DNA of 64,000 nt from Chlorella sorokiniana (Eukaryota; Chlorophyta; Trebouxiophyceae; Chlorellales; Chlorellaceae): contig CP084612.1 in NCBI GenBank assembly GCA_025917655.1, positions 1,178,001 through 1,242,000 of the forward strand. Direction: 5' to 3'. Positions 1 through 64,000 of the stretch are shown here, piece by piece. Both the position numbers and the translations under genes were made by a program. Under the pieces are notes generated by a model. It worked only from the letters and a program-made list of their open reading frames with translations, had not been told where the DNA came from and did no database searches. Position 1 is the stretch's first letter. Every line of letters starts with the position of its first letter.

Positions 1-137
1 TCCATTTGTTGTGCATATTTAGCGCATGCCTTCATGCAGAGGCATATCAACCCGACTCTGCAGCTCTTGTGTCACGCTCAAGAGCCAGTTCTTCTGCTGC
101 CAGCCATCCTGTGATCTCCGAAGCCTCTCGATCGGCC

Positions 138-1559
138 ATGTCGCCTCTACGATGCCTTCTGATGCTGACGGCAGTGTTGGCAGCCTGCGCGGCTGCCGAT
201 GCCCGGTCGGTGAGTCTGGCATGGCGCATGCATGCGAAACTTGCGGAACCCCTTGAAACCGCCAGAGGAGGCGAAATACACATGCAAATGCATTATCTTA
301 CAATTGTGATCCCTGCGGGGAGTGCGGCGGGCGGCATGCGCAGCTTGCCGCCAGCGCCTGGCGCACGCCTGGCGGTACAGCCCTGCCCCTGAACATAAGC
401 ACCCAGCCACGCAAGGGCATGGATCCTAATGTGTGCTCACGGTAAACTGCCAAGTGCTGCAGGTCTTCCTGCACCAGCGAGCTCTGACGCAGGCGGCCAA
501 CGGCGGCGACAGTGTTTACGGGCCGCTGGTCCACCCTATCACCGACGCCTCCTCCCTGACCAACATCTCGGGCATCTGGGTGGGGATTGGCGAGCAGTTC
601 GATGCAGGCAGGTGCCATCTGCATTGCAATGGTTGCGCAAAGCTTGTCTGCCGCCGACCCTGTTGGATGCCCCGCTAACCAGCCTCGACAGCCGTCAGCA
701 ACATGCCCTCCTCTGCCGGTCCGCTGCAGCTGCGTGGGCCGCGTACTCTGAGGAGAACACCCTGCCCGCCTGTGGCAGCGGCAACTTCACCTACAAGCAC
801 TGGGACGAGACGATGCCCGACAGCGTGGCCATGGCGCCCGGCCCCAACGGCACTGAGCCCGGCACCGCCGTCAACGGCCACGTGTCAAGCACGAGCACCT
901 GGAGTGACGTAAGTAACTGTATAAGTGAGGCTCGCAAAGGATGTGTTGCCCTGTTGCATGCTTGTCGCGCAGCTGGAAGCATGTTCGGCACACCTGTCCC
1001 TCAGTGTTGTGTCTGTCTCGGCCGTGCTGCCAGCTGTGGAGGTGCCGGCACAACGCTGTAAATCCAATGCTGTGGCGCTTGCTGAGTGTGCCTCACCGCC
1101 TCCCCCACACTGCCGCCCTCAGGTCACCTATGACGGCAAGCACCTGCGCTACCGTCGTGCCAGCCGCCCTGATGAGCTCGCCTGCAAGCGCTTCCTGCCG
1201 TACGTGGACCACCGCAACGGCTTTGTGTATGCCAGGTGAGCGGCACCAGCGCGGCATCCTGTATGCACCCTGGCCCTTGCTCCCAACCGGGGAAGCCTGC
1301 AACCATGCGGCGTCCAGCTGTCACGCCTTTGCCCACCTTCCCCTGCTGCAGTTCCATCTCCAAGACCGCCTGGACACAGGTCAACGGCACTGTGGAGACC
1401 ACCGACGCCTCCTGCACCATCGATGAGCCAGAGGAGGCTGGCTGCTACCCGCAGGCCGACGGTTCTGTGCACAGCGTTACGGTGATCACGTACCGCTGCA
1501 TGGGCGGTGTCTGCGGCAGCTATTCCCCTGCAGTAAAGGAAAAGGACGGGGATCATTAG
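138..1559 (+). CDS. Secreted protein of unknown function, tandem copy 1
   Basis: Five exons can be joined in one frame: 138-209, 463-607, 730-908, 1123-1235 and 1352-1559, giving 238 residues. The first exon is a near-perfect signal peptide (MSPLRCLLMLTAVLAA, cleavage likely near ACAAADA). The mature part has several N-glycosylation sequons (NIS, NFT, NGT) and cysteines concentrated in the last exon (SCTIDEPEEAGCYP, YRCMGGVC), so it is probably an extracellular or cell-wall protein. I recognise no domain. Intron 2 must begin with GC rather than GT: only a donor at 608 keeps the frame that matches copy 2. The exons and the whole of intron 1 are highly similar to the gene at 2484-3967, so the pair arose by tandem duplication. 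No TGTAA was seen close after the stop. Confidence 0.75.
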
Positions 1560-2483
1560 ACGCGCGACTGATACGCTTACAACCTCAGCTGGTGCTATGT
1601 GTGTGGGTGCAGCGGGTGCTGCCATGCATTGCAGCCTCATCCGGTATTCCTGATGACACCCGCTTGCCCTGCCCATCCCGTGTGTTAGCTGGAAACCCGA
1701 TTCAATTGCTGTGCCCCCACATCCCCCACCCCCACACCCCAAACACCCGGATTCCCCCTGGCCCACTCCACCACTCACTTTCCTCCTGTGTTGTCCTCGT
1801 GTCCCTTCCCTTCTGAATCCTGTTCAGCCCTGCATTGTCCTTAGTATGAGCGAGGAGATGAAACACGATCGCACAGATTGCAGCACTGGACAGATCAGGG
1901 ATGTATGCGGTGTTGATCTGCGCCTAACACAGCGGGTGCAGTCCCTGCGGCGAGAAGAGCATGGATATGCCCTGCCTTAAATATACTGAGGCAGGCTGGG
2001 CAAAATCTTGCATGTGAACTGCACCAAAGGGCCAGGTAGTGTCTCAGTAACGGCAGCAGCCAGAGTGGCCCTGGAGTGCACACCAGACCACAGGGCGGTG
2101 CGGCACCCAGCGCTGCCATCTCCCTCATGAATCTTGCAAACAAACTCAATGCATCCTTTGGACCTTGCATCCAAGTGATTGCAGCCTTTTGTCAAGCAGG
2201 AAGCACCTGTCGACAGACGTCTGCAATCAGGCAGCGGAATGTGTGCAAGCCATGGCGGAGGGGTAGCTGTGGCATCGGTGCGGCTGCAGCGCGCCAGCCA
2301 GCTGCGTACACACTCCTTACACGATTCTGCATCTGCCTGGGATGTGTGGCGTGGCGTGACGCACACATGCTTGGCACACGCCAGTATCCAGGGACTGTTA
2401 TAAGCAAGATCATCAGCTGTCTTCTCTCTCGCTCCTGCCGTCTCCCGAACCGTCGCTGTGCTCTCAGGACCTCAATAACCATC
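1560..2483. other. Intergenic, 3' flank of copy 1 and promoter of copy 2
   Basis: No coding exon can be supported here. It holds a C-rich, A/C-biased tract near 1710-1770 that resembles the 3' flank of copy 2. The promoter and 5' untranslated region of the second secreted-protein gene should lie in its right half. No TATA box or poly(A) signal stands out. Confidence 0.5.
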
Positions 2484-3967
2484 ATGATGGCCCGTCGTTG
2501 CCTTCTGATGCTGACGGCGATGTTGGCAGCCTGCGCGGCTGCCGATGCCCGGTCGGTGAGTCTGGCATGGCGCATGCGAAACTCGCGCAGCCCCTACAAA
2601 CCTTCAGAGGAGGCAAAATACAATTGCAAATGCAATTTGTCACAATTGTGACCTCCGGGGGAGCACGGGGGTGGCGCGTGCAGATGCCGCCAGCGCCTGG
2701 CGCACGCCTGGCAGTACAAACTCGCCCCCGAACACAGACACCCAGCCACCCAGGGGCATGATGGTCTGCAGTGTGGCAGTGCACAGCATCATGTTGTGCG
2801 CTCACGGGAAACTGCCAAGTGCTGCAGGTCTTCATGCACCAGCGCGCCCTGAGGCAGGCGGCCAACGGCGGCGCGTCTGTGGGCGAGCACCTGGTCCACC
2901 CCATCACCGACGCCTCCTCCCTGACCAACATCTCAGGCGTCTGGGTGGGGATCGGCGACCAGTACGACGCAGGTGACGATATTTGAGGATGCGTGCCAAG
3001 GGTGCAATGGAAATGCTGGTGCTGCTGGTCATCGTTTGCCAGCCTCACCCACCCACTGTTTGCGCCCGACCCCGCTGCAGCCGTGTGGGCCGCGTACTTT
3101 GAGGAGAACACCCTGCCCGCCTGCGGCGACGGCAAGAACTTCACCTACAAGCACTGGGACGAGACGCTGCCCGACAGCGTGGCGGTGGCGCCCGGCCCCA
3201 ACAACACCGAGCCCGGCACCGGCATCAACGGTCACGAGGACGGCACCTACCTGTGGGACGAGGTGCGTGCGTGCGGACACAAGCCATTCGTTTTCAATGT
3301 GCCAGGGTCATGCCAGCGCCTGCCGCTAGCCACGCACAAATTTATCACCGGGTTTCACCCTGACCTGTGCCAAGCGCGGTCGCCCCAGCTGCCTCGCTGA
3401 GCTGCCCGGTCACCTTCCCTGTCTCCTTTGTCTCCTCCACTACAGGTCTCCTTTGACGGCAAGTACCTGCGCTACCGCCCGACTATGCCCCTGAGGAGCT
3501 CTCCTGCGTGCGCTTCCTGCCCTACGTGGACCACCGCAACGGCTTTGTGTATGCCAGGTGATGCCATACAGCAGGAGCCGCAGCGCAGGGGGCAGGTGCT
3601 CAGCTGGACAGCCAAGCTCAGCTGGAGTGCTGCGTGTCTGGCACTTGCAGCAGGGCGTGCTGCAAGCTGGCTAGCTTGTAGATGTTGCTGTCTTTCTGCC
3701 GCTGTGCTGTCGGTCCTTGCCCGCCCTGACCTTCCATCCCGACCATGATCCGCCTGCTGCAGCGCCATCTACAAGACCGCCTGGAAGGAGGTCAACGGCA
3801 CCGTGGAGACCACCGACGCCTCCTGCACCATCGATGAGCCAGAGGAGGCTGGCTGCTACCCGCAGGCCGACGGCTCTGTGCACAGCGTGTCGCTGACCAC
3901 GTACCGCTGTGCGGCGGGCGTCTGCGCCAGCTTCTCCCCCGCCGTCCTGGAGAAGCTTGCCGAGTGA
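2484..3967 (+). CDS. Secreted protein of unknown function, tandem copy 2
   Basis: Same five-exon design as the upstream copy: 2484-2555, 2828-2972, 3081-3262, 3446-3557, 3763-3967. It opens with a signal peptide (MMARRCLLMLTAMLAA) and keeps the sequons and the C-terminal cysteine pattern (SCTIDEPEEAGCYP, YRCAAGVC). Intron 2 here uses a normal GT donor at 2973. Exon 4 is 112 nt against 113 nt in copy 1: between the conserved Tyr codon and the GAGCTC motif there are 20 bases instead of 21. One base is missing around 3475-3484 and the reading frame breaks inside exon 4 while both ends of the exon stay conserved. This is either a consensus error (see the findings) or a recently disabled copy. Function unknown. 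Confidence 0.7.
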
Positions 3968-4224
3968 TGCGGTGCACCCGAACAGCTGCAGATCGCATGG
4001 GTGTGTGTCCCAGCTATTGCAAGTGCTGCCACACCTGTTGCCACAGGCTGCTACCGCTCCGCAGTTGTGGGGCAGCCACGAACAATCCCCGTGCCCCCCT
4101 CCATCCCCCCCCCACACCCCACCCATTGCCCTCCTGCCGTCCCCTCCCGTGAGAGTATTCAAGTTTTCCACATTACAGGAGAACCCATGTCCCCTTCCCA
4201 TATCCACTCAAGTTTTTCCACGTG

Positions 4225-4229
4225 TTACA
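4225..4229 (-). terminator. Candidate poly(A) signal TGTAA for the monooxygenase
   Basis: TTACA on the plus strand, about 160 nt beyond the stop at 4389. A second one lies at 4173-4177. Confidence 0.45.
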
Positions 4230-4286
4230 TCTTTTGGCCTTTGCACCAGTGAGGAGAGAGGTGACAGTTTCCGGTGACTGTGCACT

Positions 4287-4291
4287 TGTAA
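4287..4291 (+). terminator. Candidate poly(A) signal TGTAA for secreted copy 2
   Basis: TGTAA about 320 nt after the stop at 3967. It lies beyond the opposing gene's signal, so the two convergent 3' ends would overlap. Confidence 0.4.
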
Positions 4292-4388
4292 GCAAAGAAG
4301 GCCACGGGGCAAACACACTAGGGAGGCGTTGCAAGCAGTCGGACATGAAAGCAATGCACCTTCCACCATCCTTAACCGGCGGCTGTCG

Positions 4389-6869
4389 TCAGGCTGCCGC
4401 CACACCGCCGGTCGGGCTGAGGGGCTCAAAGGTGCGCAGCCACACCCCCAGCCTGTGGTTCTCCAGATGCTCCTGCAGCCAGCCCAAGCGGAGCACAGAT
4501 ACAGATGGGGCGGCGCGAGCGGTCGCAGGGCAGCATACGGCAGAGGAGCGGCAGCTGTAGATTGCCGCGGTGTGCACGCCTGTCAAGGTCTGCACAGGCA
4601 CCTACCTGGGGGCGGGCCTCCGCCGCGGAACTCATCAAACAGGGCCAAGCTCTTGCGGTGCACCACCTCCATCTGCTGTGTGGTACATGTAACAAATGCA
4701 GCATTTCAATCCCGCATTGAAGGAGGCGGGCAAGCGTTTCCCAGAATGCGTCGTCTACGTTGAGCTGACGCCAGCTGGCGCTGCCCACCTGCGGCTGGCG
4801 GTGCGACTCGTACGCCCGCAGCGCCTCGGGGGTGGGGCCGTGCTGGCCTGCGGCAGGGAGAGCAGTGGCCGAGCCTCAGCACTTGTGCCGCTGTGCCAGG
4901 CGCGCAGCCACCGGCAGGCTCACCGATTGCCCTGCCCAGCGCCACGGCGTCCTCAAAGCACTGGCTGGTGCCTTGCGACAGCAGGGGCGTTGCCAGGTGG
5001 GCAGCGTCGCCAGCCAGCGCCACGCGGCCGCGACCCCACACCTGCAGCAGGGACGGAGCAGTGGGCAGGGAGTGGGAGGGGATGCCTGTGGGAGGGCATG
5101 GGTCGGGTGGGTGCGGGGGGTTGAGGGCAGCGCGGGGCAGGACAGGCGCTGTCCTTTGGTTTCAAACGCAGCATTCCTGGCCCACAACCTCGCAGCCGCA
5201 CCCTGCAGGCGTCTGGGTGGCGATACAGCTGGGGATGCTCGGTGATTGCCATGGGATCGGTGGCCTCCACCATGCTCCGCACCTGCACGACGTCATCGCA
5301 TCGGTGCCGCAGCGAAAGACTGGCAGCTGCGAGTTGCATGAGGGCCATTGCCAGTTGGAACAGGACACGCTCAACAGGATGAGGATGTCGGCGGGTGCCC
5401 CGCAGCGCCTGTCGGCCCCCTCACCCGAGAGCACCAGCCCTCCAGGGCCCCAAGCGCCCGCAGCTTGCGTGCCTGGCCCTGCTCTCGACGGGAAAGCGCG
5501 TCCTGCGTGTACATGGCTCGGGTGCCGCCAATCTCCTCCAGCCGCTCGGCTGGCCAGGGAATGAAGGCCTGGCAGGGGAGGCGTGGCAGGGGAGGCGGGG
5601 TGCACGCAGGCATCAAGGAGCAGCCGCAGCAGCTTGACGGGGTCCAGGCAAGGTTGGGGAGGACGCGGCGGGTCTCGATGCGCCTAGCCACCTGCCAGCC
5701 CACGTTTTCGCCATGCAGCGGGAAGGAAAGCACCATGGCCGGCGGCACCCAAAAATGCAGTAGCTGCCGGGCTCCTGCGGCCCCCAGTCGGGTCGCGGCA
5801 GCACTGCACGCCAGATGGCGGTGCCTGCACGACGGGAACGTCGCGGCACTTGGCGCAGATCAGGAGCCAATAACCTGGCCAAGGACACAACGCCGCCCTA
5901 AGCGGAAGCTCAGCTACCTGCAAACGTGGGTGGGTCGTCGCCCAGCAGCTGCGCCCGCACCGCCGACTGGCCGCCGTCGCAGCCCACCAGCAGGCTGGCG
6001 GCCAGGGGCGGGCGGTCGCCGTGGAAGCGCAGCGTCACGCCCTGGGGGCCCTCCTCGTAGCCCTCGACAGCGGCTTGCTGGTGCAGGATGCCGGGGGAGG
6101 TGGGCGGCCAGGGTGGACTGCGGGCAAAGGAGGCCAACATTGTGGGGCTGGGCGCCTGGCCGCGCCTGCAGCTGTCTCTATCCCCAGCAGGATCCCTTCA
6201 GCGCCACCTGCAGCTCGTGCCAGGCGCAGGCCACGGGGCCAGGCCGGAGTGGCGCAGCGTGAACTGGGTGCGGCTGTCCTCGCCCTCCTCTCGGCGTCAG
6301 CAGCGAGCCGTCGGCCCGGAAGTGCCTGCAAGGCCGGGCAGACCAGCGGGCAGACACCGAAGATGAGCGGGCAGGCGCCAGCGGTCAAGCGTGGGTCTCA
6401 AGCTACCAGGCCGCGTCAAACTGCTCCACCGCGGCTTGGCGCGCTTGCATTGCCGATGTGCCCGTCAAGAATTGGCATGCAGGCGGCCAGCAAGGAGCAC
6501 GCTCACAAGCGGGGGCCCAGCAGGCAGTGGATGCCCTGCACGGCTGCCAGCAGCTGCGGGCTGATGGCTTCCAGGGCCCGGAGGCCGTTGGCTTGGACCC
6601 CGACGACGGCGCCGCGGGGCGCAGCACAGAGCGCTCCAACACCTGCACCCTGAGGCTGGGGCTGCAAGGCGCGGCAGGAGGGGCATGTACTGCTCGGTGT
6701 ACTTGCACTGGCACCAATGAGCGCTCGAGTGCAGCAGTTGGGTGCTCTGAGGGAAGCGCCCACGTGGGGGACCCAACCCTGCCCACCTTGCACACCTGGC
6801 AGCCAAGATGGCGGCGGCAGCAGCCAGCCCGCCGGGCCCACCACCAATCACTGCCACGTCCACATGCTC
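4389..6869 (-). CDS. Class A FAD-dependent monooxygenase
   Basis: A multi-exon flavoprotein monooxygenase of the zeaxanthin epoxidase/salicylate hydroxylase/UbiH type. All three family signatures are present: the dinucleotide fold VAVIGGGPGGLAAA (about 6800-6860), the DG motif VGCDGGQSAVR (about 5955-5990) and the GD motif RVALAGDAAHLATP (about 4985-5035). Between them are VQVLERS, WHELQVALKG, IWRAVLPRPDWG and an ITEHPQLYRHP segment typical of the fold. It should use NAD(P)H and O2 to hydroxylate or epoxidise a substrate that cannot be named from sequence. The first supported exon begins at an acceptor at 6869, so the true start, and any targeting peptide, lie upstream in about 6900-7300 and were not resolved. 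Several exons need single-base corrections at C or G runs (near 5748, 6093, 6616). All domains are intact, so I do not call it a pseudogene. A truncated relative lies at 9140-9429. Confidence 0.72.
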
Positions 6870-7289
6870 CTGGCATGGCAGGGGGCCTTGGGGGAGGGTT
6901 CATAGAGACAAGAGGGCAAGTTTGACGCAGCCTACTCAGCTCCCAAAGGCTGTAGCGGCACCAACTGCCGCCGCATGCTGGTACCTCCCTGCGCGCTGGT
7001 CCATGCCTGGATCTTGCTGCAAGGCAGGGCCCGCTACGCACCTTGGACGCGCTGTCAGAGCTGCAGGGGGCCATGGAGCGGGTACTCGGCCCTGGGCGCC
7101 GGCAGGTGCCATGGGAGGGGGCAGGGCAGGCTGTAAGGGAGGCCTTGTGAGGGGAAGAGACTGACACATGCATGGCATGCGCTCCACGGTGTTTGTGAAG
7201 CCCAGAAACACGGCTGCCCTGGCCCGGGGTCCTGCATATGGGCAATGCGTACCAGCTTCTGCTGGCAGCACGGCGCTTGTAAAGCAAAA

Positions 7290-7303
7290 TTACAACATTT
7301 ACA
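7290..7303 (-). terminator. Poly(A) signals (two TGTAA) for RCCR1
   Basis: Two TTACA words on the plus strand at 7290-7294 and 7299-7303, about 105-115 nt past the RCCR1 stop: a good distance for the algal TGTAA signal. Confidence 0.55.
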
Positions 7304-7405
7304 TTCGTAGCAGCGCCTGAATGAATGCAAGGATCAATTGATAGCATGCCCTCGTGCATCAATCAGCGGGCTGGCAGGGGCAGCTGCGCAGCCCAGCCCT
7401 ACGGG

Positions 7406-8796
7406 CTACGCAAAGCTGCGGGGCGGCAGGTCCAGGCAGCCGTGCATCGCGGCCAGCAGCCGGTTGACGGCCTCCGAGCCAAACAGCGCCGCGGCCATGG
7501 GGTTGCCCGGATCATCGATCATCGCTGTGTGTGTGTGGGGGGGGGGGGGCGGGGGCGGGGGCAGAATCATGCGACTGCGGCGCTGCACCACCAGGGGCAA
7601 CTCGGGCTACGCAGCATTTCCAATGATCCACCCCCAGCCAGCCCGCTTTTGCATGTGGTGGGCTACTACTGGCTCGCCCGGAGGGGCTGCTGCTGCAGTC
7701 CAGTCCCTGGCACCGAGGTCACTCACACTTGACGTACCGCGCGTCGTACCACTGCACCGTCTCCGCGTCTGGCAGGCCGCCGCCGCCCACCGCCTCCCGC
7801 TGGCCCTGCGCCACCAGGGCCGCCCACAGCTGCGCCAGCTCAGCGGCTGTCTGGCGGGTCAGCTCCAGATTGTCCTGGGGGAAGCGCAGGGGGTGCAGAG
7901 CCGAGTCACAGCGGCTACAGAATCACGCTTTCGCATGCTCCGCCCTGCGCAACGTACGGTGCACGCTGTATCATGGGTTCCCGCCACACACCGGCAAAAC
8001 CTCGCATGAACACACCTCTGTCGCATCAAAGGTGTAGGCCAGCGCCGCGCTGAGCACCGGCTTCATGCACAGCTCCGGCGACTGGTAATGGCGCCAGCCA
8101 GGCCGCTGCAGCGCCTCGTTGTACAGGTCGTTGTATGCACGGCGGGTGCCTGGTGGCGCGCTGCCCATGTACCGCTGCGTGTACTCCTCGTCCAGCACCC
8201 AGTCGCGGCGGCACAGCAGGCCCGCACAGAAGAAGACCTGCGGCGGCAGGCGCGGCCGCCGTAGCCCGCATGCGCATGCACCGCTGGGAATGCGCGGCAG
8301 CAAGCGCTGCGCCACGCCCGGCTGCCCCGTGCACTGCTGGGCCCGCCCCGCATGCGCGGCTGCCGAGGCGCACCTGGCCCCCCGCCAGCGTTTGCTCCAG
8401 CATGAGGTGCGGCACGTCGCTGCAGGCGGCGGCAAATCCGGTCACTGTAGTGCCGCCAAAGCCCTTTGAGGAGGAGGCCAGGGTGGCGGCGGACAGCCAG
8501 CGCACGCCCGGGCCGCTGAAAGCACGCGCTGCCGCCGCGGACGTGCCGTCTGCCGACTCCACCTGCAGCTGGCCGCTGGGGGCAGCAGAGCCCACGGCCG
8601 CCGGCGCCAGCCCCAGCTGCGCAGTCAGCTGCCCCACTACGGCCAACTGGCTCTTCCGCAAAGCATGGAACACTGAACTGGAGCTCTCCAGCTGCTGCAA
8701 AGCCTTGGGGCCTTCCTCCTCGGTGGCGACGGCGAAGGGAGCCACGCGGAAGCGGCGGCGGCGGGGAAACAGCGGGGGCGCCCGACAGCCGTGCAT
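7406..8796 (-). CDS. RCCR: Red chlorophyll catabolite reductase, copy 1
   Basis: Four exons (8374-8796, 8016-8237, 7727-7874, 7406-7524) join cleanly into 303 residues, normal for precursor RCCR. The N-terminus MHGCRAPPLFPRRRRFRVAP looks like a plastid transit peptide. RCCR hallmarks are present: GVRWLSAATL, TVTGFAAACSDVPHLMLEQ, RRDWVLDEEYTQRYMG, WRHYQSPELC and ALAYTFDATE. The Glu of PHLMLE and the Asp of TFDA fall where Arabidopsis RCCR has the substrate-contacting Glu154 and Asp291. The plant family reduces the C20/C1 double bond of red chlorophyll catabolite, made by PAO, using ferredoxin. The exon 3-4 junction regenerates a Ser codon with donor GTGAGT. Two PAO-like and two more RCCR genes lie in the next 22 kb. 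No frame correction is needed. Confidence 0.92.
7526..7561 (-). repeat. TG/G-run low-complexity tract in RCCR1 intron 3
   Basis: A (TG)n stretch passes into a run of G, then CGGGGG and CGGGG, on the plus strand, immediately upstream of the last RCCR1 exon. On the coding strand it is a C-rich polypyrimidine-like tract in front of the acceptor. The plus strand could form a G-quadruplex. Confidence 0.7.
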
Positions 8797-9139
8797 GCTG
8801 CCCCGCGCAGGGCCGCATCACTACTGCCGTCCTGGCGGCCATTGAGGGCCAGCTGCCTGCGCCGCAAGCCTTGGGCGTCGATCGAAGTCCCACGGGCTGC
8901 CGGGCGTGCAGGTGTGTCAGCTTCATGCCAGTCGGTCAAAACTAACCACAAGTCGTTAATGGCCCAGCTCCGTGTTGTATTCATGGGTGGGGCATGTCGG
9001 AGAACACATGAAACTGCGCGCGCGCATTTTCACCTCTGACAATTGAGCATCCCCTTGCGCTGTAATCCCAAAACTAATACTGATCGTTTTTATCGGCGGC
9101 GCTAATGCTGCAAGCCGAGGACCTCCCGTCCATCGGAAG

Positions 9140-9429
9140 AAGTCTTGAGGGACTTGACAACCCCTGCTGGCGCAGGATGTAGGGGGGGAGGTGGGCGGCC
9201 AGGGTCGACTGCGGGCGCAAGGGGGACCAGCTTTGTGGGTGTGGGGTGCCTGGCACTGCCTGAATCGTCTGCTTCCCTGGCAAAACCCCTGCAGGGCCCT
9301 GCAACGCCACCTGCAGCTCGTGCCAGGCGGCGGCCACCGGGGCCAAGCCGCAGTGGCCCAGCGCAAACTCTTCCCGGCGGTCTGCGCCGTCATCCGCGCT
9401 GAGAAGGGAGCCATCGGCAAAGCAGTGCC
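9140..9429 (-). pseudogene. Truncated copy of the FAD monooxygenase
   Basis: Two pieces match internal exons of the gene at 4389-6869 in order. The first, from an acceptor at 9429, encodes FADGSLLS, then FALGHCGLAPV and AAWHELQVALQG. The second, about 9160-9215, encodes STLAAHLPPYILRQQG. The intron between them resembles the parental one. The Rossmann exon, DG motif and GD motif exons are absent on both sides, and no start or stop context suits a gene. It sits just upstream of RCCR1, while the full gene sits just downstream, so it probably remains from a duplicated monooxygenase-RCCR block. It could alternatively be a surviving part of a gene whose other exons lie outside recognisable sequence. 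Confidence 0.6.
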
Positions 9430-9541
9430 CTGCAGGGGAAGGCACTTTCCAGCAAGGGGCTGCACTCCCGCCCCGCAGACGCCCTTGGCCCTCGACCCGA
9501 CGCCGGCATCCGCTGCAGGCGTTGATGGGCAAAACATCCTC

Positions 9542-9546
9542 TTACA
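9542..9546 (-). terminator. Candidate poly(A) signal TGTAA for PAO-like gene 1
   Basis: TTACA on the plus strand, about 330 nt past the stop at 9874. Confidence 0.4.
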
Positions 9547-9873
9547 AAGCTACAGTACATGGCCTAGAAATACAGGAAGGATACAGCTAAATTCACAGGA
9601 TCAACTCAGGGGCGCAGTGCATCAGCAGAAAACTGAAAGATGCGGGTCGAGTGGAGGTACAGGCAGGACGGGTCGCGCCACATCGGCATGGGCGCAAAAA
9701 ACACAGTGGTCCAATCGACAGCTCGCACACTACAACAGGCGTACAAGCAAGCTTGGGTGCGTGAGTTCTATCAGCCAGGGCTCAGGGATTCCAGAGGTAC
9801 ATTCTGTACCATCTTCTTGCGGCGAGCACCAAAAGAAGCCGCCGTGCAGGTCGTGCAGGTGACCAGCACCGCC

Positions 9874-12800
9874 TCAGCGCTCGGCATGGACGTAGTCTTT
9901 GTAGATGAAGAGGGGCAGCGTGCTGTGGGCAACACCTGCCACCACGGCACCCACCAGCGCCACCAGGGCGGTGGCAGCCCCGTCGGCCCACGGCACCCAG
10001 GCGGCCGCGGCGGCGGCGGCGGCGGCCAGCCCCAGGCCCCCACGCGTGCGAGGCGCAGGCGGCGCAGCGCGGCGGCGCAGGAGGGGCAGCGCTCCGTGTG
10101 CTGGCGCAGGCGATCCAGCAGCACGGCATGGGAGGGCTCCTCCGGGGGCAGCCCGCCGCCGTGGGCCCACGGCACGCCGCCGGGGCCACCTGCGGGGCAG
10201 CGGGCAGGCACCGGGGGTGGAGGCCAGGCTGAAGGCGGGGGAGAGGAGCAGATGCATCAAACGAGCACCAGCAGGCTGCAGCCGCTGCGCCGCCGGGCCC
10301 TCACCCGCCAGGTCGTTCAGCCAGCGGCGGAAGGCGACCACGCCGCCGTCGCTGGGGGTGGGCATGAAGAAGGCAGAGCGGAAGTCGCCGCCGGCCTGCA
10401 GGCAGCGGCAGGAGCCGGCACATCAGGCGTCCCCGCACACTGCCTCGGCACGCCTGCTTGGGCTTGGGCAAAGCCGCATGGCAGCAAGGGGGCGTGCTGA
10501 GCAGCGTCTGCAGACCCCCCCCCAACACCCACCCACCCACCCACCCACCCGCCCCCACCACCCCCACGCGGCGCACCTGCGCCAGGCGCCGCTCCTGGCC
10601 GTGCAGCAGGATGAGGTCGCCATCCAGCACCTCCTGCAGGGGGCAGGCGAGGGCGGCACCAAGATCGTCCAAGGTGCGCCGCACAAACAGGCTGCTGCAC
10701 GTAGCGCATCCGTGCAGGGTGCAGCGTGCCCCAGGCTGCACGGTCTGGCCTCAACGGCGACTGCACAGCCATCGCGGGCTGCCTTGCTCCTCAGCCAGCA
10801 CACAGCGCCCTGCCAGCGCCGCACTTCCCCCGAAATCTCCATCCTACCCCCTCCACCACCACACACATACACACACTGACACAGACTCGCAGAGACACAT
10901 GCAACCATCAGCATCCACCCGCCCACCAACAAGCGCCGCGCCCCCTTGCCTGGGTGTAGAGGTGCAGCAGCCAGCGCGGCACGAGGTCCAGCAGGCGGCG
11001 CTGCGCGGCCCCCGCGGCGTCGGCGTACGAGGTGGTGAAGAGCAGGCAGTGGCCGGGGGCGGGAGGGCACCGAGTAGCCGCAGGTGTAGAGCGTGCCGCC
11101 CTTGACTGCGGCGGCGGCCGGGGGCAGGCAGGCGTCTGAGGCGGATGGGCAGCTGGTGCTGCCTGCCAGGACCGCCATCCGCAGATGGATGCACTCATCT
11201 GGCCGGCCCAGCCAAGTCAATCCCCTGAAGTGCAGCACACTGCCCCTCCCGTCCGCCAGCGGGTGCAGCAGCGAGCCCTGTTAGACGCAGGGCGCCCACC
11301 GGGGTGATCTTCTGGCGCACGAAGCAGGGCGGGCGGAATTCCAGGGTACGCTCCGCGACGGGCAGCTTGCGGGAGGTGGCGCCCACGCTGGTGCTGAAGC
11401 CGCCCTCCAGGCTGATGTCGCCCTGGGGAGACGGGGGGGCAGGGGCGGTGGCGGGCAGGGGCAGTCCTTACGCACCGCCTTGCATCAGCAGTCAGCGGCC
11501 GGGCCAGCGCAGAGCGCAGCAAGGGTTGCAGCGGGTCAACCACCAAGCACCCGTGCGTTGCACCATCCAAGCCACCCACACTCGCATCCAGGCCTTGCCC
11601 CAGGCTCTGGCCACTCACCTGCAGCTTCACCCCGTACGGCAAAGCGTCTTCCCGCTTGCCCAGCAGGCCGTGGTGCGCAAAGTTGATGTGGCCTGCGTGG
11701 AGGCCAAAAGGGCGGCGAGTTTTGGGCGTGACGCTTAGCTGGCAGCCTCACAGCTGATGCACCCCCCCCGATTCGGCTTTCGCCCCTGCAACCCCGGGGC
11801 CTTGCCGGGCAGCCCAACGTGAGGGTATCCCCGTTCCACCCAGCATGTACTGCCAGTTACCAGGCAGCTTCCTCTCACCCGGATCCACAATGTTCTCCAC
11901 CATCGTGTCCCAGCCGTAGGGCACCTCCCGCACCAGCCAGCCCCCGCCGATGTTGACAAAGCGAGGCTCCTCGCCCCCGGCGGCGGCGCCGCCGCCCACC
12001 GCCCCCACGCCCCTACCAGCAGGTCTGGGTGGGCGGGGGGCGGGCCGGCAGCGGCTGCTGCTTCGGCCGCCCGGGCGCCGACTCGGGCCAGACCCAGACC
12101 AGCCCTGCCGCCTCGGCGGTGGGGAAGACGGCGGCGCAGGCGCGGCGGTTGCCGCACGCGGCCGCCTCGTTGCGCGCATCCATGGCCTGCGACGTGCAAA
12201 GAAGCGCAGCGGGGCGCCTCGCCGTGAGTTGCAGCACTGCAGCAGGAACGGCAGCAGCGCAAGCAAGCATCCGGCACCGCAAGGAGCTGGGTGGGGCGGC
12301 TCGGAGCCTACCCCACAACTGCCTCACCTGAGGCATGCGGGTGCACTTGCCGCTGCCCTCGAAAGACCAGCCGTGGTAGCTGCACAGCAGCTGGCCGCCC
12401 GTCACCTTGCCCTCCGACAGGGGCGCCAGGCGGTGGGGGCAGGCGTCGGCAAAGCAGCGCCACGTGCCGTCGCCGTCACGCCACAGCACAAGCTGCCGGC
12501 CAAACAGGGTGAAGGCGTGCGGGCGGTCGGCCGGCAGGTCGGCGGCAACGCCCGCAGGGTACCACTGCTGCAGCCAGGGGTAGGCAGATGGCGGCGAGGC
12601 TGGTCCTGCAGCGGGCGCCGGGGTGGAAGCCGAGGCAGTGCCGCTTGCTGGCGCTGCCACGGCGCCGTCGAGAACCGCTCCGGGCTTGCCCACGGCGCTG
12701 CGCGGGCCGCATGCCCATTCAGCTGTGCCTTGGCGACAACTCGCAGCCGGCCTGTAAAGCAGGGGAGAGGAATAGCGGGTCACAACATGGCAAAGGCCCC

Positions 12801-12955
12801 AGGCACCGCTGACTCGCAGGGCGCTGGAGGGGCGGTCGTCAAGCAGGGCACCGACCCGTGCAGTGGGTGCGCGCACCGGTCACGGATCGCTCCGCACGTG
12901 TCTTCAACGTCGCATGGCGGGCGCCCGCCCTGCTGCAAGCCAGAGAAGGTTGCAT
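9874..12955 (-). CDS. PAO-like Rieske oxygenase 1 (pheophorbide a oxygenase family)
   Basis: Start chosen at 12955 (MQPSLACSRAGARHATLK) because the exon then splices in phase to RLRVVAKAQLNG, a good plastid transit peptide. The Rieske domain follows: CPHRLAPLSEGKV and CSYHGW, i.e. CxH...CxxH, at about 12350-12450. Next comes VFPTAEAAGLVWVWPES. The mononuclear iron site is ENIVDPGHINFAHH, split by an intron between about 11680 and 11910. Later exons give GDISLEGGFSTSVG, ILLHGQERRLAQ and FMPTPSDGGVVAFRRWL. The tail carries the redox CxxC motif HTERCPSCAAALRRL and a hydrophobic segment, as in PAO, TIC55 and PTC52. PAO opens the chlorin ring of pheophorbide a. The adjacent RCCR genes favour PAO over its relatives. 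Frame corrections are needed near 10037, 11070 and 12695 and in the 12010-12060 stretch. Confidence 0.82.
10507..10565 (+). repeat. (CCCA)n-rich low-complexity tract in a PAO1 intron
   Basis: A run of C followed by about seven ACCC units and a C-rich tail. It lies between the exon encoding ILLHGQERRLAQ and the one encoding FMPTPSDGG. Confidence 0.7.
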
Positions 12956-14204
12956 CAGAACTGGCGGGAAGCGGGCTGATCGCTCCGGGGCCCGTGAGGC
13001 CTGCTGTGAGGCAAGCTAGGCCACAGAAAGACGGCACAAATCACGACAAACAACGGAACCGCACACCGATGATTAGTCGCTGACTGGGACACTGGCGTGC
13101 AGGCGGTATGTAACGGCGCACCGCTGGTATTGATAGCTTGCAAAGCCTTTGAGCCTCCTTGGTAGCGCCCTTTGCTCCTTACGACTCTGTGTTGGATTTT
13201 TCATCATTGAAGAGGCAGACACGGCTCCTCCCAGCAGCATCCTCGTGGAGTTGCCGCTCCAAGTGACCTGCCTTTCTCCACACAGTGGCTGCCTGCAGCA
13301 GAACTCCCTACAGACCTTACACAAGGCCGAGTAAACACATTAAAGGGCAGGTATTGTCATACAAGTGCAATGTATACAGAACAGATCAGGCAAGAGGCTG
13401 TCTGTGAGGTGAGCCCCGAGCAGTACGGCTGCAAGGGCAGGCTGAAATGGAAGGTGAGCAGCAGACTTGACTTGACTTGACTGTTACAGAGACCAGGCGC
13501 GGTAACGCGCTGGGGACACACAGCAGTGCATCCCACTAGCTCCAGTACAACATCTAAGCACCGCAGGCGGGCGGGCGGGCAGGGCTGTAAGCACCGGCGC
13601 AAGCCGGGGATCGGGCGCAGAGGGCGGTAGGGGAGCGGAGGGCGCCTGGGAGCACACCCAAAGCACCGCCAGCGAGGCAGCAGACACAGGAAGGCGGGGA
13701 GGCAGGGCGCCGGTTACGCATGTGGGCACCATCGCACGCCACCGCAGGGCCGCCAGCACGGGTCAGAATGGGGATGGAAAGGGGAAAGGCAGGGCCCCGC
13801 AGCAAGGCAGCAGCAGCAGTGATGCCACTTCCCTCGGTGCACTGGGCAATTGCGTTATCATGCTTGAATCACCCCCGCAGGCAAGTTTAGTTGTCCCTGC
13901 ATCGATTGGGCCCTTGCTGTGTACGGGTAGGCATCCAGGCGGGCGTGTCCCACGGCCAGGTGGCGCTACCTGGCCCACCGACACCTGCCAACAGTGCATT
14001 TCATGGACAATCGTTACAGTAGCGCTAGGTTGTGGCAGCTCTGATTCAATGATCGACAAGCCGGGCACTCCAAATGAGTTCAATCGTATGGGCAAAGGTG
14101 ACGCATGTTAGTACATGGGTGTGAGACCTTGAACAGTACAACTCAGAACTCGTTCTTTCAACTCGTGCTTCTGTAGATCTTGGTCCCAGCTGCAGCATGC
14201 TGGC
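12956..14204. other. Intergenic, PAO1 promoter and aldehyde oxidase 3' end
   Basis: No coding exon can be supported. The part next to 12956 must hold the PAO1 promoter. A (GACTT)n-like triplet of repeats lies near 13468-13484 and a (GGGC)n tract near 13568-13580. TTACA at 14014-14018 gives a minus-strand TGTAA about 190 nt past the aldehyde oxidase stop. Confidence 0.5.
14014..14018 (-). terminator. Candidate poly(A) signal TGTAA for aldehyde oxidase
   Basis: TTACA on the plus strand, about 190 nt beyond the stop at 14205. Confidence 0.45.
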
Positions 14205-17200
14205 TCAGCCTGAAAACACAGCTGCCAGATCGCGTGCGCTGCCGCCCAGCGCCGCCACCATGCTTTCCGGGTTGGCAGGCAGGCGCACCAGCGGCTCGCC
14301 GACCGAGGCAGGCAGAGCACCCACGGCGCGCAGCTCAGCACGCCCCGCCCTCGCTGCCGCCTGCAGCGCCGACAGCACCGAGGCGGCCAGCATGAGGGGC
14401 GGCTCGCCGATGGCCTTGGCGCCGAGCACGCGGCGGCGAGCCAGGGCCGAGCCCTGCATGGGGCCGCAAGAAGAGGCAGTCGGTTGGGCAGGCTCACGAG
14501 GTCGGGCATGCAGCGCTGTATGCAACCCTGCACCACCCAGGGTCTGTGTCAGTCGCATTTGCATGTCGTAGCGAGCCCCACGCGACAGGTCGGGCATGCA
14601 GCTCTCTCTGCATCCCTGCACCACCCAGTGTTCATGTCAGTCGCATTTGCATGTCGTAGCAAGCCCCGCACGACACCTCTTCACCCCTGCCGCCCACATC
14701 CCGCCGGCACCCCCAGCTCACCGGCAGCAGCGTGACGTTGAGCTCCCGCGGCAGAGCGGCGCCGCCGGGTGGGTGGTACTCCCACAGCGAGTCGGTCAGC
14801 AGGCGGGCGGTGGCGGGGTCGTGGCGGCGCGCCTCGCTCAGGCACTGCCCCAGCCCCATGGCAAAGGCGCCCTCGGCCTGAGCTCAGGCAGGAAGCAGGG
14901 GGTAGCGAGGCGGCGCTCTCTTGCACGGCCATGGCAGCAAGATTCAGAGCAGGCGCTAACTCGAGCCACAGGCTGGTTCTTCATGTGAATGCACGCCCTC
15001 CTCCCCAACGCTTCCACCGGCAGGGTGCCTGCTCTCCCTTTCGGCTGCGAGGTCTTTTTCCGGCGCTTGCGTTTGGTTCCGCCCCCACCTGCCCCACGTC
15101 GATGGCTGGGTTCATGGACTGGCCCGCATCCATCATGATGTCAGTGCGCAGCACGCGGCGCTCGCCTGCGCAGACGTTGTGAGGCGTCGGATTTGCGAAG
15201 CTGGAGTTCGTTTCATCCAGAATCCAGCGTTAGAGTGCGCCTGGCTTGGTCTGGCGGCACTGCGGAGTGCGCGGATGCACTGTGCCATGGCTGCCAGGCC
15301 CGCTGGGTCGGACACTTGCCCAGGGGCCCGCCAGGCTGCTTGTCAGAACACCCCCTACCCGTGAGCACATTCAGCTCCACTTCCGACACGGCGGCGCCCC
15401 AGATGGAGTAGGAGAGGCCTCCCAGGGCGTGCCCGTATGCGGTAAGCGGCACCTGCGGTACAAGAAGTGCAGGCGGCACCGCTCATTTTGCGCGCACATG
15501 CACGGGCCAAGGCGGGCAGGCAGGGGCCTCTTGCCTTGCAGCCGGCCCAGGGACCCATGGCCTCCTTGACCGCCGCCATCAGCTGCCCCCAGCCGAAGTC
15601 GGGGCCCAGGCCAGCAGCATGGGGCGCAGCCGCTCCGCCAGCTGCTGGCAGGCGTCCCTCACTGCCATGCAGGCGGCCTCTGCGGGGGCCAGGGAGACGG
15701 GGGGCACGAACGGCGTGAGGCGACGGGTGCGCCGCGACCCGCAAGCAGTCACGGCAGGCAGACAGCAGGCTCGGGTGCCCGGCTGCAGCATGCGCTGTTC
15801 TGCCCCTCTCACCCGACGTGGTGCTGCCGCCGGTGAAGCTGGTGGCGGGCAGGGTGTAGGTGGACTGGTCGCCGATGCGCACCAGCTCGGGGGCAGCGGG
15901 CGGCGCGCCTCGGGCAGCAGCCTGCTGAGCTCCAACAGAGCCATCTGCACGTGCGTACGGTTTTCATGACCAGGGGTTGCCTGTCTTGGCGGATGGCATG
16001 AGGCCAGATGGACAATGCTACGATGTGTGTTGTGTCTTTTTCAGGGGCGGGCATGTGCGGGAACGCAGAGCGTTGGACCCCGACACCCGTTAGACGGCCA
16101 AAGCTGTGCGTGTCGGGAAATGCAGAAACACGTTCGGGCGCTCTGCGCAGGTGAGCAGTGCACTGCACCGCTCAGGGAGCAGCGCTTCGCCCCCTGTCCC
16201 CCTCGCCTGCTTCACTTTGGTGGTGAGGCCCTGGCCCAGCTCCGTGCCGCCGCAGAACAGGATGACGGAGCCGTCGGGGTAGATCGAGACCAGGGCGGCC
16301 TTGGAGAGGGTGGAGGTGTCGAAGCGCGTGTGCGTCATGCCCAGCCCCGCTTGAGCCAGGGGGAGGCGGCGTTGAAGGCCGCCGCCGCCGCCACGCGCTG
16401 CTCGTAGCGGCAGCCGTCCTGAGCTGGCGCCAGAGGCGGGGCAGGGTGTAGTCGGCGGCGGGAATGTCCTTGGTGGGGGTCAGTCGCACGGTGGGTTCCG
16501 CTGCTGCCTGGCAGGCGGCCTGCAGGCAGGGGCCTCGAGACTTGCGACTGGGACGCTCAGCAGCTGCGCCAAGCGCCGCACATGCCGCAGGCTTCCTGTT
16601 TACCCCATGCGCTGCGTGAGCAACAACCCCAGTATCGTTCCAAACCCAGCTGATCTCACCTCGTTCTTGCATCCATCCTCGCTGACAGGCTCGGGTGTGT
16701 GCACCGGAGGCCCGCCACCCAGCACTGGCAGCGCCAGCGGCGGCGGCAGGGCCGCCAGGTTGCGCTCGCGAACGGCGGCGGCATCCAGGCCGCATGCCGC
16801 CGCCACGCAATCCATGATGGTTTCCATGATGAAGGCGCCCTGCAAGCACGCAGCTGTGGGTCGGTAGCACAACCGTGCCACAGGCAGCGGAGGTGGAGCC
16901 GGAGGGGCTGCTTCAACAGCGAGCGACGTGCCTGTCCGTCGCCGGGGCGCGCATGGCGGTGGTGGGCGGCAGGTTGGCGCGGCAGACCTTGACGGTCAGC
17001 GAGTAGTTGGGCAGGGCATATCCCTGCAGCATGTGTTAGAGAGTGTGTGGGTGTGTGGGTGTGTGGGGGTGTGGGGTGGGGTGGGGGCACAAACGCGGAC
17101 GACAGCAGCCGTTTGGTGTTCCTGAGAAAGCAGCAGGTAGCCCTACAGCACATTCTTGCTGTCAGGCAAGCTATTGGGGCCCTGATGCGCTGCATTCGTC

Positions 17201-20200
17201 AGACTCTCTAAGGCCACCAGGTGGGCCTCTCCCGTGGCCAACAGGCCACCTGCCACGTTCCTCCCCCAGCCACTCACCATGCCCATCACCTCCACCAGCA
17301 TCATCGCATCTACGGGAACGTCTGGGTAAGCTCCAAGCAGCATGAACACGCGCAAGTCCAGTCCCTGTGGAAAACTTGGCGGCACGCGGCTGGCAGCCTC
17401 AATCTGCCAGCAGGCAGGGATCAGCGCATGCTGCACCTCCCACGGCTGGCCCCAACCTGCAGGCGATGCTATAGAGCAAGGACGCAGCAAGCTGGTGGGG
17501 CGGCGCTACGCCAGGCGCTGCACGAGTGGCGGCTGCGCGCTTGCCTGGATGAGGCCCTCCCGGGTGAAGCCCACGTCAAACTGGGCCAGCACGGGGCAGC
17601 GCCCGCCGTTGAGGCGCATGTCCAGTGACCTGAACGGGGGAGAGGGGGGGGCAGGTGGATGGGCATGTCCTGCTCCGCTCTGGTCAGATGCAGATGCTTC
17701 CAGGCCAGCACGGTTTGCAGTCACAGGCACAAACTCCCACCTCTCCTGCACCAGGCGCACGGGGCGCCCCAGCCGCGAGGCGGCCACCGCCGCCGCCACG
17801 GCAGGGGGCAGGGCGCGCGTGGCCTTGCCGCCGAAGCCGCCGCCCACTCGGCGGCACACCACCTCCACGTCATGGTGGCGCAGGCCCAGCGAGTGGCTCA
17901 CTGCCTTCTGGACCCAGTCGATGTCCTGGGTGGGGGAGGGAGTGGAGACGACTTTCACGCAAGGTGGACTGGGGGCAGGCAAACCCAGCGGCCACAGTCA
18001 GCAGACGCAATGCGTTTTCAGAGCAGGAGCGGGCCTCCACTGCCCACAAACCGATTTCAGAGCAGAAGAGGGCCTCCACTGCCCAACAATGACGTCGGGG
18101 CAGGGCGGGGCAGGCGCCCAGCAGGCCGCCCCTCACCTGGCAAGAGCTGTACACCTTGATGGCCCCGCCCTCATCAGGCACGGCCAAAGCGTTCTGCAGG
18201 CAGGGCAGCACAATCTGAGAATGTGCAACCAGCACACCTCCTTTCCAGCTCGGCTGGGGCTGGGTTGACGGCGTGGCAGAGCGCTGCTAGGGGGCACGCA
18301 CCAGGATGCAAGCCACGGCGGTCTTCCCCAGCAATGTCGGGACAGCAGAGACGGCGCAGCAGGCCCCACCTGCGGCTCCATGTACATGTGATACACGCCC
18401 GGCACCTCCACCTCGCCGCCGCCGACGCGCAGCGGCGCAGCCGCGATGGCCGCAGCCGCGTCGCCGACGGCGTGGCTGCCGCCCGCAAAGGCGCCGGGCA
18501 GCTGGTGGAAGGACCCGCGCTCGAGGGCCTGCGCAACGGTGGTCACCGGCGGCTCGGCGGCGCCGTAGGTCACTCGCACCAGAGCGGCGCCCTCGAGGGC
18601 GGCAGCCTGTGGGTAAGTGGGATGGCCACAGGAATGGGTTGTGTGCGCGGCAGCGTGCCCAATCCGTTAACGGCAGGCGCCCCAGGCATCACTGCTGCAC
18701 AGGCAGGCTCGAAGGCGGCAGGCGAGCCAGCGGCAGCAGCCTGCACAGGGAGGTCCTGGCAACCGCCCGCGCCCCAGCCCTGCCTGCGTCTCCGCCACCA
18801 CCAGCCCCAGCGGCTGAGAGTGGTACTCCGCTCGGTCGCGGGCCAGCAGCGGCTCAGGGGCATAGGCAGCAGCTCGCTGCACGGAGAAGGGGCGTCACAC
18901 GGGCCCCAAACAGTGAGCGCGGATCCCAGGCAGGAGCCGGCAGGAATCTGCACAGCCGCAAAGCTTGCCTGATGCGGTTGCGCTCCTCTGGCAGGTCGGC
19001 CGCTCCCAGGAAGGCCGCCACACCGGGCAGGGCCAGGGCAGCGCTGGCATCCACCCCCAAGATCGGAGCACAGGCCTAGTTGGGAGGCGAGAGGGGCCGG
19101 CGGCCGAGTCGAGTGGCGCATAGCTGGAGGCCCCACATGCAAAAAAATGTGTGAGGCATGGCAGCATGAGTCTCGCGCGCAACACCTGCGTGGCGGTGAC
19201 CCAGGCTGCAAAGAGCGTGCCCGCAGGGGCCGCCACATCCACGGTGTACTGAGCCTCGCCACTGGCCTGCACAGCCGGCGAGCTTGCAGACACAACCCGT
19301 CAGTTTGCCTTGAAAGGGAAATTCAGTGGCGCCCTGCTTGAATCATCGCAAGCAAGCAAAGAAGGGGTGCGCTCGCTGACAAGGCCACCACTCCCAACCT
19401 GCAGCAGCACTCGATCCTTCTCGAGGGGGTGCCCAGCGGCGCCGTCTCCTCGGGCGGCGGGTCAAACTCCTGCTTGCCCCGCATCAGCGGCGGCGGCACG
19501 TTGGGGGCGGCACCTGCATGCGTGCTGGGTGGGGAGCATGAGTGCTGCGAACCGCCTACACCAGAGCTCCAGAGCACAGGTTTGTGCTTGCAGCGACGGG
19601 AAGCTGCCGTGCCCCCCCCACACACACACCACCACACACACAAAGCGTGCCTGCAGCAGGCGCTCCAACGCCTCTGGGCACCCCCAGCCGCAGCATACTG
19701 CTCTCGCACGGCGGGGGCAAGCGCCTGCAGCAGCAGACCCTGCGCCATGCCGGCGCATTCAGCAGTGCCAGCGGGCGCCACGTCAGCCACAACTGCCTCG
19801 AGCGCGGCGCGCAGCGAGGCTGCCGTCAGCGGCGCCCTGGACAGCGCCTCCTCTGCGGTGGTAGCCCTGCATCAAGAGCAGTGGCGGCAGCACGAGTACC
19901 AAGGCGATACTGGTCAGACTTTCCCTTTGTGCTCACAACAGTGCAGCGGGAAAGGCTCCCACCTGCCGGCCTGCCAGCCCTTGTGTCCGGAAAAGCCCAG
20001 GGCCACGCGGGGCCCGCCGCTGCCCAGCCTCACAGCAGCGTTCATGACGGAGTGCACGCCGCTGTGCGCCTCAGCCAGCTGCGTGGGAAAAGGGGAGAGG
20101 GAGGTGTCGCCTGCCTAGCGAGGCTTCTAAGGGCGGGCAGGGGTGGGCGGCGACTGCAAGCGTGGCTGCATCAGTGCCGCAGTTTCGCAGGCCCGGCGAG

Positions 20201-22779
20201 GGCATCCCACCTTGCTGCACCAGAAGTAGTCTTCAGGGGCGAGCAGCGGCAGGCGCGCAGCCACCAGCAGCTGTCCGGGCTCCAAACGCCGGTCACCGCT
20301 CAAAAGACCTCCAGCGCCACCTCTGCGCAGTGCGGCAGCCCGTCGACGTGGATGCTATGGCCGTCGGCTGCCTGAGCGCCGCCCTGGACCTGGGTGGTGT
20401 CGAGCAGCAGCACTGCAGGCAGGGCACAGGGGGCAGCTTGACGTGAAGCTCAGCACAGTGCACCCGTTGAGCAGGGCTGTCGGCTGTGGACGATCGCTGG
20501 CTAAACAGCCTGCGGCCCGGCAACGCCGCGCACCCACCTGTGGCGCCCCAGCCAAGCAGAGCTGTGGCCAGGTCCGACTCCAGCCCCTTGCTGCGCGCCA
20601 GCACCAGGTTGCCGCCCAGGGTGCCAGCCTGGCGCACGTGCGCGCCAGCAATGCGCGCCAGCATGCTGGCCAGCGCCGCCAGCGGCCGCCCCGCAGCCTC
20701 GCCCGCTTGGCGGCGGCACCCCGCAGCTCCAGGACCAGCTCAGAGATGGTGACAGCGGCGCCTACCAGCAGGTCAGACTGGAGGGGGCGCGGGTGGATGG
20801 GGGGCGGGCTGCGGTTGAGGTGAATGGGGCGCTGGGCGGGGCATGCAAGGGTGTGCGGCATTAAGCCTGCATTATACATTTGGGTTGAAGCTTGTCGGCC
20901 GCATCGCATGAGCAGCAGCAGCAAGCAAGCCCCGGTGCAGGATGTGGAGGGACCTGCGTGCACCTGCGTGACAGATGTGCGTCGCATCTCCTCCACGTGG
21001 CCCAGGCAGATGACGAGGGGGTCGTCGCGGGGCCACAGATCGTGGTACAGGCCTGTACCGCCATGCCAGCGATGCAGGTGGGAACCAACTGTGCGGGTCA
21101 TCCACGAGCAGAAAAGCTGCAGCATGGCTGCACGAGCCAAAAGCAGCGGCGTGGGAGAGGAATGCAGCTGAAGCAGCCGCCTGCATACCTGCGCCTGTGT
21201 TGCCGCCCAGGAAGCGGATGGGAAAGGCGGCGGCGCCGCCGCCGTTGCCGGGCGGCGAGGCACACGCCTCCAGCAGCTCTTGCAGGCTTCTGGGGGCCAG
21301 CCAGGCCTTGCCGCCCGAGGCCAGCACCTGTGATTGGGATTTGTTGCGCAATAAGTAAAGCAGCCGCAGGCAGCCGATTCAGCCAGCAGCCAGCAGCACA
21401 CCGGGCTCAGCGCAGCGACTGACCGCAGGAATGCCGTCGCCGTTGTGGGCAGTAGCCTCGCCGTGGGCGCAAGGCCTGCCTGCGGCTCGTGGCGGCTGCA
21501 GCAGCAGCCTGGCGCTGTCAGCTGAGCCCGAGGCGGCGGCGGCCGCGGGGCAGGGGAGGGGTGTGTGCAGGCCGAGGTCTTCAATGTCGCTTCCCGCTGC
21601 AAAGCTCTGCAGGCGAGGAACGGAAGCAAGAAAGGCTTGTGAGTGCTGTCAGACAGAGGAGCTGCCGCAAACGGTAGGGCGACTGTGGAAGGGCAGGGCC
21701 AGCCACTTGCGTCACGCAGGCAAGCCGCCGCACCTGACAGACATCCGTGATGGGGCGGAAACCGGTGCACCTGCAGCACAAACGCAGGTCGCGCTGCCTT
21801 GCCTTGCAGTTTAAGCACAATGCGGCCATGCCCTGCACCCATGAACGACGCATATTTTCGTGCTTGAGTCACAGTCAGCTGCACACCCCACCTGCACAGG
21901 TTGCCGTCGATGCAGGCCGCCAGGTCAGCACCCTCCAGCTGCCGCCCCGCCGCCGCCGCCTCGTGCAGCGCCGCCCCAGCGCAGCCACGATGCCCGGTGT
22001 GCAGAAGCCGCACTGGGAGGCGTGGAAGGCGGCCATGCGCTCTGCGGGTTGCGCGGGTGGGAGCAGATGCTCAGCAAGCTGGCTGCAGCATGCAGCTTTG
22101 CGCTCGCACAGGCGACCAGCACCCGGCAAAGATGGCCGCAGGTCAGGGCATGCTTGCAAGAAACTGCTTTGCACCCCTATGCTCTTGATATCAATCTGTG
22201 CTGAAGCACACGCTGGTCTGAGCCGGCTTGCCTTGGACGGGGTGGAAGCCGGAGGCAGAGGAGCCCATGCCAGCGGCGGTGACCACGGCGCACCCCACCA
22301 GCGATCCCACAGGCGCCAGGCATGAGTTGATGCTGCGCACTGCACTTGGAAACATAAGGATCAAGCGAGAACTCACCTGGGCCGTTGTAACTAGGCAGGC
22401 AAAGCGCTGACCGTCTGCCCTACTGTTCACCTTTTTTGCCAGGCTCGATGACGGCGACGGTGCACGCGCCGCAGCCGCCGCTCCCACAGCCCAACTGCAC
22501 ACTCTGCGCATGGTTATGATTGCTGTGCTGCTGAGTGAACCCTGGAAAGCACCGTTGCTCTCAAGTTTAAAGAGTGAGTCAGCAGCGGCACTGCGACTGC
22601 GTCGGCGGACTTGGCAGGGGTCTCAGGCCGCCCTTGGAGGTCTGCAAGCGCCTAAACCCCGCGATATTCGATTCATAGATCACCTTGTCACCGACATGCT
22701 GCCGGAGAAACAGCGCCAGGCTCAGCGACGGCTCGGTTCCGGCCAAGCCTGTGGAAACCCCATTAATTACCAGCGCCAT
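14205..22779 (-). CDS. Plant-type aldehyde oxidase (Mo, 2x[2Fe-2S], FAD)
   Basis: About two dozen short exons encode a full molybdo-flavoenzyme. Start MALVINGVSTGLAG at 22779. [2Fe-2S] domain 1: LGCGSGGCGACTV (about 22460-22500). Domain 2: SQCGFCTPGIVAAL and NLCR/CTGFRPITD (21770-22020). FAD domain: FPIRFLGGNTGAG (about 21190) and RQAGTLGGNLVLAR (about 20610). Molybdenum domains: ASGEAQYTVDV, GVYHMYMEPQ, RRVGGGFGGK (about 17830), TAMRAPGDGQ (about 16940), GTELGQGL (about 16240), ATSFTGGSTTS, GAAVSEVELNVLTG, LRTDIMMDAGQSMNPAID and AKAIGEPPLMLAASV with the catalytic Glu (about 14410). The MRAPGD sequence matches plant aldehyde oxidases; xanthine dehydrogenases have RGFG there. It oxidises an aldehyde to an acid; the substrate is unknown. 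One intron uses a GC donor (after HPVQ, about 22236). One exon needs a G near 21974. Confidence 0.9.
14499..14674 (+). repeat. 88-bp tandem duplication inside an aldehyde oxidase intron
   Basis: Two direct copies, 14499-14586 and 14587-14674, both beginning AGGTCGGGCATGCAG and both containing CGCATTTGCATGTCGTAG. They lie wholly inside the last intron (about 14458-14723), so splicing is not disturbed. Differences are few, suggesting a recent event. Confidence 0.85.
17041..17085 (+). repeat. (TGTGGG)n tract in an aldehyde oxidase intron
   Basis: Repeated GTGTGTGGGTGTGTGGG units passing into GTGGGGTGGGGTGGGGG. Intronic and low complexity. Confidence 0.75.
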
Positions 22780-23353
22780 CGTGCTACAAAGCTATGACAG
22801 GGCACCACAAACTAGTCCAATGGAGATATACAGAGGGACAGGTAGGGCAGGAGGTACTGCTGCGTTCAGGAGGGCCGAGATCAACCGGCGTTAGAGCGGG
22901 ACCTCGCATATGTGAACTTGAAACAGCAGGGAGCTGTCTGGGACAGCGGGCGAAGCAGCCCAGCTAGGAGGTACAGGCGGCGGCCACCTGGCTGGGGCGG
23001 TAGTACCGCAACACTGTGCCATCCCGAGCCTGCGCCCCTGCCCCTCACCCCCCCTCCCCCTTGACCCCTTCGCTCCTGTCCACCCCATCTCAGCTGGCAG
23101 ATAGTTGCAGCACAGTTGTTGATGCGAGCAAACAAGCGCGGCAGCATAGCCGGCTTCTGTTGACAGGGCTGCCCGCTGCCAGCAGCAGCATTGGTGCTAA
23201 CCAATCAAACCAATCACAGCAATTAGCCTCCTGGTCACTGTAGGTTGCAATCCTTCATGCTACTTATATTACTTATGGTACAGACAACACAAAAGACACT
23301 GTGCATTGATCCATGCACAGTGGTTAATGAATTCGGCAACTGATCGACTCATC
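22780..23353. other. Intergenic, aldehyde oxidase promoter and RCCR2 3' end
   Basis: No exon supported. The aldehyde oxidase promoter should lie in the left part. A C-rich tract is at about 23035-23085 and a more AT-rich stretch at about 23180-23350. I see no TGTAA on the minus strand for RCCR2 within 300 nt. Confidence 0.45.
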
Positions 23354-24821
23354 TCACGACCTCCCGGTCAGGGCCCCCTTGAGCTTGCCATCAGCCGATG
23401 CGCCTCCGGTGATTGCAGCCGCCAGGGTTCCGCATGCCTGCTCATTGAAGAGCCACCCCGCAACCGTGCAGGTGATAGAGTTGAGCTCTGCAGGATTGTG
23501 GGGAAACGGGGAACTCGGTTGCGCCATGTGCATCGGCCAACTGGCGCTGCCACCAGCTCGACAGGGTGGGGCTTCGAGATGTGCTCTGCGGGGTTCCAGC
23601 CATGCCATCTGCCAAGTCTGCTGAGCCCACCTGACACGTAGGCTTCATCATAACGAGCCACCTCATCTGCTCCGTTTGCGGCAGGCGCCGTGCCGCCATT
23701 CTGGCTGCCGCCGCCGCCTGCATCCTTCACCAGCGCCCCCACAGCCTGGTCAGATCTGCAGCAGCCTCCGCCCATAGCTCCAGGTTCCTCTGCAAAGCAC
23801 ACGTGGCAGCTTGCCTTTGCGATTCACTGCGTTGCAGCGCATTGCAGCTGAGAGAGCACATCCTTAAAAAAAAGGCAAACTGCGATCGTTGAAGGCCCCG
23901 ACAGCCCGCCCCTGCTTACGCCCCCACCTCGCTGGGCTCAAAGGCAAAGGCCACCGAGTCCTGCATCAACAGGCGGGCCTGCGGCACCGGGGAGGTGAAC
24001 ACGCGCCAGCCCTCGTGCCCAAGGCAGCGCTTGAGCACGTCGTTGAAGGTGGGCAGGCCCTCGACGGGGCTGCGACGCAGATGAGGGCGCAAAGCGACGG
24101 TGTTGGTGTCGGGGGCTGGGCGCAGGGGCCCTTTCTTGTGCCCAAGCTGACTGCTGCAGCAGTGCAGCTGCGTGAGGGAGGCGCATGCATGGCAGCCCAC
24201 TCACCTGAGCAGTAGAAACGGCGCAGGTACTCCCTGTCCAGCAGCAGGGGCCGACGGGCCATGAAGCTGACACTAGCCTGGACCTGCACAGCAAACACAG
24301 CACCCAGCTTGACAAAATTCAGCCAAAAGCACGCAGAGAGGACTTGAAACAGGTAGGACTGCCTGCACTGCTGCGATCAGACAGTTGGGCGGCATCACCT
24401 TGCCACCCTCGATCTTGCTGCTGAGGCTGAGATGCGGCACGTCGCTGCCCCCGCCAGCCAGGCCCAGCAGGCGGGTGGCGCTGAAGCCCTGCCCGGGGCT
24501 GACGATCGTGGAGGACGAGAGCCAGCGCAGGCTGGGGCCCTGCCAGGCGCTGACCAGCGCGCCAGAGGTGCCGTCGGCAGACAGCATGTGTAGGCTGCCG
24601 TCAGACACGGTGGCGTGGTCGCAGGGGGCTGAGGCGGCCAGCTCATGGGGCTTCAGCCCCAAATCCCCGCTCAGCAGCTCCACCGCAGACTGCTGCTGGG
24701 CCAGCGCAGCCTTCAGAGCGTGCTCGCTGGACGCGTGGCGCGTGACGAGTGCTGCCGCGCTCGAGTCGCTGTCGCTGGCCTTGATGTGGGGCGCTTCAGC
24801 CGGGTTCCCATGCGCTGACAT
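23354..24821 (-). CDS. RCCR family protein, copy 2, divergent active site
   Basis: Exons 24400-24821, 24205-24283, about 23945-24078, about 23645-23797 and a last exon ending at 23354. Start is MSAHGNPAEAPHIKAS, with no obvious transit peptide. RCCR signatures are clear: SLRWLSSSTIV, GGGSDVPHLSLSSKIEGGK, RRPLLLDREYLRRFY, a GLPTFNDVLK segment and VARYDEAYV. Where functional RCCRs have PHxxxE, this protein has PHLSLSS, and where they have FDA or IDA it has FAFEPSE: the Glu is replaced by Ser and the Asp by Glu. It may therefore act on another bilin, bind without reducing, or be inactive. Exons 3 and 4 each need one base (near 24066, and in the GTGGGGGCGC stretch near 23750). It is divergently paired with RCCR3. 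Confidence 0.82.
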
Positions 24822-25350
24822 GATGCTGGAACGCCTGGAAGAGTGATTGAGCGGCTGATGGGCGCAGGAGGCGCTGAGAAGGCAGGAGGGGGCGATGAGA
24901 AGGCTGGAGTGTGCCGGGAGCGGCGCCACAATGGCTGGGGCTCCTTGCAGACCGAAACTTGCAGTTGGTAGGCGCTGAAAGCATCATACAGCGCTGATGA
25001 CAGAAACTGGAAGCGTGGGAGCACGATAAGAGGCGACGCCAAGTGCGTGCGGCAGCGCTGACGAGGCGGTGACTGCGCACCTTCCAACTCCCTCCGCACA
25101 TGTAATTGACGCGCTCCCGAGAACCTCAGCTCATCTAGTAATGATAAACTGAAGGGATGATCATTCATCGACTCAGCCTATCTTCCGCAAGCCGTCCGAG
25201 GCCGCCAGGAGAACACCGTGGTGGTCACCAAGGCCTTGTGGTTGCCCCCGGGCCTTAGGTTGCATCGAATTTGAACTTGATTTGTTGTACTGCGTGTAGG
25301 GTGCCGTTCCACACGCAGGGGATGCAAGCCCTGGGCAGCGGCGGGTGCTC
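24822..25350. promoter_or_regulatory. Shared promoter region of RCCR2 and RCCR3
   Basis: About 530 bp between two head-to-head RCCR genes. Both promoters and 5' untranslated regions must fit here, so co-regulation is likely. No specific factor site can be named from the sequence alone. Confidence 0.55.
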
Positions 25351-26739
25351 ATGCCGAGGCGCCGCCGCTTTCGCCTGCCCTTCACAAGCTGGTAGACAGC
25401 AGCCCCAGCTATTCCACGATCCTCACAACCCAGGACCTCATTGTAGAACAGCTGACCAACAGCCTCCAGCTCAGCCCCGCCGGGAGGGCACCACCGCTCC
25501 CGGCGGCCTGGTGCAAGTGGAGGGTGCCGACGACGGCTCCGGCGCGCGCGTTCGCTGCCTGACGGGCCACGGCGTGCGCTGGCTGTCCGCCTCCGCCCTG
25601 GGCCGCGCTGACCTCAGCTTTGGAGGCACCATTGTCACCGGCTTCTGTGACGCCTCAGGGGACACGCCGCACTTCCTGCTGGAGCAGACGCTGTACGGCG
25701 GTACGGTACTGCTGGTTGTGGCACTCTGGCCACGCCGCGACTGGATGGTGGACGGCGCCTACCTGCAGCGCTACTACGGATCAGGTGAGGGTGGCGGGTG
25801 CTGCTCGGGTTCCCACTGACCGGCCAGTGCTGCAAGTGCAGCCCAACAGATGCGCGGGAAGCTGTGCGGCATGTGGTGCTCCGACTGGCGGGCTGCAAAG
25901 TCCACCGCGCTTCGGCGACACGCCCCACCGGTGCTTGCTGACAGCGTGCTGCCACCCTGCCGCCCTGTGCAGCGCCCTCTGGCGACCTTCGCCCCTACAA
26001 CGAGATTTACAATGCTTGCATGGCCGCCGCCGCGGAGCGCCCGGCTGGCGCCGCTACCAGTCGCCTGAACTGTTGGTGAAGCCGATGCTCAGCACGGCGC
26101 TGGCCTACACCTTTGATGCGAGAGAGGTGGGCCGCCCCGTACCTCGCCGCCAAGCGCAGCGCTCTGCGGCTGCCCGTCTGCTGGCCCAGGGACAAGCGGT
26201 GCTGGGGAATCCCAGCCATGAAGGGCACAGTAGGCAGCGCTGCGGCTGACATGTGTGCCACGCAGCTTTTGGCACCCAAGCTATCGACCCTCGATGCCAC
26301 ACTCGGCCCCCACTGCCCTCACTCTTTGGCAGGAAGACCTGCTGGCGGCCCGGGAGCTGGCGCTGGAGGTGGCGCAGCTGTGGGCCGCCTTTGTGCGGGA
26401 CACCCCGGCAGGCAGAGCGGCGAGATAGGCCTGCAGGACGACCCGCAGGTGCAGCAGTACGATGCGCGCTACATCGCATGTGAGTGGGGCAGCGCTGCTT
26501 GCTGCAGCGATCTTTCTCTCTACTGGCCGACTGCCACTTGCGCGGCATGTGAAAGTGCACCCCCTTGTGAACCTGGCTTCCCGGCCACCCCAGCGTTGTC
26601 ATTCGGCCCGTGTGTGGCTGCTGCAGCCGTCAAGGAGGACCCGGGCAACGAGTGGGCAGCAAAGCTGTTTGGGCAGGAGGCAACCAACCGCCTGGTGGCG
26701 GCCATGCACGGCTGCCCGGATGCCGGGCCTGTGTTCTGA
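25351..26739 (+). CDS. RCCR: Red chlorophyll catabolite reductase, copy 3
   Basis: Exons about 25351-25784, 25973-26126, 26333-26479 and 26627-26739. Signatures: TILTTQDLIVEQLTNSLQL, GHGVRWLSASALG, IVTGFCDASGDTPHFLLEQ, RRDWMVDGAYLQRYYGS, YQSPELLVKPMLSTALAYTF, EVAQLWAAFVRD, VQQYDARYIA and TNRLVAAMHGCPD. The acidic residues of PHFLLE and TFDARE are kept, so it should be a working reductase. The start is uncertain: MPRRRRFRLPF at 25351 resembles RCCR1's MHGC...PRRRRFRVAP, but a frame change is needed soon after. Bases also seem missing in C runs near 25475, 26040 and 26403. It lacks the intron found in RCCR1 and RCCR2 after the PHxxxE helix, and has one after QRYYGS that RCCR1 lacks. Confidence 0.88.
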
Positions 26740-26882
26740 ACGACGTGGGAGTCCCGCCTGAGAGCGGCAGCGCCAAAGAGTGCTGCGCAAGCGCGGCCCA
26801 GCATCCTCCTCCTGTCAGCAGCCACCACTTGCAATGGCAGCCTCTTGCCACATAAGTCTGCCGCCTGTGCAGCTCTGCAGCT

Positions 26883-26887
26883 TTACA
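26883..26887 (-). terminator. Candidate poly(A) signal TGTAA for PAO-like gene 2
   Basis: TTACA on the plus strand, about 145 nt beyond the stop at 27031. Confidence 0.5.
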
Positions 26888-27030
26888 GTTTAAAGAAAGA
26901 ATTTACCTTGCAAAAACATTGCTTGCACTTCGGATTTGCTGTATATACTTTTGCCTGCTGCCGTCCGTTTCAGTTTGCTTGGGCGATCAACTATGATGCA
27001 TGGCAGGAGGCGCCACCTCAAGGTGCATGC

Positions 27031-29917
27031 TCAGTGATGTTCGCTGTGGCGCCAATCTGTAAATAGGAACTGCTGCTCCAGCTTCTGCATCGCCATAAAA
27101 GTCGCCAGGCTGGCCGCAAAGCCTGCAGCGAGCAACAGGCTGGCAGGGTGCAGAAGAGCGCCCCCTGCCCAGGATGAGCGTTAGGCCGAGAAAGGCAGCG
27201 CCTGCTGCACCCAGCAGGGCGGCGCGAGCCGTGCGAATGCCACGAAGCGCCTTTTGGCAGTGTGGGCAGTGCTCTGCAAAAGAGGAGGGAGTGCAGTAAG
27301 GACGCTTTCAAATCTCAACAAGCATTCTCGACAGGCACAGCTCCAATAGAACCTCCCCCAGCTGCTCCAGCGTCAGCCCCACCTGTGTGCTGGTGGAAGC
27401 GGTCCAGCAGAACCTCCCGGCGCATCTCCGGCTGAGGGCGCTCGGCCGCTGCCACGTTTGGGCCCCATTCAACACTGCCACCTGCAGGACAGCCAGGCTG
27501 TACCGTCGCTGCCAGGCTTCTAGCCTTGCATCTGCTCGTAACGCCAGCAGTTGACAGCAGCTAGAGATCTCGCAGCTTTCAGGTCAAGAGGCTCGACTGC
27601 GTGGCAGGCCTTGCACCCCACCTGCCGCTTGCTCCAGCCACTGGCGAAGGGTCACCACGCCGGCATCGCTGGAGGTGGGCAGGTAGAAGCCGCGGCGCCA
27701 GCCGAGGAAATCCGGGGAAGCCATGTTGGTGCCCTGGCAAGCAGGCGACCAGCAGGGGCAGGTTCACTTGAAGTGCATTCGGCGTTTTCACAGCAACTGG
27801 GCCAGCTCAACGGCGCTGGCAGGTTGGGCTCTGCTGCCCTGCTGGGGAGCCAGCCTGCGCCCGGCCTTGCCTGTCGGTGAAGAATGACGATGTCTTGATC
27901 CGCCACGGTGTGCTGCAGGAAGACGCGGAGCACCGCACCTTATCACTGTCCTTCTCTCCGCTGCCATGCAGCAAGCACCAACTGCAGCGTTGCATGCAAG
28001 CATGCAGACGTGGTAGGCAGGCAGGGGAAAGGCACGCCAGCAGGCTCCCTGGACACCCACGTTGTACAAATGGCGCAGCCAGGGCTGCCAGTGGAACAGC
28101 TTGGACACAATCCTGCAAGGCAACAACCCAGGAGGAGGCTCAGATGGAGGCAGCGGTGGCTGTGGGCTGCCATGTTGAAACCACTCTCAATTTAAGCGCC
28201 CACCTGAACTTGCTGTCGGTTGCCAGCGGCAGGCTCATGAGGCGGCTCCTGCCGGGGCCCACGGGGACCACGAAGTAGAGCAGCGCCAGCTCGCCCTCGG
28301 GGCCATGCCCTCGCTGGCAGCCCTGCGTTGACGCAGCAGCAGCAGCAGCAGCAGCTTAGCCGCCTGATCGGGCATGCTGCATCGGGAGACGCAGCTGGGA
28401 AGCTCAGCCGCGAACGAGAGATACTATCTTTCGAACCGCACACCACAGCATGCAGGGTGGCTGGAGGGTTAGGTGGCGGAAGGTGGCTCCCTTGGGGTCG
28501 TCACACACGAAGCGGTACACGCCTCGCTCGTCCTGCAGTGCAGCATCCGAACGTTGTTCAACCCTCAGCATTAATATATGCATCATGCAGAACCGGGCAT
28601 GATAAACATCGCACCAAAGTTTCGCAACTTTACAGCACCTGGTGCGTCAGCCTCGCATACCTGCTGCAGCAGCTTGATCGCGAGCGGGCCCGCCTGCGCC
28701 GCGCTGCCGATGAAGCCGGCGTGCGTGAAGTGGACGTGGCCGGGGTCGCAGCTGTTTTCGAGCAGGGGCAGGTAGTCAACGGGCAGGTCTCGCACATACC
28801 TGCAGCAAGGCGACGGCAGCACCGGTTGCAAGCGTGTACCCGGGCCGGAGGTGATGTCAGCAGCCCTTTGAAGCCAGCTCACCATGGAGACACAGCAAAC
28901 CACTCCCTGCCGCGCTGGTCAGCAGCCGGCAGCACAGGCAGCGGGGTGGCTGCCGCGCGGCGCTCCGCATCCGGCCCGGCTTCCAGCCAGACCCACAGCA
29001 GGCCGTGGGCCTCAGCTGTGGGGAAGGCCACGGCGCACGCACGCTTGCTGGAGCAGGCGGTGGTCTTGGGGGTCCCTGGCTCGCTTTGGGGGATCTCAGC
29101 GGCTGCGCCCGTCCCCTCAAACTGCCAGCCGTGCTGCACACAACGGAAAGGCAAGAGATGCTGCATGCCAGCCAGGGTGCTACAGGAAGGGAGGCCGACA
29201 GGCACACCAGGCACATCTGGCAGCCGCATCATACACACATGCGCTGCAGCTAGCCACAACCCTCACGTAAGCACACTCCAGCCGCTTCGTCTCCGCATGG
29301 ATCCTTCCCTCTGCATGTAAAGCGTGGCGCAGCACGTTAGATGACCTTCACGGAACACAGTTCCGGCGGAAGTGAGGCTGCAGCATTAGGACGCGCGCAG
29401 TGCACATTTTGCGCACCTGACAGGGGGCTGCGCGGTGGGGACAGCTGTCGCGGAAGCAACGCCAGGTGGCATTGCTGTCTCTCCACGCCACCAGGTTGTA
29501 CCCCAGGATGGTGGTCTGGTGGGGCTTGGAGGGGTCCAGGTAATCCAGAGCCGTCTGCAGTTGGGTCGGTGGGTGGATGGGGGTCCTTGGGCGCGGCGCA
29601 GGCGTGAGCAGGCATGAGCACCCATCAGAAGGCGATAGGTATGGAAGATGGACAGGCACCTCCCATGCACACGACTTGGCAAGAATGTGCAGGCGAGAGA
29701 GATCAGGGACCAGTCTCACCACGGGGTACCAGCAGCGGGTCCACGCAAAGAGGCTGCCGCTGGCAGCGGGCTCAGCAGCAGTGCCCACCGCGATGGCGGC
29801 TGCCGCCTCGCCCTGGCCCGTCACCTGGTCGACCTCAGCTGAGCTGAGCGGTGCAGCGAAGGCGTAAGCGTCAAGGGAGCCAGTGCGCAGGCGCGACGCC
29901 CTGCAGACCTGCACATT
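27031..29917 (-). CDS. PAO-like Rieske oxygenase 2
   Basis: The first supported exon starts at an acceptor at 29917 (NVQVCRASRLRTG...); the initiating exon lies upstream and was not found. Rieske motif: RDSCPHRAAP (about 29410-29445) and RCVQHGWQFEGTG (about 29115-29150). Then VAFPTAEAHGLLWVWLE. Mononuclear iron site: LLENSCDPGHVHFTHAGF (about 28705-28760), the D-x2-H-x4-H pattern. Further exons give YRFVCDDPKGATFR, VSKLFHWQPWLRHLYN, QDIVILHRQ and FYLPTSSDAGVVTLRQWL. The last exon (27031-27273) holds the CxxC motif EHCPHCQKALRGIR and hydrophobic segments, as in PAO and TIC55. It has diverged clearly from PAO-like gene 1 and could be the TIC55-like hydroxylase of the pathway instead. Its 3' end overlaps the 3' region of RCCR3. 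Confidence 0.78.
27058..27062 (+). terminator. Candidate poly(A) signal TGTAA for RCCR3
   Basis: TGTAA about 320 nt after the RCCR3 stop at 26739. It lies inside the last coding exon of the opposing PAO-like gene 2, so the convergent transcripts would overlap if it is used. Confidence 0.35.
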
Positions 29918-30393
29918 CTGGACAGCAATTGAAGCTAGTTTCAGCGCTGGTGGACATCACTGTGAAGGCGCCCCGCGGGTTGTGACCAGGCATCGAATGG
30001 CACTAGCACAGCAGCCTCTGGGCCACCATTGCAGCACCTCACACGACCACACATCACTCGTGGCAGAGAGGGAGCTTGCCTTGGATGCTCTGGCTGGGGT
30101 TGCAAGGGCGCCCAGTCGGCCCGTGCTCCAGTGCTTGCCATGCACCTGTATCCCGCGAAGACAAGGAGCCACCACCATCATGAGCATTGGGACAGCGGTG
30201 CTGGAGGACAGAGCTTCAGTTTCACTCATACATGTCACAGCTCAGCACGGAGCTGGAAAGGTCTGGAGAAGCAATTTCAGGCTGAACTACTGATGGAAGG
30301 CTCTGCTAGCGATGCTCATGCACGATCAGTGGCACTGTGCTTCTCTGCCCATCCTGCACGAGGCATACTTTTGAACAGCGAGCGCTTGGCAGC
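29918..30393. promoter_or_regulatory. Region between PAO-like gene 2 and the ankyrin/U-box gene
   Basis: It must contain the missing first exon and promoter of PAO-like gene 2 and the promoter of the divergent ankyrin gene. A minus-strand ATG near 30080 opens a short frame, but no convincing transit peptide with a good donor was found. Confidence 0.4.
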
Positions 30394-32610
30394 ATGGCAG
30401 AGGTGCGAATGCTGAACGCTTACACAAAAGCTTGGCATCTGAGAGCTGCCCGTCGCGCCTTGGCAGACTCAGAGCTTGCCCTGGCTCTGCTTGCCGCTGC
30501 TCAGAGTGCCTCCCGCGCTGCTGCAGGTTTGCACCTGCTTTGATTCATTGCATAATGCCGCTGCCGATGGACAGACTGCCCAGCTGTTTGCAATGTTGCA
30601 AGAGGGCTTCAATGTGGATGAGCTGGACGAGCACGGCATGACGGCTTTGCACTTGGCTGCGGGAAGCGGCTACCCTGAAGCAGCCAAGTTGCTGCTTCAG
30701 CACGATGCTGATGTGGAGGCAAGGGGACCGCATGGACATACGCCCCTGACAATCGCCGCAAAGCACGGCCACAGTGCATGCCTGGGCATTTTGCTGCGTG
30801 CGGGGGCCAACCTGGAGGCAGCAGTCTGCTCTGGATACACAGCGCTGCTGCTTGCAAGAGCGCACGGGCAGCATCGCTGCGTCGCCCAGCTGCTTGAGGC
30901 TGGGGCAAACGTGGCCGCATGCGGGCACAGGCTCAGAAACACCGCCCTGCATGAAGCAGCATCGGCAGGAAACATGGAGCTTGTGCGGACACTGCTGAAA
31001 GGCGGTGCACAAGTTGATAGACAGAACAGCCTTGGCTTCACAGCCCTATTCTATGCCGCCAAGGAGGGTCATGAAGCGTGTGTTAGCCACCTGATTGCAG
31101 CCGGCGCAGCAGTGGACGGCGTGAACCATAGTGACGGCATCCCCCTGTGCATTGCAGCGTTTCATGGCCGTGACAGCTGCTTGCGGGCTTTGCTCGGCGC
31201 AGGAGCCAGCGTGCATGTCGTGTCCGACAAAGGATCAACGCCACTGCACATGGCAGCGAATCAAGGCCATTTGAACAGCATCAGCATTCTGGTCGACCAC
31301 GGCGCGGATGTGTTTGCAACAGACAACGATGGCTGCACCCCCAGAAAGCTGGCGGATGGCAGTAGAGCTGTGGAGCGCATGCTGGCTGGCCTGGAGGCGC
31401 GCGCCAAACTTTCGCAAGGTACTGCATGAATCTGCACCTGAACTTGACATCCGCGCTTCCTCACTGATGCTGGTGTGCTGCCTGCAGTTGCTGCAAGGCG
31501 CCAGCAGCGAGGGAGTCGTTGTCAGCCGGGCATTATGAAGAAAGGGGCTTCAGCAGGCGACGCACAGGCAGCAGCTGCCAGCAGTGCGGCAGAGGCAGCA
31601 GCTGCTGCACTGATAGCCGAGGAGGAGCAGCATGCCGCGAAAGCTGAAGCCAGGGCAGCGCGGCGGCAGCGGCGCAAGCAGCGGCGCAGGGCAGACCCCA
31701 CCGCTGCTGGCGCCAGTGCAGCACAGGGAGACTTTGAAGCAGAGCTCTCCCAGCCCACTTCCTCCCTGTGTAGCCAGGCAAGCAATCAGGAGGCTGTCAA
31801 GGGTTCCATCCAATGTGCGTCACAGCGTGAGCCAGCACCTGCTGGCCAGGCAGTACTGAAAGGGGCGCAGCTGCAGACGGCTCTTCCAGCCAAGGCAACG
31901 AGCCCTTTCAGGCTGGAGCCCGCCAGTGACGGTTCGGAGCCAGGCAAAGCAGCGCCAGCCTGTCAGTTTGCGGCAATGCCTGCAGAGCAGGACCTTGTCA
32001 GCGATGAGGCAGAGGTTGAGGAGCTGCTCCGCCACTTGGGGCTGGCGGCTGCAGATGGCACAGGGGCGCCTGCAAACAGCGTTGCAGGCGCCAGCAGTGC
32101 CAAGAAACAGCAGCGCATCAGCAAAGGCACCTCGAAGCCCGAGGCAGCCCTGCCGGTGCCCACCCCAGACGGCGCAATCAGCACCCCCCGCCAAGCCGCC
32201 TGCGCCTCCCACAATCGTGGTCGCGACACCCTCCCCCTCCTGCCATCCCGTGATGCTGGAGCCTGCCGTGCTGGGCGATCTGCTGTGCCCCATCACTCAG
32301 GAGCCCATGCGGGACCCAGTGCTGGCGGCTGATGGCACTACGTACGAGCGGCGAGCCATAGAGGGTGGGTGATGGGATGTTTGGCCGCGGGGAGATGAGC
32401 AGGCACCATGAACCCCCATTCCAAGCACGGCTCAACCCGCTCCCCTGGGCCTCCCCTGCTCAAGCAGAGTGGATTGCCCACCAGCGCGCTTCCGGCCAGA
32501 CCCCAACCTCCCCTGCCACCAACCTGCCACTGCACACGCTGGAGCTTCTGCCCAACCGCACAGTGCGCAGCCTGGCGGCGGCGATGCTGGCCAGCGGATG
32601 GACCGGCTGA
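30394..32610 (+). CDS. Ankyrin-repeat U-box protein (probable E3 ubiquitin ligase)
   Basis: Best model: mini-exon 30394-30402 (MAE), exon 30527-31418, exon 31488-32364, exon 32468-32610. The first large exon is eight to nine ankyrin repeats in series (for example MTALHLAAGSGYPEAAKLLL, STPLHMAANQGHLNSISILV). A charged, Ala/Lys/Arg-rich linker follows. The C-terminus is a U-box: DLLCPITQEPMRDPVLAADG, TYERRAIEGW with the intron in the middle, then LPLHTLELLPNRTVRSLA. U-box proteins recruit E2 enzymes, and the ankyrin repeats would choose the substrate. The frame changes at a C6 run near 32188, where one C seems extra. Plant ankyrin proteins usually carry RING or membrane parts, so this pairing is unusual but chemically sensible. 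TGTAA lies 82 nt after the stop. Confidence 0.8.
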
Positions 32611-32691
32611 CGCAGCTGCAGCGGCGTATGCCAGATCAGCTAGGCTGCAGCAACAAGATGCTGTGGTGCATCGAGGCTGGCTGTAATGCTG

Positions 32692-32696
32692 CTAAC
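32692..32696 (+). terminator. Poly(A) signal TGTAA for the ankyrin/U-box gene
   Basis: TGTAA 82 nt after the stop at 32610. Confidence 0.55.
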
Positions 32697-32805
32697 ATCC
32701 TTAGATTGACTACAAACAAGAGCTCTGGATCCGCGCAGCAAGTAGAACAACTACAGCATGCACTCAACATGGCTGTCTGATCAAGTAGCAAGCACCCCAG
32801 AAACA

Positions 32806-35758
32806 TCAAGTGCGCGTGTCGCCATGCCGCAGCCCCTCCACCATCACCCACTCGTGCATCCAGGCGGGGCTGCATGCCTTGATGTAGTGGCAGCCCATCA
32901 TGCGGCCTGGGCCACAGTCGTAGGGTGGGCGTCCCAGGGGTGTGGACAGGCAGGGCGAGGTGAGGACCATGCCGCCCTCGCCAGCCTCCACCTTCACGGG
33001 GCCATGCACCCATTCCAACGGGGTGCGCATGGTGGGTGTCAGGTCGCTGCATAGGGGGCGGGCATGGGGGCAAGCGAAGGGTACGGCCAGGTGTGACAGC
33101 AGGAACGCGAGGTCGTGGCGAGGCAGGGGGCCAAGCGAACACGGCCACTTGCCAGCGCCGCTGACACGGCGATGGCATGGCTTTGCAAGGCCAGGCGCAG
33201 CAGCCCACCGGTCGGGTGCGAAAGACAGCGGCTTGCCCCGCCGCCGGTATGTGTCCAGCAGCAGCTGCGGCGCAGCTTCCAGCGCCGCCGCCAGCGTGGC
33301 CTCATTCAGCTCAGCGCCGCTCACCACGCCCTCGCCACCGCCCTGCAGCCCCATGGCCTGCAAGACGGCGGCCGCCACACACGCCCAGCATGCGAGCAGC
33401 AAGAATTCAGCACACAAGACATCTGGCAGCCTTTGAAACGCTGCAAAGTCCGAGCTGCGTTCAACCACCGTTTTGTGGTTGGTGGACAGAACGGGGCACA
33501 CCGGCCTGCTGTTTCCCGGCCTGCGCCCTGCCGGGCAGCCCACCTGCGCCACGGCGCCGCCCTTCTTGAGCTTGAGGGAGTAGAGTGGGGACATCGGGCT
33601 CCTCATGGACGCCCACCCGGGCTGGTAGTACTCCCAGTGCAGGTACACATGGCAGTGCACCACCCACTCGGCTGCGCCTGCACACGGGAGGGCGGCGGTC
33701 GAGGCTGGCAGGGAGGCAGCACAAGCAGCCCTGGATCCCATGCCCTGGGTCCCACGCCCCGCCCGCGGCAGGCGCAGCTGCCCATGCAGGCGCGCGAAGG
33801 CGTGCGGAATGGGCTGCGGCGTTTCGACAGCCATGCAAGGCCGGCCGAGGCGCGGAGCAGCTTGCCGCCCACCCGCTCTGGTCTGCGCCTCGAACACCGT
33901 GGGCTGGCTGTAGATGAACGACTGGACGCAGGGGTGCACCGTCACCGCCACCCGCACCCCCTGGCTGGCGCCGGCGGGCATGCCCGCGGCAAGCATGCGG
34001 CGTTGCGCTTGCCGCGCAAAGGCCTCCGCAGCTGCCGCCTCCCCTGGGTGCAGCAGGCTGCCGACAGCGCGGCTGCCGAGTGGCAGCCGCTCGGCGCCGT
34101 AGGCATGCGCGGCGGCGGCGGCTGTGTGGGCATCCCCTTCCAGCAGGGCGGCGGGAGAGCCCCGCCCTGCGGCCTCGGCAAAGGGATTCAGCAGCTGGAA
34201 GGCGGCCTGGGTGGCATGCAGCAGCTTGTCGGCTGATGCCTCGACAGCGCGCGGTGTGGAGGAGGGGTGGTGAGCTGCGACGAAAGCCACAATCAGCTCA
34301 GCAAGCGCCTCTGCATGAAGGGGGAGAGGGCATGGACGTTTAGCAGGGTACAGGCTGGCTCATTCGAAGAGACGATGAAACTGCTCCCCGACATCGCTCT
34401 CACCTGCATGCTTCTCAATGGGCTCGTCAGCAGGCAGGTCGCCGCGCTGCACATTCACCCTGCCTGCAAGGGGAGGGAACCGAGGCGGCATTCGACTCGG
34501 CGGCGACTTTGGTGCTGCGCAGGCGTACGCCGGCTGCGGGATGAAATGCACTCACCGTTGCTCATGCTTGCGTGGTTCAGGCCAGGGACTACAGCAAAAG
34601 GGCGCTGGAGTGCAAACGTCCTGCAGGCGGATGCGAGGGCCCAGCAGCAGGGAGCAGGGGACGATCGGCAGGTTGAAGCCCGGGAACATGCAAAGGTTAC
34701 AGCCGACTGCACGCCTGCCCACCCATGCACGCCCCCGGCGCCTGGCCTGCCGCACCTTGCGCCAAGCTGGGTCGCCATGTGCGCGGCAGCAGCTGCCGCC
34801 CACGCCGCCCGCGGCAGGCGCAGCTGCCCATCCAGCTGCCCAAAGATGTGCAGGAGGGGCCGCGGCGCGGTCGCGGCAGTCATCGTGCCGCAGACGGTGC
34901 CGTCTAGAGCTGCGCCCATCATGACCGCGCCGCCACAGCGCTGCATAGGCAGCGACCCGCAGAAGGCCCCCGCAATGCTGTGCATCGCCACAATCACATT
35001 CTCCATGCGACCTGCGACCCCAGACACACACGCGTGCCCGCGGCGTTTGCTCATGCCTGCAGGCGCCCATCGACGCTTTACGTCTTCCACGGTGGCAGCA
35101 GCCGTTGATAAAGCAGCAGCAGCCGCTCCCTGCCTGCGGGCGTGCTTTCCAGCTGGAAGCCGGCCGCGACCGCGCGTCGATCGCTCGCTGCATCTGCGTC
35201 GCCGCCGTGCTCCGCCCACTTGCTCGTGTCCTCAAAACCCAGGGCCATCATCATGGGCCAGACGATGGGCGGGGACGCAACCCACAGGTTCATCCCTGCA
35301 TCATGGTCCTGCCAAGCAGCGAGGCCATGCCCCCTGTCAGCAGGTCTCGTGACGGCAGGGTCCGACAAGGGAGCTGGGCTGGGGGTGAGACAGGCAGAAC
35401 AGGAGAGAGAGCAGCTGTGATGACTCACCTGTAGGGCCTTGAGCAGCGCAAGGTAGTCTCCAGGGCCTAGCAAGGCACCCGGCACAAGCACAAGCAGTGC
35501 ATGGGGCGCGCCTGGCTTCAACTCACGCGGACCTGGAAGTGGCAGCACGGGGCAGCAGCGGCGGGCTGCTTGGGCGGGCTAGGGGCACCGGCAGTGGCTA
35601 GATCGCTGCGCGCGGCACATATGTAAGCTGCTCGACAAACTCGTAAGAGAGAGCTTACCTTGCACCAAAGGTTCGGTGCGCGAGGCCAGCATCATGCCAG
35701 CCTTCACACCAGGCACCTTGGCGATCAGCTGAAACAGCTTCAAAAGCAGCATAGCCAT
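32806..35758 (-). CDS. Large alpha/beta-hydrolase superfamily protein
   Basis: Start at 35758 (MAMLLLKLFQLIAKVPGVKAG, a hydrophobic N-terminus) and stop at 32806. Exons join in phase through ALLVLVPGALLGPGDYLALL (strand plus oxyanion-type loop), MNLWVASPPIVWPMM, VIVAMHSIAGAFCGS (nucleophile elbow, x-H-S-x-x), ALDGTVCG, HIFGQLDGQLRLPRA and VVPGLNHASMSNG, where the His suits the catalytic residue. The C-terminal half (ALAELIVAFVAAHHPSSTP, VTVHPCVQSFIYSQPTV, WVVHCHVYLHWEYYQPG, IKACSPAWMHEWVMVEGLR) is unfamiliar to me. It should be an esterase or lipase; dephytylation of chlorophyll is attractive given the neighbours but unproven. The nucleophile elbow deviates from GxSxG. Frame changes occur near 35080 and 34605. 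Confidence 0.6.
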
Positions 35759-36029
35759 GACTGCAAGCAGATGTGAGACCCTCCAACACGGTTGTGGACC
35801 GCCCGAACTCGGCTTGAGCGGACTACCCTCCAACACCACGCTCACAGTATTAATATCGATATGGTAAGCAGAGTGTACAGTTTGTGGCTACCCATGCAGC
35901 GCGGATGACTGGTGGATGGCTCCACAGGAGGTGAGCAGTGAGGGGAGCTGCCAGCGGAGATGGCATCATCCCAGCCCAGCTTGGCAGCTGCCTTCACCTC
36001 TGCCCTAGTTTCATACGCTCGTGTTGCAT

Positions 36030-37704
36030 TCAAGCAGGCACAAAGATGTCCATCAGCTTCTCTGTCAGCTGCAGCAGGTCCTCATCACTCCCCGGCGGGC
36101 CGATGAGCCCCAGCCCCACCGGCAGGCCATCCACCGAGGCAATGGGCAAGTTGACCTGCGAGGAGGGCCCGACATGGGTGGCCTTCAAGCAGGTGAAGCC
36201 CAACATACCTCGCATGGCTGCATGTAGAGACGGGCATGGCTGGCTGCCTGACCTGGGGAAAGCCCGACAGGCCCGAGATGCACGTCAGCGAAATGAGCGA
36301 GGTGCGGAAGGCATCCAGCTGCTCAGCCGGCGTGTTGAGCAAGGGGGCCGGGCCGGGCGCGGTGGGCAGCATCAGCACGCCGTCGGGGCCCAGCAGCTGC
36401 GCGAGCCGCTGCCGCGCCGCCGCTCGCCGCGCCGCCGCCTCCTCAAACTGCGGCCGCGTGACTCCCGACGCCATCTGGAAACGCTCGCGCACGCCCGGCC
36501 CAAACTCAGGCTGCTGCTCTGTGACCCACACGCCGTGCTGCTGCCAGATCTGCAACGGACGGCGCAGCAGCACACCCCGGATCACCACACCAGCAGCACC
36601 CACACGCAACTGGCTGGCCTGACCAAGCAAGTCGTCATTGCACACTCCATCCGGTGCCTGGACCCAGGCGCAGGCCTCGCTGGTGCCCACCTCAAACGCC
36701 TGATGCAGGCGGAAGGCGTGGAACCAGGCCTCCTTCAGGCCGCCGCCCCCTGCCGCCACCTCCACCTCCTCTGGCTTGCTCAGCAGCGCCGTCACCTGGC
36801 GGGGCGGGGGGGCCAGGAGGGGATGGGCAGTGGCCACAGCGCACCACGGCGAAGCATGTAATGAATACCTGACACAGCTAAACCAACCTGCAACTGTCAG
36901 ACTGCTTGAAGAGCGAGCTGGCTCAGCCCTTCCCGCTGCCCGCCCCTGCACCAACCCACCTGCTCGATTTTGGCCGACACGGCGTCATAAAGCGCCCGCA
37001 CGGTCGCCTCTTCCGCCAGCGCAAACGCGTCTGCAGCCACCAGCAGGCGCCGCAGCTGCGCCGGCCGCCGGCTGGCTGGCTCCAGCAGCACGCTGCCCGC
37101 CCGCCGCAGCACGCCCGCGTCCCGCGCAAACCAGCCGGCGGTGTCAAAGGAGGGCGCGAGCGGCACCGCGCCCGCAGCGGCACGCGGCCGTGCGTGGGGC
37201 GCACGCCAAGGATGCCGCAGTGGCAGGCCGGCACCCGCACCGAGCCGCCCGTGTCGCCGCCCAGCCCCAGGTCGGCGTCCCCGGCCGCCACCGCCGCCGC
37301 GGTGCCCGAGGAGGAGCCGCCTGGGATGCGTCCGGGGCGGCCGGGTTGGCTGGAGTGCCGTAGTGCGCGTTCTCGCCGGCCAGGCTGTACGCCATCTCGT
37401 CCATCACATTCTTGCCAACCACTGTGGCGCCAGCGTCCAGCAGGGCCTGCACGCGAAGCGGCAGGCACAAGGCAGGGGGCGCTCAGCGCGTACCTCGGGC
37501 ACAGCCCCTTGCAGGGCCTGGGCCTGGGCCAACAGCCCACAGTCAACACACCTGCACGGCTGTCGCATGCTGCTGCGCGGGTGGGTGTGTGTCGAGCCAT
37601 GTGGGGCTGCCGTTGCCGGTGCGGTGGCCCGCCACGTCAAAGCAATCCTTGACGATGGCGGTGAGGCCGGCCAGTGGGCCGCTAGAGGCTCCCGACGTGA
37701 ACAT
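36030..37704 (-). CDS. Amidase-signature hydrolase, AMI1-like
   Basis: Start [20 protein letters not shown] at 37704, stop at 36030. The amidase signature is complete: catalytic Lys in [11 protein letters not shown], then [20 protein letters not shown], the Gly/Ser loop [13 protein letters not shown], and [19 protein letters not shown] with the catalytic Ser. [11 protein letters not shown] and the C-terminal [17 protein letters not shown] follow. The [15 protein letters not shown] and DTAGWFARD sequences match plant AMI1 (indole-3-acetamide hydrolase) and the related TOC64 amidase-like domains; there are no TPR repeats, so AMI1-like is the better name. It should release ammonia from an arylacetamide or similar amide. 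Two exons each lack one base (near 37334 and about 37165). Confidence 0.85.
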
Positions 37705-38158
37705 CGCCTATGTAGCACCCTGACCGCACCGCTCCATGGCTGCATGCGTTGCCAAGGCGCGGGTGCCGCTGGTGGCGCGTGGCACGCCTGCAAGCGCAGG
37801 GCAGGTCAGGCATGGGCGCCGCCACCAGCAGAAAGGTTCTCAGCAGCTGTGTCGGTGGCTCGCCAGACTTTCGAGATCACTTCCTGCTTGCACCTGCCGG
37901 GTGAGTTGCCGTGGGAAAAGGGCGTTCGCCGATGGAGACACTCGCTCGCGCCGCTGCTGCAGCTCTGGTTGCCAGCGCCCGCTGAACGGTCAGACCCATC
38001 AGCATGACAAATACGGGAGTAGAGGGTTCAGCTACAAGTCATTCAAGTCAGCATTGGAGGTGCTGCTGCGATCTCGGTTTCCATTCAAGGCCAGCGCTCA
38101 ATTCCGGGCGTCTGCATGCCCCAAGCGCCATATCTTGTTTGTGTGGCGTTTGAACAAC
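37705..38158. promoter_or_regulatory. Divergent promoter, amidase and plastid protein
   Basis: 454 bp between two head-to-head starts. No gene or clear motif is seen. Confidence 0.45.
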
Positions 38159-39160
38159 ATGCAGGTGGCCACGCAACGCCATCCTTTGCAGGCTGCAGCT
38201 TGCCTGCCGCTCGGCCCGCGAGCAGGTGCTCTATCAGCCCGTTGCTGCACGCTGTTCATCACAGCGCCTGTGCAATGTAAACGGCGGGTTGCTGTCAACC
38301 TGCAATCTGCCGCTGCCGACCCACCCATACCGCTGCCGCTCCGTGTCGCGCCTTGCCCGCGCTCGATCATCCCACGCTTGCCATGCAGGCGCGCGGCGGG
38401 GTTGCCGCGTGTCTCTGCGCTGTTCGGCTTTGGCAACAAGGAAGAGAAGTCGGAGAAGGAGTTGGAGCGTGAGGAGCAGTTCCGTAAGCAGCAGGAGGTG
38501 CTGGCGCGGCGGCGCAGCAACTCGTGGCAGGCTGAGGTGGTTGAGCGGCGCAAGGAGGTGTCCCGCTACCTGCGGGACCCCGCCTACAAGAAGCAGGTGG
38601 ACGACGAGAAGCGGGCGCGGTTCAAAGCCAAGAAGGAGCAGGAGGTGGGCGCTGGGAGGGGCGCCACGCGTCGCTCCTCGGGCGCCGCCTCCTCGGCCGC
38701 GGGCCAGCCCGCGGGCGCAAGCACGCTGCGCCTGGGCGTCGTCTGAGGCCTCTGTGCCTGCTGGTTGCAGGAGAAGGAGAACCCGGTGCCCAAGTTTGGC
38801 ATCATCGTGCCGCTGGCGCCCTTTGGTGGGTTGCGCCGGCGAGCTGCCCCTGCCGTCAACGTGTGCGGCTGCTGACTTGCCACCCTCCTCCTCCCCCGCA
38901 GGCAACCCCGACTACGACCAGACCGAACGCTTTGACTTGCGAGTAAGCCTGCGTGCCCCGTTGCTGAGCCGTGCCACGCAAGCGGCCTTTGCAGGGAGCG
39001 TTCTTTCAGACTCACACGCGGCCCCCTGCCCTGCCCGCCCCTCCTGCAGCTGCCGTTTGTGGACCAGGGCGATCCCGACCCCGAGCTCGACAACGACCCG
39101 CTGGGCCTCAAGCAGTTTGGCAAGGCCTTTGGCTTCGGCAAGAAGAAGGGCGGCAAGTGA
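38159..39160 (+). CDS. Conserved plastid-targeted protein of the green lineage
   Basis: Exons 38159-38644, 38771-38825, 38902-38942 and 39050-39160. The start at 38159 (MQVATQRHPLQAAACLPLG) gives a long Ser/Arg/Ala-rich, acid-poor leader typical of a transit peptide, then VSALFGFGNKEEK. A charged helix follows (KELEREEQFRKQQEVLARRR), then KEVSRYLRDPAYKKQVDD. Next come NPVPKFGIIVPLAPFG, NPDYDQTERFDLRLPFVD and a C-terminal FGKAFGFGKKKGGK. I recall similar KFGIIVPL...RFDLRLPY proteins in land plants with no assigned function, but cannot name the family. All four exons are in frame. TGTAA lies about 230 nt after the stop. Confidence 0.78.
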
Positions 39161-39392
39161 GGGCCGGGCAGCGCCGCGGTTGTGAGCCGCCGAGCCACGA
39201 GGCGAGGTGCCGAACCTGCAGTTCCAGGCACGCTGTTGATGCTCTCCTGAGGCTCCCGGCCAGCATGGAAGCCACTCCTGTTTTGCGTTGATCCCTGCTC
39301 CACTTTTTCAACCCATGAGCCACTTCTGTGATTTTATTAGCAGCTTTCTGCTGTCAAGCTATGTATTTCATCACCCAGCATGCATGCCTCAG

Positions 39393-39397
39393 TGTAA
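39393..39397 (+). terminator. Poly(A) signal TGTAA for the plastid protein gene
   Basis: TGTAA about 230 nt after the stop at 39160. Confidence 0.5.
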
Positions 39398-39597
39398 GAA
39401 ATGATGGCATGCCCAAGTAGGGAGCTTGCATGGCGGCTGGGCAGCCAAAAGAATGAGGGAGGTCACACACATTAAAGGAGCAGGGCAGACAAGAGGTCAG
39501 AGGGCAGGTGCGATCAGTACTGGGGGCAGTGTACAAAGAGGCGCGCGGGCACGTGCTGCGCCTCCCTCCAGCGCAAGCACGCAGGGTCGATCCGCTG

Positions 39598-42500
39598 TCA
39601 GAAGAGTGCGGCGGCGAGCGCAGCGCCGCCATTCTGGCCGTTGCTGGGCGGCAAGAAGAGGGTGGCTGTGATGCCCGCCGCTGCCTGCACCACCCCCACC
39701 ACAATCAGAGCCCACGCATTCCACCTCCAGTATGCCTGCAGGCGGAGCGTTGCAGCGGGTGTAGGAGGTGCTCAGCCTGAGAGCTTGCAGAGCGGGCAGC
39801 CCCTCAGCAGCCCCAGCATCAACTCGCCGCAGCAGGCAGCACACAGCAGGCGCAACCGCGGCCCCTGCCCGCCCACCCCACCATGGGGCGCCCGTCAGCG
39901 GGGGCTGCCTTGAGGGCCACCAGCGCTGGGAAGATGAAGGCGATGAGGGCGCCCGCGGTGGCGCCCACAAACTGGATGGGCACCCAGATGGAGCCGCTGA
40001 CCATGGCCACACTGAAGAAGAGGGCTGCGGAGTGTGTGGGGGTGGGGAGGGGAGGAAGGGCGGGGGTGCAAGCTGCTCAGACACCCCCTTCTGAGGGGAG
40101 TCCAGGCAAGCCGGGACGGTGCAGGGCCCGCGCATAAGCCACTCGCTGCAGTGCGGCAGCTGCAGGGCAGGCGCAGCGGGGGAGGGAGCGGTCACCCAGG
40201 GAGGCGTAGGTGAGCAGGTAGTAGGGCGCCCCGACAGCTCCCGCCCAGCCAGCAGGCGGGACAGAGACTCGCGGTAGGGAGCCATCTGCGTGTGTAGGGG
40301 GGGGGGGGGGGCAACGGGCCATTTGGTTGGTGGACTGAGGTTGAGAGCATGCTGCGGGGCCTGCGGATTGAAAATGAAGATGACTCTCCTAAAGGCGCAA
40401 AGCCAGTGGCTCGCTTGTGGGCGCTGTTGGGAGGCAAACAGCTTCCGGGAACGCTGCCACGGGCACGCGGCAGCCGACCGCGTGAGTCAGCAATGCCCAG
40501 GTGGCGTGCTGCGCATGCGTGCCCACGGCCTATCCCAACGCCCCATTGGCTTCCCCCAAGGGCATGCATGCCCCGGCTGCGGACCTGGGAGGGCGCGATG
40601 GTGATGACAGACAGCAGGAAGCCAAAGCGCACGGCTACGTAGAAGGCGCGAGCCAGGGCCGGCCCCACCAGCGGCTCCAGCTGGCGCGCGTTGAACTGGG
40701 TGAGCACGTCGGCGGGAATGCCGGGGCCGAAGGCCGCCAGCGAGCCCAGCGCGATGGACAGGAAAATCGCGGTGCACAGGCAGATGGCGGCGGCCTGCCG
40801 CAGGGGCACGGGGTTCAAGAGCAAGCACACATGAGCTGCCCGCACATGAGCAGCGGCCGGATTCCGGCAGGCGGCGCAGCCGCTGGCCTCGCAGCTGGCC
40901 AGTGCCCCTGTTCCTCCAATGCACAGCGCTGCACCGCCGCCCGCCGCCGCTCACCGACATGCGCGTGACGCGCTTCTCCGTGAAGGGCTGCATGTCTCTC
41001 AGGATGTGGTGGATGGTCATCTGGCAGGTGTAGGCGGTGGCCAGCACAGGCAGGCAGGCCACGATCTGTGTGGCAACCTGCGGCACAGCAGGTGCGCGTG
41101 TGTGCAAGTGGGCGCGCGTGTGTGTGGAAGGTTGGAGAAGGGAGGGGGCCGGCGCGCAATTGTGGGGCAGGATCACCCGACCACAACGACAGCAGCCCAG
41201 CAGCGGCAGTCCACGCACGGCAGCAGCTGGGGTACGCCCAGCTCGTACCTCGAGGCTGCCACCGGAGAAGGCGTCCGTGTCGGGCAGCAGCGGCAGGGCG
41301 TGTGCGGCGCCCTGCACCAGCGCCGCCGCCACCAGGTAGAGCGTGACGCCCACCCAGGTCAGCACCGCCGCCATGCCCAGCCAGCTGCAGCGGGGAGGAC
41401 GCGTCGGGGGAGGGTGTCGCAAATGCGCAGGGGCACGGGCTGGCAACCCAAGGCCAGGCTGCAGCGGTAGGCCTTTTGTGCGCCGAAGGACCCTGGTCAC
41501 CGATGATCTCATCGTGGTCAGCACAACTGCAGCCCGCAAATGATCCCACGGGCTGCTGCACACACCTGGTGATGGCTGTGGAGGCGAGGCGCTTGGGGGT
41601 TACGAGGGGCGCCATGCACAGGAGGGCGACGCCGCCGGCCATGAGCGGGCGGGAGGCGCACCAGGCGGGTGCTCCAGCCCCCATCAAATCACAAACCAGC
41701 CCGGGGCGCCCTCGTGCCCCGCAAGTACGTCGGCAGAAATGATGACCTGGGCAGGGCAAGGCAGGGACGGATGCATGGTTGGAGAGGGGTCGGGGCATGC
41801 AGCGAGAATGCACGCTGGCGGCGGTGTGGGCAGCATGGGCAGCCGCCAGCGGCAGCGATTGGAACGCAGCCAGCACGCAGGGGCGGTAAACGTAAGTGCC
41901 AGCGGGCAGCGCACTCACGTAAATGATGACGAGGCCGGCGCATCGCAGCACCAGCGACAGCAGCAGCAGCAGCGAGCCGGGCGGCCGCACAGCACGCGCA
42001 CCACCTCAGGGTAGCTCATGTGGCCTGCAAAGCAGCGCGACGCAAACAGCTTGGATCAACCGTGTGCATTGTATGCGTGTGCCCCGCTCGAATGCAAGGG
42101 CAAGCCTGGCGAGCGGGTGCACGGCAGGGGCTGCTGGCGCGCTGCTCGACGTGTGGCCGGGCAACCGGTGCGGCAGCCGGTGCGGCAGCCGCGTGCCAGC
42201 GACGACGCTCAGCACCTGTGGCGACTGTGCCCAGTGCCAGCGCCTCGTTTGTGAAGTCTGCGGGTGGCGGCGGGGGCGGGGTGCCTTAGCAACCTAAATG
42301 TGCACTGCATTAACAGCTCGCCCCCCAGCAGCACAGCTCCGCCTGCAGCGTCACGCTGGTCAGCTGTGCACGCGGTGCAGCGCTCGCCCCCACTCACGCG
42401 TCATGTAGGCCACCAGCAGCAGAAAGCCGCCCGCGCACAGCAGGCCAAGCATGTCGAAGGCCCGCGGCAGCGCCGCCGCCCCCGCCCCAATGATGGTCTT

Positions 42501-42900
42501 GGACAGGATGATGGTGTGGGCGAGGAGGCTAGAAGCTGCGGGCGCGGCAGGCAGCACCCACGGAAGTCGAAGCGGACAGTTGGAAGCGGGCGGGCGGCAA
42601 CTTCCTGGTCTTCGTCAATTATATCACAAAGGCATCCATCCATCAGCTCTCACCTGTTCCTATGGACGACAGGTCCTGAAACGAGACGCGGGGCAAGAGG
42701 TCTGCACCCTCGCTCGCCGTGCTGGCAAGGCGCCCAAGGCGCGACGGCGCCCGCACCCTGGGCTTCCCTGTGCGGACTTCGCCGTCTGACAGCAGGGGCT
42801 GGCTGCCCTCATCGTCGCTGGCTGCCCGGGAGGCGGTGGCGTCTGAGCGGAAAGAGGCAAAGAGGTTGGCCAATGGGTGTGACTGAATATTTCCAGCCAT
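39598..42900 (-). CDS. AAAP-family amino acid transporter
   Basis: Start MAGNIQSHPLANLFAS at 42900, with a Ser/Arg-rich cytosolic N-terminus of about 85 residues, and stop at 39598. The first membrane exon reads AHTIILSKTIIGAGAAALP, the classic AAAP/SLC36-38 motif. Later exons encode further membrane helices: LLLLLSLVLRCAGLVIIYV, WLGMAAVLTWVGVTLYLVA, VACLPVLATAYTCQMTIHHI, AICLCTAIFLSIALGSLAAF, FGFLLSVITIAPSQ, SVAMVSGSIWVPIQFVGATA and LIVVGVVQAAAGITATLFLP. About eleven helices are expected; most can be seen. It should move neutral or acidic amino acids with protons or sodium across the plasma or vacuolar membrane. The exon with GRPGSLLLLL needs one base near 41979. Confidence 0.83.
40297..40311 (+). 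repeat. Poly-G run (15 nt) in a transporter intron
   Basis: An unbroken run of 15 G after TGTGTA. It lies next to the acceptor of the exon encoding MAPYRESLSRLLAG. Confidence 0.8.
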
Positions 42901-43089
42901 TGCTGGCCTCTAGGCCCCCACCGAAGCTGGCGACGGTGATCAGCGACTGTTAAAGCACACGCATCGGAAAAGAAGCAAAACGTTGAATGCCGGCCTACAC
43001 GTGGACGAGACTGACTTTCGTTCACATGCGCATGCGCACCGTAGCCTAAACGCTGTTTCTGTATCCGTGCAGCCTCCGACACAGCGACA
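42901..43089. promoter_or_regulatory. Compact divergent promoter (189 bp)
   Basis: The only DNA between the transporter start codon (minus) and the start codon at 43090 (plus), so the two genes must share promoter elements. Confidence 0.55.
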
Positions 43090-43927
43090 ATGACCGCTAT
43101 TGCTCTGAAGACCACCGCCAGCCTTGCCCGGCTGCAGACGCGGCCTCGGAACCACTGCCAGCCCCGCAAATCGGCCCTGAGAGTGAACTGCAACACTCTG
43201 TGGTATTTGGCCCCAGGTGCGAGCGCCGCGCGTGCTCCAGCCCAAGGTACCGCCAGAAACGCGCTGGCCCGCCACCGGCTCACCCTGCTGCCCACCCTCA
43301 CCCCCTGCTGGCGCCCCGCAGACCCAAAGTGGTGCAGCAAGGCGGAGAACCAGGCGCTGTGCAAGAAGATGGGCCAGGTGGACCTGACTGGCGCCTTTGG
43401 CAGCAAGCGCCTCGCCAGCTCCTGCTCCGTCGCCAGCGGCGACTACCAGAGCCAGGAGGCCCAAGACCTGTGCATCCTGGACCACGGCGGCATCCACCTG
43501 GTCTTCGAGGCGGAGGGGGAGTCCGCAGCATGCGACTCCCCCAGCGCCCTCTTCGTCACGGTGCGGCGTGGCGGGGGCGGGGGCGGCGGGGTGCACGCGC
43601 GCGTCTTGACGTGTGGCGTGCATTCCGAGGGTGCGCCAGCGAGGCAGGCGCCGCTGCCCCCTTGCAGGACGTGGACAGCAAGTGCGACGTGCTGCTGGAT
43701 GGGCAGCCGCTGCAGAAGGGGCAGCGTGCTGTGGTCAAGCCTGGCGCTGTGATCGCCATGGGCCAGGTGGGCTGTGTGGCTGCGCGGGCCGGCCACGGGG
43801 GTGCCATCAACGCCTGACGCTCTCCTCTCAGTGCCGGCCTGCCTCACACTATGCCAACAAACCGCCGCCGGCGCTGCTGCAGGAGGCTCACTACCAGGTG
43901 CACAGGAACGTGTTTGCCCACGCTTAG
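43090..43927 (+). CDS. Plastid-targeted FHA-like conserved protein
   Basis: Four exons in perfect phase: 43090-43216, 43322-43560, 43668-43766 and 43832-43927, giving 186 residues. The N-terminus MTAIALKTTASLARLQTRPR is a typical transit peptide. The mature part begins DPKWCSKAENQALCKKMG, then VDLTGAFGSKRL. The section with HGGIHLVFEAEGE, CDVLLDGQPLQKGQRAVVKP and GAVIAMG has the spacing of an FHA/SMAD-type beta-sandwich (a strand, a gap where the modified residue would be read, then the G-x-x-I-x-x-G turn). It ends HYQVHRNVFAHA. Exact role unknown. TGTAA lies 92 nt after the stop. Confidence 0.75.
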
Positions 43928-44018
43928 GCTACCGGTGGCTCTGTCATCCAAACCTGCGGCTCATGCTCTTGCCAGCCAAACCTCCAAGGAGATCCATCTC
44001 CTTATGCAGAAGCACCTC

Positions 44019-44023
44019 TGTAA
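44019..44023 (+). terminator. Poly(A) signal TGTAA for the FHA-like gene
   Basis: TGTAA 92 nt after the stop at 43927. Confidence 0.55.
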
Positions 44024-44263
44024 GCTGAGAGCGATTGAGTTCTTTTTAAGTTGTTCTTTTTGTATCATGCCATGCCAGCGTACGAGTGTCAACAACTAGC
44101 TGTGTATCAATTGAAGGTCATGGATGGGAGGTTCAAGTCAACATGTTGAATTGGTCAACTGCCTGGAACCACAACTAAGTCCTTGCCGCACGTCCTGCTC
44201 CTGCTTGCTGGCCATGAAGCGGGTGGACGCATCAGCAGAGGCTGGCAAGCGCTTTGCAGCTGC

Positions 44264-46347
44264 CTACTCTGTTTTAAGGCCGCGGCGAGCGGCGACGGCC
44301 GCCACCCGGGCGGGCCGCAGCCTGGACACGCCGCCCGCCACGCCGCTCTTGATCACACGAGCAGCCCGCTGCAGCAGGCCGGCGCTGCCGGGCGCGACGG
44401 CCGCTGCCGCCGCATCGTGGCCGCCCTTGCCTGCGGTGCCTCCCAGCACCAGCCCACGCCTGGCAGCGGCGCCGGGCTCGGCTTTCTGCGGCGAGCGGTT
44501 GGCGGCCTTGAGGGGGATGCCCGCTTGCGCACGCCGCCCTTCTGCGGGCTGCTCAGCCGGGCAGCAGGCTTGGCTGGCGAGGCAGGGGCTGCGGGGCGGG
44601 AGGCGCTGCGGGTGCTGGCCACAGGCACCGGCTGTGGTCCTGCCTGATCCGCGCCAGCTGCCACGCCCGCTGGTGGCGCAGGTCCCGCCGCCGCCTGCTC
44701 TGCCTGCGAGGCCTGAACATCTGCCGTCGCGCCCCCATAGCCGCCGCCGTACGTCGGCTAGCACGCTGCTCCCTGGCACGGCGCTGCTGCAGCTGGCGGG
44801 CCGCCGCCTCACGCTCCTCCTCCGCAGCCTGCTGCTTGGCAGAGGGCCTGCGCTGGCGCCGCCCGTAGCTTGCCGCAACGGGCTCGACGCCTGCCGGCGG
44901 CGCCGTGCCCGCTGCCAGCCGGCTCTGCGCCGTCTCGCCCTCCACCTCGGCGGCGGCGGCCACGGCACCGGTGGAGATGGCGGCGCAGGCGCCCTCGCCG
45001 CCCTGCCCGGGCGTCTGCACGCTCTGCAGGCCGCCCTGCTCGGCAGCCAGCGGGGACGGCAGCGCCGCAGGCAGCGCTGCCCTGTTGAAGACGTACGCAG
45101 TGAAGCTGCGGCCGCTGCCTGCAGGGCGGGGTGCCCGGGGGAGCTTGCAGCGACAACATAAAGCTCGCTACGCTTTCCCCCTGCTCTGCTCCGCGGCCAG
45201 GGCACGCCAGCATGGACAGCATGCAGCGACCGGGCAGGCAGAGGCCTGCCCCCAGCCCTCTTCTCCCCTCAGCCTCACCAGACATGCTGACCGGGAAGGA
45301 GGCCACCAGTTGCAGCTCCCCGAACCCCAGGTCCTCCATGTAGGCCAGGGGGCAGGTGCGCACCGCGCGCTGCACCACCGCCACGGCGCGCAGGCTGCGC
45401 GACGCCGCAAACAGGCGGCCAAAGGCGGCCTTGCCCTCCAGCGGGACGCCCTCCCAAAAGAGTAGGCATGGGTGCAGGGGTCCAGGGAGCGCACCTGCCG
45501 CAGGAACGGGGGCGAGCAGGGAACAGGTGGAGGCAGGATGCCGGCAGGGAAACAGATGCGGAGTGGGGTGCCAGCAGGGAGCAGGTGGAGGCAGCAGGGT
45601 GCACGGGACTGGCTGGCTGGCAGCGGCGGTGCGACCGGCAGCAGAGCACCACGGCACTGCAAAGCCGCTGCCTGCGCCGAAACCCACCTTCTCTATGGCC
45701 GAGCACTCGACTGGGGGCGGCACAAGCGCGTCGCCGGCCGCGCCCGCCGCCGCAGCTCCGCCACCGCCTGGCGCAGGAAGGCGGCGGCCTTGTCGCACTT
45801 GATGCGGTCGATCTCGATGCCGCGGGCGCCCGCGATGCCCGGCTCCAGCAGCGCGTGCATGAGGGGCCTGCAGGGAACCAGCCTGGTGTTGGCCGACGCT
45901 GCAAGCCAGGCCCACGGGCTCCCTCCTGCGCTCGGCAGCGGCTGCTGCAGCGGGCGGCAGCCCGAGGCTCACCTCCCGAGGCCGGCGCCGATGTCGACGA
46001 GCACGCTGCTGGCGTCCAGGCCGCACTTGTCCCGCATGCAGCCCAGCACCTTGTCCATGCCGCTCTTCTTGATGGAGCCGTACAGGCCCTCCACCCCCTC
46101 GCCGCCCCCAGCTTGTTCTGCGCAGACACGCGGCAGAAAGGCGGGGGCGCCGACATCGGTCGCTCGCCATGGCAGTCCGTACCGCCCAAGCTGCAAAAAC
46201 AGCGCACTGCCGGCAGCTTGTGTGTCGAGCAGATACAGCGCAGAACAAGCTCACCTCGATGCTCTGCATCACAGAGTACAGGGCCTTGAGGCGTGCCTCT
46301 GCCGACAGCGGCGCTGCCGCCCCGTCGGTCCCCGCTGCAGCCGTCAT
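44264..46347 (-). CDS. SAM-dependent methyltransferase, DOT1-like
   Basis: Start MTAAAGTDGAAAPLSAEARL at 46347. The second exon carries YGSIKKSGMDKVLGCMRDK and then the SAM-binding strand SVLVDIGAGLGRP. Motif II appears as GARGIEIDRIKCDKA. A later exon gives THAYSFWEGVPLEGKAAFGR and RSLRAVAVVQRAVR, which resembles the DOT1 post-motif region where an acidic loop and a strand follow. GRSFTAYVFNRAALP ends the catalytic part. The C-terminus is a long, strongly basic, low-complexity tail (KQQAAEEEREAAARQLQQRR, then Arg-rich), which would suit nucleosome binding. The tail frame and therefore the stop at 44264 are less certain. Single-base corrections seem needed near 46105, 45745 and 45457. Other class I methyltransferases cannot be excluded. 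Confidence 0.62.
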
Positions 46348-46510
46348 CTGCCCTTTCGTGGCGATCCAACGTTTTCAACCCAGGGCACAGAGTTACGGCT
46401 TATTGACTACTGGGACAACCGCAGCTAGGAGCCCAGGAGCAGCGTGGGCTGCGGTGGAGCCAACGGCTTGCAGTTGAACTGGGTGCTCAGCTGGGTTACA
46501 GAGTAACAGC
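46348..46510. promoter_or_regulatory. Compact divergent promoter (163 bp)
   Basis: Lies between the methyltransferase start (minus) and the first plausible start of the next gene at 46511 (plus). If that gene begins further right, the region is larger. Confidence 0.35.
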
Positions 46511-49139
46511 ATGCATGTACGGCTGCATCTGAGTGCAATGGATGCTAAAGGACTGCAGGCATTCAAAGCACCAGTGTCGGCAGGCATTTCACGGGCCGGC
46601 GTGGCGAGCGAATCAAAGTTGAAGGAGGAATTGCGCCGTGCTGCTTCCGCGTTGAATACCGATCCTGAGCAGCTGCCCCAGAGCGCCAAGCTGGTCTCGA
46701 CGCTTCAATTGCAGGGTCCCCACCCCGGCACTTTTCTGACGCGAAGCAGCTGGCCTTCTGAGCCAGATGAGGCTCTGTGAGATGTCAGCGCGATCTTTGA
46801 GCCGGCACGAGTCTCGGGTGGTGCTTGCAGCCAGGCAGGATGACCGGCCCAGGCGCAGGAGCGGCGGCGAAGCGCCGCCCGGCACTTCACCCCGCCGGGG
46901 CGCCTGTTGAAGACGGGTCCAGCGCAGGTGACGGCCACCGCGCGTGAGATACGCATGCTGGCTTTCGCACGCCACGCTCTGGCAGGTTGCCAGGAAGCTG
47001 CGCCCGGATGCCGCTCAGCCCGCGCTCCCCGCCCTCCCCCGGCTGGCGAGCAGGGCTCCCGCCGCGACACCGTCTACACGCTGCGCCTGTCCACGGGCAC
47101 CGCCCGCGGCGGCGCGCTGACCGACCCCGCCGCCGGTGTGCTGGTGTGCCTGGTGGGGGCGACGGCTCGCGCTGCTGCACCGCGTGCAGCGCGTGAACGA
47201 CCCGGAGCTGACGGAGCGCGAGGTGCGCGACATCTGCGCCTCCATAGACGAGCGCGAGGCGGGCGTGAGCTGCGCCGTGGCGCTGCACGCGGCGGCGCGC
47301 CAGCGGCAGAGCGGCGCCGGCCCGCGCCTGCGCTTCCAGGTGAGGATGGGGGAGGGCCCCCACTGGAACAGCGCGCGCCTCACGCTGCTCTGCCTGCTGT
47401 GCGGCCGATCCATCCCTGCCGCAGCCGGCCATGCCAGCCGGCAGGCGCGCAGATGAGTGCAGGGGTGCCTGCCTGTGGCCGCCGGAGATCCCTCCCCACT
47501 CCCCCACCCCCACCCCCTGCCGCCGCTCCCCAGGAGGGCGCCGTGGACGAGGTGTCCTTCTGCGCCCCGAGCTGGGCCCCCTGGCGGCGCTGCTGGTGGG
47601 CCCGAGTGCGGCCGCTGGCTGTGCGAGGAGGTGGATGTGTCGTCGTCGCGCACAGGGCACACCGACAGGCGAGGGGGTGGGGGCCGGGGGCGAGGGCGGT
47701 GGCGCCGTGCCTCACAGGCGGCAGCGCTGAAGCAGCTGGTTGCACGCCACTGGGGAGTGTTGCAGAGGTGTCACCAGGGCAGCAGACCGGTTGCAGTGCC
47801 AGCAGGCGGCTCTGCATGCTTGGGGGTGGCTTGCCTCGCCGCTGGGGCGCTACTGTTTGCTTTCCGCGACCCGCCTGGGCTTGGGTGGCACCCAAAGGGA
47901 GCATTGGAATCCCACCGCTTCCTTCAACCGCCCCCTCCTTGGCTGGGCTGCCACGCAAGCGAGGATTACCAACCCGTCGCTCCCCTTCAAGCCCCCCCAT
48001 TCCCCCTGCCCCCTGCCAAACGCAGGTTTGTGTGCCGTGAGTCGCTGGGCGAGGGCGGTACGGCGGCGGCGTACCTGCGCCCCGTGCCGCGGGACGCCGT
48101 CGTCTACGGCTCGGGCGACGCCGCCCGCGCGCTCAGCCGGGAGCAGGCGGCGGCGCTGCACGCCGCGGGCATGGCGGGCTACGCGTCGTTCAAGGGCCAG
48201 CTGGTGGCGGCCACCGCGGTGCTGGTGGCGGTGGGGTCGGGGCTGGCGTACGCGCGGGGGGCGCGACCTGGCGCTGCCCTTTGCGCTGGGCGGCGCCGGC
48301 GGCATGATGTACCAGTACATGCTGCAGGTGGGGGCTCTGCCGCTTCCCGCTGTGCGTGTGCTGCTTGCGCAGCTGCTGCCGCTCCCGAGGGGCTGCTTGC
48401 TGTGCTGGGTGGGCGGGCTGCCCAGGGGCCTGGAGGCATTGTGCAGCTGCCTGGTTGCGCCCGCGCCTGCTCTCTGGGTCCGAGCCGCATGCATCCTTTC
48501 GTCGCCCCTGCACCGCCTCTCCATCCCCGCGCTCAGCATCGTGGCACCCCTCGCCGCACCCTTGCCCGCGCAGGTCGCCGCCGACGCGGTGGGCGCCAGC
48601 AGCAGCCCCTACGCTCGGGAGCAGGGCGAGTGGGCTGCGCGCGGCCAGGCGCTGCGGCTGGCCCTGGCCAACCCCGCTGCGCGGCTGCTGGCCACCGCTG
48701 CTGTGCTGTCGGGCGTGCTGGCGGTGACTCATGCCGCCACGCACGCCAGCGGCGGCGAGACGGTGAGGAGCGGCGGGTGCTGGACGCCAGGCCTGGCTTC
48801 TGCTGCTGTTTTGCTCGATTTTGGCAAGCCGCGTATGCACGCCGTCGCCAAGTTACTTTTGTCATGCGGCGCAGCTTGGGTACGCGGCTGCTTAATGCAC
48901 AGACCCCTCCGTTGCTTACCTCCTTCTCCCCTTGCCCCGTTTCACCGTCCCGGCTGCAGTCCTCCTCTGCGTCGCTGTTTCAGGTGCAGCAGATTGCGGC
49001 GTCGCTGGTTGGCTTCCTCTGCTACAAGGCAGCGCTGGTGGGGGTGGCGGTGCTGCCGCCGCCCGAAGACGGCGCGCTCTCCAGCGTGCTGAGCGGCGAG
49101 GCCAGCGGCGGGGGCGAGGACGAGCAGCGGGGCTTCTGA
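46511..49139 (+). CDS. PLAT/LH2-type plastid membrane protein (plant DUF7755-like)
   Basis: Core exons start about 47050: DTVYTLRLSTGTARGGAL and VLVCLVG begin a PLAT-like beta-sandwich. LHRVQRVNDPELTEREVRD and DEVSFCAPELGPLAALLVG continue it. The exon from about 48026 reads RFVCRESLGEGGTAAAYLRP, VVYGSGDAARALSREQ, then membrane segments GQLVAATAVLVAVGSGLAYA, LALPFALGGAGGMMYQYML, LATAAVLSGVLAVTHAA and ASLVGFLCYKAALVGVAVLP. The stop is at 49139. Plants have plastid proteins with this order of PLAT-like fold followed by helices, without known function. The 5' end is weak: the frame MHVRLHLSAMDAKGLQAF (46511-46780) could be the first exon or a separate short gene. At least four positions (near 47155, 47170, 47565, 47601) need one extra base. 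Confidence 0.62.
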
Positions 49140-49454
49140 GCGCCCGAGAGCGAAGAGAGGGGGATAGATGCAGGCTGGCCCGCCGGGGTGCCTGCTGTGT
49201 CCACTAGGCCGACGGCAGATCGCAGAAGCACAAGATGCCTGAACTGCTCCCGAAACAAAACGTCCCGCGGCGCGTACCGCCGATCTGATTTTGATGGTTT
49301 GTACTCTCTGATGCCAGACTGACTCTTTTCCCCGCCCAACCTGCCGCCCGCTTCGACACCTGGGGGTGCGGCTGGGCTGCCAGACAGCTTCTGCGTGCTG
49401 CCTAATTTTCGCTCTGCGATGCAAGTGTCCACCGGCCACCTTCGTCTGATATTC

Positions 49455-49459
49455 TTACA
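49455..49459 (-). terminator. Candidate poly(A) signal TGTAA for the DeSI gene
   Basis: TTACA on the plus strand, about 235 nt past the stop at 49691. Confidence 0.45.
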
Positions 49460-49690
49460 CCAACTGGCAGCCTATTGTACATTGCTGCGGATCCTGTGAC
49501 AATGCCTGAAATTTCTGTGCAGTGCAACTTTGGTAAGAGGATTGTGAGACCAGTGCAGCTGGCTTGAATGTCAATGACGAACTGGGCTTCCAGCATGGTC
49601 TGGACAGCAGAGGCCTATGGTACAAGGGGCTGGGGCCAGCCGGAAGCGGAACACACAAGTCGGTCAACGGAGGAGCAAGCGGCGGCACGG

Positions 49691-50931
49691 TCACTGCGCC
49701 CCCGCCGGCTGCCGCCGCTGCATGTCCAGGGAGCGCTGTGCCGCCACAGACTCCAGCGCCAGCGCCTGCGCCTCGTGCGCCGCCATGCCGCCGACAGCCA
49801 TGATGCGCTCAAACTCCGCCCTGACGGCCAGCTCCAGCTCCAGCCTTCCGTTGTCATCGGCGCGGGCAGGCGCGGCGGCCTGCCCTGGGCCTGCAGCCGC
49901 CCTCTCCTCTGCCTGCCCCGTCAGGCCGCGCAGGCGCTGCTGCGCATCCCGCATCATGCCCTCGGCCACGGCCGCCTCCAGCTCCACCTCTGCCGCGTGC
50001 AGGCCGGGCCCTCCTGCAGCACCAGCGGGCTGCCCAGCTGCTGCTGCCGCGGCTGGGCCCGCGTCGGCTGTCGGACGGATCGCTGTGGAGCGCATGCCCC
50101 GCATCTGCCTCTCCATGTCATGCAGCATCGGCGCAATCATCTGGCCAAACGGGGTGGAAAGCACCTCGTCCGGCATGCCTGCGCAGGGGCGGAGCGGCGC
50201 TTGAGCATGCTGATGCCTCGCAGCATCCAAGCGCATCCTAGGCGCAGGCAGTGGCGACTGGCGGATGGTGCCATTTCGCCCTGACCGCCCAGCCAAGCAG
50301 GCCAGACCTGTGATGTGCTGCGGGATGCCGACACCGCACAGCAGCTGCGCCAGCTCATCAGAGAAGTTGTTGCAGTTGTTGCGGAACAGGTTGTAGCTTT
50401 CGGCGGTGTACCGCTCTGCCAGGTCAGCCAGCAGCTCGTCCCGCACCTCCCTCGGGATCTGGGTGCGGCTGCAGTGTGGGATAGGGGGCAGGCGCAGGTG
50501 AGGGAGCATGACGCAGGAGGCAACAGCCCAGCATGGCGCCCAGCAGGGGAGCCCGCCAGCCCCGCCACCACGCCGCTCACCCGAGCTCCAAAACCTGCAT
50601 GGGCTGCCCCAGGGGCGTGCGCCCTGCTGGCGCCACGTTGACGCCGCTGCCGAAGAAGTACTCCATGCCGCCCACGACGATGGCGGTGTGGTAAACGGCA
50701 TCCAGCTGCGGGGGCAGGACGGGGAGGGGAGTTGAGTTGCCGAGGCGACGCCATGCGAGGGCTGTGATCTAACGCCTCCGTGGGCCTTCCTGCAGCTTGA
50801 CATCGGCCCACCTGTCGACCCAGCAGCACCGGACTAAGGCTGCGTGCCAGCCCGCCGCTCAGGTCGTACACATACAGCTGCACCAGCTCGCCAGCGGCGG
50901 CCTGCTCGTCTGCAGCCCCGCCTGTCGCCAT
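49691..50931 (-). CDS. DeSI-type PPPDE peptidase (deSUMOylase-like)
   Basis: Start MATGGAADEQAAAGELVQLY at 50931; four exons end at 49691. The PPPDE fold is plain: LYVYDLSGGLARSLSP, then AVYHTAIVVGGMEYFFGSG with the catalytic His, and YNLFRNNCNNFSDELAQLL with the catalytic Cys in NNCNNF. ALCGVGIPQHIT and GMPDEVLSTPFGQMIAPML follow, as in DeSI-1. The C-terminal third is Ala/Glu/Gln-rich and helical (ELELAVRAEFERIMAVGG), longer than in animal DeSI-1, and may be a coiled coil. The family removes SUMO or ubiquitin-like modifiers or acts as a deacylase. All junctions are in phase with no frame correction. Confidence 0.88.
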
Positions 50932-51486
50932 ACCGCCAGCAAACCGCCTCTGTGTCGAGCGAGCTACTCACAGGCGTCAGAACGTATGTAACAGCCACCT
51001 GAAGCAGCAGAAAAGCCGCAGAAAGTTCCTGAAGCCGGAGAGATCGGCAGCGATCAGAGCGCACAAGACGCCTGAAAGGGCTGAATATAACCGTGACGTG
51101 ACAGGTGACACGGCACTAGAAGAGCCATTGAGGGATGATGAAACTGGGGAGCTTGTCGCCACTTGGCGGCGCCAGGCTGGCCGGCGACCCTCACTTCGAT
51201 TGGGCCACGCAACCCTTTCAAAGATACATTTCCCAAAATCAGCATTGCTTCTTGGCTAAATTGCAGTCCGTCTCGACACACAAGGGTGCACCTTGGGAAC
51301 CGAAGTGCTTGGCCCACCGACAGGCCCCAAAACTCTTCAGTCTTCTCTATGATACAAGGAAACGCTGTGGAGGCGGTGAGAATAGCCGTCGAAACCAAGG
51401 TGCGTATCAAACAGAAGACGTCCGTTCAGTTTCATCTGCCGACCCGGAGAGCAAGTTTTTAGTGCAATACTACCTATGTTGTGGGA
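50932..51486. promoter_or_regulatory. Divergent promoter region, DeSI and 94-residue protein
   Basis: 555 bp between head-to-head starts. No coding exon could be supported in it. Confidence 0.4.
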
Positions 51487-51945
51487 ATGGAAGCGTCCGA
51501 GCCGCCCTTGCAATCGGTCTGACGACGGCCTTGCACTGTGCCTGGGCAACGCCTGCAGCACAACTTGCAACCTTTGCTTCTGGCTGCAGGATCGCATTGC
51601 ACAGCACAGGTGTAAGCATGACACGTTCGAGCACCACGTGAAGGAGGCGCCCATCACAGAGGCGGTGGCTGAGCTCACTGGAGTGCGGGCCGAGTTCGAC
51701 ACCGAGAAGGCCCCCAACCCTGCTCACCTCCACGCCGCCCTGGATGTCAAGGCACGCAGGCATAAGCTTGTTCAATGCTGCTGCTTCGAATATAGGAGCA
51801 ATTGTTGCACTGTTACCATCACAACATGCCTGGATGACCTGGCTGGGTGCAGGACCGCCTCGCGGCATACGGCATGAGGCTGCCAGAGGAGGAGGCGCTG
51901 TGGCGGGAGGAGCTGGATGAGGCCGTGGGGGAGCTAGTGGGCTAG
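51487..51945 (+). CDS. Small conserved-looking protein, 94 residues, unknown
   Basis: Three exons (51487-51516, 51590-51751, 51853-51945) are all phase 0. They encode MEASEPPLQS, then an Arg/Lys/Glu-rich segment with CKHDTFEHHVKEAPITEAV and RAEFDTEKAPNPAHLHAALD, then DRLAAYGMRLPEEEALWREE and ELDEAVGELVG. It is predicted to be almost wholly alpha-helical, soluble and acidic at the C-terminus, like small complex-assembly factors. I cannot assign a family. Intron 2 would use a GC donor (AAG/GCACGC), because only that keeps the phase. It is easily missed because no exon is longer than 162 nt. Confidence 0.55.
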
Positions 51946-52330
51946 AAAAGCTGGACGCTGGTTCCTACGCAAGCCAGGGTACTCAGTGCGAGCGCCTTCC
52001 AGTTTGCTGATTACACTTTGGAGAGCGTGTTTTGCCAGCCCCCAAGCCCTTTTCCTGCTTTGCAACCGTGAGCCCCACTTTTCATAGTTTCAATGCCACA
52101 TGTCACTGTCATTCTATGAGCATGGCGACCTTTGCTTATCTTACAATCATATGATAAACTCGCCTAATTATCAATGAAAGAGTTGCTGTTGACCGCTGCT
52201 GCTGCATGAGCGGAGTCCTGTAGGTGCGGAATTGATGCAATGCCGAGCTGTACAAGTGCATACATGTCGTTCATGCTTGCCACATTGGCAGGGTGGTACG
52301 CGCAGAACAGGCAGGGAAAATTGTTCGCAG
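51946..52330. other. Convergent intergenic, AT-richer than its surroundings
   Basis: No coding exon. The part 52080-52190 is clearly richer in A and T. TTACA at 52141-52145 gives a minus-strand TGTAA about 190 nt past the stop of the Gln-rich gene. Confidence 0.5.
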
Positions 52331-53716
52331 CTAGCTGTTGCTGCTGCTGCGCTTGCTGAATGCGCCCAGGCTCCCGACAGGGCCAGACAGACCTCCCAGA
52401 CGCTGGCTGCTGCGCTTGCTGCTGCCGGCGCTGCTCTGCTGCTGTTGCTGCTGGATGGATGCGGCCATGTCTGCTTGCGAGCGCTTGCGGCTAAATCCTC
52501 CAGCGGGTGGGGGCAGCATAGCGCCCGCTGCCACCCTCGGCAGCATGCTCACATCTGCCGCCTGGTCCTGCCTGCAACCCTGCGCACATGCACCGCTGGC
52601 CGCCAGCCCGCCCTCCACGGCTGGCGGCGCCCCAGTCAGCGGCTGCTGACCAGCGGGCGGCTGCTTGGCGCGCGCTTTGCTCGAGGGCTCCCCTCCAAGT
52701 GCGCTACTGCTACCAGCCGCCGAGCCCTCTGCTGCGCTGGGTTTAGCCGCCGGGGCCACGATGCCGCCTGGCACCCTGCCGTTGATCACAATATAGTACT
52801 CGGCCGAGCGGCGGCGCAGCGGCAGCAGCCCCACCCTGCATCGGCAACGAGTGAAACAAGGGGTGAGCCAGTGAGCCGGCTTCTGATGCACTCGGCGCTC
52901 GCATGACTGGAATTAGGCAACAGCACTTGCGCACCTGCGCTTCAGGCGGTCGATGGACGGGCGGCAGTCCTCCCCCAGCTCAGCTTCCACTGCACGCACA
53001 GCGCTGGGGGTCAGGTCGCGGCCCCAGCCCATGCCCGCGCTGCGTCGCTGCCGCGCCAGCTGGCCCTCGTGGTCGGGGTGGCCGTCTGGGGTGGAGAACT
53101 TGTCCGCCCACGGCCCCGGAGCGAAGGAGACCTTGCGTCGAGCGCGCTCCTCGCGCTGGCGCTGCGCCAGCCGCGTGTTGTGCTCGTGCTCGTGCTGCGG
53201 CGGCTCTGGCGTGCTGGTTGCCGAGGCGGGCTGCTGCTCCTGCTGCTGCTGCTGCTGCTCCTGGGAAGAGGAAGGTTGCTGGGTGCTGCCTCTCAGCGCC
53301 TCGTCTGCTGCAGGGGCCCGCTTGCTGGACGGCATATGCAGACTGATCTGGCGTCTTGCGTCAGGTGACGGAGGCTGCTGTTGGTGCTGCTGCTGCCGCT
53401 GCTGCTGTCGTGCAAATGTCTGGGGCGAACGTGGTGCTGGCTGCACTGCGGCAGCTGCCTTTGCTGTGCCCTCGCGCAGCTGCGATTTCGACACTGGTGG
53501 GCATTGATCTCCTGATGCCGCCCCACTGATTGGGATGGTGGGTTTGCAGATCTCTACAATCCCTTTGCTGTGAGCCCGCGTGTGGTGCCTATGGCTGGGC
53601 GGTGCCGCTTGCGTTGCAGCTGCCGCAGGCGCCGCTTGCACTGGAACTCCCGCTGCAGAATCCGTTGCAGCGCATCCAGGTGCAGGAGCGAGTTGTACCG
53701 CGTTCCCCTGGCTCAT
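52331..53716 (-). CDS. Gln/Ser-rich low-complexity protein, unknown
   Basis: Two exons, 52935-53716 and 52331-52835, join through an Arg codon (LKR/RVGLLPLRRR), giving about 428 residues. The start at 53716 (MSQGNAVQLAPAPG) is the first ATG in frame. The first exon has Gln tracts (QQQRQQQHQQQ, EQQQQQQEQQ) and then a structured, charged part: QREERARRKVSFAPGPWADK, MGWGRDLTPSAVRAVEAELG, RPSIDRLKRR. The second exon has AEYYIVINGRVPGG and a Ser/Ala/Gln-rich tail ending FSKRSSSNS. The KVSFAPGPWADKF and EYYIVINGRVPG pieces look conserved, but no domain is recognised. It may be a nuclear or RNA-binding scaffold. No frame correction is needed. Confidence 0.6.
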
Positions 53717-54234
53717 TCTGCGAGCTGGCTCCTGCAGCTTGGCGAGCCACAAGGTTGCAAGTGGCGGCGTTGAGCCTGCATGCGCCAAGTTGGGCTCTCG
53801 TAATATATGCTCTATTCTTTATCTTTGATGTGCGTGTTGCTGCGCAGGCAGGCGGTTTCGGGGCGGAGACAAAAACAAGTCAGCAAGGACGGTTCGGCGT
53901 GTCTGCAGCTTCGATCGCTTGTAAGTGATGTTATGTGAGGATGAAGACGTTAGCATTCCTCCACATGGCATGAATGGCCCGAAATGCCAGCTGGGAAGGG
54001 TCAGCGGTGTGGTGGATGGGCTGCTTCCTTTGATGTGCATTGATCTGACCGCTGCTGGTACTCTTGTATATCGGTGGATGTTCATGGATTGTTGATTCTC
54101 GCGTTTCGGTCCTTAGCCCACACTCCGTCTTGCACGCGCCCAGGTTTGCGGCCCGCGCACAGACAATTCTTTATAGAGTGCCATACTCCACCTTGCGTCC
54201 ACTGCTCGGGTTATCGGCGCAGCCTGAAAGAAGC
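53717..54234. promoter_or_regulatory. Divergent promoter, Gln-rich protein and uL1m
   Basis: 518 bp between two head-to-head starts. Nothing else was recognised. Confidence 0.4.
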
Positions 54235-56340
54235 ATGGCTCTGGCAGCAAGGCACAGCAGCCTATTGCTGCGACGAGCGCTATCACAAGCGCAATTGGGC
54301 TGCTGCAGCTCAACGGTGAGCGAAGGAAAGCGGACAAAGCCGTGCGCTTCACTGCCGCCGTCGCCGCCACTGCTGCTGCCGTGGGCCGCCCCGCCTCCCT
54401 TGTTTCACACCCGTTTCCCTGTACCTCTGAGCCATGGCGCAGAATGCGGCGTGGCAACATTGCAGTTTTAGCACAGATGCAGCCCCTGCCACAGCAAGTA
54501 GCAGCCCAGGAAGTGCGCCCAACGCGGCTGCGGCCGGCGGCACAGCGTCGCCCCCTTGGGCGGGCGGCGTGCAGACGCTGGATGGGCTGCCCATGCCCAC
54601 CTGGATTGTGCCCAAACCCAAGCCTAAGCGGTCGCCAGCGGGTTTGCTGGTGAGATGCTGGTTGTACGCCGCACTGCTACCTGCCCGCTCGCTGCCTAGC
54701 GGGCCCCCCACATCCTTGCCTGCTTTTGCCCCCAACAGCACGCAGCAGGCCCCTGTTCCCCCTCACCCCACACACACTCACCTGCACGCACCGCCCGATT
54801 CTTACCGGCGCCCCTCGACCTGCTGCCTCGCCGCCTCTGCAGGACGCGATCCGGGAGGCGCAGTCGCTGCGCGCGCGCGCTTGACGAGTCGCTGGAGCTG
54901 CACCTGCGCCTGGGCATCGACCCGCGCCGCGGCGACCAGATGGTGCGCGGCGCGGCCTCCCTGCCGCACGGCACCGGCAAGGCCGTGCGCGTGTGCGTCT
55001 TCGCCAGGGACGAGGCGGCACAGCAGGCTCGGGACGCGGGTGAGCCGCGGGCAGGGGGCGGCTCGCTGCAAGGACGCAGCAGGGGTGGGCGGCCCTGGAG
55101 GGCTGCCTGGCCCTGCGGCATGGCAGCGGTTGAGGTGCACGCAGCGTGCTACCGACGAGCATGCGCTGAACAGGACCGTCGCGCTCGCACTGCCTGCCAC
55201 ATCCCGCTTGCACTGCCTGCCACATCACGCTCTTGCCGCCTGACTCATCACGCCACAGGTGCGGAGGTGGTGGGGGATGAGGCCCTCATTGCCAGCATCC
55301 AGGGCGGCGGCGGCGGCCTCAACTTTGAAAAGTGCGTGGCCACGCCCGACATGATGCCGCGGCTGAGCAAGGTGGGCGCGTCTGCAGCTCAAGCGCGCAG
55401 GGCGCAGCCAGCGCCAGCGCATCTCTGCCTCAGCAGACAGCGGGCTGATGCTGACGCCTCACTCGGGCTGACGGCTGTGTTGCGGCAGAGGCAAAGAGCC
55501 GGCTGCTCCCTGCGCTGCGTCGCGTGTGGCTGCGGCGTGTGGCGCTGCGGCGGGGGCTGCGTGGCCCTCGATGCCGCTGCCCCGGCAGCCGCAGGGCCGC
55601 CTGTGCAACCAGCCTTGGCTGGGAGTGCATGCGGAAGCTGGTCGCTTGACCCCCCGCCCGCAGCTTGAGGCTGCCTGTGCTGGCCGCTCCGCAGCGGCTG
55701 GGGCGGCGGCGCCAAGCGCTCCATCCGCGCCTTCCTGCCGCCCCCTGGATGCCGTAGCTGACTGATTTCTGACGTGTTGCCTGAGCCCGCCTGCCCCTGC
55801 AGGTTGCGCGCATCCTGGGGCGCGCGGGCTGATGCCCAACCCCAAGCTTGGCACCGTGACCGCCAACGTGGCGGCGGCGGTGCGCGCGCTCAAGGAGGGC
55901 CGCGCAGAGTTCAGGTGGGCGGTGGGGGAGAGGGGAGCTGCAGCAGGCGTGCAGCCGGGAGTGCCGAGCCGGCTGCATGCCCGCAGCATGGGCAGGCTGG
56001 AGGGGGAGTGGCACGCCACCCGGCCGGGCACTTGCGTCGCCCCAGCACCCAGCAACGCCTGCGCCTCCCCCACGCTGCGCCTGCACCGCAGGGCGGACAA
56101 GGGCGGCGTGGTGCATGCGGGGCTGGGCCGCGTGAGCTTCGCCCCGAGGCGCTGCAGGCCAACGTGGCGGCCTTGGTCGCCGCCGTGCTGGCGGCGCGGC
56201 CCAAGGGCGTCAAGGGCGGCGCCGCCGGCGGCTACCTGCTGTCCGCCTCGCTCTGCAGCACCATGGGCCCCGGCATACCGCTCAGCCTGCCGGCGCTGGT
56301 GGCGGCGGCGCAGGCATACTCCGCCAAGCGGGAGGCCTGA
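54235..56340 (+). CDS. Mitochondrial large-subunit ribosomal protein uL1m
   Basis: Exons 54235-54315, 54443-54649, 54843-55039, 55259-55371, 55803-55914 and 56092-56340. The N-terminus [20 protein letters not shown] with HCSFST downstream is a mitochondrial presequence. The L1 core is unmistakable: [101 protein letters not shown], then [19 protein letters not shown]. uL1 forms the L1 stalk that moves the E-site tRNA. Three places break the frame: a GC dinucleotide repeat near 54870-54881 (one GC unit short), a G run at 55826-55828 and a C run at 56142-56145 (each one base short). In an essential protein this points to consensus error. TGTAA lies 90 nt after the stop. Confidence 0.9.
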
Positions 56341-56765
56341 TTCCAGTGCGTAGCCGGGGTAGCTGCACAGTCGGCTGCAAGGCAGCAGCAGCCCGTGCTT
56401 GTGGGATTTAAATGTCAAAGCAGCACATCTGTAATCTTTCAACATCACGGCCTGGGATGTACTGTTCCCTGGCAATACGCGGTGCTCCATGCAGGCAGGA
56501 AATGCGCAGAACGGAAAGGCTTGTTTGTTCCATCGCCGTCGCCGAACGCTTCATACATCCAATCCAGGTGTTTTTTGAAGAGCTCGAGACTGTTCCATGA
56601 CTTCACTCGCGAGCGCGGCATCGAACGAGTGCGAAGGCCTGGGGTAGGCTAGCGGCTGCATGTTTTGTCACTATCAGCCATTCCAGCCAAATTGGAAAGG
56701 GTGCCGAAACATGCGTGCCTGCTGCCCCTGAGTCCAGCTGCCGAGCGACCTCTTCCCTGTACAGG
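56341..56765. other. Intergenic, uL1m 3' end and promoter of the long gene
   Basis: TGTAA at 56430-56434 is a good poly(A) signal for uL1m. The remainder should hold the promoter of the gene starting at 56766. No other feature was seen. Confidence 0.5.
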
Positions 56766-59700
56766 ATGCCCGCCAATCCCGACCCCATGGAGCTAACTCA
56801 TCGGATTAATGACTTGAAGCACCGCCTGATGAACAGCTGCTTCAGCGACGGCGCCGCCATGGTGGCGGCCCACGTGCTGGGGTGCCCTGCTGGCGCGGCC
56901 GCCACGGCTGAGGCCCTGCTGCAGTGCCCCCGCTCTCAGATGCGAGCGCATGGCCTGCTGGCAGCGCGCCTGGGGGCCGGACAGACCTCGTGCTCGGCAC
57001 GCTGCTGCGATGCGAGCCTGGGGTGTGGAAGGCGGCGGCGGTGCAGATCAGCCAGGTGAGAGAGAACAGGGGGGCACGCGCATCTACGGGCTCTGCGCCT
57101 GGCACGCAAACTGTCCCAGCTGCCTTGTGTGAAATTGTTTGGTTCTGGATTTCTTTGGTTCAGATGGAGCTGGACCACGCCCAGCGGGCAGCTGCTGGAT
57201 TGGCTGGTGCGAGATGCTGCCCCCGCCCCCGCAACTACTTCCTCACCCGCCTGGGCCGCCTCCGGCCGCGCGCGCTGGGCGCCGCGCTGTTCTTCGCGCT
57301 GCTGGCGGCGGGGCGCCCGGAGCTGGCCCTGCGGCTGGTGCGGCATGCCGGCGCGCTGTCCGACGCTGAGCTGGCGCCGCTGCTGCGTGAGGAGCTGGTC
57401 AGCCGCCAGGTGCGGCCCTGCAGGGGCACAACCGTCCCCACCCAACCGGGCGCACACTGTGTCAGGCTGGGCATGGCTCGGGGGCCGCCGCTGCGGTTTT
57501 CGCTGCACGGCTGGCGAGCAACCTCCTCCCCAGCCGCTCCTGTGCCGAGCAGGGCGCCTGCAGCGGCGTGCCCACGTGGGCGCGCCAGGCGTGGACGCGC
57601 GCAGCGGCTGCCCGCCCGGCGCTGGCGCTGCAGCTGCTGCTGGAGCTGCGCGACAAGGTGCTGGCCCGGGTGGAGCCGTTGCGTCGGATCTGGCCACGCA
57701 TGGTGTACACCTGCTTCCTCATGGTGAGCGGGGCGGGTCGCCGGGTGCAGCCCACGCGGCTGGGCCGCGGCACGGTGCCCCCTCCCCTCCCTCTCCAGCC
57801 GCGCCCTGAAGCGCGCCCACCGCCGACCTGCGGATGACGGCGGCCGGGGCCTGTAGCTTGAGCTCCTGGCCCCCTCCCCTCGCCTCTCCTCCGCACCACG
57901 ACACAAACAAACACGCCGCACTCCCCGCAGCTGCGGCGCGCCATGCTGTCTCTGCTGCATGGCAGCGTGGGCGGGCAGGCGGCGCGAGCGCTGGTCGCGA
58001 GCGAGGAGGAGCACTTGGAGGCGCTGCAGGGGGCGTTGAAACGACACAGATGCCGGGCGCGGATCCTGCCCGTCCATCCCTGCCTGGTGACGCAGCCGAG
58101 GCTCATCCACACTTATGAGGAAGTCGGCCCTGGCCAGTTGAGGCAAGCGTGGCGCGCCTCTGTATGGCACCACGAGCGCGAGTGCCTGCGCCGGCTGGAG
58201 GGCGATCTGAGCGGCGGCGCAGACCCCTCCGCGCAGCGCGCCGTCGCGCTGCTGTGCGTGAGCATGGTGGTGGCCCCAAGGCACGCTGCGCTGCGGTGGG
58301 CGCACCGGCTGCAGCGGCGCGGCCTGCTGGGTCGGGTGCTGGGCCAGGCCAGCCTGGGCGGGGGTGCCCGCTGGACTCCGGGCGCGCGGCGTTCATGGTA
58401 CGCCAGCTGCCGCGCCTGGCCAGGCTGGCTGCAGCCGGAGGCGCCGACGCCTCAGCGCTGCTGGCGGGCGTCGCTGCTGCCATCCTGGAGCGCAAGCTGG
58501 TGCGCACCGGCGAACTTGCATCGCCAGAGGTTCGGCAGCGGCCCTGGGCGTTGTGGCGGGTTACGGGCGCGTGGAGCAACATGAGGGGCTGGCCAGCTGG
58601 AGTGCTGGCTGCTGGTGTGGAGCTCCTGCTGGCAAGAAGCGGCGCAGCCCCGCCCCCTGCCGGCAGCAGCCACGAGGAGCATCATGCCCAAATCGAAGCC
58701 CTCCAGAGGTGGGTAGCGCGGGATCCCAGCCGGGAGCAGCGCTGCCCTGCCCCAGCGTCTCTCCGTGCCTCAGCTCTGAAGCAGCTCGTGCCCTGCGGCG
58801 CCCGCAGGCTGCTCGCCTTCCTGCGCTGGCAGGACCCGGTGCGGTCCGAGCTGCTGCAAGAGCTGCGCAGAAACAGGGTTGATGCCGATGAGCGGGAGGG
58901 GGCGTACCGGCGGGCCTTGCGGGACGACCTCCCGCCAGGCAACCCCGCCGCAGCGGACGAGGTCGTCTCGCTGCTGCTGAGCCGCACGCGCAACGAGCGT
59001 GCAGCAATACGCGACGGGGTGAGTGAGGACCCTATTGGGTGTTGCCTTGTCATCGGTGCCTGCGCGTGGTTCTCGCTCCGCACCCGCCCGGCACCTGTGT
59101 CCTGCGCGGGCACTGCGGCGCGTTGTGACGCCCTGTGCCTTGCCTGGCTCCGCTTAGCAGGTTCTCAAAGATCTCTGTCGGTCAAGCAAGACCAACTCTT
59201 TGGAAGGCAGTCTGCTGGGCTGCCTGACGGACGGTGTGGTTGCCAAAGTGGAGGCTGCTGCGGTCAGCGCCCTTGCCGCGCCCGATGCAACTGGCTCCCT
59301 TCGCAAAGCGGTGGGCCCGCTGCCCTCGACCAGCTGGCATCGCCAGCAGCGGCTTGCTGTTCTGTTTGTTGTGGTGGGGCGCGGGCACTCCTGCAGGGTA
59401 GCCAGCCGCGCCGTTCTTCCTGAGCCCCCTGCTCAGGCCGCTGTGCAGGTTGTGAGCGTTGCCTCCGAGATGCTCCGGCTCGGGATGCAGCAGCCACACG
59501 GCGTTCTGCTGGGCACCGCACTGCGCCTGCACGGGCACTTGCTGCAGCGGGGCGGCGTGCTGCATGAGCGGGCTTCTGAAAGACGTGGAAGCAGCTCCTA
59601 CGAATCCACGGACAGTTTTGACAGTTCTTCAAGCATGTCGGTGGATGAATCGAGCGACACCACTTCAGACAGCAGCACCTCTGGCAGCGACAGCAGCACC

Positions 59701-62700
59701 CCTGGCAGCGACGAGGGAAGCGGGAGATGGCGAGGCGCTGCGCTTGGCAGTCGCGATCCTGTTCTGGATCATGTCAGATTCCGTTCCATCCCAATGGGTT
59801 TGAACCGATCCAGGGACCCCCAGCACGCCGTGTGGGTGCTCCTTGCGCAGCTGTTGCCGCGCTTCCAGGCTGCAGACATGCGCGGGGCCGCCTGGATCCT
59901 GCTGCAATGGCTGGCTGGCGCGATGAGCTCAAAGCGCCTGCGCTCAGCGGCCCCGCCGCCCGAGCTGACGGCTGCAGTCGGCGGTGCGTTGGCCGCACGC
60001 TTCCCGGGCTGTCGCTGGCCGGTGCCAGCTGCTGCGTGGATGGTGGGCGGTGCGCACCCCTCTTACCACGGCAGCCAGCGGGCAGGCGAGGCGCACGCCC
60101 GAGCGGAGATGGGAGGAGGCCAGGGCACCGCCCTGATGCCCTTGACAGCGCCATCGGCCCGCAACTGGACTCCTGCCTGTGCTGGTGGCTATGCAGCGAG
60201 GAGGGCGAAGCCGGGCTGCAGCGCGCCAAGGTGAGCCTGTCAACAGCAGCATGTCTGGGCCGCGGCAGGCATAATTGCCGTCCCGAGCAGACCAAGCGCT
60301 CCGCTTTGTGAGCCTTGCCACTTTTTTGCTCCGAGTCCTTGGCAGAAGCGGGCACGCCCCTCCCCCACCCTTCTCTTCCTCTGCCTGTCACACATACGCC
60401 GTATCACCTCCACACACATGCGCTCGTGCCTTCACCCCATGTCGTGGATCCCGCAGGACCTCCTGGAGCCGCCTGCTGGGCAGGCAGCCTCGCTGTTCCT
60501 GATCTCCTCCCGCTGTGCGCTCAGTGGATGAAGCCCGCAGAGCGCGGGCACGGGAAAGCCCCGCCGCGGCGTGGTGGAGGCGCTGCGTGTTGTCCAGCCC
60601 CAGCCTGTTGCAAGCCCTGGTGGACGGGCAGGTGCGCCTGTGCCGTGAGCTGCTGCGAGAGGGCGGCGGCGGCGGCGACCTGCACACCGCACTGCGGCGG
60701 CACGACACACGCGCCGCCGACCTCTTCGGCGCCACGCGCGCATACGACAGGTGCGCTGAGGCTGCAGCAGCGGCCACGTGCAGGCATGCTGCTGGCCCCC
60801 GCTTACCCTTCTGCGTGCTGCCAGCAGCAACAATCTGTGCATGTTGTGCTGCCCTGCGGTCCCCCAGCAATCCTGGCTGTTGCAGCAGTCTCCACCCCCC
60901 CCACCCCCCAGCCCCCCACCCCTCCACTCCCCCACCCACACATATGCACACGCACCGCACGCTGCTCATCCGCTCACACAGCCACTCGCTCATAGCACAT
61001 CTTCCCCACCACGATACCATGCAGCTCTGTGCTGACCTGGCAGGGCAACCTCCCAGCCGGCACTCTGCGGCTCCAGCGCGGCGAAAGGATCCTGGATGCC
61101 CTCCAGGAGGGGGGGGGTGCAGCGGCCCCTTCTGGCAAGTCAGGCGCAGCTTGAGGACGACCGACTGGTCGCGCTGGCCGCCGGCAGTGCAGGTGGATCT
61201 CCACCGCCTGTGCCGCGAAATGGCAGCCGCGGCAGCAGCTCGGCCAACGGCGGCCACCACTGCGCTGTGTGTGCTGATACGTCTGCAGGTGGATGGGGTG
61301 TGCAATGTTGCCGCTGTGGATCCATCTTGTGTGTGCAGTTGAGCCGCTGCGTGGGAGGGGCGTGCACATGCGTGTCATGCTCATCACAGCTCGAGTTCCA
61401 CCTGAGACTCCTCATCCAGAGCGCTGAACGATGCGGCACACCCTGTCGGCAATCCTCCTGCCTCCCCCGTGCCGCCCCGCAGGATGTATCTGTGGCTGAC
61501 CTGGAGCGGCTGGCAGCCGAAGACCATCTCTCGTGTGCCTGCCTGCTCAGCGCGCGGTGGCTGCCAGACAAGCGCGCCGCAGCCCGCTTCCTGCAGGGGA
61601 GGGTGAGGCGCGGGCGGCGACACGCAATGCGGCTGCTTCTGGCTGCTCTTTGCAGGCAGAGTTTGTGGCTAGGCACAGCCAGTGGCCCTCCCGGCAGCGC
61701 ACGCATGGCCCTCTCCTCCCCCACCCACCCACCCCTGCCTCACCATCGCCGCCACATGTCACCCTATCCGCCTGACTGCGCGCCGCCGCCGCCTGCAGCT
61801 GACCGGCGAGGAAGCCACGCATGCCGCGTCTGCGCTGCGGCGCCTGGCGGCCCACCTGCCTGACGCGGAGCTCGCTGGGCTGTGCGGCGACCTGCTGGGC
61901 ACACCCGGCCTTCGTGCCGCCGCCTGGCACCAAGTGGTCACCATGCTGGTGGAGCGTGGGGGCCGCAGGTGTGCAGCAACACACCCCCTGCCGCTGGGCC
62001 CCTGTCGGCGCCGCCGGGGGCCTTTCATTGCTCCCTGCCTCCCGACCGCGTCTGGTTGGGCGCTGCTGATCCCGTGGCAGGCTTTGGAGCTGGTCTTTGC
62101 TGAAATGGCGTGCCCCAGCCTGTCGCCCAGCATGCGATGTGGGCTGCTCAACGCCACCGGCGCGCTGTGCCACCTCCCCATCGTTGCTGCGTTTTGGGAG
62201 CGGTGCGCGGCGCTGGGCGACGAAGAGGTGCGGCGACCAACAGGGACGTCTGCTGCCGCCAGGGAGCGGGCGTTCGCAGTTCCTGCTGCCATCGTCGCGG
62301 CTCGCCGCTGCCTGGGCCGCCGCCAGCGCCTGTGGTGATGACTGCCTGCGTGCAGCACTGGGCTGAGGGGAGCGTCGCCTGCAGGTGCTCCGTGACGTGA
62401 TCGCCTGCATCGACCAGCACGCGCTGAAGAGCTCCCCAGCCCTGGCTGGCTGGTGGAGTGGTATGGCGGTGGACATGCTGCGGTGAGCGCCCGGCAACCT
62501 GTCATAAACTGTCGTTGCTGCCCACAAGCCTTCCCTCCCTCCCACCTGTGCCGGAGTCCCCAACGTCCCCCCCTGTGTGGCAGGTCTGCCAGCACTGCCG
62601 AGCTCAAGAACAGAGTGGCTGCAGATCTTGAGGGCAGCGACGCTGTCCGCGCCCTGGCAGGCAGCCCCACAGCGCTGCAGCCGCTCCTGGAAAGGCTGCT

Positions 62701-63835
62701 GGGCCTGGCTGCTTGCCCCAACCAGCCCCAGGCTGTCCGGCTGCTGCGCAAGTGAGGCTGGCATGCTGGCAGTACACTGTCTGCTGTCCATCGCACTTGC
62801 TTGCGCTGTACTGCGTTGCAGGTCATTGCGTTGTGCTCAGCCTTTAGGCCTGGTCTGCTGTTTGCTAACTTGACCTCCCTCACTTTTCATCTTGCTCTGC
62901 CCTCCTCGCAGGGTCATGGCCAGAGTGAAGATGGATTCAGGCTCAAGTGCGCAGCATGTGGGGGAGGCTTCCGAGCCGTGGGATGCTGCCAAAGGCACCA
63001 TGGCTCGCTTCCTGCGCCCCCTCCTGGAGGCCGCCGCCGCCGAGCAGGGAGCGGCGGCCGACGCTGGCGCCAACGGTGGCCAGGAGCGGCCAGCGACAGG
63101 CCGCGTGCTGCAGCTGCTGCGCGGGAGTGCAGCGCTCTGAGCCCTTGGCGGCTGGGCATGCAGGTGCCGCCGCCGCTGGTGCCCCTGCTGTGGGAAGGCT
63201 GGTGCGCACACCTGGCGCAGGCGGCCACCGACAGTGACGCGGTCGCCGCCACAGGCGGCGCTGGACGGCTGGCGCTGCAGCTGGGGCAGGCCGCATCCGC
63301 AGCGCCCAGCAGCGCGCACGGGGTGCGGGCTGGTTGTGTGATTCTGCAGCAGTTTGTCAGCAAGTTGGACGGGTTCTGGATCCCTTGGCAACCGCCGGAG
63401 ACGAAGCCGTACGTCGAGGCTGTGCTGGAGGCAGCAGCGGCGCTGCGCGGCGCGGCCAGCGGCAGCAGCCCCACCCAGGCCGCCCGCATGGCCGACGCAG
63501 CCCTGCCGTTGTCTGCCGCCCTGGCAGCCGCTGCGTGGCACGCAGCCCACACCTGGCAGGCTCGGTGCGCCGACGAAGCACTTTCTGGCTTGGAGGCACA
63601 GGCGCTCGCTGCAGTGCGCCGCTGCATGGCGGACGATGCCCACGGAATCGTGCACCTGCTGCTGAGCCCCGCGCATGGCGTGAAGCGGCAGCTGCAGGCG
63701 CAGCTCACGGGAACAGCGACGGCGGAGGAGGCTCGGCGCACATGCAAGAAGGCGATCCTACAGTACCCAGGCAGAGGCGGCAGCGGCAAGCGCGCTGGGC
63801 GCTTGCAGCCCCGCATCAACTGGCTGCGCAGCTAG
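56766..63835 (+). CDS. Very long alpha-helical protein, unknown (HEAT-like?)
   Basis: The start MPANPDPMELTHRINDLKHR at 56766 and the stop at 63835 are supported by continuous coding signal in many exons joined by short introns. The product would exceed 1,300 residues. It is almost entirely Leu/Ala/Arg-rich amphipathic helices, with recurring units of the kind LPDAELAGLCGDLLGTPGLR and LSDAELAPLLREELVSRQ, suggesting HEAT- or ARM-like repeats. An acidic, Ser-rich insert (SSSYESTDSFDSSSSMSVDE, about 59590-59720) interrupts them and could be phosphorylated. The C-terminus is IVHLLLSPAHGVKRQLQAQL then a basic tail. No catalytic motif is visible. One exon needs a base near 56972. Some exons may belong to alternative models, so internal boundaries are approximate; two adjacent genes instead of one cannot be excluded. 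Confidence 0.55.
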
Positions 63836-64000
63836 GCTGCGTCGGGCCGCATTCAGCGGCCATCGACACCTGCTGCCGCCGGTCTTGCTCCTTCCAGTTC
63901 GACGCGTCCCATGTGCACTGTCGGACTGTAAGCAGTGCGTTGAAAGCAAGCACTCACATGTTTGGCGCTAAGTTTTGCGTCAGCGGTTACGTGCACTGCC
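63836..64000 (+). terminator. 3' region with poly(A) signal TGTAA
   Basis: TGTAA at 63927-63931 lies 92 nt after the stop of the long gene. Confidence 0.5.

What the first reader, a model, noticed from the sequence alone, without database searches (positions are those of the whole stretch)
4389..29917. A chlorophyll-breakdown gene cluster in an algal nuclear genome
Within about 25 kb lie two PAO-like Rieske oxygenases, three RCCR-family genes, a class A FAD monooxygenase (plus a second truncated copy) and a plant-type aldehyde oxidase. PAO and RCCR catalyse consecutive steps in plants, where I know of no clustering of these genes. An alpha/beta-hydrolase and an AMI1-like amidase follow directly. 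Some Chlorella-type algae are known to bleach and excrete red bilins, so a dedicated, co-located and expanded gene set would be a new kind of algal metabolic cluster. The extra enzymes suggest steps beyond RCC: hydroxylation by the monooxygenase and oxidation of an aldehyde (a bilin formyl group or phytenal from phytol).
Basis: partly seen in the sequence, partly recalled or inferred. Interest (0 to 1): 0.92.

Follow-up and report, generated by a model that had tools for sequence, protein, structure and literature searches.

The report
Clustered chlorophyll-breakdown genes in Chlorella-like alga
In a green alga, genes resembling those that open and reduce the chlorophyll ring lie side by side with an extra flavin enzyme, and part of this neighbourhood seems to recur in Chlorella vulgaris, pointing to an algal chlorophyll-disposal pathway of its own.

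Summary
Between 4.39 and 30.0 kb lie two PAO-family Rieske oxygenases, three RCCR-family genes, one flavin monooxygenase (FMO), a two-exon FMO fragment and an aldehyde oxidase (AO). These three are the only RCCR matches below E 0.8 in the 38.8-Mb genome. Conservation rests on one pair: the best C. vulgaris relatives of RCCR1 and FMO1 carry consecutive locus tags (D9Q98_008333, 008332), and these unrelated enzymes share 36 of their first 38 residues, a transit-peptide-like stretch. No Micractinium FMO among the hits belongs to the cluster type. Some apparent frameshifts are assembly errors or very recent: a near-identical metagenome protein lacks three. I judge it a real, partly conserved, locally expanded chlorophyll-catabolic cluster with core PAO-like + RCCR + FMO. 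Substrates and co-regulation are untested.

The parts
4395..7130 (-). FMO1: group A flavin monooxygenase, about 12 exons, GxGxxG, DG and GD motifs present; 4 apparent frameshifts
   Evidence: best relative C. vulgaris D9Q98_008332; clade 100/99; motif names recalled
7412..8821 (-). RCCR1: red chlorophyll catabolite reductase family, 4 exons, no frameshift against C. vulgaris RCCR (one near the N-terminus against P0002); E154-equivalent kept, an Asp at or next to D291
9159..9459 (-). FMO2: truncated copy of FMO, two exons (9459-9311, 9208-9159) between PAO1 and RCCR1
   Evidence: 45-nt stretch 89% identical to FMO1
9877..12677 (-). PAO1: Rieske oxygenase of the PAO family, Rieske ligands, DPGHxxFxH iron site and C-terminal CPSC present (motif roles recalled); 5 apparent frameshifts
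   Evidence: two of the five, and a third in a read-through intron, are absent from near-identical metagenome protein P0006
14205..22779 (-). AO: plant-type aldehyde oxidase (molybdenum hydroxylase), 24 exons in the ab initio model, which leaves out a Fer2_2 piece
   Evidence: one of two MoCoBD_1 loci found in the genome
23631..24821 (-). RCCR2: diverged RCCR copy, E154-equivalent replaced by Ser, no DPGN motif found
25339..26739 (+). RCCR3: RCCR family, head to head with RCCR2, E154-equivalent kept, an Asp at or next to D291; 3 apparent frameshifts
27031..29900 (-). PAO2: second Rieske oxygenase of the PAO family, diverged; 2 apparent frameshifts

Best explanation
A nuclear gene cluster for chlorophyll (phyllobilin-type) catabolism, partly conserved between this alga and Chlorella vulgaris and locally expanded here. 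Proposed steps: (1) PAO1, perhaps PAO2, opens the macrocycle of pheophorbide with O2 to give a red 1-formyl-19-oxobilin (inferred from family). (2) RCCR1 and RCCR3 reduce this photoreactive product with ferredoxin (inferred from family and the kept catalytic Glu). (3) FMO1, whose C. vulgaris relative carries nearly the same N-terminal targeting stretch as RCCR, modifies the bilin in the same compartment, by hydroxylation or oxidative removal of a substituent (inferred). (4) AO may oxidise the formyl group or another aldehyde released in the process (position only). Shown: the genes, their families, the concentration of RCCR matches here, consecutive tags of FMO and RCCR in a second species, and the shared N-terminus there. 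Inferred: substrates, compartment, order, co-regulation.
For: RCCR matches in the own genome: 9 of 10 at E<=1 lie in this locus; the tenth has E 0.87. PAO-family matches: 11 of 18 at E<=0.1 lie in the window. C. vulgaris RCCR D9Q98_008333 and FMO D9Q98_008332 have consecutive tags and the same listed contig length of 2,546,164 bases. Their first 38 residues agree at 36 positions, without acidic residues; of the other 54 pairs tested 48 agree at 2-7, and 6 pairs of close Micractinium FMO relatives at 29-37. FMO1, C. vulgaris 008332 and P0125 form a clade (100/99) apart from all 6 Micractinium sequences in the tree. RCCR identity: a 7-row profile finds Arabidopsis RCCR in the PDB at E 2e-19; the next family, phytochromobilin synthase, has E 0.003. 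The E154-equivalent stands in RCCR1 and RCCR3. AO lacks the XDH-type Glu and Arg (alignment).
Against: PAO1 groups with C. vulgaris and Micractinium PAO-like proteins, not with plant PAO. A C1 gene is compatible with the plant clade (AU p 0.369); PAO1 inside it is worse (p 0.062, not formally rejected). In the first tree even the two CAO-like genes sat beside PAO1 (91/85), perhaps by long branches. So PAO1's substrate is uncertain. RCCR2 looks decayed; dN/dS between RCCR1 and RCCR3 is only moderately low (0.38/0.67 and 0.41/0.60). Both profile alignments place the conserved Asp one residue from D291. Four and five apparent frameshifts in FMO1 and PAO1, only some shown to be absent elsewhere. 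SGR lies on C2. Micractinium tetrahymenae has a PAO1-like protein but gave no RCCR or cluster-type FMO hit, so these genes need not be kept together. No expression or metabolite data.
Confidence: 0.55

Rival explanations
1. Only FMO and RCCR form a conserved functional pair; the PAO-like genes, AO and amidase are neighbours by chance, and the PAO-like genes are tandem paralogues with another substrate.
For: Conservation was seen for FMO-RCCR only. PAO1 is not the clear plant PAO orthologue. PAO2 is a long, unresolved branch.
Against: PAO-family genes lie on both sides of RCCR2, RCCR3 and AO, and PAO precedes RCCR in the known pathway. Chance of a PAO-family gene this near is about 0.007 (after the fact).
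Confidence: 0.25
2. The cluster is decaying: an expanded set now under relaxed constraint, with frameshifted FMO1, PAO1, PAO2 and RCCR3.
For: Apparent frameshifts: RCCR1 0, RCCR2 2, RCCR3 3, FMO1 4, PAO1 5, PAO2 2. FMO2 is a fragment. RCCR2 dN/dS is 0.8-1.0.
Against: P0006, 383 of 386 residues identical over 1,155 bp, lacks three frameshifts of the window there; P0002 lacks one at RCCR1 (262 of 264 identical, plus a one-codon gap). Genes elsewhere in this assembly need shifts too: FMO copies on C2 and C5 2 and 3, five PAO-family paralogues 0-2 each. Catalytic motifs are kept in PAO1, PAO2 and FMO1, the Glu in RCCR1 and RCCR3.
Confidence: 0.1
3. A bilin pathway other than chlorophyll disposal: PAO-like and RCCR-like enzymes making or altering a signalling or secreted bilin.
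For: RCCRs are distant relatives of the bilin reductases (PMC10151467, passages); expansion of RCCR suggests more than one product.
Against: The RCCR profile is far closer to RCCR than to other bilin reductases (2e-19 against 0.003); PAO family beside it.
Confidence: 0.1

Closest known systems
PaO/phyllobilin pathway of land plants (PAO/ACD1 and RCCR/ACD2)
   Same: PAO-family Rieske oxygenase and RCCR with the E154-equivalent
   Different: Genes are neighbours here; PAO1 belongs to a Chlorella/Micractinium lineage; an FMO and AO are added; plants use the P450 CYP89A9 for deformylation (PMC4950323, passages)
Red bilin excretion by Auxenochlorella (Chlorella) protothecoides
   Same: A green alga that opens chlorophyll to bilins on bleaching (PMC4950323 and PMC2716323, passages)
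   Different: Red products suggest that reduction by RCCR is missing or bypassed there (inference); here RCCR genes are present
Chlamydomonas/Chromochloris PAO5
   Same: Algal PAO-family member; the paper finds PAO5 closest to PAO6, then to cyanobacterial proteins, with no close Arabidopsis homologue (PMC8730698, passages); PAO5 is highest in heterotrophic Chromochloris (PMC11258321, passages)
   Different: No RCCR or FMO neighbour is mentioned in the passages read
Cyanobacterial PAO and RCCR homologues
   Same: RCCR family found in 11 of 39 PAO-bearing genomes searched
   Different: No clustering seen: 0 of 76 PAO loci had an RCCR match in the flank held

Membership tests
PAO family (PF00355 + PF08417) | Rieske domain plus PaO domain | tested here: met
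   PAO2: 4e-19 and 8e-10. PAO1 was not scanned as a gene model; its closest relatives P0004 and P0005 carry both
Plant PAO (ACD1) orthologue | Groups with streptophyte PAO | tested here: inconclusive
   PAO1 lies outside; AU p 0.062 for forcing it in, 0.369 for the C1 gene; no labelled TIC55/PTC52 rows in the tree
Plant PAO (ACD1) orthologue | Oxygenation of pheophorbide a | not testable with these tools
   biochemical
RCCR | Profile match to RCCR above other bilin reductases | tested here: met
   PDB 3agb E 2e-19, next family 0.003 (profile of 4 algal and 3 cyanobacterial rows); 7e-5 with the 4 algal rows alone; RCCR3 alone is over the PF06405 cut-off, RCCR1 under it, RCCR2 without match
RCCR | Catalytic Glu154 (role recalled) | tested here: met
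   Kept in RCCR1 and RCCR3, Ser in RCCR2; numbering fixed by the difference of 3agb and 3aga, taken as F218V (recalled)
RCCR | Catalytic Asp291 (role recalled) | tested here: inconclusive
   RCCR1 and RCCR3 have the Asp of DPGN; both profile alignments put it on the residue before D291; cyanobacterial RCCRs with one residue more before it would bring it onto D291. Not found in RCCR2
Group A flavin monooxygenase | FAD_binding_3 with GxGxxG, DG and GD motifs (motifs recalled) | tested here: met
   PF01494; motifs in the model; nearest solved for relative P0124: tropone 2-monooxygenase 1e-22, 6-hydroxynicotinate 3-monooxygenase 4e-20
Aldehyde oxidase rather than xanthine dehydrogenase | Absence of the purine-binding Glu and Arg of XDH (roles and places recalled) | tested here: met
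   GGKAT for GGKET, no Arg at the second place (alignments)
Eukaryotic metabolic gene cluster | Three or more non-homologous enzymes of one pathway co-located | tested here: inconclusive
   PAO-like, RCCR, FMO and AO co-located; one pathway is inferred
Eukaryotic metabolic gene cluster | Conserved in relatives | tested here: inconclusive
   FMO-RCCR by consecutive tags in C. vulgaris only
Eukaryotic metabolic gene cluster | Co-expression | not testable with these tools
   no expression data

The most novel reading that the evidence does not exclude
A P450-independent route to dioxobilin-type phyllobilins: AO oxidises the alpha-formyl pyrrole of the ring-opened bilin to a carboxylate and FMO1 replaces it by hydroxyl through decarboxylative hydroxylation, the chemistry of relatives such as salicylate hydroxylase and decarboxylative vanillate hydroxylase (names, activity recalled), giving a 1,19-dioxobilin that can be excreted. 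A plastid-targeted FMO and RCCR are kept together in algae that have RCCR.
Probability: 0.13. Interest if true: 0.85.

Novelty: new variant of a known kind. Interest (0 to 1): 0.62.

Why it matters
A 2009 survey found no RCCR in green algae and took it to appear with land plants, apart from some cyanobacteria (PMC2716323, passages). A 2020 paper lists the RCCR Pfam family as unique to Scenedesmus obliquus among five algae (PMC7590803, passage). An alga with RCCR beside PAO-like and FMO genes gives a concrete gene set for asking what algae do with ring-opened chlorophyll, and names an untested enzyme class for bilin modification. Clustering also makes the set easy to study as one piece. The paper searches showed no title or abstract start about such a cluster; I saw listings, cut (20 of 51; 12 of 59; 12 of 84; 10 of 20), and passages of some of the papers; the library is open-access only. 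A survey of conserved gene neighbourhoods in nine chlorophytes does not use words beginning with pheophorbide, chlorophyll, Rieske or tetrapyrrole in its main text (PMC7826186, word search; supplements not seen).

Tried and rejected
Stop-masked frames of 4,999 residues against Pfam gave nothing, so gene models were built instead. GC by codon position did not mark exons clearly. The first ab initio run merged the window into one gene; a higher intron cost on sub-regions cured it.

A bacterial operon as the source was considered. RCCR matches occur in 11 of 39 PAO-bearing cyanobacterial genomes (40 handles given, one not held), but 0 of 76 PAO loci held an RCCR match in their flanks. That test used 3 of 5 cyanobacterial RCCR proteins (two failed to extract) and C. 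vulgaris RCCR; many flanks end at contig ends, and one locus (L115) matched PAO over 45 residues only. One weak FMO match (34% over 77 residues, L081) was seen. In Fischerella (L108) PAO and RCCR seem 1.6 Mb apart, if contig C1 is that record.

Synteny with named algal genomes could not be read directly; only locus tags served. Whether the C. vulgaris PAO (P0004, contig of 912,283 bases) lies near 008332/008333 is unknown.

The shared C. vulgaris N-terminus might be one shared first exon, or an annotation effect across strains (each id stands for several sequences), rather than a duplicated exon.

Rows dropped: the PAO trees used 35 of the 120 listed hits; the second tree leaves out the two CAO-like genes, P0027, P0048 and P0049. 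The FMO tree used 19 of 72 hits. Each PAO-family paralogue was modelled on the best of 8 template proteins, the C1 gene on Klebsormidium PAO, which may favour its place near plants.

Full report
What is there. The window is G000:C10:1178001-1242000 of a 38.8-Mb, 15-contig genome, GC 0.60-0.71, with many short introns: an algal nuclear genome. From high to low coordinates the cluster reads PAO2 (29.9-27.0k, minus), RCCR3 (26.7-25.3k, plus), RCCR2 (24.8-23.6k, minus), AO (22.8-14.2k, minus), PAO1 (12.7-9.9k, minus), an FMO fragment (9.5-9.2k, minus), RCCR1 (8.8-7.4k, minus) and FMO1 (7.1-4.4k, minus). RCCR2 and RCCR3 are head to head. To the left lie a gene with an internal duplication and no Pfam match and, judged by eye from ab initio proteins, an acyl-CoA dehydrogenase and a helicase.

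How special is the place. With C. vulgaris RCCR as query, 9 of 10 own-genome matches at E<=1 lie in this locus and the tenth has E 0.87 on C8. With C. vulgaris PAO, 11 of 18 matches at E<=0.1 lie here; the other 7 fall on C1, C2, C4, C6 and 0.27 Mb further on C10. The C2 and C6 genes look like chlorophyllide a oxygenase (motif recalled; they pair 100/100). Of 14 FMO matches 5 are here, 4 on C2 and 5 on C5. Of 7 MoCoBD_1 matches 3 are here and 4 on C3. The stay-green family has its one match on C2. These searches score only the best candidates, six frames, exon by exon.

Conservation. The RCCR search gave 3 hits (8,000 candidates scored), one of them named: C. vulgaris D9Q98_008333. The best FMO relative is D9Q98_008332. 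I take consecutive tags as neighbouring genes. The first 38 residues of these two unrelated enzymes agree at 36 places and carry no Asp or Glu and 6 Arg each. Among 55 pairs of 11 algal proteins, 48 agree at 2-7 places, this pair at 36, and 6 pairs of close Micractinium FMO relatives at 29-37. This looks like a shared plastid-targeting stretch, so the two enzymes probably work in one compartment. In the FMO tree, FMO1, 008332 and metagenome protein P0125 form one clade (100/99); the six Micractinium sequences fall with the C2 and C5 copies. Neither search returned a Micractinium protein of the cluster type, although M. tetrahymenae has a PAO1-like protein (P0005). This co-occurrence rests on few genomes, on annotation and on capped searches.

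RCCR. A profile of the four algal proteins finds Arabidopsis RCCR at E 7e-5; with three cyanobacterial RCCRs added, at 2e-19 over most of the profile, ahead of phytochromobilin synthase at 0.003. The residue that differs between 3aga and 3agb in the alignments, taken as F218V, fixes the numbering. E154 then falls on the Glu of PH(F/L)xLEQ, kept in C. vulgaris RCCR, RCCR1 and RCCR3 and replaced by Ser in RCCR2. The second catalytic residue, D291, is less clear: both profile alignments put the Asp of DPGN on the residue before it; the cyanobacterial sequences, with one more residue there, suggest a shift by one. The roles of the two residues are recalled, not read. One of three cyanobacterial sequences (L118) has Ala at the Glu. 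In the RCCR tree RCCR1 pairs with a Logan protein (94/91); RCCR2 and RCCR3 are unresolved. A 91-nt stretch of RCCR1 and RCCR3 is 88% alike, which suggests conversion or late duplication. RCCR2 shows dN/dS of 0.8-1.0 against the other two.

PAO. Of 120 hits listed for PAO1 (264 found) 20 show the name pheophorbide a oxygenase and none TIC55 or PTC52, as far as the cut names tell. Yet in the second tree PAO1 joins C. vulgaris P0004 and Micractinium P0005 (99/99), while the C1 gene joins a group with plants, Klebsormidium, a cryptophyte and a diatom (91/89). Forcing PAO1 to the plants gives AU p 0.062, forcing the C1 gene 0.369. In the first tree the two CAO-like genes sat beside PAO1 and P0004 (91/85), which I put down to long branches. 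PAO2, C4, C10:1478k and C1 are long branches too and their places are unsure. So PAO1 is a PAO-family member of a Chlorella type. Chlamydomonas has eight family members, among them PAO5, whose closest relatives after PAO6 are cyanobacterial (PMC8730698, passages); PAO5 is highest in heterotrophic Chromochloris (PMC11258321, passages).

Assembly quality. The frameshift-tolerant models need 0-5 shifts per gene. P0006, from a JGI contig, matches 383 of 386 residues of the read-through PAO1 region and lacks three of the window's shifts in 1,155 bp; two lie in coding sequence and one in an intron. P0002 lacks one more at RCCR1. These are errors of this assembly or very recent; the others are undecided. 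Genes elsewhere in the assembly show such shifts as well: FMO copies on C2 and C5 need 2 and 3, the five PAO-family paralogues 0-2 each.

FMO and AO. Solved relatives of C. vulgaris FMO P0124 include tropone 2-monooxygenase, 6-hydroxynicotinate 3-monooxygenase, salicylate hydroxylase and, more weakly, a decarboxylative vanillate 1-hydroxylase. AO has the AO-type, not the XDH-type, pocket residues. In plants the formyl group is removed by CYP89A9, a step likened to Baeyer-Villiger chemistry (PMC4950323, passages). An AO-FMO pair could do this in two steps; that is my boldest reading and rests on family chemistry and position alone. As a chemical hint that algae may go beyond red bilins, colourless culture media of Desmodesmus turn red on acidification and the data suggest that the pigments are chlorophyll degradation compounds (PMC4789205, abstract and first of three parts of the text).

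Verdict. Real and interesting: a partly conserved chlorophyll-catabolic cluster, core FMO-RCCR with PAO-like genes beside it, expanded in this lineage, with AO as possible member. It is not a complete pathway, and its PAO1 is probably not the plant PAO orthologue.

Noticed in passing
window 12012-12071, 11770, 8764: Single-base frameshifts absent from near-identical metagenome/Logan proteins: this assembly probably carries indel errors, so frameshifts elsewhere in it should not be read as pseudogenes without reads.
   Followed up: partly
window 162-3967 (+): A gene with two copies of a roughly 200-residue unit (by eye), no Pfam match.
   Followed up: no
window 39598-43623 (-): Amino-acid transporter gene (PF01490, 2e-18). 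The 2009 review lists a degreening gene dee4 of Auxenochlorella with an amino-acid function (table fragment); whether this is its relative was not tested.
   Followed up: no
window 14499-14674: Two tandem 88-nt copies, 88% identical, in the 3' part of the AO gene.
   Followed up: no
G000:C2:1303.6k and G000:C6:1095.8k: Two chlorophyllide a oxygenase-like genes, as judged by motif and by their pairing in the tree.
   Followed up: partly
L116-L120 and further matches in the 11 genomes: RCCR-family genes in 11 of 39 PAO-bearing cyanobacterial genomes searched; one of three aligned (L118) has Ala at the catalytic Glu position.
   Followed up: partly
window 30443-32369 (+): Ankyrin-repeat gene followed by a U-box, possibly one E3 ligase, bounding the cluster on the right.
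   Followed up: no
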